This document shows positions 1 through 64,000 of a stretch of DNA of 64,000 bases, in pieces (the first letter of the stretch is position 1; the number at the start of each line of letters is the position of its first letter). The DNA comes from Mytilus galloprovincialis (Eukaryota; Mollusca; Bivalvia; Mytilida; Mytilidae), in NCBI RefSeq assembly GCF_965363235.1, contig NC_134838.1, positions 10,510,441 to 10,574,440 on the forward strand. Direction: 5' to 3'. Under the pieces are notes generated by a model that was not told where the DNA came from, made no database searches, and saw nothing but the letters and a program-made list of their open reading frames with translations. Made by a program: the position numbers and the translations under genes.

Positions 1-54
1 TTTCTTGAAAACATATAAAACAAAATATATTTGATACATAAATTGTCATCTTAC

Positions 55-1621
55 TTTGTCTTTACTGGTAATTTCGTCTGCCAGTATAACACCATCTTTC
101 TTGATTATTGCAATATCTGTGTTCCCTATTTCAACATCAATGACGTCATATTCCCCACCTTTATTGTCTTTCAATACGTTTTCTGATACCTGTTAAAAAT
201 TACATCTTAATTAGTTACTGTTCAATTTTTCACAGAGTTTCATTCGTATTCAAACATATACATGAATGTGTCTTACATATGTTTTGACATGCATAATCTA
301 TCTTTAATTGTGCATCAATATGAAGGCACAAGTAGTATACCGGTGTTCAAAAGTCATAAATGGATTGATGACAGTTTACGTTCTATAATTGATTTAAACG
401 TAACAATAAAAGATGACAATGTGAATGTTCATTCTCTCAAATCAGTTTTAATTTTCTTCGGAGTTCAGTATTTCTGTGATTTGCCCTTTTTTGTACACAC
501 AAGAATTCACATATATGAAATTTGAAATGAAAATTAAGAATGTGTCAAAGAGACAACCATCCGACCAAAAAGTATAAACAGGCCAAGGCCATCACTGGAT
601 CTTCGACATAGCGGATGCAGCTTTAGCAAAAACATACTCAAGTTAAGTGACATTTGAAGTCACACTAACTTTGCATCATTTAATGAAGTCAAATATAAAA
701 AACCATAAAAGACTAACACATTCAAGAGGCTCCTGAATTGGGACAGGCGCAAAAATACGGCGGGGTTAAACGTATTCTGTTAGGTTGCAACTCTCTCCTA
801 CACCTGAAGCCAATGTAAAATAAACAAACACAAATCAATCTGCACATAAAAACTCAGTTTAAAAGAAATCTGATGTCAGGAAAGGAAACAGAAGAAACAA
901 AACAAAAGACAATGATACATAAATTAACAAAGGACTACTACCAGTTACTGACATGCCAGCTCCAGACCTCTATAAAAATAATTGTATGATATGTATTCAT
1001 CATATGAAAATGAAGCACACTCCGATCGGTTATAAAATCGTAGAATGTATCAGAGTATTATAACCCGAATCTGCCAACAACTGATGGTTATGTATTATCG
1101 TTAATCATTTTAACGAGATGTTTTATCTCGTTTGAGCCGCTACGTTATCGCTATATTGCCTGTGTTAAAGATGATGATTTTGTTGACATCGAAACGTGCT
1201 CACTTAGTTTCTAGCTATAATTGTTCATATAACTATACTCTGGTGCGAAAAGAAATTATCAGTCAGTAAGATAAAAGAAAATTTCTTAACATAGCGACAA
1301 ATGTATTTGTTTCCAATGAAAAAATACTATGAGTGAATCAATGTTAATTCAAAAAAAAAATGCCAGCTTAAATGACCTGACAAAGTATCGTCACTATATC
1401 CATATGAAAACGTCTGTTTAAAGGTTTGGTTAACTTTTGAGGAGAATGACGACCTTTTGTGCTTTGTATAGAATATTACGATAAAGTGTGTTTATGTTAT
1501 CATGGTTATTGCTAGTACTTTTAAATAACATTCAACTACAATACTAAAAACTTATTACCTTCGATGCTTCAAACATACTGGCACTCAACAAAATGAACGA
1601 TAAAACTATTCCTCTATACAT
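55..1621 (-). CDS. R1: secreted cysteine-rich peptide precursor, 5-prime part only (exons 1-2)
   Basis: Coding exon 1 is 1559-1621 and exon 2 is 55-189, joined across a GT/AG intron at 190-1558. Exons 3-5 would lie left of the window. Exon 1 gives a 21-residue signal peptide (starts MYRGIVLSF). Exon 2 gives 45 residues of prodomain (starts VSENVLKD), identical in protein sequence to exon 2 of the copy at 34022-37722. Exon lengths, phases (0/0) and splice sites match the other copies exactly. The intron holds the same 460 bp mussel repeat as the other copies, so that insertion predates the duplication. Position 4 is Gly here and Lys-Gly in R2 but Trp in both plus-strand copies, which groups R1 with R2. 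It is open as far as seen; whether the missing part is intact cannot be judged. Function is inferred only from the complete copies. Confidence 0.7.
525..985 (-). repeat. Dispersed mussel repeat in intron 1 of R1
   Basis: A block running from TGTCAAAGAGACAACCATCC to ACATGCCAGCTCCAGACC. The same block sits in intron 1 of R2 (15745-16205), F1 (34535-34985) and F2 (55040-55505), so it was in the ancestral gene. A fragment (GGCTCCTGACTTGGGGCAGG) also occurs outside the genes at about 48240-48300, which shows that it is dispersed. I recognise the type as common in bivalve DNA but cannot name the family. Confidence 0.6.
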
Positions 1622-4600
1622 TTTCTCACTACAAAAGACATTTGATCATGAAATAATAAAACCTGTCATGCTTATCAATATTGTCTAAACGTAATTCACC
1701 TACAGAATGCTTAACAACTCATTGCGACTTTTGACATATCTATTGCTGGCCATTATTGTGATGTATCTTACAAAATATGTTTTAATTCGATCTACGAATG
1801 CACATATTGCATTGAAGTTAAGCCAATTGAACCTTTAGTATATATGGAATTTACAAATAATCTTTGTACTTCAATGTAGGATTGATTGCTTTTGACTAAA
1901 TAATGTATTTGTTAACATACTTAGTTGTTGTGTAGATACATATGTTATCGAATTATAAACAATATATAAATAAATAAATGTACTTAAATTAAAAAAAAAG
2001 TAAAAATAATTACAAACTTACAATTTTGAATTAACAGCTGTTCTTATTTGTGGTTTAAATGACCTGTAAATTTGACAAACTATGTAAAGATGAAACGAGC
2101 GTTTAAATGCATAGTACAACAATTTTTGAATAAGGATTTGATAAACTCTGTTCAGTTTACACAAGGACACTTCAAATTCTATTGTATAACTTACTTTACA
2201 CCAATCGCAAATACTTTTGATATACTAAGCTAGAGTTTATTCGCTTTTTCCAGCTAATAGAATGTTTTGTTCTTTATGAGTGAAAACAAGTTGCTTAAGT
2301 TTAAGCCGATACAATTTCGTTAAACCCTTTTCCAGGGTCAGTTGCCTTAATTCCGAATGCACTTTGACTTAATCATGTTACCCTATCACTATGAAGTTAT
2401 AACTAATTGATAATAAAAAAACAATGCAATAACTCTATTACAAAAGAAATCGGACAACATGTAACCAAAATTAATATATAAGATATTTGATAAAAATACC
2501 TAAACATGTGGCGCCATTTTTTGTCTTAATTGCTCCATGTTAGAGCGGTCATGTTGATATGCCAAGATCACAAACTTAATTCTCAATTACTAAGTTATAT
2601 AACGTTATACTGCTTTGTTTTAATGAAATGAACAAAAAATAATAAAAAAAGAGAAGCTAAATTTGATCAAATAAATTCAGCAAATAGGATACTTATGCAT
2701 TATTCTTGTATTTTTACACAATAATGCAACTTATAATATTATATATTGTGCTTCGAAAATGTCCTCGTAGTTTCGCTAATTATATAAAGTAAGTACATTT
2801 TAATTAAAGTTAAATGAAAATTTTCTGCATTTATGAAGCAATATTTGAGGATTTGGCAAATTGATAGTTGTATTTCATCTTTTTAAAATACTAAACAAAT
2901 ATTTGTATGTCTTTTTTTTCTAATTTTATGAACAAACTAAACTGATCATTTGCGATTCTATAAGGCTGAAAAACAATGCGCTACTTCAGCGAGTCGTACG
3001 TATGTCAAGACATTAACAGTACAAACCTTTGTTTGAAACCTGTATTTAAATATGGCGGGAACTTGTCGTCTGCTACATTCATTCAAAAGATCTTTGGCAT
3101 TGTCAAACAATGTTGTAGTTCACAAAAATTAACAAATACTATCCTATTTAAATGTCGACTAATGAATGATTTCAAAAACTTGAGCATGAATTATACAACG
3201 ACATTTAAATGAGATAATCGATCAAAAACATCGCTGAAAGAAAAAACTATTTTTTTGATAATTAATCTATATAATTTTGATATAACGTACCTTTTCTTGC
3301 CTTTGCTGAATATCTGAAGATTATATGTGCAGCTTAATATAGTCACCTTCATGTGTTCCTTGTTGAAGTACAAGCCAATCAGATCCTTCTGGGTTTTCAA
3401 TATTTGAAGACATGTCGCAATAGAGCTTTGTTCCTGGTTCGATACTTAGAAAAGAATTTAATAACATTCATGCTATCTTTACTATAAAAATTATTAAATG
3501 GGTGGAAAAAAATGAATAAAAGGTTAAGGTTAATACCCATTTTAACCGCAAACTTATGAATAATCATTATTTCGCAATAAAAATACAGTTAATCCTTTTT
3601 CTTCACATTGAGATTAATGCTTGACTACTGAAAGTGAAAATTCATCACACACAACGCGTCTCTAACGATAGCTTTACAGAATTATAAATCAAATGATGTG
3701 TTAATTTAACGCTTCAGTTAATAGTAAAATCATGTTTCAAAATCGATTGAATTATTTAAGATTTTTTGTTAATTTCTTATTATGTTGCCCTCCTCTCAAA
3801 CATTGGGTCTCATGTTTTATAATCAACATGGTTATCAATTTGTTCCCCGATACTTTAATAATGTATCAATTTAATTTTATCCTTATTTCTAACCGTAGAT
3901 TCATATGTTTTAATCATGACGAGAAGATAGTGTATATCTAAACTGGCCATTCGATCTATGCACATTTATATTTTAGGCTGTTTTTGTACATACATAATCA
4001 ATTGCAACATTCTGAATATTGCGATCTGGAACCAGTCAAACCTCAAATGAATTAAGGAACAAGTCGACAAAAAATAGAATACAGTTACTTTCCATGGAAA
4101 AATTCTTATTCCAAAAGTAACAAATATGTTGTCAATCAAGAAATCAAGTCAGTTTCAAATAAACAAATTGTTTTAATCAGATTGATTTGTATTTTACAAA
4201 ATACGATGTTTTCTTCCCTAAGGCATGGTACTCGTAGGCATAAATCGTGCATTAAAAAACAAACTCAATCCGATTAAAAATAATAACTCTGAAACTGACT
4301 TGATTTCTTGATTGACCACATATTTTTACGTATGGAGGACGTGTTTTCAACACACACTCTGTAAACAAATTAGCAGCTTCATTTAACTCTCTTTTTCGGT
4401 ATGTAGATGACATATCTATATAAAAAAAACAGCCAATTTTAGCTATTATTCGATGTTAATATTTTTGAAGCGAAAATTCCGCGGAATGATGTGCTCGTCT
4501 TTGACAATAATACAAAGTGACGTCAAACGTTACGGTATCTTTTCGACAATGAGAAATCCAAAACTGCTTATATAATTAGTCAGCTATAAAAGGCTCAAAA

Positions 4601-6300
4601 TTACCAAGGAATCACATACTTTAAGTATAACTTTAAACCATAATAAGTGTGAGTTTTTTTTTTAACTTTTTATTGAATTAGATAATATATTAAAATATCT
4701 AACGTTTTTATTAAAACGAAACATCAAAATAGCATCGTACGTACTGATTAAGTTGCTGTATTTGTCCTACAATAATAAAAAATAACCCATGGCAGCCGTA
4801 GGTTTGTTTTCATTTAGCAATGAATTAGACATTTATAATCGTATTTTAACTTTCGCTATCCCTTGTGATAAAAATGCCTAACCTATGGTTCAATGAATGT
4901 ATGAACCAATTGTTACAAGAACACCCTAAAATATAAATGTACTTAGATCGAAATACCAGTTTTGATTTACGATATCTTCTACGTCATGGCATAAACATAT
5001 GAAAGTTGGGTTAGAAATGAGGATAAAAATGAATTGCTTCATAATTGTGTGTGATGTATTTACATGGTCACTTGTCGAGCATAACTATTATGTAATTGAC
5101 TATGTAATTTTATTGCAAAATGCTGCATATTAATGAGTTTACGTTTAACCTGGATTTTATCTAAACCATATTTCATTTTTTTTTCTCTCCATTTAATAAT
5201 TAGGTACTGAGTGTTTTCTAAGTATTGGATCAGGAACAAAACTTTATTGCAGTATGTCTTTAAAATATGAAAGCCAGAAGGATCTGATTGGCTGTTACTA
5301 CAACACGGAACAAATGAGGGTAACTAGTATATTAGGCTACAGATATAATCTTCAGACATCCAGCAAAGGCAAAATAGTCTATAAAACCTAGCTCTTCCCA
5401 TTTTATTAGTTTTCGTTCTTTTTTTTTGGAAAAAAACTGTACATGGTATAACGCTCAAACCTAATAATAGAAAAATTACCTTTATATAAATGGCTTATAC
5501 ATTTTAACCTGTGAATAAAGTTGTTACATCTTTGATCGTTGCATATCACCACTGCAACTCAATACGCAAAATATTGAGGTCTTTTAAACAATTTTTTTTA
5601 TACTTTTGGTTAAATAAAGGCAACAGTAGTATACCGCTGTTCAAAACTCATAAATCCATGTACAAAAAACACAATCGGGGTAACAAACTAAAACCGAGGG
5701 AAACGCATTAAATATAAAACTAGTCCGATTTTTTTGTTTTTTATAGAGCTATAGCATTCTTATACGTTTTAATTCATGATTAATTTGTCATAACTTCATA
5801 AATTCCGTAGGGTAGCATTATAAAGTCAAGGTTTCGTCTGCATTAGGATGGTAAGCAAATGAACCTGAAAAGGGTTCAACGAAATTGTATCGGCTCAAAA
5901 TTAAGCATTTTTAAGAATTTTTTAGAATTTATTATTGCATAAGATAATATTTTAAAATATCTAACGATAATATTTTAAAACAGAACAGCAAAATAGTATC
6001 GTAAGTACTGTTGACTAAGTTGCTGAATTTTCTTCTACAATAATAAAAAAGAACCAACCATGGCAGCCGCTTTTAACCTTCGCTATCCCTTAGGATACAA
6101 ATGTCCAACCTATGGTTCAATGAAACAAATGAATCAATTGTTCATAGAAAACCCTAAAATATAAATGTACTTAGATAGAAAGGCCAGTTTTGATTTGATT
6201 TACGATATCATGGCATAAACATATGAAAGTTAAGTAAGAAATAAGGATAAAAATAAAATGCTTCATAATTAAAGTATCGGTATACAAATTGATAAACATG
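1622..6300. other. Upstream arm, spacer and partial opposite arm of R1; no gene
   Basis: 1622-4060 matches the upstream flank of R2 (17062-19740) closely and in the same orientation. About 4060-5160 matches the region beyond it, including the central spacer (20041-21195). About 5163-5390 matches the opposite arm (52130-52330). 5597-5720 is a fragment of a dispersed repeat (starts AAAGGCAACAGTAGTATACC). About 5890-6300 is a second, diverged copy of the spacer sequence at 4670-5040. One unit of the 72 bp minisatellite that is expanded elsewhere lies at 3894-3965. No gene is visible. Confidence 0.65.
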
Positions 6301-6305
6301 TTCGT

Positions 6306-6356
6306 CTTTTCGTTTTCTTCACAAGCTTCATACCACGTTTTGGAGTCTGAAGGGTC
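6306..6356 (-). pseudogene. Relic exon 4 fragment of a fifth gene copy
   Basis: Read on the minus strand, an intact acceptor (TTCACAG) is followed by codons for DPSDSKTWYEACEENEK. These align with the first 17 codons of exon 4 in the complete genes (DPSDSKTCHEAFEDDE). Homology stops near 6306, where the sequence runs straight into a second copy of the upstream spacer (about 5890-6300). The cysteine has moved from position 8 to position 12 of the exon, so this is a diverged paralog and not a recent fragment of R1 or R2. No other exon of this copy is visible nearby. Part of the adjoining intron may survive at 6357-6500. Confidence 0.6.
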
Positions 6357-6522
6357 CTGTGAAGACAATGAACTAGTTAAAAAAATATATATTCGGTAAA
6401 GTCTACAATTCTCGTTTAGTTATTTTCATAAAACTTAAAATAACTCACTATTTAAATCTTAGTAAATGCTTCAGAGTATGCTTTGATTTATCACAATGTA
6501 TACAAAAAATAGTGACTTTAAA

Positions 6523-7385
6523 TCAATCTAACAAGCTTTTTACGAATGATTGTTTAAATTTTTTCTGATGGTGTGACTGTACTGACGAATTGGGTTCGAT
6601 GTTGGCGACTTTACAGCACTTACAATTGCCCCTTCTGCATGGTTTATAACCTCCGATTGTTGATATTTCCTGTTTCGATACTTTGGATGTTACTAGAATA
6701 TCTTTGAGGTTTTTGGGTCTGCGGTAAGCCATAACGGGAGGTGATGGAAAAATCTCTTTTAAGGAAGGATCATTTTCAATAAGACGCCAGTGTTTGTGGA
6801 CAATTGATGAAAGATTTGTCAGGTGAGGATGAAAGCTAACAACAAACGGGATTTTATTTGTCTGGGCCGTCTTTTCTTTGTATTCAAGTAGGTTTGTTCG
6901 GTCTTTTTCTTTTGCTTTACCGAAAGCTTTTGAAACATGTTTGTTCTTATAACCTCTTGATTTGAGTTGCTGTCTGAGTTGCCCCAAACGATGGTTTAAT
7001 TTTGATTCCGATGAACAAATCCGTTTTAACCGGATGGCTTGGCTGTACGGAATGCTCCGGGAGCAGTGTTTCGGGTGACAACTCTTCGGAGAGAGAAATT
7101 GGTGTTTATCAGTTTTTTTGGTGTGAAGGTCGGTTGTCAAGACTCCGTTTTCTAAAGTTATGGTGGTGTCGAGAAACGTAATTTTCTCATTTGAAACTTC
7201 AGATGTGAACTTTATCGATTGATGAAAGTTGTTACAGAAATCGAGAAATTCTTGCAGACGTTCTGCAGTTTCGTTCCATTTGATGTCGATGTCATCAATG
7301 TGACGGAGCCAAGACAAGGGTTTGTATGGTACATTCGAAAGGATACGTTCTTCGAGACTCCCCATGAAAATGTTGGCTGCAAAGT
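6523..7385 (-). mobile_element. Penelope-like retroelement: reverse transcriptase part
   Basis: An uninterrupted minus-strand frame of about 290 codons. It holds the end of the RT palm (AANIFMGSLEERIL then RHIDDIDIKW, a degraded YIDD box), a thumb-like stretch (FLDTTITLENG, LRQQLKSRGYKNKHV) and a linker with a Cys cluster (PCRRGNCKCCKVANIE). This order is typical of Penelope-like RT, where a GIY-YIG nuclease normally follows. The N-terminal half of the RT is missing. The frame ends in a stop before any GIY-YIG motif. The matching C-terminal part lies next to it on the other strand, so the element is rearranged and dead. Confidence 0.75.
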
Positions 7386-7790
7386 CGCAAACATCGAAAC
7401 CCAATTCGTCAGTACAGTCACAAAGAAAAAATACAACATATTTATAACATCAAATTGCAAAACGCAAAATTGCATTTATGTTCTAACGTGTGGAACTTGC
7501 AAATTACAATATGTTGGTGAAACAGAAACACCATTTAACGACTAAATAACCATTGGTCATTTTATACAAAAGAAAGGAACTGCCCAATTACAAGACACCT
7601 TTTAAGAGCAGGACATCATTTTTAAAACGTCACATTTCAAATCATTGAGAAAAATCAAAATTGGGATACACAAGGAAGACAAAAAAAAGAGAGAGATTTT
7701 GGATGCACCAGTTACGAACTCTTGAACCTGATGGACTCAATGAGAGAGACGAAAAAAGATTTAAAAGCAAATCAAACCCATAATTATCTT
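7375..7790 (+). mobile_element. Penelope-like retroelement: GIY-YIG endonuclease part, inverted
   Basis: On the plus strand the frame reads CKVANIE, then CIYVLTCGTCKLQYVGET (a GIY-YIG core), and stops at 7545. After frameshifts it goes on to ERDFWMHQLRTLEPDGLNE at about 7695-7752, a typical end of Penelope-like proteins. Its first residues repeat the CKVANIE motif found near the end of the minus-strand RT part, so the junction near 7375-7385 joins two pieces of such elements head to head. It is clearly non-functional because of stops and frameshifts. Confidence 0.7.
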
Positions 7791-8345
7791 GAAATCATTC
7801 AAATTAATTTATAGAAATTCATACAACTAATCGAACATCTATAAATGTGTTAAACTTTTATTCCAACTTTATGTAGTTGTAGCTACAAACATATTTTCTG
7901 CAACATCAATCAATATATTACACTTTTCCTCAAATCTTGTATAGATTAAGCTACAAAAATATTTTTTGTCATGTATCCGATTTCACCTTGAGAGATGTAC
8001 ACGTGTACGCCTGATGAAGCTAATTTGTTTAGCGAAATATTGCGTATTTCTATTTAAAATCTAATAGAACTTTTAATGTATTAATTAGCGTGTTTAAGTT
8101 ATATTCTTAGACATTTATATAATTTTAATTCAGTAACTGTATCAGTTTATTTTCCCAAACTGATCTACGCTCCACGCTTAAATATATTGAATGTTGATTG
8201 TTGCTATTTTTAGACATTATATATATATATATATATATTTTATCGTATGTTTTTCTTTGTTGTGATGTTATGCTATTGTTTCAGAAAAAGGGAGAAGGTT
8301 TGGATCCATTAAAACGTTTAATCCCGCTGCAAATGTTTGCAACTG
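7791..8345 (+). mobile_element. 3-prime region of the Penelope-like element with hammerhead-like core
   Basis: Non-coding sequence following the GIY-YIG part. It holds CTGATGA at 8011-8017, a possible 5 bp hairpin (GCTAA/TTAGC) and GAAA at 8034-8037, preceded by the palindrome GTACACGTGTAC. Penelope-like elements are known to carry hammerhead ribozymes in their terminal repeats. A TA microsatellite lies at about 8218-8240. Confidence 0.45.
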
Positions 8346-8348
8346 TCC

Positions 8349-8744
8349 TAAGTCAGGAATCTGATGTACAGTAGTTGTCGTTTGTTTATGTAATATATAC
8401 GTGTTTCTCGTTTCTCGTTTTGTTGATATAGATTAGACCGATGGTTTTCCCGTTTGAATGGTTTTACACTAGTAATTTTGGGGCCCTTTATAGCTTGTTG
8501 TTCGGTGTGAGCCAGGGCTCCGTGTTGAAGGCCGTACTTTAACCTATAAGTCAGGAATCTGATGTACAGTAGTTGTCGTTTGTTTATGTAATATATACGT
8601 GTTTCTCGTTTCTCGTTTTGTTGATATAGATTAGACCGTTGGTTTTCCCGTTTGAATGGTTTTACACTAGTAATTTTGGGGCCCTTTATAGCTTGTTGTT
8701 CGGTGTGAGCCAAGGCTCCGTGTTGAAGGCCGTACTTTAACCTA
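8349..8744 (+). repeat. Tandem duplication of a 198 bp dispersed repeat
   Basis: The block starting TAAGTCAGGAATCTGATG occurs at 8349 and again at 8547, nearly unchanged. The second copy continues into GGAGAGTTGTCTCATTGGCA (to about 8810), which reappears at 30430-30610 and in pieces at 25730. This is a common mussel repeat of SINE-like abundance; the exact family is not known to me. Confidence 0.7.
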
Positions 8745-8826
8745 TAATGGTTTACTTTTTAAATTGTTATTTGTATGGAGAGTTGTCTCATTGGCACTCA
8801 CACCACGTATTCCTATATCTATATAT

Positions 8827-8934
8827 GTCACGATATCACAGTAGCATGGGTTCGAATCCCGGCGAGGGAAGAACCAAAAATTTGCGAAAGCAAATTTACA
8901 GATCTAACATTGTTGGGTTGATGTTTAGACGAGT

Positions 8935-8936
<2 letters not shown>
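8827..8936 (+). mobile_element. tRNA-derived SINE fragment with B box
   Basis: GGTTCGAATCC at 8849-8859 is a perfect RNA polymerase III B box, followed by CGGCGAGGG. There is no convincing cloverleaf or A box upstream, so this is a SINE head fragment and not a tRNA gene. The body that follows (about 8860-8936) runs into a TA microsatellite, a common tail arrangement. Confidence 0.6.

Positions 8937-8999
<63 letters not shown>
8937..8999. repeat. TA microsatellite
   Basis: About 31 uninterrupted TA dinucleotides. It lies where the large inverted homology with the F1 side ends; the F1 side has only a short TA run at about 42139-42150. Confidence 0.95.
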
Positions 9000-9000
<1 letters not shown>

Positions 9001-9002
<2 letters not shown>

Positions 9003-12000
9003 TACAGATTTTGTTATCAAACCTTGAAATTTTCAGAAGTTACTTTGGAAACAATTGTCAGTAACATTACTGTTTCTTTTCTTCTTTTTTTTTCTTCTGT
9101 GTATATTTTGAAATTAGCGTCACTGATAAGTCTTGGGTAGACGAAACGCACGTTTGATGTACTAAATTAAAATCCTGGTACCTTTGATTACTATTTAGAG
9201 TGAACAATTCAAATTACTAGTAGATAAATTGTAGTCTTAAACGGTCATTTTGATCCTACCATGATCGACAGAGGCGACTGGTACTGTTCAGAAACTTTGC
9301 TTGCAATCAGTACTGTTCATTTTCTTTTCAGACAAGTCCGTATGATGTTGATGTGTACATGTTAATATCAATGATAACTGAACAGTCTGAATATAAACTG
9401 AATATATCTTATTTATCTGTAATCAATCTGTCTGAACAATACTGAATTAACCGCATGGGATGAATTTTACAATTAAGTTAAAGACTGAAAATAAAAATCT
9501 GATCAAAATCACAGTTTCAGATCAGAATTGATTGGCTTGAAGGGGACATTCACATAGTCGCAAATTATATAATTCAGTGCTAGAATTTCATTTGTTCACT
9601 TCTCATTTTCAAAATATGGTTTTGACATTTCATTGAACATATACACCTTTGGTTAATCCAGTGTGTAATCTACGTTATCCTTCTTTTTGAATTTACAAAA
9701 AAAATGGCTCCATCTATCTATGTGCATATGTCCGTGTTACATGTAATTTAGTGGCTTAGATACAGTTTATCAGAAAAAACATGAATTAGATAATTTCTAT
9801 TTTGTAATTTGTAATAAGAAACAAATGGTGATCAAAAACAGTACATTGCAAAGATTTTTTTAAATGTTCAACTAAAGAATACAAAGTAAATGTATATTTC
9901 CTTTTAAACGAGTCCACAAGCCGTATGCCATATTTCTACGTAATACTATGTATATTGTGTGTTAAGTTATGATATTTATGAAGTCAGGCTGGTCACGTAT
10001 TTAAATCGGCTATTAGATTTCGATGTTACTAGTTGCTCGAAACAGGACGGCTGATATTGATAAAAGATTCAATGTGCATGGATAAAATATAAATTCATTT
10101 AACGTTTTTGGTGGTATGAACGGATACATAATAAACATGCCTCTGGTTTGAATTTTATTGTAATTTCAGCCCTGTTTATGGCTGTATGTTTTGTCTTGAT
10201 CTTTTTTGTCTGGTGTAATTAGAAGAATTATATGGTAAATTGCAAAATGGTGGTGTATAATTTTAAAGAATTACACGAGTAAAAAAAAAGTAGTGTTCGC
10301 TGATTGATACAAATAAAGGCAAAAGTAGTATACCGCTGTTCGAAATTCATAAATTGAGAAAAAAAAAAGAAATCTGGGTTACAAACTATAACTGAGGGAA
10401 ACACATCAAATATTTGAGGAGAACTACAACACAACAGCAGAAAAACAACATTTAAATGTAACACACACAGAAACGAACTATAATATAACAATGGACATTT
10501 TCCTAACTTGTACAGGATATTCTAATAAAAAAAACAAATGAAAGGTTGAACCTGATTAAATGGCATGCCAAAGGGCTAGCTTTGAGAACATGATGTATCG
10601 GTAAGTTGTAATTGGCTTTATATGAGGTTGCAGTAAATGTGTGTTCTTTACTGTCCCATGATAGTGAGGTGATTGGAAGCTCTCAATCACTTTTAACCCG
10701 GCCATTAAATGATTGCTGTCTTGTTTTTCTATTAACTGTCAAGTAAATTTGCATCCTTAACAACAACAAAAAAGACAAGTACTGAAGTAATACAGATCTG
10801 AATCATTTGAGAGTACTAACTAAATGCTAGTTGACTGTTTCATATTTTGTCAAGTGAGGGTCAGTTAACATTGAACATACGATAGAAGTGTTCTTCATCA
10901 TTGACGGCTATACGGGGACCTATGGTATTCCTTACATTAACGTCATTTATACTATGGTGGATAGTTGTTTCATTGTCAATCATACCACCTAGTTTTTTTG
11001 GTCAATGAAGTGGTCATTGTCAACTTGGTTTAGGAGTTTGAGCATAAAAGGTGCAATGTATAAACATGTGTGAGTAAAATCAGATGCCAACATGAGATAA
11101 TATGCCAGTTTTCATTTTTATAAATTTCCTGTTAACAAAACTTTGAATTTTTCGAAAAAAACTAAGGATGTTTTTATCACAGGCATAGATTACCTTAGCC
11201 GTATTTGGCACAACTTTTTGGAACTTTGAATCCTTAATGCTCTTCAACTTTGTACTTGTTTGGCTTTATAAATATTTTTATATGAGCGTCACTGATGAGT
11301 CTTATGTAGACGAAACGTGCGTCTGGCGTACTAAATTATAATCCTGGTACCTTTGATAACTATTTACACCACTGGGTCGATGCCACTGCTGGTGGACGTT
11401 TCGCCCTCGAGGGTATCGCCAGCCCAGTAGTCAACACTTCGGTGTTGACATGAATATCAATAATGTGATCATTTTTATAAATTTCCTGTTAACAAAACTT
11501 TGAATTTTTCGAAAAACTAAGGATGTTCTTATCCCAGGCATAAATTACCTTACCGTATTTGGCACAACTTTTTGGAACTTTGAATCCTTAATGCTTCAAC
11601 TTTGTACTTGTTTGGCTTTATAGATATTTTGATATGAGCGTCACTGATGAGTCTTATGAAGACAAACCACGCGTCTGGCGTACTAAATTATAATCCTGGT
11701 ACCTTTGATAACTATTCGTCATATAAATTGTCTTGAGTTACATCATTGATGAATTTAATACGTTGTAATTCACATGAAAATCAACAACAAAAAAACAACA
11801 CTTATGTCTGATTTTTGAGAGCTCAAAATGTCAAGTTTTTTGGGTGGGGTATACTCTGATCTGACCTTTTTGTACTTTATACAGTTCTAGAATCTATCAA
11901 ACAGTAAGTTTATCGTGAAATTTGCCAAAAAAAAAGATTTTCCATTTTCTGCAAGTTTGAGTACTCCTTCTAACCCGTTATATTTGTCAAATAAAAATGA

Positions 12001-12024
12001 CCATAATATTATCAGTGTTAAGTA
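9001..12024. other. 3-prime flank of R2, inverted copy of 38200-42145; no gene
   Basis: This flank matches the F1 3-prime flank in reverse complement, almost throughout. It holds a dispersed-repeat end at 9106-9195, a repeat starting GGCAAAAGTAGTATACCGC at 10318-10590, a repeat around 10890-11070 (GACGGCTATACGGGGACCTA) and two tandem dispersed elements at 11101-11716. No coding region is seen. Insertions in this block that are shared with the F1 side predate the inverted duplication. Confidence 0.65.
11101..11716 (+). mobile_element. Two tandem copies of an abundant mussel short element
   Basis: Two units, each running from TTTATAAATTTCCTGTTAAC to CTGGTACCTTTGATAACTAT, separated by a 100 bp segment (ACCACTGGGTCGATGCC to TTCGGTGTTGACATGAATAT). 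The same pair in reverse lies at 38526-39135 and 44205-44670, and partial ends are at 9106-9195 and 41942-42040. No coding capacity, so it is a SINE or MITE-like element. Confidence 0.6.
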
Positions 12025-12030
12025 TTTATT
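12025..12030 (-). promoter_or_regulatory. Candidate polyadenylation signal for R2
   Basis: AATAAA on the minus strand, about 450 nt past the stop codon. The hexamer is kept at the matching place after F1 (38187-38192) and F2 (58954-58959). Conservation could simply reflect shared ancestry of the flank, since part of the intervening sequence resembles a dispersed repeat. Confidence 0.35.
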
Positions 12031-12481
12031 TGTTAATGGTAACAATTACAGTTTGAATTAAACATTCGTCTTAGAAATGAGAGGTTCAGCTAGCTATAAA
12101 ACCAGGTTTAATGCGCCATACAAATGAAACTTTTCGATTGATATAACACCAAATTTTATCAACCATTTTTACATCATTTGATTTATCACTTCTGTTTTGA
12201 ATATTCCTCGGAGTTCGGTATTTTTGTTATTGCACTTGTCCTGAGTATGTTTTAAACTTGCTATAAAATTTGAGAACAAAAAACTTATTCATTTTAAACA
12301 AACGCAAATCAAATCTAAAAACTTTTCTTATCTAACTTACACTGAAGGCCATGAGAAACGCACTGACAAACACACTTTCATATCTATTGCAAAATATACC
12401 ATACAGAAGTGTCTAAAATATCTTGATGTAAAAATTAAAGAAAGAAAAGTTGCGATGAAATAAAAGTACTAAAGTATGAAA

Positions 12482-15400
12482 TCAATAGCATCTAATGGTT
12501 CTGTACCAACAGATATAACAGCTGTATTTGTTCCACCATCTCCTTCTGCAACATCGACCAATGTAGTAATAATAATAACATGCTCTTTTTTGGATGCCGT
12601 GTTCTGCAAGTATAAGAAAAATGGCTTAAATAGATACTGATCATTCCTGTAATATTGTCAATCTAGAAGTATATTTAACATTGCAGTAAAGTGCTAGGTT
12701 TTACTAGCCACCAGACCAGGCTCACTGAATTTCATCAATATAATCGAACTATAAACAACCGTTTTACAAGTGAGAAGTTTAGCTAGCTTTATAAACAGGT
12801 TAACCTATCAAATTCTGCGGAAATACCTGTACCAACTTCGGAAAAGACAGTTGTTTTCAATTGGTGTTTTTGGTTGATAAAGTATAAAGTTTGATTTGTA
12901 GCTCCCCTATTTGGGTTTACCAAGGAGTTGTTTTTGTTATACTTTTTTATAGTCAATTTGTATTAAGCTTTTGCTGATATATTGTATCTAAAAACTTCAA
13001 GTCCGAAGAACCTAAACGAGTCTTGTATTTGTTTTATTTTAACTTTTTTTGCGGGACTGCACGATTGAGGAGTTGTTTGTTGTTTGCCACACATTTGTTG
13101 TAAATATTTTATGCATCTAAGGAGAATATTCAACAACTTCATTTCTTGGGAAACTCTTCCATAAAGTTATCGATTAAATTGAAACTAAAAAAGCATACCT
13201 TTGTTACAATGAACAGCCTTAACATAAGCAATATCTAAATCTCCACACTCTTCTTTGATTTCTGCTTTGGTGTCATTCGGGATGTTTTCGTCATCTTCAA
13301 AAGCTTCATGGCATGTTTTGGAATCTGAAGGGTCCTGTGTAGACAATTCAATTATCAAAGTTAATGATATATATTTAGTATCGTCTCACATAATATGAAA
13401 CAAGAATTTCTAAGATAACTAAGTTATTTTTGAAAACTAAATTTGTAGAGTTTAGATAGTCTAGAATTATGCATGCTTGCGTAAGTACTATTTTCTTCAT
13501 TCATAGTCAATAACAGTTTTTAATATATGGTTGTGAAAAGCAAGACATTTCTACAAACTCTGAATATTGACACCAAAGCAATCCTTTAGAATTTTAAATG
13601 AATTTTAATTTACGATAGTTTCCAATCCAGATGCTTGTGTTTTTTATCAACAGTCATTGATTTTAAGGTCTCGTGTCAATTTAGTGTAAATACTAAATGT
13701 AGTAACCGACACCTTTGCCTCCTTTTCAATTTATTTCTTTAGTAACGGAGGGCCTGTAAGACAATGACGAAATATACCAGAGAGACAGTCAAACTCATAA
13801 ATTGAAAATAAACAGACAACGTCTGGCTAAAAATGAAAAAAGACAAATAGTCAAACAATAGAACACTCGAAACAACACATGTAGAAAACTAACGAATAAG
13901 CAACACGAACCCCACAAAAGACTATGTAAATGAACCCTAGCCTCATTATCATTTCAATGTTAAAATCCTAATTTTAAATGATTGTATAGTTGTATACTTC
14001 TATTCTTATGATTATTTCATAAAAAATTGACAAACAACTGTACTTATGATTTTATTTTGGCTCTTTTCCCTTTGAAATTGCCTTGCGGATCTCACACTTC
14101 TATAGAGCAGTTCAAAGCTTTTCAAAGCATAAATTTAGCTACAATAATGTTCGGCCATTCATGAATAGCATTTTACAGTGCATGGAAAGCCATGTAATTT
14201 GAAATTTTAAATAATGATTTTCCATTAGACGAGAATCGGTGCTTTGGATGAAGAGATGTCTCATCTGCACTCATACAACATCTTCTTATATATAAATTAT
14301 TTATAACAAAAACTCTGGTTGCAAACCAATAACATAAATGTCACAATTGAATCATTAGAGAATTGTCATGCAAAGTTCTGTAAAAACTGGTTTTAAAGGG
14401 ATTTAATTATGTGAATCCTTGTTTGGTCAGTTTCATTTCCCTTGAAAACATTTGTTAACATTTATTTGCATTTACCTCATAAAACTGAACATTGCAGTTT
14501 CCATTGTACTTGATGATTGAATACTCCTAAAACAACCAAAGGAAAATGAATAAGAATGCTTGATATAAGTGACCATTTTAACATTATTACATCAATGAAA
14601 GAAGATTATAAGCCATGTCGTCTAAAAGACTCAGTTTTGTTGACACATAGATAATTGTTTTAAGTATATGTAGCTACAGTGTTCACGTATGTTTGTTCAT
14701 AAAATTGAAATGAAGACTGAGTATTGAGAATATAATCATTTGCATGTGTATGCTTAGTTTTATATTACATATAAGTTAAGGTACGAGAATAGCTGTAATA
14801 TTCACAATGTGTAAGATAACCCGTTGGAATTAAACGAAAGAAATTAAACTTTTTATAAGAGAAGATATAACAGTTAAACAAATTGGTATAATTCAATTGT
14901 ATACATCTGGTTCTATGAACTTTAAAATTTTACTAAAGATGCATAATTCCGGATATTTTGCATCTCGTATGCGTGTTTTCACTAACTTGACAGTATGGGG
15001 CCTCGATTTATTTGTAGATTTTAAAATATAGACATATTCGAATAGAACAGTCGATTGTACGTGCAGCAATTCTGCAGAAAAAAAACTCAACAGATAGACA
15101 GAAGATTGAATCTGCAGCTCTGCCCCTTACCGACAGTTTTGTTTGTTTTAATAAAATCTGAAAAAATGGGCAATAATTTATACATATCATTTCACGTTCG
15201 GTCCTATTTAAATTGATTTCCTTTCTTGAAAATATATAAAACAAAATATAATTGATACATAAATTGTTATCTTACTTTGTTTTTACTGGTAATTTCGTCT
15301 GCCAGTATAACACCATCTTTCTTGATTATTGCAATATCTGTATTCCCAATTTGAACATCAATGACGTCATATTCCCCACCTTTATTGTCTTTCAATACGT

Positions 15401-17061
15401 TTTCTGATACCTGTTTAAAACTACATCTTAACTAGTTACTGTTCAATTTTTCACAGAGTTTCATTCGTATTCAAACATATACATGAATGTGTCTTACATG
15501 TGTTTTCACATGCATAATCTATCTTTAATTTTGCATCAATATGAAGGCAAAAGTAGTATACCGGTGTTCAAAAGTCTTAAATCGATTGATGACAGTTTAC
15601 GTTCTATAATTGATTTAAACGTAACAATAAAAGATGACCATGTGAATGTTCATTCTCTCAAATCAGTTTTAATTTTCTTCGGAGTTCAGTTTTTCCGTGA
15701 TTTGCCCTTTTTTGTACACACAAGAATTCATATATATGAAATTTGAAATGAAAATTAAGAATGTGTCAAAGAGACAACCATCCGACCAAAAAGTATAAAC
15801 AGGCCAAGGCCATCACTGGATCTTCGACATAGCGGATGCAGCTTTAGCAAAAACATACTCAAGTTAAGTGACATTTGAAGTCAAACTAACTTTGAATCAT
15901 ATTAATGAAGTAAAATATAAAAAAAGAACATACAAGACAAACAAAATCAAGAGGCTCCTGAATTGGGATAGGCGCAAATATACGGCGGGGTTAAACGTAT
16001 TCTGTTAGGTTGCAACCCTCTCCTACACCTGACGCCAATGTAAAATAAACAAACACAAAGCAATCTACACATAAAAACTCAGTTTAAAAGAAATCTGATG
16101 TCAGGACAGGAAACAGAAGAAACAAAACAAAGGACAATGATACATAAATTAACAAAGGACTACTACCTGTTACTGACATGCCAGCTCCAGACCTCTATAG
16201 AAATAATTGTATGATATGTATTCATCATATGAAAATAGGTTATGAAATCGTAGAATGTATCAGAGTATTATAACTCGAATCTGCCAACAACTGATGGTTA
16301 TGTATTATCGTTAATCATTTTAACGAGCTGTTTTTATCTCGATTGAGCCGCTACGGTATCGCTATATTGCCTGTGTTAGGGACGACATCAAAAGTTCAAT
16401 GAAGGATAAAAAACTTAATTCAAATAGTTTTTTTACTGACCCCCGTACCCCCCTCTTAACTTAATTTGGGAAAAATTGATTGACCCATATAGATATATGT
16501 AAAATCGATGTAGGATAAACAAAACTTACAGAAAGTTTAACCCCCCCACCCCCAAACTATTTGAATGAAGTTTTTTATCCTTCATTGATCTTTTGATGTC
16601 GTCCCTTAAAGATGATGATTTTATTGACATCGAAACGTGCTCACTTAGTTTCTAGCTATAATTGTTCATATAACTATACTGTGGTGCGAAAAGAAATTAT
16701 CAGTCAGTAAGATAAAAGAAAATTTCTTAACATAGCGACAAATGTATTTGTTTCTTATGAAAAAATACTATGAGTGAATCAATGTTAATTCCAAAATAAA
16801 TGTCAGCTTAAATGACCTGACAAAGTATCGTCACTATATCCATATGAAAACGTCTGTTTAAAGGTTTGGTTAACTTTCGAGGAGAATGACGACCTTTTGT
16901 GCTTTGTATAGAATATTACCATCAAGTTTGTTTATGTTATCATGGTTATTGCTAGTACTTTTACATAACATTCAACTACAATACTAAAAACTCATTACCT
17001 TCGATGCTTCAAACATACTGGCACTCAACAAAATGAACGATAAAACTATCCCTTTATACAT
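12482..17061 (-). CDS. R2: secreted pre-pro peptide, BRICHOS-like prodomain and six-cysteine cationic C-terminus
   Basis: Five coding exons on the minus strand: 16999-17061, 15276-15410, 14476-14526, 13199-13334 and 12482-12603, all with GT/AG introns and no internal stop, giving 168 residues. Residues 1-21 form a signal peptide. The prodomain (about 22-129) has cysteines at 77, 91, 113 and 126 and an acidic stretch in exon 4. A Gln-Lys-Arg site ends at residue 135. The last 33 residues have six cysteines spaced C-x8-CC-x9-C-x2-C-x6-C. Compared with F1, the mature part differs at two residues (Asn for Tyr153, Ser for Thr156). Intron 3 is longer than in F1. R2 is transcribed away from F1, and the two share a palindromic upstream region. 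A host-defence role is inferred from composition; no named family is assigned. The BRICHOS assignment is tentative. Confidence 0.78.
13690..13935. repeat. Dispersed repeat fragment in intron 3 of R2
   Basis: Contains CCAGAGAGACAGTCAAACTC and TAAGCAACACGAACCCCACA. Related sequence occurs at 62700-62900 inside a retroelement tail. The matching place in F1 lacks it. Confidence 0.5.
15745..16205 (-). repeat. Dispersed mussel repeat in intron 1 of R2
   Basis: Copy of the repeat at 525-985, in the same position within the gene. Confidence 0.6.
16379..16605. mobile_element. 227 bp TIR element with TTA target duplication (Harbinger-type MITE)
   Basis: Terminal inverted repeats of about 52 bp (GGGACGACATCAAAAG at one end and its complement at the other, two mismatches) are flanked by TTA on both sides. 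The paralogous site in R1 (1165-1167) and in both plus-strand copies is empty and has a single TTA. A 3 bp TTA/TAA target and GG-starting ends fit PIF/Harbinger MITEs. It lies in intron 1 of R2 and has no coding capacity. Confidence 0.85.
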
Positions 17062-20035
17062 TTTCTCACTACAAAAGACATTTGATCATGAAATAATAAA
17101 ACCTGTCATGCTTATCAATATTTTCTAAACGTAATTCACCTACAGAACGCTTAACAATTCATTACGACTTTTGACATATCTATTGCTGGCCATTATTGTG
17201 ATGTATCTTACAAAATATGTTTTAATTCGATCTACAAATGCACATATTGGATTGAAGTTAAGCCAATTGAACCTTTAGTATATATAGAATTTACAAATAA
17301 TCTTTGTACTTTAATGTAGGATTGATTGCTTTTGACTAAATAATGTATTTGTTAACATACTTAGTTGATGTGTAGATACATATGTTATCGAATTATAAAC
17401 AATATATCAATAAATAAATGTACTTAAATAAAAAAAAAGTGAAAATAATTACAAACTTACAATTTTGAATTAACAGCTGTTCTTATTTGTGGTTTAAATG
17501 ACCTGTAAATTTGAGAAACTATGTTAAAGATGAAACGAGCGTTTAAAAGCATAGTACAACAATTTTTGAATAAGGATTTGATAAACTCTGTTCAGTTTAC
17601 ACAAGGACACTTCAAATTATATTGTTTAACTTACTTTACACCAATCGCAAATACTTTTGATATACTAAGGTAGAGTTTATTCGCTTTTTCCAGCTAATAG
17701 AATGTTTTGTTCTTTATAAGTGAAAACAAGTTGCTTAAGTTTTAGCCGATACAATTTCGTTAAACCCTTTTCCAAGGTCAGTTGCCTTAATTCCGAATGC
17801 ACTTTGACTTAATCATGTTACCCTATCACTATGAAGTTATAACTAATTGATAATAAAAAAACAATGCAATAACTCTATTACAAAAGAAATCGGACAACAT
17901 GTAACCAAAATTAATATATAAGATATTTGATAAAAATACCTAAACATGTGGCGCCATTTTTTGTCTTAACTGCTCCGTGTGAGAGCGGTCATGTTGATAT
18001 GCCAAGATCAGAAACTTAATTCTCAATTATAAAGTTAAAACGTTATACTGCTTTGTTTTAATGAAATGAACAAAAACTATTAAAATAAGAGAAGCTAAAT
18101 TTGATCAAATAAATTCAGCAAATAGGATACTTATGCATTATTCTTCTATTTTTACACAATAATGCAACTTATAATATTATATATTGTGCTTCGAAAATGT
18201 CCTCGTAGTTTCGCTAATTATATAAAGTAAGTACATTTTAATTAAAGTCAAATGAAGATTTTCTGCATTTAGGAAGCAATATTTGAGGATTTGGCAAATT
18301 GATAGTTGTCTTTAATCTTTTTAAAATACTAAACAAATATTTGTATGTCTTTTTTTCTAATTTTATGAACAAACTAAACTGATCATTTGCGATTCTATAA
18401 GGCTGAAAAACAATGCGCTACTTCAGCGAGTCGTACGTATGTCAAGACATTAACAGTACAAACCTTTGTTTGAAACCTGTATTTAAATATAGCGGGAACT
18501 TGTCGTCTGCTACATTCATTCAAAAGATCTTTGGCATTGTCAAAAAATGTTGTAGTTCACAAAAGTTAACAAATACTATTTGAAGACATGTCGCAATAAA
18601 GTTTTGTTCCTGGTTCGATTCTTCGAAAAGAATTTACTACCTTTCATATCATCTTTACAATAAAATTTATTAAATGGGAGGAACAAATGAACAAATGGTT
18701 TAGGTAGATACCCATTTTAACCGCAAACTTATGAATAATCATCATTTCGCAATACAAATACAGTTAATCCTTTTTCTTCACATTGAGATTAATGCTTGAC
18801 TACTAAAAGTGAAAATTCATCACACACAACGCGTCTTTAACGATACCTTTAAAAAATTATAAACCAAATGATGTGTTAATTTAACGCTTCAGTTGATAGA
18901 AAAATTATGTTTCAAAATCGATTGAATTATTTAAGATTTTTTCTTAATTTCTTATTATGTTGCCCTCCTCTCAAACCTTGGGTCTCATGTTTTATAATCA
19001 ACATGGTTATCAATTTGTACCCCGATACTTTAATAATGTATCAATTTAATTTTATCCTTATTTCTAACCGTAGAAACATATGTTTGCTTCATGACGAGAA
19101 AATAGTGTATACCTTTACTGGCCATTCGATCTATGCACATCGCAGATTCATATGTTTGTGTCATGACGAGAAGATATTGTATACCTAAACTGGCCATTTG
19201 ATCTATGCACATTTATATTTTAGGCTGTTCTTGTACCCCGATACTTTAATAATGTATCAATTTAATTTTATCCTTATTTCTAACCGTAGAAACATATGTT
19301 TGCTTCATGACGAGAAAATAGTGTATACCTTTACTGGCCATTCGATCTATGCACATCGCAGATTCATATGTTTGAATCATGACGAGAAGATAGTGTATAC
19401 CTAAACTGTCCATTTGATCTATGCACATCGCAGATTCATATGTTTGAATCATGACGGGAAGATATTGTAAACCTAAACTGGCCATTCGATCTATGCACAT
19501 CGCAGATTCATATGTTTGTGCCATGACGGGCAGATATTGTATACCTAAACTGGCCATTTGATCTATGCACATCGCAGATTCATATGTTTGTGTTATGACG
19601 AAAAGATATTGTATACCTAAAACGGCCATTTGATCTATGCACATTTATATTTTAGGCTGTTCTTGTACATACGTAATCAATTGCAACATTCTGAATATTG
19701 CGATCTGGGACCAGTCAGGACTCAAATGAATTAAGGAGCAAGTCGACAAAAGTGGTTAGTTTCCATGGGAAAATTCTTACTCCAAACGTAACAAATATGT
19801 TGTCAATCAAGAAATTAAGTCAGTTTCAAATAAACAAATTGTTTTAATCGGATTGATTTTTATTTTACACAGTACGATGTTTTCTTCCCTAAGGCATGGT
19901 ACTCGTAGGCATAAATCGTGCTTTAAAAACAAAAACTCAATCTGATTAAAAATAATAATTCTGAAACTGACTTGATTTCTTGATTGACCACATATTTTTT
20001 ACGTATGGAGGACGTGATTTCAAAACACACTCTGT
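17062..20035. other. Upstream arm of R2; no gene
   Basis: This arm is matched in the same orientation upstream of R1 and in reverse complement upstream of F1 and F2. No TATA box or other promoter motif can be called with confidence. It contains the first minisatellite array (19066-19645). Confidence 0.6.
19066..19645. repeat. 72 bp minisatellite, array 1 (about 8 units)
   Basis: The unit is built around CATCGCAGATTCATATGTTTG and GGCCATTCGATCTATGCACA. A 216 bp (three-unit) higher-order duplication is visible, because CCCGATACTTTAATAATGTA recurs at 19021 and 19237. The R1 flank has a single unit at 3894-3965, so this is local expansion. Confidence 0.85.
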
Positions 20036-21199
20036 ATTCGCATGGGAACCAACGGTATTCCGCTTTCTGCCGAATTGTTCCTTAATTCTAAGAGGCTAGA
20101 TTGGTTACCGATAATGATATTCAGTATACTACACATATCAATATAACTATCAACTAATACATAGAACGTAGTACCGGGTACCAACATAATATGAGTCTGA
20201 CTTCATACAGAAATTTCGTAGAAAAATGTAAACAAATTAACACCTTCATTTAACTCTCTTTTCCAGTATGTATTCGTAGATGACATATCTATAGAAAAAA
20301 AAACTCAGCCAATTTTAGCTATTATTCGATGTTCATTTTTTTTAAGCGAAAATTTCGCGGAATGATGTGCTCGTCTTTGACAACAATACAAAGTGACGTC
20401 AAACGGTACGGTATATATTCGACAATGAGAAATCAAAAACTGCTTAGTTAGCTACATTGTATAAAAGGCCCAAAATGACCAAGGACTCGCAGGCATACTT
20501 ATATATATGCATTCGGTGTATCATGTAAACACCGGCCAATATCAATCTTCTTGTTCGACTCAGAATGTGATAACATTTGATAAAAAGAACATGTTGTGGG
20601 TAAAAAAGTGTGAGTTTTTTTTTTAAACTTATTATTGAATTAGATGATATGTTAAAATATCTAACGTTTTTAATAAAACGAAACAGCAAAATAGCATAGT
20701 ACGTTCTGATTAAGTTGCGGTATTTGTCCTACAATAATCAAAGATAACCCGTAGCAGCCGTAGATTTGTTTTCATTTAGCAATGAATTAGACATTTATAA
20801 TCATATTTTAACCTTCGCTATTCCTTGTGAAAAAAATGCCCAACCTATGGTTCAATGAATGAATGAATGAATGAATTGTTACAAGAACACCCTAAAATAT
20901 AAATGTATTTATCTGAAAGGCCAGTTTTGATTTACGATATCTTCTACGTCATGGTGATAGAAATAAGGATAAAAATGAATTGCTTCATAATTTAAGTATT
21001 GGTATACAAATTAATAAACATGCTCATTCTGAAATAATAGTCCAACTGGTCGAAAGAAGGGCAACATAATAAGAAATAGAAGAAATAGAAGAAATAAACG
21101 TATGTTCTTAAAAATGTTAATTCAAATCTTTTTTCAGATATAATTAAACTCTCAAAAGAAGCGTTGTATTGGAAAATCATTTGATTCATAATTTTATAC
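20036..21199. other. Central spacer of the upstream palindrome; no gene
   Basis: Present also at about 4345-5160 and 49900-50830. The sequence on each side is the reverse complement of the other (arm 17062-20035, opposite arm from 21200). No coding or RNA gene is seen. Several copies have a short GAAT tetranucleotide run, for example 20854-20876. Confidence 0.55.
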
Positions 21200-21608
21200 A
21201 GTTAGTTTTCAAAGTGTGTTTTGAAAACACGTCCTCCATACATAAAAAATGTGTGGTCAATCAAGAAATCAAGTCAATGTTAGAATTATTATTTTTAATC
21301 AGATTGAGTTTTTGTTTTTAAAAGCACGATTTATGCCTACGAGTACCATGCCTTAGGGAAGAAAACATCGTACTTTGTAAAATAAAAATCAATCTGATTA
21401 AAACAATTTGTTTATTTGAAACTGACTGAATTTCTTGATTGACAACATATTTGTTACGTTTGGAGTAAGACTTTTACCTTGGAAACTAACTGTATTCCAC
21501 TTTTTGTCGACTTGTTCCTTAATTCATTTGAATATTGACTGGTTCCAGATCGCAATATTCAGAATGTTGCAATTGATTACGTATGTACAAGAACAGCCTA
21601 AAATATAA

Positions 21609-21896
21609 ATGTGCATAGATCAAATGGCCGTTTTAGGTATACAATATCTTTTCGTCATAACACAAACATATGAATCTGCGATGTGCATAGATCAAATGGC
21701 CAGTTTAGGTATACAATATCTGCCCGTCATGGCACAAACATATGAATCTGCGATGTGCATAAATCGAATGGCCAGTTTAGGTTTACAATATCTTCCCGTC
21801 ATGATTCAAACATATGAATCTGCGATGTGCATAGATCAAATGGACAGTTTAGGTATACACTATCTTCTCGTCATGATTCAAATATATGAATCTGCG
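21609..21896. repeat. 72 bp minisatellite, array 2 (4 units, inverted)
   Basis: Four units of exactly 72 bp starting at 21609, 21681, 21753 and 21825, in reverse orientation to array 1. This fits its place in the opposite palindrome arm. Confidence 0.9.
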
Positions 21897-23274
21897 GTTA
21901 GAAATAAGGATAAAATTAAATTGATACATTATTAAAGTATCGGGGTACAAATTTATAACCCTGTTGATTCTAAAACATGAGACCCAATGTTTGAGGGGAG
22001 GTCAACATAATAAGAAATAAAGAAAAAATCTTAAATAATTCAAATCCATTTTGAAACACAATGTTACTATTCACTGAAGCGTTAAGGTGAGAGGTACGTA
22101 AGTGAACGCCTCTAGCGGAAAACGGGATAATAGGCGTTTGTTGCTATGGGAGATTTCTCCCGTACACTATAAAAAATATTTTAAAAATGTCGGAATATAT
22201 TCCGTTTCGTCGGAATAATGGTCAATTTGGTGGAAGAGTATTGAATGCATCTCATCAAAAATATAGCTAAAATTGAAGAATGTAAAATGAAATATATTGT
22301 AACAGTTAAACCGTGCTTTCCTCCCATGAAAATGAAAGAAACTTGGCATGTCGTGATGGCCGTAGAGCGACTGAGTTGGGTTTACTAATAGCTGACCAAC
22401 TTAAAGCTTGCATATAAATTAATATATGTTTCTACAAAACTGTTTAAAGTACAAATAATGGATCTCGGAACTATTTTGTTTATACCTTGGGGTAACTGTC
22501 CATACATGAACTTACAATACGCCGATAATCGGCAAAGATCAGAGACATAAAAAATCGGACGTAAAAACGAAATATAGTATATTGATAACAATATCATAAA
22601 CACGTACATGCATTACACACATAAACTCCCAAAATAACAAATTAAAGCTTACACTATATATTGTCGTTTTATTTATTGAAATTCCAAAGCAAACTTTGTC
22701 ACAGACTTATATTCAGTCATTTGCATTCAAAGAAATCATTTTCCCCAAACCACTGTCAACGTGAGTGAAAACGGCTTGGACGTATTCAATCCTCGAAACA
22801 AAAATTAAAAAAGAGGTTAATACTAATACTTTTTTAATTTGGTATTCCTGTTATAACTGTTTTACAACCATTTTCTCATATAAATATAAACATAAATCCT
22901 CCAGCATAAATCTTTCTTTACAGGGCTTTCTTTCAGCGATATGGTCTATAAATAGAATTTAAAAATGAAAGTACTAGTGCTATTAAAAACAAATAATTTA
23001 TATTCAGTAAAAATAAATATTGAAAACCAAGAGTTTAAATGCTTTCTGTGTGACATGAAATTTGTAAAATATAATGTCGGAAATTACTTCAGACGGGTAA
23101 GCAAGAGAAAGTGACAATAGACTTGAACGAGAAAATCATATTGACTAAAGGTGATATGAGACCTTCCGCATAAACAAACGGGAACTCCGAAGTAAAACTG
23201 TCTTTCAAAATGAAATTTAAAAGAAATGAATACACGTTTCTTTTCAGTCAATTTGAATTGAATGGAACATTGTG

Positions 23275-23710
23275 AAGGTGGCACGGTAGTATTTGCATTC
23301 CAGAATTTAGGTTTCTCTTTTGTGTACCCTACTTAGGTAAATGTATCTAAACAGTGTGATTGGACAAAAAATACAGTATCAACTGAACATACTTTCCCAA
23401 ACTGAGGGATGAATCAGGTGTAGAAAAATATGAAATAATTTTACATACAGATGAAAATGAATTTTTGAGAATTTTTTTAAATTTTGTATTCACTGCACCA
23501 TAAAAGACCTAAAATTACTAGTGGCCTTAGGTTTCTAAAAATAGCAAAAAAAGTAAACGGTCATGATACATATTCAAATTCATTTCTGAATAAATGAAAG
23601 TACTTCAGTTAAGTGTGAATGTAGATTTTTTTGCAGTTTTCGAAAGTGGTGAAAATTCTAAAAAGGCTATCATTATCCCTATGGGCCAGGAAATACTACC
23701 GTGCCACCTT
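23275..23710 (+). mobile_element. 436 bp TIR element, copy 1
   Basis: Begins AAGGTGGCACGGTAGTATTT and ends with its exact complement, a perfect 20 bp terminal inverted repeat. It is nearly identical to the copy at 24947-25384 in the same orientation. An internal open frame of 66 codons has no recognisable motif and is probably chance. Confidence 0.85.
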
Positions 23711-24946
23711 AAGGGGGATATATATTTTTACACTAAATCAATGAAGGAACTTTTTTTACCTATGCAATTTGTAAGTTTATCAATAAAAAGTTGATTAAGG
23801 GCAACTATGATAAAACAAGCCTTAAATTCCACCCCTGAGAGTAAAAATTGCTGATTCAGCAAATTTTGCCTGATCTGTAGATAATAATGTAAAAATTTTC
23901 ATAGAAAGTAGAACTTCATTATTTTTATGTAACTTGCAATACATTTTTAATTATAAATGCTCGCTTTAACTTTTCGCAGTGCCTGACACATGTGCAACCA
24001 CTGAAATTTGAGACGCGACATTCTACGGTTGCATGTTCATACGGGTGTACTATTATTTTCACCGAAATAAATAAATTGCATAATTTCTTATTTTTTTCAA
24101 CATAAGTACAGCTATACTAGCTTTCTTAAGGTTTAATTAGAGTACTGATGTTACATGACACCAGCAGGAGCTTTTGGGGAACCAGTAAGTGGTTAAGGGG
24201 TCCTTACTTATTCATTTAGCTCTCATATTGGTATGAAATAGAGATAGAAATAGGGGTTTCTATACATTGAATAGACATTATTTTTGACAAAGAATGTATT
24301 TATGATGCTATATCAGCAAGATTAAATGGTTTATTCATTTTCCATGCAAATACCATTAGTTGTTAAGATTTTCTGACAGTGAAAAGCACAATAAATGCAA
24401 ATTGATAATGTAAGGGGACATAATTTAACTTAATGCATACATGAGAAATAGACAAACAGTCAACTTAGAGATGTATTCTAGTACATGTATTGTCAAACAG
24501 GTCACGGAATAATAGTTAACTGCAATCTAAAGACTCTTGTTGTATTGCCCTCATAATCTGAAAATGTTTAAAGTAATGTAAGGCATGCTGTAAAATGTGG
24601 AATGGACTTTAATATCAGTTTTCATGATTTGGTGATTAAACTGTTTCTTTTACTCAGATTAACCATAAACAGAGTTGGCAATCCAATAATTCCTCCTAAA
24701 TCACCATGTTTTCCTTCTGTGTTGATTTGAAACATCATATATTTGGGTTTTGTTCACTTCTTAAGTAAAAATGGTAAAATGAAAAAAAAGTGAAAATCTG
24801 CCAGATGGGGTAGGGATGCAATGTTTCATTTTTTTTTTTATAAGAAATGAGTGCAGACTAGTATTCTTTATTGCAATATGTTCCAAAGTAAGAAGTCTAT
24901 GCATCATAGGTGTCATGACTGGTTTCAAGTTTGTTATGTCTTGGTT
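23711..24946. other. Segment enclosed between two TIR elements
   Basis: About 1.24 kb with no recognisable gene or repeat. It is bounded by TTAA on both inner sides. The two enclosing elements are direct copies. Confidence 0.5.
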
Positions 24947-25384
24947 AAGGTGGCACGGTTGTATTTGCATTCCAGAATTTAGGTTGCTCTTTTGTGTACC
25001 CTACTTAGGTAAATGTATCTAAACAGTGTGATTGGACAAAAAATACAGTATCAACTGAACATACTTTCCCAAACTGAGGGATGAATCAGGTGTAGAAAAA
25101 TATGAAATAATTTTACATACAGATGAAAATGAATTTTTGAGAATGTTTTTAAATTTTGTATTCACTGCACCATAAAAGACCTAAAATTACTAGTGGCCTT
25201 AGGTTTCTAAAAATAGCAAAAAAAGTAAACGGTCATGATACATATTCAAATTCATTTCTGAATAGTAAAATGAAAGTACTTCAGTTAAGTGTGAATGTAA
25301 ATTTTTTTGCAGTGTTCGAAAGTGGTGAAAATTCTAAAAAGGCTATCATTATCCCTATGGGCCAGGAAATACTACCGTGCCACC
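24947..25384 (+). mobile_element. TIR element, copy 2
   Basis: Same element as 23275-23710, with a few substitutions and one short length difference near 25265. The left end is preceded by TTAA and the right end is followed by TGAA. Confidence 0.85.
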
Positions 25385-26359
25385 TGAATTACAAGCTTCC
25401 AGCATGAAAAAGAGGCAAGGGAAAAATATAGATCCGCTGTTTTAAAATTACGGCTTTACCGGCAACTTCAAAAATAAAATAATTAGCAAAGTATATATAT
25501 TATACTGAAGATATAGAAATTTCTGCTGGCATCAATCAATTCATTTTGAATTACGCAAAATTTCGGCATTACAGTTATTTCGATTTCAGTTGATACCGTT
25601 TATATAAATGTGCAAATGCTGCTATAAACATTTAGAATTAGAGTTTTTTATTTTTGCTGTACGTATTTCTTCTCAATTTTCGCAAAACATTCAAAAAATT
25701 CTGAAGTACGAACATGATTATTCTTTTGTGGATAGTTGTCTCATCGGCAATCATACCACATCTTCTTTTTTATATATGAATATTGTTGGCATAAATAACG
25801 AGGTCCATAATGCTGTTGGTGATTTCCAATCTCTGCAACATATAATGCATACGTTAAAACCCTTCGAAACAAGTAAAATCACAAAAATACCGAACTCAGA
25901 GGAAAATCAATTCGGAAAGTCCACAACCACAAGGCAAAATCAAACAACAAAACGCATCAAAAACAAATGGACAAGAAATGTCATATTCCTGACTTGGTAC
26001 AGGCATTTTCAAATGTAGAAAATGGTGGATTGAACCTGGTTTTATAGCTAGCTAAACCTCTCACTTGTATGACAGTCGCATCAAATTCCATTATATTGTC
26101 ACCGATGCATGAAAAAAACAAACAGACACAATAGGTAAAAATTTCAAAAATAGGGGTACAGCAGTCAACATTGTGTTATCATCTTAATAACTATAAAAAC
26201 AACAAATGTAACGAAGAAGCATAAAAAGCCATACATCAAATTAACATCCTCATATTGATTATATTATACGATTTTATTTGTCTATGAAAAATGCACCCAT
26301 CAAGGAAGTAGGGTTTTGAGTACTGGTGTTAAATTGCGCGTTTGAAATTCGCACAGGTA

Positions 26360-26735
26360 GACATAAAATAATTTTGTCGTTAACAGTAATACGTGATGCA
26401 TAAATACAGTCACGCAACACAGATATAACAAAAACTGAATTAACAGTTAAAGTAATGATAATAAATAAAATAATAGTGTGGTTCAAAGTATGACGGTATA
26501 CATAAGTACAGAGTCACGTCAAATGTATATCACAAAAAAGTGGGTTAACAGTAAAAGTAATATTAATAAATAAAATAATTTTGTCATTCAAAGTATGACA
26601 AGTTACATAAGTACAGAGTCATATCATAAAATAATTTTGTCGTTCAAAGTATGATGGGATACATAAGCACAGAGTTACTTCAAAAGGATATCTCAAAATA
26701 CAAACTTTAACAGTAAAAGTAATATTAATAAAGAC
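26360..26735. repeat. Degenerate tandem repeat, about three units of 110-130 bp
   Basis: Units share TAAAATAATTTTGTCGTTCA, AAGTATGACGG and ACATAAGTACAGAGTCA, and are separated by AACAGTAAAAGTAATATTAA. Unit length varies and one unit is short. Confidence 0.65.
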
Positions 26736-27404
26736 AGATAAAAGAATAATGTAACACGTTTTTAAGATGATAAACAACGTCAGTACGCAACATCTATACT
26801 TCAAGACAATCGTGTATTATTTGTGAAGTTATAAATACTTTGGACCTCGTATAATCACTGAAAAAACAATAATAGGTAATCAATCCTTTTTCCAGGCAGG
26901 ATGATATGCTCTATAGCGCATTTGAATAAGCAAACAAATTATAATGAGGCAGTCGTTGTCTAAAATACAATTCTGATGAAATAGCCTTGACGTTGCATAA
27001 TCCTTTCGTCGACGTCATAATTTTTCTCTCTCTTATCCCGTCAACAACACCTTTTCAACGGCTGATATATGAAAGAGAAGTTCGGTAACCCCATGAAAAT
27101 TATATATCAAAAGAAAGGAAAATAATACCTTAAAAACATTTGATTTTTATAAAAAAAAATCGTATGATTGGTTTAAACTGCAGAACAAACAAAAGCTTCA
27201 AATGTCTTATTTTTGGTTCAAATTTGACGTTATGTCTATGTACTTTTTGTTGTTTCATTACCATTTTCAAATGCCTGGAACTCGGAAATTAGACCGGTGA
27301 CCAACTTAATTTTTCGATTTTTCATTATCCTTTAATAAGTTCTACGTGCATACAATTTCTTTTAAAAATCGCAGGACAAGCCATTTACGTACCTGTTACC
27401 TTCA

Positions 27405-29150
27405 ATTAACACATCATTTGGATTAAAAAATTTTAAAGATATCGTAAGAGACGCGTTGTGTGTGATGAATTTTCACTTGCAAAGTAGTCAAGCATTAATC
27501 TCAATGTGAAGAAAAAGGATTAACTGTATTTGTATTGCGAAATGATGAGTATTCATAAGTTTGCGGTTCAAATGGGGTATCTACCTAAACCATTTTCCCC
27601 CCATTTAAATTTTTTTATAGTAAAGATAATATGAAAGGTATTAAATTCTTTTCTAAGTATCGAATCAGGAACAAAACTCTATTGCGACATATCTTCAAAT
27701 ATTGAAAACCCAGAAGAATCTGATTGGCTTGTACTTCAACAAGGAACACATGAAGGTGACTATATTAAGCTGCAGATATAATCTTCAGACATTCAGCAAA
27801 GGAAAGAAAAGGTACGTTATATCAAAATTATATAGATTAATTAGCTAAAAAATAGTTTTTTGTTCCAGCGAGTTTTTGATCGATTAGGTCATTTAAATGT
27901 CGTTGTATACTTCATGCTCAATTTTTTGAAAATCATTCATTAGTCGACATTTAAATAGGATAGTATTTGTTAACTTTTGTCAACTACAACATTTTTTGAC
28001 AATGCCAAACAGCTTGTCAATGAATATAGCAGACGATAGGTTCTCGCCATATTCAAATACAGGTTTCAAACAAAGGTTTTTACTGTTAATGTCTTTACAA
28101 ACGTACGACTCGTTGAGGTAGCGCATTGTTATTCAGCCTTATAGAATCACAAATGATCAGTTTAGTTTTTTCATAAAGTTAGAAAAAAGGACATGCAAAT
28201 ATTTGTTTAGTATTACAAAAAACGAAAGACTACTATTAATTTGCCAAATCCTCAAATATTGCTACATAAATGCAAAAAATGTTCATTCAACTTTAATTTA
28301 AATGTACTTACTTTATATGATTAGCAAACTACCAAAACATTTTTGAAGCACAATATAAAATATTATAAGTTGCATTATTGTGTAAAAAAACAAGAATAAT
28401 GTATAAGTATCCCATTTGCTGAATATATTTGATCAAATTTAGCTTCTCGTATTTTATTATTTTTTGTTCATTTTTCTTTAAAACAAAGCAGTATAACGTT
28501 TTAACTTAATAATAGAACTATTACCTTTATATTAATGGCTTATATATTTTAACTTGAGAATTGAGTTTGTGATCTTGGCATATCTACACTACCACTTTTA
28601 CACGGAGAGATTAAGACAAAAAATGGCGCCACATGTTTAGGTATTTTTATCAAATATCTTATATATTAATTTTGGTTAAATATTGTCCGATTTCTTTTGT
28701 AATAGAGTTATTGCATTGTTTTTTATTATCAATTAGTTATAACTTCATAGTAATAGGGTAACATGATTAAGTCAAAGCGCATTTGGAATTAAGGCAACTG
28801 ACCCTGGAAAAGGGTTTTACGAAATTGCATCGGCTAAAACTTAAGCAATTTGTTTTCACTCATAAAAAACAAAACATTCTATTAGCTATAATAAGCGAAT
28901 AAACTCTAGCTTAGTATATCAAAAGTATCTGCAATTGGTGTAAAGTAAGTTATACAATAAAATTTAAAGTGTCCTTGTGTACACTGAACAGAGTTTATCA
29001 AATCCTTTTCCACAAATTGTTGTACTATGCATTTGAACGCTCGTTTCATTTTTAACATAGTTTCTCAAATTTACAGGTCATTTAAACAACAAATAAGAAC
29101 AGCTGTTAATTCAAAATTGTAAGTTTGTAATTATTTTTACTTTTTATTTT
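27405..29150. other. Opposite palindrome arm, upstream of F1; no gene
   Basis: Reverse complement of the R2 flank (about 17450-18880), and continuous with 22085 once the TTAA element is removed. A short open frame homologous to 2976-3212 is broken here by a stop. Confidence 0.6.
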
Positions 29151-30389
29151 TACTGTGGCTATCCAATAACCTTTGTAGTAGTGAATTACCTATTGCCTGA
29201 CCAGTTTAAAAAATTGTCAATACAGTTTGTCCATTTAAAATGTACAAAAAGGTATTGTGAGAGCTATTATCAACATGTGGTCATTTAAATACCTGTAGAT
29301 TTACCTGGTTTGTTTTTGACAGAGCTAATTTAAATGAATGATAGCTAGCTTGTTTTCTTCATGTAAATTATCCTGAATGAAATATTCTATTTAGGTATGG
29401 GGCATTCTACATTTAATTCACCAGTGTATGTAAAGTGCGGATCCTAAAATATCATTTTTACTGTATATGCTATAAATGTCTAATGTAGAATGATAAATAA
29501 ACAGACGAACTTTTTTTAATTTTTGAAGAAAATGAAGAAAAATAGTTAAAATGTATATGTTCAGAAATACATAATACTAATAAAACAAAGTAAGAGTTGC
29601 GAGCGGGATTTATCGCGCCTAAAGCCATCCAACTGTGAAATATATACCAAAATAGGTGATTTTTTAGGACATTTCACGAACAGATCGTGCAGGTGTTTTA
29701 TAACTTACAGGTGAGATGTTGTTGCAGTAAAAAATATTCATTTTAATACAATTATTAAAGTTGTATAACGTAGAATATGTTTTGTCATTCAGTTTCTTCA
29801 TATTTAACTAAATTCCACTATGATGATTTCGTAATGCTAGTCATGTTTACTGTCGAATAATGATACTATTCTTTCATTTTAACTGTGGAGCGAATCATTA
29901 GTATTGTATATGCGGTGCATTTTCACTGTATAATTATCATTTTTTTTTATCTATTACAGCTCATTTCTTTAAGCATGTAGAGCAAGACTTTAGTTGATTT
30001 GCTTGCTTTTTTTATTGGTTAATCATTATGATAACACCCAATTTAATTCAAATATTAAAGATACAGGTTAAACTATGCCTATTCATATTGTTTAAAAATG
30101 TCAATCTTATTTACAAAGTTTGTATAAACAATTATACAAACAAAGCAAGCAAGCCAACAAAAGTTTTGCTTTACATGCATTAGGAAATTAGCTGTAAAGC
30201 CTTAATTTAGCCAACTTGCTCAAATAATAGATAAAGTAAGAGAAAGATTTGATAAAATTTAACTTACGGATAAAAGTTTTGTTTTAAAACACTCTACTAA
30301 ATTCAATAGAAATAACATTTATTTCAAATGTATTCCATTTAGTTTCTTATAAAGCGTATAGAGATCTTTATCCTTATTTTTTTTTATCC

Positions 30390-30610
30390 ATTTCCATGAC
30401 ACTTCACCACTAATAACGTACATCTTGATATAGATTGCACCTTTGTTTTCCCGTTTAAAAGGTTTTACACTGGAGCCCTTTATAACTTGCTGTTCGGTGT
30501 GAGCCAAGACTCCATGTTGAAGACCGTATTTTGACGTATAATGGTCTACTTTTATGAATTGTGACTCGGATGGAGAGTTGTCTCATTGTCACATACGACA
30601 TCTATATGGC
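30390..30610 (+). repeat. Dispersed mussel repeat fragment
   Basis: Matches the repeat at 8440-8810 (TTGCTGTTCGGTGTGAGCCA, GGAGAGTTGTCTCATTGTCA). Nested inside the 3.5 kb TIR element. Confidence 0.6.
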
Positions 30611-30860
30611 TCAAAAACGAAACGAGACGGGATAAAAAGGGATGACAAAATCTACGCTACTTTTTTAATATATTTATAATGGGCTTTATATGAGTCAAAA
30701 TAGAGTAAAATAGTGGGTCGCATTTGGGTATAAGCGTCACGCCGGATTGCCGATTTTTTGCAAGCGTGACAGGTGAAAGTCAAATGATTGTGTAGAAAAA
30801 AACGGGAAATGAAGTCTAGCGGGACACGGATAATTACAAAAAAATTAGAACTGCATAGTA

Positions 30861-30944
30861 TAAGCGGGATACGGGAATCTGACAAAACAATAAGCGGAAT
30901 ACGGGAATCTGCCAAAACAGTAAGCGGGATCCGGGATCAGAACC
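30861..30944 (+). repeat. Three 30 bp tandem repeats
   Basis: Units start TAAGCGGGATACGGGAATCT. In one frame they read SGIRES(D/A)KT in each unit, but no larger coding region supports this as protein. Confidence 0.7.
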
Positions 30945-32727
30945 CCCCAATGAGACCCCAGAAAAAGATATTTTTGTATATTCATCCTATTGTTACAGTC
31001 ATGCCTTCAATAACAAAAGTACTTTTTAATAACAAAAGTATCCGATGCATGCATTTTTTCATATTTTTGGTCCCTTTTTCAATTTTGTGGGGTCCAAATT
31101 TATAGACAAAAGTCCTTTAATATAGATATTTGGAATTCGTTGACATGCTGAATCTGACCATGTATCAAGTTTGGGGATTGTTTGCCTAGTTGCTGAAATA
31201 GCCCACATAGAGTTCCAAAGGGTCTAAAATCAACAAAAATGAATTGTAGCATGCATTTCGTGTACAATAACCAAAATGTGCATGGTTTTACCTCTGTGGT
31301 AGCATCCATTCGCGGATCTAGAATTTTTCATAAGTAGGGGCCCACTGACTGCTTAAGAGGGACCGCTGCTGTCACGCTCCAGTGATTCACTATATAAGTT
31401 AAAATCAAGGAGAAACGTAATCTGAAGAATACAATATGACATTTTGAGAATCGCTTTTGTTACAAGTTTGAAAAGCTATATATTTGATGAAGAATGAATG
31501 AGAAGTTTGTATTTCAATTGGAAAATACATGTATCATAAATCCTAAAGTCATCAACTAAGTTTTTTTTCATTTGTTGCAAGTGCATTTATCACATAATTC
31601 TACAATAAAAATTCCTCGCATCTTTGAAAATTCTACATTAATAATGACTGCACTAACAGTGATAATTCATCGCATCTATAGTTAAAATGGATCGCTTTCA
31701 ATAATCGATATGCTATATTATGATGCTTTATAACACTTATTTGAAGTTTAATGCTATGTTTGTATATTATAAAGACATATCACAATGAAAATATGTTAAA
31801 ACTTAACTTAAAATCCTTTAACTTGATATTTTCAAAACGTAAACAAATACAGTTTTCCCATGATCCTTTATTCTACAATAGACATACCCGCATATAACAG
31901 TAAAAATGAACTAGCTGGATTCGCACTTTATATACACTGATTCACTATATGTTTTTTTCTTTTAAAGATATTCATTGTAAATTTATGTATTTTGCTTACA
32001 ATCACAATTGAATCATTGCTGATAAATCCCACTTTCATAATGAAGAATAAAGCACTGAAATTTCTATTCACTAAGCCATTTGTACTTTTTAATATATTTT
32101 AAACAGTTATCCCAATTGAAGTAGATCCTGAATATTAAATGAAACTTAGTATCACTACTATTCCATTTCAGAAATCGTAATACAACATAAAAATATATCC
32201 CATTAGAGAACACCAAGCCACACATAATTCATCTTGTGAAATTATTCACAATTAGATTGGCTATCCAAAAAAATCCATTTCAAAAACACTTAATTCCATA
32301 TCATGAATCAGAAAACTTAAAATACATCCCACATTAAAAACACCATGAAGCAAACATATTTCTACTTTTTTTATAAACTAAATTCACTGATTGAAATTTC
32401 CATCTCGACTATTTAGAGACACAAAAAGAAATGGCTTAAAATGTCCCATATCTAAATAGAATAGTCTATTCAGGTCATTGGTCATTTAAATTTTACCTTA
32501 TAGGAATAGTGAAGATTGTTTCTGGGTAGTAAAATGACCACCTGTTTATGAGCTCTCACAATACCTTTTGTACAATTTAAATGGACAAATTGTGTTGACA
32601 ATTTTTTATACTGGTCAGGCAATAGGTATTTAAATACCACAAGGGTGATTCGATACTGACAGTAAGTATATTGATTTATCAATATATTGTTTATAATTCG
32701 ATAATATATGTATCTACACATCAACTA

Positions 32728-33720
32728 TAGTGTGTGATAACATTGTGTGAGGGAATTCGACGTTTGATGTACCACTGTTCACTCCAGTGCAATTTATGAC
32801 AATACCACTGCATCAATCAGAATTATTTTTTTTGCAGTGTTTTAAGAAAAGATTTTGCTTTGTTGTCGCGTATTATTTGTGAAACATTCAATGTTTTAAA
32901 AAGGCGAATTTTCTTTATAAAGTCAATGATTATGTTGACTTTTGAAGGCCAAACTTTCTACAGCCTTAAATACGCTAATGAAAGATCCAAAAACTATACC
33001 AATACATAACGACATGTTTATGAAATTATAACAAATCTATTGGTTAACAAATTTTTACTCGTTATTGCAAAATAATGAACTTAATATATCTGACATTTTC
33101 TCCCTACCCAGTTTACCCCTATACATTTTTATGATGTGGACTGGTCATTGTTATTGAATCGTAGGCAATTTGATTGGATTAAGTTGTTATTAGTTTACCT
33201 TCAAACTTGTTTATGCTTTTCATACATGACTATTGATTAATTAGAACGTGCATGAATGTGTACAATAACTAAAATGACCTTCAAACTGGACACTGGACGA
33301 GTCAATATTATGTTTTATCAATGAAAGTTAAGGTATGAAAGCTAAGAATTGCCACTTATTCGATTTTCACAAAATTTTCGGAATATACAGTTGAAAGGTT
33401 ATTTTTTAAAAGCCTATTGTGAAGAGTTAAGAGAAAGTTTACAAATAATACGTTTTGTTCCATTAAACAAGTCATTATCGTAAGAGAAATACCGAAATAT
33501 ATTTTACGCACGACTACGGCAGGTAAAATTATTATTTATCATAATAAAAAAAAGCATTTTTCAGTCTCATTGGAATATGTTGATTACAATTAATCCCAAA
33601 CTTAAGAAGTAAGTAACTAAAGTCAAAATATGTCCGATCTGCCTATTTCTGCACATCAAAAGTCAATACGATCGTTTTAAAGTCAATTTCGTCTACCTCA
33701 CAAAATCTTGTTAGGCACTA
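32728..33720. mobile_element. 993 bp element at a TA site
   Basis: The ends TAGTGTGTGATAAC and GTTAGGCACTA share a short inverted terminus (TAGTG/CACTA) and are flanked by TA at 32726-32727 and 33721-33722. The R2 flank reads straight through (CATCAACTAAGTATG) with a single TA. No coding region; otherwise nothing recognisable. Confidence 0.65.
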
Positions 33721-34021
33721 TAAGTATGTTAATAAAAACTTTATTTAGTCAAAGGCATACAATCCTACATTAAAATACAAAGATTATTTGTAAATTGCAT
33801 ATACAGAAGGTTTGATTGGCTTAAATTCAATGCAATATGTGCATTCGTAGATCGAATTAAAACATATTTTGTTAGATTAATCAAAATAATGGTCAGCAAT
33901 AGATATGTCAAAAGTCGCAATGAATTGTTAAGCCCTTCTGTAGGTTAAATTCGTTTAGAAAATATTGATAAGCATGACAGGTTTTATTATTTCATGATCA
34001 ACTATCTTTTGTAGTGAGAAA

Positions 34022-37000
34022 ATGTATAGATGGATAGTTTTATCGTTCATTTTGTTGAGTGCCAGTATGTTTGAAGCATCGAAGGTAATGAGTTTTTCAT
34101 ATGGATATAGTGACGATACTTTGTCAGGTCATTTGACCTGGCAGTTTTTTGGGAAATAACATTGATTCACTCATAGTATTTTGTCATTGGAAACAAATAC
34201 ATTTGTCGCTAAGTTACGAAATTTTCTTTTATCTTACTGACTGATAATTTCTTTTCGCACCACAGTATATTTATATGAACAATTATCGCTAGAAACTAAG
34301 TGAGCACGTTTCGATATCAATAAAATCATCATCTTTAACACAGGCAATATAGCGATACCGTAGCGGCTCAATCGAGAAAAAACATCTCGTTAAAATGATT
34401 AACGATAATACATAACAATCAGTTTGCTAGCAGATTCGGGTTATAATGCTCTCATACATCCTACGATTTTATAACCGATCGGAGTGTGCTTCATTTTCAT
34501 ATGATGAATACATATCATACAATTATTTTTATAGAGGTCTGGAGCTGGCATGTCAGTAACTGGTAGTAGTCTTTTGTTAATTTATGCATTGTCCTTTGTT
34601 TTGTTTCTTCTGTTTCCTTTCCTGACATCAGATTTCTTTTAAACTGAGTTTGTATGTGCAGATTGCTTTGTGTTTGTTTATTTAACATTGGCTTCAGGTG
34701 TAGGAGAGGGTTGCAACCTAACAGAATACGTTTAACCCCGCCGTATATTTGCGCCTGTCCCAATTCAGGAGCCTCTTGATTTTGTTAGTCTTGTATGGTT
34801 TTTTATATTTTACTTCATTTATATGATTCAAAGTTAGTATGACTTCAAATGTCACTGAACGTGAGTATGTTTTTGCTAAAGTTGCATCCGCTATGTCGAA
34901 GATCCAGTGATGGCCTTGGTCTGTTTATACTTTTTGGTCGGATGGTTGTCTCTTTGACACATTCTTAATTTTCATTTCATATTTCATATATATGACTTCT
35001 TGTGTGTACAAAATAAATCACAGAAATACTGAACTCCGAAAATCTTTTATTGTTACGTTTAAATTAATTATAGAACGTAAACTGTCATCAATCGATTTAT
35101 GACTTTTGAACACCGGTATACTACTTTTGCCTTCATATTGATGCAAAATTAAAGATAGATTATGCATGTCAAAACACATGTAAGACACATTCATGTATAT
35201 GTTTGAATACGAATGAAACTCTGTGAAAAATTGAACAGTAACTAATTAAGATGTAATTAACAGGTATCAGAAAACGTATTGAAAGACAATAAAGGTGGGG
35301 AATATGACGTCATTGATGTTGAAATAGGGAACACAGATATTGCAATAATCAAGAAAGATGGTGTTATACTGGCAGACGAAATTACCAGTAAAGACAAAGT
35401 AAGATGACAATTTATGTATAAATATATTTTGTTTTATATGTTTTCAAGAAAGAAAATCAATTTAAATAGGACCGAACATGAAATGATAAACTCCAATTTC
35501 TCTTCTCGATGAAATTATTGCCCATTATTTTAGATTTAATTAAAAAAAAAAAGGTCGGTAAGGGGCAGAGATGCAGATTTAATCTTCTATCTTTCTGTTG
35601 AGTTTTTTCTGCAGAATTGCTGCACGTACAATCAACTGTTCTATTCGAATATGTCTATATTTCAAAATCTACAAATATATCGAGGCTCCATACTGTCAAG
35701 TTGGTGAAAACACGCATACGAGATGCAAAATATCCTGAATTATGCATCTTTAGTAAATTTTTAAAGTTCATAGAACCAGATGTATACAATTGAATTATAC
35801 CAATTTGTTTAACTGTTAGATCTTCTCTTATAAAAAGTTTAATTTCTTTCGTTTTATTCCAACGGGCTATTTTACACATTGTCAATATTACAGCTATTGT
35901 CGTACCTTAACCTTAATGTATCAAAGCTATTTATAGTTTACTACCATCACCATCATGTAATGTAATATTAAAACTAAGCATACACATGCAAATGATTATA
36001 TTCTCAATACTCAGTCTTCATTTCAATTTTATGAACAAACATACGTGAACACTGTAGCTACATATACTTAAAACAATTATTTATGTGTCAACAAAACTGA
36101 GTCTTTTAGACGACATGGCTTATAATCTTCTTTCATTGATGTAATAATGTTAAAATGGTCACTTATATCAAGCATTCTTATTCATTTTCCTTTGGTTCTT
36201 TTAGGAGTATTCAATCATCAAGTACAACGGAACCTGCAATGTTAAGTTTTATGAGGTAAATACAAATAAATGTCAACAAATGTTTTCAAGGGAAATGAAA
36301 CTGACCAAACAAGGATTCACATAATTAAATCCCTTCAAAACCAGTTTTTACAGAACTTTGCATGACAGTTCTCCAATGATTCAATTGTGACATTTATGTT
36401 ATTGGTTTGCAACCAGAGTTTTTGTTATAAATAATTTATATATGAGAAGATGTTGCACGAGTGCAAATGAGACATCTCTTCGTCCGAAGCACCGATTCTC
36501 GTCTAATGGAAAATCATTATTTAAAATTTCAAATTACGAGACCTTTAAATCAATGGTTGTTGATAAAAAAAAACACAAGCATCTGGTGTGGACACTATTG
36601 TAAATTAAAATTCATTTAAAATACTAAAGGATTGCTTTGGTGTCAATATTCAGAGTTTGTAGAAATGTCTTGCTTTTCACAACCATATATTGAAAATAGT
36701 TATTGACTATGAATGAAGAAAATAATACTTACGCAAGCATGCATATTTCTAGACTATCTAAACTCTACAAATTTTGTTTTCAAAAATAACTTAGTTATCT
36801 TAGAAATTCTTATTTCATATTATGTGAGACGATACTAAATATATATCATTAACCTTGTTAATTGATTTTCCTTCACAGGACCCTTCAGATTCCAAAACAT
36901 GCCATGAAGCTTTTGAAGATGACGAAAGCATCCCGAATGACACCAAAGCAGAAATCAAAGAAGAGTGTGGAGATTTAGATATTGCTTATGTTAAGGCTGT

Positions 37001-37722
37001 TCATTGTAACACAGGTATGCCTTTTAAGTTTCAATTTAATCGGTAACTTTATAGAAGAGTTTCCCAAGAAATAAAGTTGTTAAATATTCTCCTTAGATGC
37101 ATAAAATATTTACAAAAAATGTGTGGCAAACAAAAAACAACTCCTCAATCGTGCAGTCCCGCAAAGAAAGTTAAAATAAAAAAAATACAAGACTCGTTTA
37201 GGTTCTTCGGACTTGAAGTATTTAGATACAAAATATCAGCAAAAGCTAAATACAAATTGACTATAAAAAAGTATAACAAAAACAACTCCTTGGTAAACCC
37301 AAATAGGGGAGCTACAAATCAAACTTTATACTTTATCAACCAACAACACTAATTGAAAACAACTGTCTTTTCCGAAGTTGGTACAGGTATTTCCGCAGAA
37401 ATTGATAGGTTAACCTGTTTATAAAGCTAGCTAAACTTGTATAACGGTTGTTAATAGTTCGATTATATTGATGAAATTTAGTGAGTCTGGTCTGGTGGCT
37501 AGCAAAACCTAGCACTTTATTGCAACTAAATATACTGCTAAATTGACAATAGTACATGAATGATCAGTATCTATTTAAGCCATTTTTCTTATACTTGCAG
37601 AACACGGCATCCAAAAAAGAGCATGTTATTATTATTACTACATTGGTCGATGTTGCAGAAGGAGATGGTGGTACAAATACACCTGTTATATCTGTTGGTA
37701 CAGAACCATTAGATGCTATTGA
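34022..37722 (+). CDS. F1: secreted pre-pro peptide, BRICHOS-like prodomain and six-cysteine cationic C-terminus
   Basis: Exons 34022-34084, 35264-35398, 36205-36255, 36879-37014 and 37601-37722 give 168 residues. The start is supported by an in-frame upstream TGA at 33995-33997 and by a hydrophobic signal peptide (residues 5-17). Exon 4 ends in phase 1, so exon 5 must be read in the frame beginning E-HGIQKR, which gives a short peptide ending at TGA 37720-37722. The predicted mature part, residues 136-168, has Cys 137, 146, 147, 157, 160 and 167, ten Tyr, three Trp, six Arg, one Lys and no acidic residue. The prodomain shows a BRICHOS-like order: a beta-strand-rich stretch, Asp residues 12-18 positions before Cys77, and a last Cys126 just before a dibasic site. 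Annelid defence peptides such as arenicin are made behind a BRICHOS domain, which is the closest architecture I know. Mussel MgCRP-I peptides also have six cysteines but, as I recall, a different spacing. Confidence 0.8.
34535..34985 (+). repeat. Dispersed mussel repeat in intron 1 of F1
   Basis: Inverted relative to the copies in R1 and R2, as expected because the whole gene is inverted. Confidence 0.6.
37601..37722 (+). other. Last exon of F1 encoding the predicted mature peptide
   Basis: This exon carries the whole cysteine-rich part and the cleavage site (HGIQKR, residues 130-135). It is listed separately because a longer open frame, shifted by one, runs through the same bases to 37789 and would be picked by naive gene calling. 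That frame needs a phase-0 junction, whereas exon 4 ends ACA-G before the donor GTATGC, which is phase 1. The corresponding exons are 12482-12603 (minus) and 58374-58492 (plus). Cleavage after Lys-Arg by a furin-like convertase is expected from the motif, not shown. Confidence 0.75.
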
Positions 37723-38186
37723 TTTGGACAATAGAAGTGCCTCTTCATACTTTAGTACTTTTGTATCATCGCAACTTTTTTTTTTTTAATTTTTGCATCA
37801 AGATATTTTAGACACTTCTGTATGGTATATTATGCAATATATATGAAAGTGTGTTGTCAGTGCGTTTCTCATTGCCTTCAGTGGTAGTTATATAAAAAAA
37901 AAGTTTTCAGATTTGCTTTGCGTTTGTTTAAAATGAATACGTGATTTTGTTCTCAAATGTTAAAGCAAATTTAAAACATACTCAGGAAAAGTGCAATAAC
38001 AAAAATACCGAACTCCGAGGAATATTCAAAACAAAAGTGATAAATCAAATGATGTTAAAATGATTGATTAAATTTGGTTTCTATCGAAACCTTTCATTTG
38101 TATGGCGCATTAAACCTGGTTTTATAGCTAGCTGAATCTCTCATTTCTAAGACGAATGTTTAATTCAAGCTGTAATTGTTACCATT

Positions 38187-38196
38187 AATAAATAAA
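38187..38196 (+). promoter_or_regulatory. Candidate polyadenylation signal for F1 (two overlapping AATAAA)
   Basis: Two overlapping AATAAA hexamers about 465 nt after the F1 stop, at the same aligned place as in R2 and F2. No closer AATAAA is seen after the stop. Confidence 0.35.
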
Positions 38197-38525
38197 TACT
38201 TAACACTGATAATATTATGGTCATTTTTATTTGACAAATACAACGGGTTAGAAGGAGTACTCAAACTTGCAGAAAATGTAAAATCTGTGTGAACTTTTTT
38301 TGGCAATTTCACGATAAACAAAACTGTTTGATAGATTCTAAAACTGTATAAAGTACAAAAAATTCAGATCAGAGTATATCCCACCCAAAAAATCAAATTT
38401 CACTTGACATTTTTGAGCTCGCAAAAATCAGACATAAGTGTTGTTTCTTTGTTGTTGTTGATTTTCATGTGAATCACAACGAATTGAATTCATCAATGAT
38501 GTAACTCAAGACAATTCATATGACA

Positions 38526-39135
38526 AATAGTTATCAAAGGTACCAGGATTATAACTTAGTACGCCAGACGCGCGTTTCGTCTAAATAAGACTCATCAATG
38601 ACGCTCATATCAAAACATATATAAAGCCAAACAAGTACAAAGTTGAAGAACATTAAGGATTCATAGTTCCAAAAAGTTGTGCCAAATACGACTAAGGTAA
38701 TTTATGCCCGGGATAAGAACATCCTTAGTTTTGTCGAAAAATTCAAAGTTTTGTTAATAGAAAATTTATAAAAATGATCACATTATTGATATTCATGTCA
38801 ACACCGAAGTGTTGACTACTGGGCTGGTGATACCCTCGGGGGCGAAACGTCCACCAGCAATGGCATCGACCCAGTGGTGTAAATAGTTATCAAAGGTACC
38901 AGGATTTTAATTTAGTACGCCAGACGCACGTTTCGTCTACATAAGACTCATCAGTGACGCTCATATCAAAATATTTATCAAGCCAAACAAGTACAAAGTC
39001 GAAGAGCATTAAGGATTCAAAGTTCCAAAAAGTTGTGCCTAATACGGCAAAGGTAATCTATGCCTGGGATAAGAACATCCTTAGTTTTTCGAAAAATTCA
39101 AAGTTTTGTTAACAGGAAATTTATAAAAATGAAAA
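38526..39135 (-). mobile_element. Two tandem copies of an abundant mussel short element, inverted
   Basis: Reverse complement of 11101-11716, with the same 100 bp linker (38790-38880). Confidence 0.6.
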
Positions 39136-39975
39136 CTGACATATTATCTCATGTTGGCATCTGATTTTACTCACACATGTATATACATTGCACCTTTTAT
39201 GCTCAAACTCCTAAACCAAGTTGACAATGACCACTTCATTGACCAAAAAAAACTAGGTGGTATGATTGACAATGAAACAACTATCCACCATAGGATAAAT
39301 GACGTTAATGTAAGGAATACCATAGGTCCCGTATAGCCGTCAATGATGAAGAACACTATCGTATGTTCAATGTTAACTGACCCTCATTTGACAAAATATC
39401 AAACAGTCAACTAGCATTCAGTTAGTACTCTCAAATGATTCAGATCTGTACTACTTCAGTACTTGTCTTTTTTGTTGTTGTTAAGGATGCAAATTTACTT
39501 GACAGTTAATAGAAAAACAAGACAGCAATCATTTAATGGCCGGGTTAAAAGTGATTGAGAGCTTCCAATCACCTCACTATCATGGGACAGTAAAAAACAC
39601 ACATTTACTGCAACCTCCTTCAAAGCCAATTACAACTTACCGATACATCATGTGCTCAAAGCTAGCCTTTTGGCATGCCATTTAACTAGGTTCAACCCTT
39701 CATTTGTGTTTTATTAAAATATCCTGTACCAAGTCAGGAAAATGGCCATTGTTATATTGTAGTTCGTTTCTGTGTGTGTTACATTTTAATGTTGTTTTTT
39801 TGCTGTTGTGTTGTAGTTCTCCTCAAATATTTGATGTGTTTCCCTCAGTTATAGTTTGTAACCCAGATTTCTTTTTTTTCTCAATTTATGAATTTCGAAC
39901 AGCGGTATACCACCGTTGCCTTTATTTGTATCAATCAGCGTACACTACTTTTTTTTTACTCGTGTTATTCTTAAT

Positions 39976-40915
39976 CATTCTAATATGACGTGCTTCTTTC
40001 GCTTTGTAAACAACACCGTGATAAAATTCTCCATATATCTATACTTAGCGCAGACTCAGAGATATACATAATAATGGCTGTTACGATATACTTCCCACGT
40101 AAATCCACATGTAATGGAACCTATTTGAAAATCATTTGCCGATTTTATTGTTTTAAAAATTGCAGTTAAAAAAATACCAAATAACTCTTATTTTGATGCA
40201 TAATAAAAAGAAGCAATGCATAAGAGCTCGGAAAAATCAACAAAATAAAAATAAAATAAAATTCCGCGAAAGTCTTTTAATTATTTTGACGCATTTAAGT
40301 CATTTCAAAACATGACGTCATACAAATGAAAACTCTACAGTTGAACGTTTTCTGATACGTGAACCATCGAAATTCGTATAATATTGTATTAACGTTGATT
40401 TGTAAGGTAGGTTTTGTTTTGTTTTCTATTCTATTGCATATTTCGCATATTAAATTATTTTACTGATTTCAGCAATTCAACATGGCGGCTCCTTAGTTAC
40501 GAAATGTCAACTTTAGTTTCGAAGGTAGCTTACGAGAAAAACATGTGAATTAAAAATGGTAAATGTTGGATTTGAGAATTTAAAGAATTAAACAGATTTT
40601 TTTCTAGCGGTTATTCACGAAACAATCCATGCAAGCTACAGATTTTATGAATGTTTGAGCTTTTTTGAACCGGGAGTAAAAAAAAGAACAGCCACACACA
40701 CAGCATGTCTACCATCGCTTCAGTTTTTTAATGACCGTATTTGTCCTAATAGAATCGAAATAATTCATGGAAGCCATAGATTGTTGGAAATTTACACATG
40801 GCCTGGGCCGTGATATTCGTTAATTTTATCCCTCGTCAACGCTCAGGATAAAATTCGAATATCACGGCCCAGGCCATGTGTAAATTTCCAACAATCTATG
40901 GCTTCCATGAATTAT
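39976..40915. mobile_element. 940 bp insertion with 8 bp target duplication
   Basis: TTCTTAAT at 39968-39975 is repeated at 40916-40923. The mirror site on the R2 side (about 10255-10280) lacks the insertion. The right end is a perfect foldback (listed separately). The left two thirds (39976-40756) is non-coding and not recognised. An 8 bp duplication would fit hAT-type elements, but I see no clear terminal inverted repeat across the whole insert. Confidence 0.6.
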
Positions 40916-40918
40916 TTC
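40757..40918. repeat. Perfect 63 bp inverted repeat (foldback)
   Basis: Arms 40757-40819 and 40856-40918 are exact reverse complements. Inside the 36 nt spacer a further 10 bp (AATTTTATCC/GGATAAAATT) can pair after a 2 nt bulge. The resulting hairpin is about 73 bp long, and perfect arms imply recent formation or gene conversion. Confidence 0.95.
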
Positions 40919-42209
40919 TTAATTATACACCACTATTTTGCAATTTACCATATAATTCTTCTAATTACACCAGACAAAAAAGATCAAGACAAAACATACA
41001 GCCATAAACAGGGCTGAAATTGCAATAAAATTCAAACCAGAGGCATGTTTATTATGTATCCGTTCATACCACCAAAAACTTTAAAAGAATTTATATTTTA
41101 TCCATGCACATTGAATCTTTTATCAATATCAGCCGTCCTGTTTCGAGCAACTAGTAAAATCGAAATCTAATAGCCGATTTAAATACGTGGCCAGCCTGAC
41201 TTCATAAATATCCTAACATAACACACAATATACATAGTATTACGTAGAAATATGGCATACGCCTTGTGGAAATATACATCTACTTTGTATTTCTTAGTTG
41301 AACATTTAAAAAAAATCTTTGCAATGTACTGTTTTTGATCACCATTTGTTTCTTATTACAAATTACAAAATAGAAATTATCGAATTCATGTTTTTTCTCA
41401 TAAACTGTATCTAAGCCACTAAAATATACATGTAACACGGACATATGCACATAGATAGATGGAGCCATTTTTTTTGTAAATTCAAAAAAAGGATAACGTA
41501 GATCACACACTGGATTAACCAAAGGTGTATATGTTCAATGAAATGTCAAAACAATATTTTGAAAATGAGAAGTGAACAAATGAAATTCTAGCATTGAATC
41601 ATATAATTTGCGACTAGGCGAATGTCCCCTTCAAGCCAATCAATTCTGATCTGAAACAGTCATTTTGATCAGATTTTTATTTTCAGTCTTTAAGTTATTT
41701 GTAAGATTCATTAAATGCAGTTAATTCAGTATTGTTCAGACAGATTGATTACATATAAATAAGATATATTCAGTTTATATTCAGACTGTTCAGTTATCAT
41801 TGATACTAACATGTACACATCAACATCATACGGAGTTGTCTAAATAGAAAATAAACAGCTGTGATTGATAGCAAAGTTTCTGAACAGTACCATTCGCCTT
41901 AATAGATCATGTTAGGATCAAAACGACCGTTTAATTCATCTAAATAGTAATCAAAGGTACCAGGATTTTAATTTAGTTCACCAGATGCGCATTTCGTCTA
42001 CATAAGACTCATCAGTGATGCTAATATCAAAATTCACACAAAAGAAAAAAAAGAATTAAAGAAACAGGAATTTAACATACAGTTGTTTCCAAAGCAACTT
42101 CTGAAATTTTCAAGATTTCATGAGAAAATCTGTAAGCATATATATATATCCTTCCGTCCAAATCCGTTTTAACACTTTTCCTTTTTAAAACACATACATA
42201 GATATAAGA

Positions 42210-42830
42210 AGATGTGGTATGAGTGTCAATGTATCCTAGTAACAATTCGTAAAAGTTAACCATTATAAGTACGTTATACCACACAGAGCCTAGGTTCATA
42301 CCTAACAGCAACCTATAAAGGCCCCAAAATGGCTAGCGTAAACCATTCAAACAGGATAACCAACAAACAAATGCAGCGAGTTTTAACGTTTTTTAAAGAT
42401 GACAACCTTCATCATGTTCACCCTAACCTGAATGTAAAATCATACCATAGAAAGACACACATACACAAAATATCAATTAAAATAGCTTAACTCACCCAAA
42501 AGACATCTTAACAAAATCAAGTACACATACACTAAACATATGATTTTATCCCGAATTAAATTGTAAATAAAATAGCAACATGATTTAGGTAAACAAGTAT
42601 AATTTGAAACGTTATAAATGTCAACCTTCTATGCAGTATTTGGTAATAAAAGTAAAATTACGTTTATTCATAATGTGAGTATTGTTTGAAAACTGCCAGT
42701 GTAAATAATTTATGCACTACGAAGTTAGTACTTCTTGTCTCTAACAAAATATAAAGATTAAAAATAAACCTGATATAACTCTTTATTTAAAAGTAAAAGT
42801 ATGCTCGAAAACAGATTTGTATCAACTATT
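42210..42830 (-). mobile_element. Retroelement fragment related to 62460-63990
   Basis: Matches the sequence at 62480-62690 and 63563-63960 without the insert that splits that copy. On the minus strand a short frame (VNFYELLLGYIDT) is the same as in the RT element at 61972-62559. The RT core itself is absent. Confidence 0.6.
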
Positions 42831-44204
42831 GTAAGTACTGGCGGCCTTTTAATTTCGTATCATGTTGCCTGTTTTCGTGTGTCTGATGGTTTATAGATAC
42901 CTCCTGCGTTTTTTTCGAACTGAGGGTCTAAATGTTTATGGATATTTTTTTAATTTGTTTCTAGAACAGTGGGTCTAAATGTTTATTGCGACTTTCTGAT
43001 TTTTCAAATTGACGTTCTTTCTCTAAAAAGTTAAATAACAAAGTAACAAACTTCTTATCAATTTCGTATCGGAAAGTCCCTTATGAAGTGTCGTAATTTC
43101 TCCTATTTGTTCTGAATGTAAAAGGGAAATGTGATAAATCATATACAGAAACACTTGATTGTTTGTTTCGTCATTATGTTATCTTGTTTGTACTGTTGCA
43201 AGGAAGCTAATAAATGAATTCGACGATTGTCCATATGTTTTTTCTTCATAATTGTATTATTTCCTTTGAATATAACACATCAGTAATACTGTTATGTAAC
43301 CTCAAAACAAATTTGTTATATAATTTTATGTTTTACACCAAATACGCGATATTCAAAAGAAGCGGCAACACATGGCAACTTATATTCAGAATCATGTGTC
43401 TAAGGTGTTCTACACATCGTGACCATGTGAACTTAGGCCGCGTTCAGATTAACCTAACTTTGGTGTTGTGTTTGTGTAACTCACACGTAAACTAAACACA
43501 ATTACGTTCCCATTGATAAAACTTAATGTTTACATGTAGTTTCAATCATGTTTTGTCCTCATGCAGTCGATAGGCAATTTAAGCCTTGTGTAGGTTAAGT
43601 GTTCACAAAACTAGGCATTTAGAACTTTAATTTTACCAAGTATATTTTAGGAAGGAACGATATTTCTTAACAAAAATGATATTCATAACAATTATTAATA
43701 AAGTTCTTTACAGAAATATTTGTCTAAACGTGATATACTTATTTGTTATAAAAAAAACTCTTTAAGTAGCTTTATTAACCTCTTATCAAGACTCAAAGCT
43801 TTATTATTGCCGAACACATATTTCATTTGAAAAGGCCTTCCCGAATCAACTGGACGTACACGGGAATATTTGCCACTAGTCTTTACTCAAATAACGATTA
43901 AATAAATGCATTACTAAAAAAGTGTGAGGTAAATTGTATTGTTTGTCTAGTATCTCCGATCCGTTAAAATACACATAGAAATTAAAAAAAGCATATACAT
44001 CTCTCTTTGATAAATACTCCGTGGAGAAGAAATATCATTTGAAAGAAACAGAAAAGATAAAAATGAAGCGATCCCTAATATCTTAATCCTTTTTCTTCGT
44101 CTGTGAGCACTCTGCTGCAGCCTACGTTTTCTAGTGCGTAATCGTGACACCTTCAGTATCTTTAAACTGCTACAAATGTCAAAATGGCTTTCATAAAGGA
44201 GCCA
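42831..44204. other. No gene recognised
   Basis: AT-rich sequence continuing from the retroelement fragment. Short open frames at 43214-43495 (plus) and 43947-44150 (minus) have no recognisable motif or splice context. Confidence 0.4.
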
Positions 44205-44670
44205 GTGGTGTAAATAATTATCAAAGGTACCAGGATTATAGTTTAGTACGCCAGACGCGCGTTTCGTCTACATAAGACTCTTCGGTGACGCTCATGTCAA
44301 AATATTTATATAGCCAAACATGTTCAAAGTTGAAGAGCATTTGGGATCCAAAATTCCAAAAAGTTGGGCCAAATACGGCTAAGGTAATCTATGCCTGGGA
44401 TAAGCAAATCCTTAGTTTTTCAAAAAGTTTAGAGTTTTGTATACAGGAAATTTATAAAAATGAACACTTTATTGATATTCATGTCAACACCGAAGTGTTG
44501 ACTACTGGGCTGATGATACTCTCAAGGACGAAACGTCCACCAGCAGTGGCATCGACCCAGAGGTGTAAATAGTTATCTAAGGTACCAGGATTATAGTTTA
44601 GTACGCCAGACCCGTGTTTCGTCTACAGTGACGCTCATATCAAAATATTTATAAAGCCAAACATGTACAT
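44205..44670 (-). mobile_element. Abundant mussel short element, one and a half copies
   Basis: Same family and linker as 38526-39135 (GTACGCCAGACGCGCGTTTC at about 44247; linker at 44478-44570). It is outside the gene duplication, so it inserted independently. Confidence 0.6.
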
Positions 44671-45599
44671 TACATTTAATTAAATGTAAACATGCGTTTT
44701 GTTTGAACACGGCCTTATATATTCAATCAAAAGCAATGTGCAGGTAATGTTATATAACAAAGCATACAAAGGATATTCTTATATAGTAAATGTGTTATCG
44801 TCCTGAATATACAAGTACATATTTAATATATATCACTGGGCGTTTCAAACACTATTAAAATCAATCAATCATTTTATCGATCAATAAATCAAATTACGGA
44901 AGCCGTTGTTTATACGTTAAAGAAAAAACTACCACGATATTGCTGGTGTCAAGCAATCATATATTCAATGATATGATATATGGGGTATATGGCAAGGAAA
45001 CAGCAACCAGAAAAAGTCAGACTATATGATTTGCACATTAGTTCATCGTATGTTTATGAGACAATTTGGAAATCCTTGATATTTTAAAAGTTATGTTTAT
45101 ACACGACTTCGAAAAATTATATCTTCCCAGTATAATGCTTTTAATTACATTACGATTATTGTGAAACCAAATACAAATCCATATTTATATATTAGCAAGC
45201 ATAGTTCATCATATCATGACGTTGTTGTCTTGTTGGACTGATAATATTATAAGGAATGTAATATAACTTGGTTTTACTAATTAAATGATTTCCTTTAAAA
45301 GTCGATTCTCATTAAACATGATTCAGGTAAAATAAAAGTACATTGTCACTTGGTATCACATATCCACTTGATTGTCTACCAGTATGCAATGCAGTAGTAA
45401 GTTACACAGTCTATGAATAAGACAAAATCAAGACAGTTGTGTAGGAATCAACAATTATCAAATTATAAGTAATTGTTTTCGACTCAGATCAAATATGTTG
45501 TGAATATCAGGTATTTGAAAAAAACAATGGTTTCGTTTGATCAATTCGCAATGTGTGGGAAAGATATCATTCACTGTAGTACATTATGTACTGTTAGAA
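44671..45599. other. No gene recognised
   Basis: AT-rich unique-looking sequence without open frames of note or clear repeats. Confidence 0.4.
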
Positions 45600-45789
45600 G
45601 TTTGCTTGCAGTCAATTCAGTATTCTAATGCAACAACGTTTGTAACGTTCATTTTGATTGGATAACGTCACTTTCTTACATGGCATCAATTGACAATTGA
45701 TGCTATGGGACGTACGCGCAAGCGCAGACGGCATATCACAGATTTTAAATACATGTTTTAACGTTGTTTTCTGTCAGTTTTACTAGAAT

Positions 45790-45956
45790 GGAGATAACAA
45801 TATTGTATTTTAAGCTCCGACGGCATCAATTTGGGATTTGATGGTCGCAAATACCCGTTTACTGTCTCTGCTAACGCGTCGCCAGTAAACTTAATGTGCG
45901 ACCATCAAATCCCCATTTGATGACGTCGTAGCTTAAAATACAATACAGTTATCTCC
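45790..45956. repeat. Imperfect 167 bp foldback
   Basis: Arms of about 74 bp starting GGAGATAAC and ending with its complement (GTTATCTCC), with several mismatches, and a loop around CTAACGCGTCGC. The layout is similar to the perfect foldback at 40757-40918, but the sequence is different. Confidence 0.8.
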
Positions 45957-46467
45957 TAATTGTTCTTTATCTTTTCAGACAGTTAGTATGATGTGGATGT
46001 ATACATGTTAAGAACAGTTACTGAACTTTCAAAACATAAACTGAACAGATCTTAATTAATTGTAATCAATATATTTGAACACTACTGAATTTACGGCTTT
46101 GCATGCTAAACTATTTCAATTTTCAAAAAGACTGAAGATATAAAATTATTTATCATACCGGCTTTTGAAGAAGATCAAAATCTGATAAAATGACAGTTTC
46201 AAACTAATTTGGCTGACAAGTAAGGGACATTCACCTAGTTATGGATTATTAACAGATTTGATTTATGGTTAGAAATTCATTATTTTTCCATTGAATTATT
46301 CATTTAAACATCGGTTAATTTGATATTTTGTTGTACAAAAAGAACGCTGGTTTATCTAGTGTGTTTGTAACATTATACTTCCTTGTGAATTTACAAAAAG
46401 GATCTATTTGTACATAATGTCGAACATGTTCATATTACATGTATGTTAGTGGTTTAGGTGCAGTTAA

Positions 46468-46998
46468 GGTAGATTCATGGTTTATCGCCATCTTGGATTG
46501 TGCAATCACAGTACAAAATCAGTCTAATTATTTGCCCAAATCTGCAAATTTGGAGACATTTATTATTTAAAATATTCAAACAAATATCAATTTTTTTTTT
46601 TTTTTTTAAATCATTCTTTTTAAATGAGCCATTTAAGAGAGATAACTCTTTTAGTACACAATTTATACTTAGCTTATAGGAATTTTTTTTATTTTGACTT
46701 GTAGCAAGAAAAATAGTTCGATGACACCATGTTTTCTTTTTATTTTCTTTAAACATATTATGAAATCTATCGTCTCACAATTTATTTCAAAATTTTATCT
46801 CATAGAATTTTTTTATGCACACTAATGTGCTTTTTCATGAACAAACTAACCATTTAGGAAATTTTCAACGACTCATAGCTGGAAAAATAGCACAATGACC
46901 TATACTTTTTATTATATTTTTGAAAAAAGCATATAAAATTCTTCATTTTGGCAAATTATTAGAAAACTCTGTCTCAAAAAATATACTTATGATCTACC
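46468..46998. mobile_element. 531 bp TIR element at TTAA
   Basis: Starts GGTAGAT and ends ATCTACC, flanked by TTAA on both sides (46464-46467 and 46999-47002). The target site and GGT-starting ends resemble the 5.3 kb element at 22086-27400. Non-coding. Confidence 0.65.
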
Positions 46999-49049
46999 TT
47001 AAATAACATTATTGTTGTAAGAAATATGACGTGATCAGAAAACAATCTAAAGTTGTGATATGCTTTGAATTTTGATTTTTCGGAATACACAAAAAGATGT
47101 TGATTTTCTTTTCAACAGGTGAACAAGGAGTATGTTATAGTTCTACATATTACTATGTATACTCTATGCTGCTATAGGATATTAACGAAGTCTTTGGTGG
47201 TATTGATTTCTGCATATTAAATTCCGAAGCTATTACATTTATCTGCTGGAAAGAGGACGGCTGATATTAATATAAAATATAAATAGATGTAAGTGTGTGG
47301 TGGTATGAATGGATGCATAAAAAACATTACTCTGATTTAAATTTATTGTCATTTCAGTAATATTCATGGCTTTATGTTTTGTCTTGATCTTTTATGTTTG
47401 GTTTAATTCGAAGGGTTTCATGGTAAATTGCAAATTTTTATAGAACATCACGAGTATAAAATATTGCACGCTGACTGATATAGCAGCCTAGCTTGGCGAA
47501 CATGATGTATCGATTAGTTGTTGTTGTAAGAAGCTTTCAGTAAAATTGAGTTCTTGATATTTCACTGTGAGATGATTAGGCAACGTTTCATCCTTCCATA
47601 TAGTGATTGTTGTCATATTCGTTTGTGTTTGTTGGGTGCTTTTTTTGTTGTTTACTGTTACAATTGAAATAAGTCAATAATTTAAATGTTTTGCTTGTAA
47701 ACCTTGTTTGGCTGTGAGATCATCAGACATTGTAATTAAAACTGATATTTCAATTCATTAGGTAGGCGGGATAACCGTCTGTTTACTTTAGCTCACTATG
47801 GCTTCCAAAAGTGTAATATTAAGGTGGTATCCAAAACCTTGACTTATATTAATTTGGTTCGTTTAATTTTCATTTTCGTTGATCACATAGCAGTTTGACA
47901 AACACTTATTTTTGATCATTGAGAAGCTTAATATTTAATTAACAATACAATGTGATTAAAACGTGTAGGTGATTTTTAAAGAGTGCTCTCCCTGTAGTGT
48001 TAGTAATATTAATTTCAACCAAGAATGATCGCATATATAATGTGGATTCCGTATAATTGTTATGAATGACACCAATTTGACATCTACATTGGTAACCAGT
48101 ATATAAATCAGAGTTAATCTGCGTAATGTAAATAAACATCAGTAAGAAAAATGTTGGTTTTTTTTAAACTTATTTATATTTAAAAAATGAACGAAAAACA
48201 AATATGTAACACATAAACAAACGACAACCACTTAATTACAGGCTCCTGACTTGGGGCAGGCACATACATAAATAATGTGGCGGGGTTATGAACTGTTCGA
48301 AACTTTGCTTGCAGTCAATTCAGTACTGTTCTTTATTTTTTGAGACAATTAAGTATGATGTGGATGTATACATGTTAAGAACAAAACATAGACTGAACAG
48401 ATCGTAATTGATTGTAATCAATAGGTTTGAACACAACTGAATTTGTGGCATTGGGTGAGTGTTTCAATTTTCAAAAAGGGCTGAAAATAACTGAAATTGT
48501 TTATTATTCTGTCTTTTAAAGAAAACAAAATCTGATAAAATGACAATTTTCAAATCAAATTGACTGATAAGTAGGGGATATTCACTTAGTTACGAAATAT
48601 TGACCAGATTTTGATTAAGTGTTATGATTTCATTTTTTGTTGTACAAATTATTCATTAAAACATCGGTTAACTTGATATTTATTTGTATATAAAACAGAA
48701 CGTTGGTTTATCCAGTGTGTTTGTTAAATTATACTTCCGTATGAATTAACAATAATGGGGTTCATGTTCATCTGTTCATGGTACATATATTTTAGTGGCT
48801 TCTGAACAGTTAAAAAGAAATACAAACATGAGTTAGTTTGTTTTAAGAAATTTAACGTGATCAGAAAACAAGACAATATTGTAATTTTTTTTTAATGTTT
48901 AATTTATGAATACAAAGAAGATGTTTATTTCCTTTCAAACGGGTTCACAAGGTGTATGGCATAGTCTTACGTATTTCTGTGTATATGCTATGCTACTTTA
49001 GGATATTTACAAAGTCAGTCAAGATATTGAAATCTGCTTATTAAATTAA

Positions 49050-49085
49050 CCCTAACCCTAACCCTAACCCTAACCCTAACCCTAA
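49050..49085. repeat. Interstitial telomeric array, six CCCTAA units
   Basis: Six perfect CCCTAA hexamers. TTAGGG is the telomere repeat of most molluscs. It lies inside the diverged 3-prime flank at a point where the aligned R2 sequence has about a dozen unrelated bases. Confidence 0.95.
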
Positions 49086-50872
49086 AGTTTGAAGAGTTTA
49101 GTTGCTGGAAACAGGACAGCTGACATTAATAAAAGATCTAATGTATTATTGTTCATTCATAACATATGAATTCATTAAAGTGTTATTGAGACTGACATCT
49201 ATATTCAATTGGTAGGCGGAATAACAGTCTATTTACTTTAGTTCATTATATTTTTTAGGTGCAAGAACTCATTTAAACTCTTGATTTGCATGCTTTATTA
49301 TTTCAACAGTAAGTAAAGCAGACCGTTGGTTTCTTTGTTTGACTGTTTCACATTTTGTCATGTCAAGGCCAATTAAAGTTGAACATACGGTATGAGTTTT
49401 GTTCATGATTGACGGCAAAACGGGGACCTATGGTATTCCTTACATTAACGTCACTTGTCCCAAGGTGGATAGTTGTTTCCTTGTCAATCTTACCACCTGA
49501 TCTCTTCTTCGTCCATTACTTGGACACTGTCAGCTGGTTGACCATCATCTCAAATGTTGAGAGTTTGTGCTCGAAAGGTGCAATGTTTACACAGGTGTAC
49601 GTACAAACAGATGCAATTATAAGAGAATAGTTCGGTTTCCATCATATAAATTGCTGTCAGTTACATCATCAATCAATTTAATTAGTTGTCATTCACATGC
49701 AAATTCACTTTCAAACGCATATCTTCCATTTTTCATCTGACCTTGTGCTTTCTACAGGCATGGTACTCGTAGCCATAAATCGTGCTTTAAAAACAAAAAC
49801 TCAATCTGATTAAAAATAATAAATCTGAAACTGACTTGATTTCTTGATTGACCACATATTTTTACGTATGGAGGACGTGTTTTCAAAACACACTCTGTAT
49901 TCGTATGGGAACCAACTGTATTCCGCTTTTTGCCGAATTGTCCCTTAATTCATATGAGTCTAGGTTGGTTACCGATAATAATATTCAGTATACTACACAT
50001 ATAAATATAACTATCAGCTAATACATAGAACGTAGTACCGGGTACCAACATAATATGAGTCTGACTTCATACAGAAATTTCGTAGAAAAATGTAAACAAA
50101 TAAGAAGCTTCATTTAACTCTCTTTTCCGGTTTGTATACGTAGATGACATATGTATAAAAAAAAACTCGGCCAATTTTAGCTATTATTCGATGTTCATAT
50201 TTTTTTTAGCGAAAATTTCGCGGACTGATGTGCTCGTCTTTGACAACAATACAAAGTGACGTCAAACGGTATTGTATCTATTCGACAATGAGAAATCCAA
50301 AACTGCTTAGTCAGCTGTAAAAGGTCCAAAATGACCAAGGACTCACAGGCATACTTATATATATGCATTCGGTGTACCATGTTAACATCGACTCAGAATG
50401 TGATAACATTGGATAAAAAGAACATTTTGTGGGTAAAAGAGTGTGAGTTTTTTAAAACTTATTATTGAATTTGATAATATGTTAAAATATCTAACGTTTT
50501 TATTAAAACGAAACAGCCAAATGGCATCTTACGTACTGAGTAAGTTGCTGTATTTGTCCTACAATAATCAAAGATAATCCGTGGCAGCCGTAAATCTGTT
50601 TTCATTTAGCAATGAATTAGACATTTATAATCGTATTTTAAGCTTCGCTTTTCCTTGTGAAAAAAATGCCCAACCTATGGTTCAATGAATGAATGAATGA
50701 ATGAATGAATTAATTGTTACACGAACACCCTAAAATATAAATGTACTTAGATCGCCAGTTTTGATTAACGATATCTTCTACGTCATGGTATAAACATATT
50801 AAATTAAGGTTAAAAATAAGGATAAAAATGTTGCAATTGATTACGTATGTACACGAACAGCCTAAAATATAA

Positions 50873-51729
50873 ATGTGCATAGATCAAATAGCCAGTTTAG
50901 GTTTACAATATTTTCTCATCATGACACAAACATATGAATCTGCGATGTGCATAGATCAAATGGCCAGTTTAGGTATACAATATCTTCTCGTCATGACACA
51001 AACATATGAATCTGCGATGTGCATAGATCAAATGGTCAGTTTAGATATACAATATCTTCTCATCATGACACAAACATATGAATCTGCGATATGCATAGAT
51101 CGAATGGCCAGTTTAGGTATACTATATCTTCTGACATGACACAAACATATGAATCTGCGATGTGCATAGATCTAATGGCCAGTTTAGGTATACAATATCT
51201 TCTTACATGACACAAACATATGAATCTGCGATGTGCATAGATCGAATGGCCAGTTTAGGTATACAATATCTTCTTACATGACACAAACATATGAATCTGC
51301 GATGAGCATAGATCGAATGACCAGTTTAGGTATACAATATCTTCTTACATGACACAAACATATGAATCTGCGATGTGCATAGATCGAATGGCTAGTTTAG
51401 GTATATAATATTTTCTTACATGACACAAACATATGAATCTGCGATGTGCATAGATCGAATGACCAGTTTAGGTATACAATATCTTCTTACATGACAAAAT
51501 CATATGAATCTGCGATGTGCATAGATCGAATGGCCTGTTTAGGTATACAATATCTTCTTACATGACACAAACATATCAATCTGCGATGTGCATAGATCGA
51601 ATGGCTAGTTTAGGTATACAATATCTTTTCGTCATGACACAAACATATGCATCTGCGATGTGCATAAATCGAATGTCCAGTTAAGGTATACACTATCTTC
51701 TCGTCATGATTCAAACATATGAATCTACG
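50873..51729. repeat. 70-72 bp minisatellite, array 3 (about 12 units)
   Basis: Outer units are 72 bp (24 codons, open in one frame). A run of central units has lost 2 bp (TTCTTACATGACAC instead of TTCTCGTCATGACAC) and is 70 bp. This is the longest of the arrays; each sits at the same place in a palindrome arm. Confidence 0.9.
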
Positions 51730-53617
51730 GTTAGAAATAAGAATAAAATTAAATTGATACATTATTAAAGTATTGGGGTACAAATTGATAACCCTGTTGA
51801 TTCTAAAACATGAAACCCAAGGTTTGAGAGGAGGTCAACATCAGAAGAAATTAAGAAAAAATCTTAAATAATTCAAATCGATTTTGAAACATAATTTTAC
51901 TATTAACTGAAGCGTTAAATTAACACATCATTTGATTTTTAATCTTTTAAAGATATCGTTAGAGACGCGTTGTGTGTGATGAATTCACTTTCAGTAGTCA
52001 AGCATTAACCTCAATGTGAAGAAAAAGGATTAACTGGTTTTTTAATTGCGAAATAATGATTATTCATAAGTTTGCGGTTAAAATGGGGTATCTACCTAAA
52101 CCATTTTTTCATTTTTCCCCCCATTTAATAATTTTTATAGTAAAGATAATATGAAAGGTATTAAATTCTTTCTAAGTATCGAATCAGGAACAAAACTGTA
52201 TTGCAACATGTCTTAAAATAATGAAAATCCAGAAGGATCTGATTGGCTTGTACTTCAACAAGGAACACATGACGGTGACTATATAAAGCTGCAGATATAA
52301 TCTTCAGACATTCAGCAAAGGCAAGAAAAGGTACGTTATATCAAAATTATATAGATTAATTATCTAAAAAATAGTTTTTTGTTTCAGCGATGTTTTTGAT
52401 TGATTATGTCATTTAAATGTTGTGATATACTTCATGCTCAAATTTTTGAAAATCATTCATTAGTCGACACTTAAATAGGATATTATTTGTTAATTTTTGT
52501 GAACTACAACAATTTTTTACAATGCCAAACAGCTTTTCAATGAATATAGCAGACGATAGGTTCCCGCCATATTCAAATACAGGTTTCAAACAAAGGTTTT
52601 TACTGTTAATGTCTTTACAAACGTACGACTCGTTGAAATAGCGCATTGTTATTCAGTCTTATAGAATCGCAAATAATCAGTTTATTTTTTTCATAAAGTT
52701 AGAAAAAAAGACATACAAATATTTGTGTAGTATTTTAAAAAAACGAAAGACTACTATTAATTTGCCAAATCCTTAAATATTGCTTCATAAATGTAGAAAA
52801 TCTTTATTTAACTTTAATTTAAATGTACTTACTTTATATGATTAGCGTAACTACGAAGACATTTTCGAAGCACAATATATAATATTATAAGTTGCATTAT
52901 TGTGTAAAAATATAAGAATAATGCATAAGTATCCCATTTGCTGAATATATTTGATCAAATTTAGCTTCTCGTATTTTATCATTTTTTGTTCAATGTTGAC
53001 TGCTGTACCCCTATTTTTGACATTTTTAACTATTGTGTCTGTTTGTTTTGTTCACGCATCGGTGACAATATAAGACAAAAAATGCCGCCACATATTTAGG
53101 TATTTTTATCAAATATCTTATATATTGATTTTGGTTAAATATTGTCTGATTTCTTTTGTAATAGAGTAATTGCATTGTTTTTTTATATTATCAATTCGTT
53201 ATAACTTCATAGTAATAGGGTAACATGATTAAGTCAAAGTGCATTCGGAATTAAGGCAACTGACCCTGGAAAAGGGTTTAACGAAATTGTATCGGCTAAA
53301 ACTTAAGCAATTTGTTTACACTCATAAAGAAACAAAACATTCTATTAGCTGGAATAAGCGAATAGTATAGCTTAGTATATCAAAAGTATCTGCGATTGGT
53401 GTAAAGTAAGTTATACAATAGAATTTAAAGTGTCCTAGTGTACACTGAACTTAGTTTATCAAATCCTTTTCCAAAAATTGTTGTACTATGCATTTAAACG
53501 CTCGTTTCATCTTTAACATAGTTTCTCAAATTATTTACAGGTCATTTAAACCACAAATAAGAACAGCTGTTAATTCAAAATTGTAAGTTTGTAATTATTT
53601 TTACTTTTTTTTATTTA

Positions 53618-54187
53618 CTGTAGCTATCCAATAACCTTTGCAGTAGTGAATTACCTATTGCCTGACCAGCTTAAAAAATTGTCAATACAATATGTCCATT
53701 TAAATTGTACAATAGGTATTGTGAGAGCTATTATCTACAGGTGGTCATTTAACTACCTGTAGATTTACCTGGTTTGTGTTTGACAGAGCGTATTTAAATG
53801 AATGAAAGCTAGCTTGCTTTCTTCATGTTCAATGTCCTGAATGGACTATTCTATTTAGGTATGGGGCATTTTACATTTAATTCACTATTTGTTTTTTCTT
53901 ATAAAGATATTAATGGTAAATTTATTTTGCTTCAATTATTCGACCACAAATGAATCATTGCTGGTAAATCCCACTTTGTACTTTTTTTAATATATTGAAA
54001 ATAATTTTTGTTAACAGTTATTCCAATTGAAATAGATCCTGAATATTGAATGAAACTTAGCATCACTACTATTCCATTTCAGGAATCGTAATATAACATG
54101 AAAATATATCCCATGAGAGAACACCAAGCCACACATAACTCATCTTGTAGAATTATTCACAATTAGATGGGCTATCCAAACAAAAAG
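53618..54187. mobile_element. Truncated copy of the 3.5 kb TA-site TIR element
   Basis: Left end CTGTAGCTATCCAATAACC matches 29153 onward. About 53870-54185 matches 31910-32270. The right terminus is missing and the sequence joins directly to the F2 promoter side at about 54188. Confidence 0.65.
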
Positions 54188-54399
54188 GTTCAATTGGCTT
54201 AAATTCAATGCAATATGTGCATTCGTAGATCGAATTAAAACATATTTTGTTAGATACATCACAATAATGGTCAGCAATAGATATGTCAAAAGTCGCAATG
54301 AAGTGTTAAGCCCTTCTTTAGATGAATTACGTTAAGAACATATTGATAAGCATGACAGGTTTTATTATTTTATGATCAACTGTCTTTTGTAGTGAGAAA

Positions 54400-57300
54400 A
54401 TGTATAGATGGATAGTTTTATCGTTCATTTTGATGAGTGCCAGTATGTTTGAAGCATCGAAGGTAATTTTATTGATTTAATTTGGTATTGTAGTTGAATG
54501 TTATTTAAAAGTACTAGCAATAACTATGATTACATAAACAAACTTTATCGTAATATTCTATACAAAGCACAAAATGTCATTCTCCTCAAAAGTTAACCAA
54601 ACCTTTAAACAGACGTTTTCATATGGATATAGTGACGATACTTTGTCAGGTCATTTGACCTGGCATTTTTTTGGAATAAACATTGATTCACTCATAGTAT
54701 TTTTTCATTGGAAACAAATCCATTTGTCGCTATGTTACGAAATTTTCTTTTATCTTACTGACTGATAATTTCTTTTCGCACAACAGTATAGTTATATAAA
54801 CAGTTATAGATAGAAACTAAGTGAGCACGTTTCGATGTCAATAAAATCATCATCTTTAACACAGGCAATATAGCGATACCGTAGCGGCTCAATCGAGAAA
54901 AAAACATCTCGTTAAAATGATTAACGATAATACATAACCATCAGTTGTTGGCAGATTCGGGTTATAATACTCTCATACATTCTACGATTTTATAACCGAT
55001 CGGAGTGCGCTTCATTTTCATATGATGAATATATATCATACAATTATTTTTATAGAGGTCTGGAGCTGGCATGTCAGCAGCTGGTGGTAGTTCTTTGTTA
55101 ATTTATGTATCATTGTCCTTTGTTTTGTTTCTTCTGTTTTTTCTGACATCAGATTTCTTTTAACCTGAGTTTTGATGTGTAGATTGCTGTGTGTTTGTTT
55201 ATTTTACATTGGCTTCAGATGTAGAAGAGGGTTGCAAATTACCAGAATACGTTTAACCCCGCCGTATTTTTGAGCCTGTCCAAGTCAGGAGCCTCTTGAT
55301 TTTGTTAGTCTCGTGTGGTTTTTTTTATATTTTACTTCATTAACATGATTCAAAGTTAGTGTGACTTCAAATGTCACTGAACTTGAGCATATTTTTGCTA
55401 AAGCTGCATCCGCTATGTCGAAGATCCAGTGATGGCCTTGGCCTGTTTTCTACTATTTGGTCGGATGGTTGCCTCTTTGACACATTCTCAATTTTCATTT
55501 CAAATTTCATATATATGAATTCTTGTGTGTACAAAAAAGGGCAAATCACAGAAATACTGAACTCCAAAGAAAATTAAAACTGATTTGAGAGAATGAACAT
55601 TCACATGTACATCTTTTATTGTTACGTTTAAATCAATTATAGAACGTAAACTGTCATCAATCGATTTATGACTTTTGAACACCGGTATACTACTTTTGCC
55701 TTAATTCATCATATTGATGCAAAATTTAGATATTAAGATATGCATGTCAAAAACTCTTTCATGCAATGTAAGACACATACATGTATATGTTTGAACGCGA
55801 ATGAAACTCTGTAAATAATTGAACAGTAACTTATTAAGATGTAATTTTGAAGGTATCAGAAAAAGTGTTGAAAGACAATAAAGGCGGAGAATATGACGTC
55901 ATTGATGTTGAAATTGGGAACACAGATATTGCAATAATCAAGAAAGATGGTGTTATAGTGGCAGACGAAATTACCAGTAAAGACAAAGTAAGATGACAAT
56001 TCATGTATCAAATATATTTTTGTTTTATATGTTTTCAAAAAAGAAAAACAATTTAAACATGACCAAAAATAAAAGGTAAACTCCAATATTTCTTTTCGAT
56101 TAAATTATTGCCCATTTTTTAGATTTGTTTTCAAAAACAAAACTGCCGTCGAGAGGCAGAGATACAGAGTCAAAAAAACTAATTAACTATCTTTTTGTTG
56201 AATTTTTTCTGCAAAAATATCGAGGCTCCATACTATCATGTAAGTAAAAACACGTATACAAGATGCAGAAAATCCTGAATTATGCATCTTTAGTAAACTT
56301 TTAAAGTTCATAGAAACAGATGTATACTATTCAATTATACCAATTTAACTGTTATATTTTCTCAAATAAAAAAAATAATTTCTTTCGTTTTATTCCAACT
56401 GGCTATCTTACTGATTGTCAACATGATAACTCTCATCATGTACCTTAACCTTAATGTATCAAAGCTATCTATAGTTTGTTTACTATTATTGCACCATTAT
56501 GTAATATAATATTAAAACTAAGGATACACATGCAAATAATAATATTATCAATCCTCAGTCATCATTTCAATTTTATAAATAAACATACGTTAACACTGTA
56601 CTTCAATTTATTGTTAATTTGTCAACGCAACTGAGTCTTTCAGACGACATGGCATATAATCTTCTTTCATTGATGTCTGTTGTAATAATGTTAAAAGGGT
56701 CACTTATATCATTCATTCATATTCGTTTTCCTTTGTTTTAGGAGTATTCAATAATCAAGTATAACGGAACCTGCAATGTTCAGTTTTATGAGGTAAATGC
56801 AAGTGAATGTCAACAAATGTTTTGAATGGAAGTGAAACTGACCAAACAAGGATTCACATAATTAAATCCCTTCAAAGCAAATTGGTACAAAACTGTGCAT
56901 GAAAATTATCTAATTATTCAATTGTGACATTTATATAATTGCGTGGCAACCTAAGTATGATCCCTTCTATTTTTCAAACTACATGAATAGTACACTATAA
57001 AATGTTGTACATGAATGGCCGTTCACTGTAGCTTAATTATGAAGTGAAAGCTTTAAACTATCCTATAGAAGTGTTGGATCCCAAGGCAATATCAAATGAT
57101 AAAGGGCTTAACATAGCCATTAGTACAACTGTTTGTCAAATTATTATGAAAGACATCATGAGAATAGTAGTATAAAACTATAAAATCATTCAAAGTTAGG
57201 ATTTTAACTTTGAAAATGAATGGTACATTCACATTCCCTCCGTCTCCAGAAAAAATGAAATTGAAAAGGAGGCAAAGTTGTCGGTTACTACATGTAGTAT

Positions 57301-58492
57301 TTAAACTAGGTTGATACCGGACCTTAAAATCAATGACTGTTGATAAAAAAAACTCAAGCATCTGGTTTGGAAACGATTGTAAATTAATTCTCAAGGATTC
57401 TTTAGGTGTCAGTATTCAGATTTATAAACATATATAGCTTTTGACAATTTGAACAATTGTTATTGACTATGAATGGAGAAAATAATGATTCTGCAAAATT
57501 GCATATTTCTAGACTATCTAAACTCTACAAATTTAGTTTTAAAAATGATCTTATTTATCTAAGAAATTCTAATTTCCTATCATGCGAGACGATACTAAAT
57601 ACATATCACTTACCTTGTTAATTGATTTGCCTTCACAGGACCCTTCAGATTCCAAAACATGCAATGAAGCTTTTGAAGATGACGAAAGCATCTCGAATGA
57701 CACCAAAACAGAAATCAAAGAAGAGTGTGGAGATTTAGATATTGCTTATGTTAAGGCTGTTCATTGTAACACAGGTATGCTTTTTTAGATTCAATTTAAT
57801 CGACAGCTTTATGAAAGAGTGTCCAAAGAAACAAAGTTGGTGAATATTCCCCCTAAATGTATAAAATATTTGCAACAAATGTATGACTAACATCAAACAA
57901 CTATTCAATCGTGCAGTCCCACAAAAAAATATAAAATACACACAAGACTCGTTTAGGTTCGCCGGACTGGGGGAGTATTTAGATACAATATATCAGCAGA
58001 AGCTTAATACAAATTGACTGTAAAAAAGGATAGTGAAATAACAACTCCTATATAAACTCAAATAGGGAAGCTCCCTCAAACCTACAAATCAAACTTTATA
58101 CTTTACCAACCAACAACACGAATGGAAAACAACTGTCTTATTCCGATTGAAACAGGCATTTTTTGGAGAATTTGATAGGCGAACCTGCGTTTAAAGCTAG
58201 CTAAACTTCTCACTTGTATAACGGTTGCGCATAGTTCAATTATATTGATGATATTAAGTGTGTCTTGTGGCTAGCAACACCTAGAACTTTATTGCAATTT
58301 TGAATATACTGCTACACTGACAATATTACAAGACTTTCAGGATATATTTTTGCCATTTTTCTTATACTTACAGAACACGGCATCCAAAAGAGAGCATGCT
58401 ATTATTATTACTACATAGGTCGATGTTGCAGAAGGAGATGGTGGAGATACACATGTTACATCTGTTATTACAGAGTCATTCGATGCTATTGA
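54400..58492 (+). CDS. F2: secreted pre-pro peptide, BRICHOS-like prodomain and six-cysteine cationic C-terminus
   Basis: Exons 54400-54462, 55853-55987, 56742-56792, 57639-57774 and 58374-58492 give 167 residues with no internal stop. The signal peptide differs from F1 by one residue (Met for Leu12). The prodomain carries a few substitutions (for example Lys for Asn25 and Asn for His92) and keeps all four cysteines. Exon 5 is 3 nt shorter, so the spacing after the CC pair is 8 instead of 9. The six cysteines, the Gln-Lys-Arg site and the terminal Cys-Tyr are retained. In exon 5 most differences from F1 are silent in this frame (Lys, Cys, Ile, Thr, Tyr and Arg codons), while the alternative frame has a TAG. 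This makes F2 the best evidence for the true reading frame. The gene lies about 20.4 kb from F1 in the same orientation; its upstream side is a copy of the R2/F1 upstream palindrome. Confidence 0.78.
55040..55505 (+). repeat. Dispersed mussel repeat in intron 1 of F2
   Basis: Copy of the repeat at 34535-34985 in the same intron position. Confidence 0.6.
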
Positions 58493-60600
58493 TTGGGAAA
58501 ATAGGAGTGTCTCTTCATACTTTAGTACTTTTGTATTATCGCAACTTTTTCTTTTTTTATATCAAGATACTTTAGACACTTTTGTATGGTTAATTATGTA
58601 ATATATTTGAACGTGTGTTTGTTAGTGCGTCTCTCATGACTTCAGTGTAAGTTATATCAAAAAAACAATTTAGATTTAATTGCATTTGTTTAAAATGAAT
58701 AAGGTTTTTTTTCTTAAATGTAATAGCAAGTTTATAACATACTCCGGAAAGGTGAAATAACAAAAATACCGAACTCAGAGGAATATTCAAAACAAAAGTG
58801 TTAAATCAAATGATGTAGAAAAGGATTGATTAAATTTAGTTTCATATATATCGAAACCTTTTATTTGTATGAAACATTAAGCCTGCTTTTATAGCTAAAC
58901 CTTATATTTGTAAGACGAATATTTAATTCAAGCTATGATTGTTACCTTTAACAAATAAATACTAAACAATGATAGTGTTATGCTTATTTTTATCTAACAA
59001 ATACAACGGGTTAGAATGAGTACTTCAACTTGCAGAAAATGGAAAATCTGTATAAACGTACTTTTTGCAAATTTGCAAAAAAAAAATGAAACTGTTTGAT
59101 AGATTTTAGAATTGTATAAAGCCCAAAAAGTTCAGATCAGAGAACATACCACCCCAAAAACGCAGAAAGCAGACATTAGGCTTTTTGGGGTTGATTTTCA
59201 TGTAAATTACAACGACTATTATCCACCATAGTAGAAATGACTTTAATGTTAGGAATACAATCGGTCCCCGTATGGCCTTCAATGATGAATAACACTCATA
59301 TCATATGTTCAATGTTAATTGAGTTCGACATGACAAAAAATGAAACAGTCAAACTAGGAAACCAACATTCTGATTTACTTGACAGCAAAGAATAAAACAA
59401 ATATGACAAACAGCAATCATTAAATGGCCGGGTTAAACGTGGTTGTGAGCTCCAAATCATCTCTAACCATGGGAAAGTAACAAACTCATATTTAGTGAAA
59501 TCTCAATCATAGCAATCACAGCTTATCGATACATCATGTTCTCCAAGTTGCACTGCTGGCATGCCATAATACCAGGTTCAACCTTCTACTTGTTTTTATT
59601 AAAATGTCCTATACCAAGTCAAGAAAATGGTCATATTATAGTTCGTTTCTGTGTGTGTTACATTTTTAATGGTGTGTATCTGCTGTTTTACACCAGACAA
59701 AAAAGATCAAGACAAAACATGCAGCCATAAACAGGGCTGAAAATTACAATAAAATTCAAACTAGAGGCATGTTTATTATGTATCCGTTCATACCAACAAA
59801 GACGTTAAATGAATTTATATTTTATCTATGCACATTGGATCTTTTATCAATATCAGCTGTCCTGTTTCGAGCAACTAGTAACATCGCAATTTAATAGCCG
59901 ATTTCAATACCTGGCCGGCCTGACTTCATAAATATCCTAACATAGCACAAAATATACATAGTATTACGTAGAAATATGGCATACGGCTTGTGAAGGAAAT
60001 ATACATCTATATATCTACTTTGTATTCCTTAGTAAAACTTTTAAAAAAAATTTTGCAATGTACTGTTTTTGATCACCATTTGTTTCTTATTACAAATTAC
60101 AAAATAGAAATTATCCAATTCATGTTTTTTTCTCATAAACTGTATATAAGCCACTAAAATACATGTAACACGGACTTATGCACATAGATAGATGGAGTCA
60201 TTTTTTGTAAATTCAAAAAGAAGGGTTAATGTAGATCACACACTGGAGTAACCAAAGGTGTATATGTTTACTGAAATGTCAAAACGATATTTTGAAAATG
60301 AGAAGTGAACAAATGAAATTCTATCACTGAATCATATAATTTGCGACTAGGCGAATGTCCCCTTCAAACCAATCAATTCTGATCTGAAACAGTCATTTTG
60401 ATCAGATTTTTATTTTCAGTCTTTAAGTTAATTGTAAGATTCATCACATGCGGTTAATTCAGTATTGTTCAGACAAATTGATTACATATACATAAGATAT
60501 AGTTCAGTTTATATTCAGACTGTTCAGTTATCATTGATATTAACATGTAGGCATCAACATCATACGGAGTTGTCTGAAAGGAAAATGAACAGTTGAATTC
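58493..60600. other. 3-prime flank of F2; no gene
   Basis: Matches the F1 flank in the same orientation with several deletions (near 59215 and 59690). It lacks the 940 bp insertion and most of the paired short elements. Homology ends at about 60600. Confidence 0.6.
58954..58959 (+). promoter_or_regulatory. Candidate polyadenylation signal for F2
   Basis: AATAAA about 460 nt after the F2 stop, aligned with the hexamers after R2 and F1. Confidence 0.35.
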
Positions 60601-60830
60601 ACACTAAAATATAATAAAAAAACAAACGCCACAACGGAAACACAACGTAAAAATGTTACACACACAGAAACAAACTACGATATAACAATGGTCATTTTCC
60701 TGACTTGGTACAGGACGTTTTTAAAGAAAAAAAATGGTGGGTTGAACCTGGTTTTGTGGCATGCCAAACCTCGCACTTTAATGGCAATGTTAAATGTAAC
60801 ATAATAATAAATAAGAGAACGTGTTAGGCA
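60600..60830 (-). repeat. Dispersed mussel repeat
   Basis: Same family as 10318-10590 and 39685-39960 (AATGGTCATTTTCCTGACTT, GGTTGAACCTGG). Confidence 0.55.
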
Positions 60831-60849
60831 AAGAAACACATGAATGATA

Positions 60850-61960
60850 GATAGCAAAAGGCATCAGGATTAAAATTCAATACGCCTCGTCCACACAAGA
60901 CTTATCAGTGACGACCAGATATAAAAGTTCGAAAGTCAAAAAAAGTACAAAATTGTACAGCACTGAGGATCAAAAGTTGAAAAAGGTTGTGCCAAATACT
61001 GCTAGGGTTTTTTGCTTGTGATAATAACATCCTTATTATTTACAACAATTTATGCTTTTGCAAACAGTAAATTTTATCAACTGAATATAAAAGGTATACA
61101 TGCTAAAAACTGAAGTCTTAACTAATTTCAGAAAACAAAACCCGAATACATAATACAAAGACCAAAAAATACAGAAAATAGACACACCCGACTTAGTGCA
61201 GGCCTCAACGAAAAAAGTCATAAAAATGACGTCACATACGAAATGGTGAAAAAAGCACAAAAATTACGTGACGTTTTAATTTCTGAAATAGCACAAAAAT
61301 GACGTCACATTTGAAAAACTATATCTCAAAAATAAGATAGAATTAGGATTGATTTTAGATTATAATAGAACTAAATACTGATATTACATTTAAAACACAA
61401 TGCACATTGCAATACTTATTAATATCAATTAACAATATTATATATATGTCCGGTTTGTTTTGAATTTAACTTCAAACGTAAAACATCGTTCAGATTACGT
61501 TGAACAAAATCGAATCTAATAAATGAAGGCGGTGATTAATTTACTTTACCATAACACATGAATATAATAGAAAAGACGTCAACAACTTTGACAAAATCCG
61601 ATGAGAATTACAAATATAACATCAAACTAAATACATAAATTAGGGATAGATAAGTACCGTAACATGTCTTATAGTAATGCGAATTCACACTTTGCAAAAC
61701 AGTCACAATCGGGAACAAGTCACGTTCGGTAATTAAAAGATTAGACGACGTAATGACAAACCACAATCTACCATGTGGTATAAATGTCCTTAGCTAGTTT
61801 GGTCAAAGACACATCGTATGGATGAAATAATTCGTGATGGTGTTCATAAAAATTGACTAAGTGTCAATTTTAATCTGTGCTCCTCATAACTTTGTTGAAG
61901 CAGTTTCTGTGTAAGGAGCACACTTCTGTATATGAAGTCCGTATAGTGTGAACAAGCACG
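60850..61960. other. Degenerate short element and unidentified sequence
   Basis: 60855-61100 is an old copy of the abundant short element (GACTTATCAGTGACG, AAAAGGTTGTGCCAAATAC). 61200-61320 has two TGACGTCA octamers in a short imperfect duplication (about 61227 and 61301). The rest shows no gene. Confidence 0.45.
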
Positions 61961-61971
61961 AGAATAACATA

Positions 61972-62559
61972 TCAATTGAGATATGTAAACACCATACGAA
62001 GGTGCAGAGGGTATGTTACTGCTGAGAAATGAGAAATTGATAAATCGTTCCGTTTATCATAGATTTTCGTGTGAAGTCGTCCATCTGCGTCAATATTAAG
62101 GAAAAGATCAAGGTATGAAGCAATCCTTCCAGTATCAGTAGTATCCTTAATTTCAAGTTCGCCGGGATATATGAGATGTAAGTATTGTCTGAAATATGGG
62201 TTATTCAATGATAGAACATCATCAATATATCGGAAAGTAAAATTAAAGAATTTCGCAAGGTACTTTTTCTTTTTGTCTTTAAGAAGGTTCTGAATGAATT
62301 CTGCTTCATACGAGTACAAAAACAAATCGGCCAGCAGGGGTGCACAATTAGTACCAATTGGAATACGGACTGTCTGTTGAAATATAAATCCTCCAAACTC
62401 AGCAAATATATTGTCGTTCAAAAAGTCCAGCATTTTAATAATATCATCTTCAGTATATTTTCTGGTAGGAGTGTCAATGTATCCAAGTAACAATTCGTAA
62501 AAGTTAACCATTATAAGTACGGTATACAACACAGAGCCTAGATGCATACCGAACAGCAA
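61972..62559 (-). mobile_element. Reverse transcriptase fragment (YIDD type), copy 1
   Basis: A 195-codon minus-strand frame with RT motifs in order: GTNCAPLLADLFLYSYEAEF, then FRYIDDVLSLNN (the catalytic box), then ELEIKDTT and ASYLDLFLNIDADGRLHTK. This RT type is widespread in molluscs and other animals. I would place it near Penelope-like elements, but the subgroup is uncertain. Both ends of the protein are missing. It is truncated, with no endonuclease domain in view. Confidence 0.7.
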
Positions 62560-62690
62560 TCATAAAGGGCCCCAAAATGGCTAACGTAAACCATTCAAAC
62601 AGGATAACCAACAAACAAATGCAGCGAATCTTAACGTTTTTTACAGGCGACAACCTTCACCATGTTCACCATAACCTGAATGTAAAATCA

Positions 62691-63562
62691 CAAAAGAAGG
62701 ACAAAAGATACCAAAGGGACAGTCAAACTCATAAATCTAAAGCAAACTGATAACGCCATGGCTAAAAATGAAAATGAAGACAAACAAACAACAGCACACA
62801 TGACACAACATAGAAAACTAAAGAATAAACAACTCGAACCCCACCAAAAAACTAGGGGTGATCTCAGGTGTTCCGGAAGGGTAAGCAGATCCTGCTCCAC
62901 ATGTGGCACCCGTCGTGTTGCTTATGTGATAACAAATCCGGTAATACTCTGCTTCTGTAGGTCACATTCATGAAAGGGAAGGGGATTGTAGTTACGACGT
63001 AAGGAACATATCCGATATCACTTGTGAAACGGTTATTCCATAACGGTCAACCAACTCGTGATGGCGTCCGTAAAATTTACGAAGGGATGATTTAACTTCA
63101 CCATTTGGAACTCTTGGTTTAATAGCGTCCTTGTGAGCAGCAACCCTCTATCAAGAAAATCCTGATAGGAAATGCAAGCACGGGAATATCGTATCAATTG
63201 GAAGATATATACCCCGTATGTAGGTGCTGCTGGCATGTTGCTACATAGAAATGGAAAGTTCACAATTGGAAAGCTGGAATCATCTCTTTTGTCGTAAAGT
63301 TTTGTTTTCAACCGACCCTCATTGTCAATATCTAGATGTAAGTCAAGATATGAGGCCTACTTAACTGTATCTGTAGTATACTCGATGGGATAGATACGTT
63401 CCACATAATCACCAAATTTTGAATTATTTAGTGAAAGAACATCATCTATATAGCGGAAAGTAGAGTTAATTGCTAACTTCTTATCTTTCTTCATAAGAAG
63501 TTCCTGCATGAAGTCAGCCTCTTAATAATAAAGAAAAGTCGGCAAGTAGAGGGGCAAAGTTT
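62691..63562 (-). mobile_element. Reverse transcriptase fragment, copy 2, nested
   Basis: On the minus strand, 63000-63560 reads through the same RT type: a degraded YIDD region near 63450, then LYDKRDDSSFPIVNFPFLCS and GVYIFQLIRYSRAC. It has stops and frameshifts (for example a TAG near 63358). 62700-62900 is the tail sequence of such elements (CAAAGGGACAGTCAAACTCA). The copy at 42210-42830 runs uninterrupted where this block sits, so it inserted into an older element. Confidence 0.65.
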
Positions 63563-64000
63563 ACATAGAAAGACACACATACTCAAAATATCAATTAAAA
63601 TGGCTTAACTCAATCAAAAGACATATTAACAAAATCAAGTACACATTCACTAAACATATGTTTTTATCACGCATTAAATTGTAAATAAAATGGTTTAGGT
63701 AAACAAGTATAATTTGAAACGTTATAAATGTCAACCTGCTATGCAATAATTGGCAATAAAAGTAAAATTACATTTATTCATAATGTGAGTATTGTTTGAA
63801 AACTGTCAGTGTAAATAATTTATGCACTACGAAGTTATTACTTCTCGTCTTGAACAAAATACAAAGATTAAAAATAAACCTGATGTAACTCTTTATTTAA
63901 TAGTAATATTAAAATTATGCTCGAAAACAGATTTGTATCAACAAAGTACTGGCGGCCTTTTCATTTCGTGTCATGTCGCCTGTTCTCGTGGGTCTAATGG
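63563..64000 (-). mobile_element. Continuation of the older retroelement, matches 42440-42870
   Basis: Resumes at ATAGAAAGACACACATACTC and follows 42440-42870 to the window end. Non-coding. Confidence 0.6.

Follow-up and report, generated by a model that had tools for sequence, protein, structure and literature searches.

The window, by which we mean the whole 64-kb stretch of DNA analysed here (G000:C1:10510441-10574440 in a 1.38 Gb genome), contains three complete genes of five exons each, whose exons were located by comparing the copies and then fixed from the sequence. Gene 1 spans 17061-12482 on the reverse strand, and genes 2 and 3 span 34022-37722 and 54400-58492, respectively, on the forward strand. 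All 12 introns have GT...AG boundaries, their phases are 0, 0, 0 and 1, and the coding sequence is uninterrupted in each gene. In gene 1, exon 1 (16999-17061) encodes the signal segment (MYKGIVLSFILLSASMFEASK); exon 2 (15276-15410), exon 3 (14476-14526, with the first prodomain cysteine) and exon 4 (13199-13334, with three cysteines) encode the prodomain; and exon 5 (12482-12603) encodes the putative EHGIQKR cleavage site, the mature peptide (12485-12583) and the stop codon. The same order is found in gene 2, with the signal segment in exon 1 (34022-34084), the prodomain in exons 2 (35264-35398), 3 (36205-36255) and 4 (36879-37014), and the cleavage site, mature peptide (37621-37719) and stop codon in exon 5 (37601-37722). 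In gene 3, these parts are encoded by exon 1 (54400-54462), by exons 2 (55853-55987), 3 (56742-56792) and 4 (57639-57774), and by exon 5 (58374-58492), which includes a 32-residue mature peptide (58394-58489).

The products of genes 1, 2 and 3 are 168, 168 and 167 aa long. Each opens with a hydrophobic stretch of 21 aa, followed by an acidic segment of 114 aa with four cysteines (net charge -11, -13 and -13), the residues QKR (within IQKR in all three) and then 33, 33 or 32 residues, which carry a net charge of +7 and the spacing C-x8-CC-x8/9-C-x2-C-x6-C in 3/3 window genes. The exon 1 sequence (MYRWIVLSFILLSASMFEASK) was judged by eye to be an N-terminal hydrophobic signal or anchor segment. 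The preliminary description had listed three complete five-exon genes, one partial copy, a signal peptide, an acidic four-cysteine prodomain ending in QKR, and a C-terminal peptide of 32-33 residues with a charge of about +7 and this cysteine spacing; each of these was borne out, the signal peptide by eye.

The product of gene 1 is identical to residues 36-203 of an NCBI protein (P0001, LOC143065077) of Mytilus galloprovincialis, the species taken as the source of the window, and the window genes are therefore not chance constructs. In P0001, a 35-residue N-terminal extension precedes the shared sequence; TBLASTN with this extension matched upstream pieces beside genes 1-4, including two upstream exons of gene 1 on the reverse strand (18463-18519 and 17460-17504), which the preliminary description did not include. 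The first of these, which corresponds to part of the extension, is probably 5' untranslated. The ATG at MYK/MYR is treated here as the likely translation start because a signal-like segment comes after it.

The partial copy (gene 4, reverse strand) has exon 1 at 1559-1621 and exon 2 at 55-189, and sequences matching its exons 3-5 are found beyond the left edge (G000:C1:10509592-10509684, 10508351-10508491 and 10507661-10507786), so this copy is a gene truncated by the boundary of the window. Its exon 5 encodes a mature peptide identical to that of gene 1. To the right of the window lies gene 5 (C1:10588776-10594134), whose mature peptide is that of P0007 (LOC143065083); with it, the tandem cluster numbers five genes. 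The 10 kb tested on either side of the cluster, a scope that excludes C1:10574441-10585999, contained no additional exons except for an orphan exon 3. The orphan exon has intact splice signals and lies left of the cluster on the opposite strand to gene 4 (G000:C1:10501732-10501776). Within the window, a degenerate exon-4 remnant occurs at 6309-6356 on the reverse strand (69% over 16 residues).

Large direct and inverted segmental duplications carry the genes (10000-19751, 27650-42801 and 49953-63911); most of the long pieces listed are 87-99% alike, and such duplications may drive copy-number change. Arrays of a 71/72-bp tandem unit lie beside the duplicated genes (19015-19668, 21609-21896 and 50873-51726), with two stretches open in one frame (MCIDQMA...), and a 198-bp tandem unit is present in two near-identical copies at 8349-8747. 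Open reading frames at 6523-7404 (reverse strand), 7219-7545 (forward) and 61972-62559 (reverse) are retroelement-like, resembling, by eye, Penelope-type reverse transcriptase/GIY-YIG sequences.

We searched the genome with gene 2; this search gave weak matches on contigs C6 and C4 that led to two more genes with the same five-exon order, neither of which figured in the preliminary description. The joined proteins correspond letter for letter to P0017 (C6; LOC143077955) and P0018 (C4; LOC143072955). A genome search with the C6 protein identified no locus beyond those from the gene 2 search. The family thus comprises at least seven genes (five in the C1 cluster, one on C4 and one on C6), a lower bound because both searches score best candidates only. 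Protein searches returned 15, 16 and 18 proteins at E values up to 1, 1 and 10, respectively. Setting aside P0013, P0016 and P0020, all relatives with a species assignment come from Mytilus (M. galloprovincialis, M. coruscus, M. californianus, M. edulis and M. trossulus), and these are annotated as uncharacterised or hypothetical, with none characterised. P0016 is a diverged member from a 690-base contig, with 53% to P0001. P0014 and P0015, which have the appearance of predicted fusions, were omitted from alignments; P0009-P0013, P0019 and P0020 are partial or in other frames, of which alignment A3 took in P0009-P0011 and alignment A6 took in P0010 and P0019. The annotated proteins P0009 and P0012 read exon 5 in a different frame, in P0012 apparently by skipping exon 4; this could stem from the annotation or reflect a second product.

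Among eight full-length close relatives (28 pairs; the diverged P0016-P0018 are excluded), mean identity is 0.81 in the signal, 0.86 in the prodomain and 0.56 in the peptide. Synonymous differences exceed nonsynonymous differences between genes 1 and 3 (pS 0.134, pN 0.048) and between genes 2 and 3 (pS 0.128, pN 0.029), and the window copies are under selection for protein sequence. Genes 1 and 2 differ by only 13 changes (pS 0.032, pN 0.024), too few to judge.

A frame of C-x9-C-x(4/8/9)-C-x9-C, which the preliminary description had not noted, is present in 11 of 13 mature peptides, a set that is not independent, as genes 1-3 are near-identical copies. Its equal arms and variable loop match the needs of a hairpin with two nested bridges. 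The P0017 peptide (WPCRKHWYWKLSCGWLGCWFTWAFYWRC) has the frame cysteines and no others, and the window peptides have additional cysteines at positions 11 and 25 (24 in gene 3). In P0003 and P0005, both inner cysteines of the frame are missing; their joint loss fits a putative two-bridge beta-hairpin, and it may represent one event, since the two proteins are close relatives. Across the 13 peptides, cysteine number ranges from 4 to 9, so a single fold for all of them is not certain. When four single peptides were shuffled, a frame with a loop of 4-10 residues appeared in 267, 60, 11 and 646 of 20000 shuffles; thus the frame is not rare for the most cysteine-rich peptide. Both AlphaFold models show the C-terminus as a pair of strands with a short turn between them; the first model is poor (pLDDT 52), and in the better model the block means for the C-terminal strands and turn are 58, 82 and 79. 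Hydrophobic moments are ambiguous, with weak beta-periodicity in the gene 2 peptide. Net charge is +3 to +9 in the 13 peptides and -10 to -17 in the prodomains of nine proteins, and Tyr/Trp/Phe content is 31-39% in nine peptides. Of the 11 database proteins with a mature peptide (P0001-P0008 and P0016-P0018), 10 have IQKR before it; the exception is P0018, in which the putative cleavage site is IQAR, lacking a basic pair. Three of the 13 peptides (P0006-P0008) end in FGK/FGKK, which suggests possible C-terminal amidation.

Based on these features, the genes most likely represent a real, apparently unnamed mussel family of precursors of hairpin defence peptides, the defence role being a likely one given the precursor architecture. 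In the mechanism we infer, the signal peptide would direct the precursor into the secretory pathway, where the acidic, cysteine-bearing, mainly beta prodomain (~110 residues) would keep the cationic, aggregation-prone peptide in solution and inactive. Cleavage after (G)IQKR would be carried out by a furin-type convertase, and the freed peptide of 28-40 residues, rich in Tyr, Trp, Arg and Cys, would fold as a beta-hairpin with two nested bridges, which in genes 1 and 2 would be Cys2-Cys32 and Cys12-Cys22, and with a variable number of additional cysteines, and would disrupt microbial membranes. We place at about two in three the probability that these genes form a mussel multigene family encoding secreted precursors for host defence, with a membrane-disrupting cationic hairpin peptide. 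The opposite charges of prodomain and peptide, the variable peptide behind a conserved prodomain, the recurrent frame, the two-strand ends of both AlphaFold models, the five-gene tandem cluster with two distant paralogues, and the FGK/FGKK ends all support it, whereas the range in cysteine number, the IQAR of P0018, the low pLDDT of the first model and the weak beta-periodicity of the gene 2 peptide weaken it.

Mussel foot proteins are Tyr- and Cys-rich, and the aromatic content of the peptides, together with the presence of up to nine cysteines, would also suit structural or adhesive components of mucus, byssus or shell matrix instead of antimicrobial peptides; however, a short, positively charged and variable peptide after a convertase-type site, with a hairpin frame, fits defence better, and we consider a structural or adhesive role unlikely. 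Still further down the scale, and in our view highly improbable, is the release of peptide hormones from a prohormone. The convertase-type site and the possible amidation in P0006-P0008 would agree with it, but here variability is much greater in the released peptide than in the propeptide, contrary to the usual pattern for hormones, and the genes have expanded in tandem.

The preliminary description had further suggested that the prodomain is BRICHOS-like, to be checked by comparison with the BRICHOS profile. That comparison gave no support: none of 15 distinct family proteins (gene 2, the C6 and C4 proteins, and 12 members of A3, three of them partial or aberrant) matched Pfam PF04089 at E ≤ 10, whereas 3/3 human BRICHOS control sequences did match. 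A genome search with the family, which reads exon by exon, also returned 0, but so did its control genomes. Against BRICHOS, hmmsearch gave no signal, as 458 to 1846 of 2000 shuffles equalled or exceeded the score. Alignment with single human BRICHOS sequences using hhalign gave a best P of 0.026, and this comparison is uninformative because 2/3 control pairs failed as well. Pfam, NCBIfam and PDB sequence searches (the NCBIfam and single-sequence PDB searches with gene 2 only) identified no convincing relative. Weak matches to Leukocidin, Tp47, TraI, OspA and Csa3 (best E 0.036) were dismissed as chance.

One source lists as BRICHOS features a cysteine pair joining beta4 and helix 2, an Asp at the end of beta2, a signal or anchor segment, a proprotein-convertase site and a hairpin peptide with nested cysteines (PMC9714404). 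The count and order of the predicted elements fit the published BRICHOS core, as those of an arbitrary fold might also do. In the P0017 model, Cys80 falls within a strand (79-84) and Cys112 is the last residue of a helix (106-112), positions that would suit the BRICHOS bridge; in alignment A6, Cys80 is invariant and Cys112 nearly so. The conserved Asp at the end of beta2 is absent: with the fourth predicted strand taken as beta2, the candidate Asp59 of the window genes is replaced by Glu or Gln in P0016, P0017 and P0018 and sits inside the strand, not at its end, and the invariant Asp36 falls in the second predicted strand. The predicted model also lacks helix 1. In a fold comparison, 44 other entries, LolB, FABP and OspA among them, outscored 2yad; Foldseek gave no match at E ≤ 0.001, and the 50 matches listed, out of 640, included no chain of a BRICHOS protein.

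That the prodomain is an unrelated beta-rich fold, restricted to the mussel family and with a convergent inhibitory or chaperone role, has in our estimation an even chance; the failure of sequence and fold searches and the exclusively Mytilus origin of named relatives agree with it, and the BRICHOS-like element order and bridge-position cysteines in the models tell against it. These same predicted features would be explained by a true, very divergent BRICHOS domain, in a mollusc branch of polychaete-type precursors, acting within the precursor as a chaperone against aggregation of the hairpin; given the missing profile match, sequence signal and Asp, we hold this at somewhat below even odds. 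The fuller proposal, in which these genes form a molluscan branch of BRICHOS-type defence precursors beyond the reach of Pfam, with the hallmark Asp gone, a constant chaperone and a hairpin cargo diversifying around the C-x9-C/C-x9-C frame, unlike Alvinella, is a shade more tentative again.

With the window, mussels gain what appears to be an undescribed family of defence peptides, which have a large prodomain, predicted to be folded, and a bridge frame that recurs among them, and which could be synthesised directly. Should the prodomain prove to be BRICHOS, the pairing of chaperone and hairpin, which a 2022 review confines to polychaetes (PMC9756803), would extend to molluscs, and the need for the Asp in chaperoning could be tested in natural variants without it.

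We compared the family with known systems as described in PMC11767717, PMC4203926, PMC13001179, PMC6265681, PMC10138031, PMC5577615, PMC9756803, PMC10745061, PMC5431198 and PMC9714404. The preliminary suggestion of an undescribed mussel secreted-peptide family is supported by this literature, which covers few subscription papers and in which no named family with this architecture was found, so that a name may exist elsewhere; a literature search for the LOC locus name found no papers. As described there, Mytilus CRP-I is also a mussel family of unproven function with a conserved signal and propeptide before a hypervariable, cationic six-cysteine peptide, and it shows the same contrast between the two parts. 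The preliminary description took the cysteine spacing to differ from those of other mussel families, and it does differ from that of CRP-I: the CRP-I array, a knottin, is given as C(X3-6)C(X1-7)CC(X3-4)C(X3-5)C, which the window peptides do not show, having instead C-x8-CC-x8/9-C-x2-C-x6-C, a hairpin frame and a large four-cysteine prodomain in front. Myticalins, mytilins, myticins and myticusins are likewise secreted antimicrobial peptides of mussels; their mature peptide lies ahead of a C-terminal extension, whereas here it is C-terminal, and myticalins are linear and precede an anionic C-terminal propeptide, whereas the present peptide is Cys-rich.

In human ITM2B, the same GIQKR precedes a 23-residue peptide. 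ITM2B is not known to be a defence-peptide precursor, and its sequence similarity to the mussel family is not significant. ITM2B/BRI2 and OAF carry a disulphide hairpin peptide behind a convertase site, an arrangement like the one proposed for the mussel family, and ITM2B differs in being a transmembrane protein.

The polychaete precursors (arenicin, alvinellacin, capitellacin, nicomicin and HfBRI) were compared by published description, not by sequence. These BRICHOS-related precursors share with the mussel family a signal, an acidic proregion, a basic cleavage site and a cationic, mostly Cys-bridged C-terminal peptide; alvinellacin is also multigene and partly in tandem, with its peptide in the last exon. 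PMC4203926 lists a “BRICHOS domain-containing protein” as upregulated in the digestive gland of mussels. Unlike the polychaete precursors, the mussel family has no detectable BRICHOS sequence match and does not conserve the hallmark Asp. Its bridge arms are x9, compared with C-X4-C-X4-C-X4-C as given for tachyplesin and capitellacin, and its prodomain is conserved while its peptide diversifies, the reverse of the pattern described for Alvinella.
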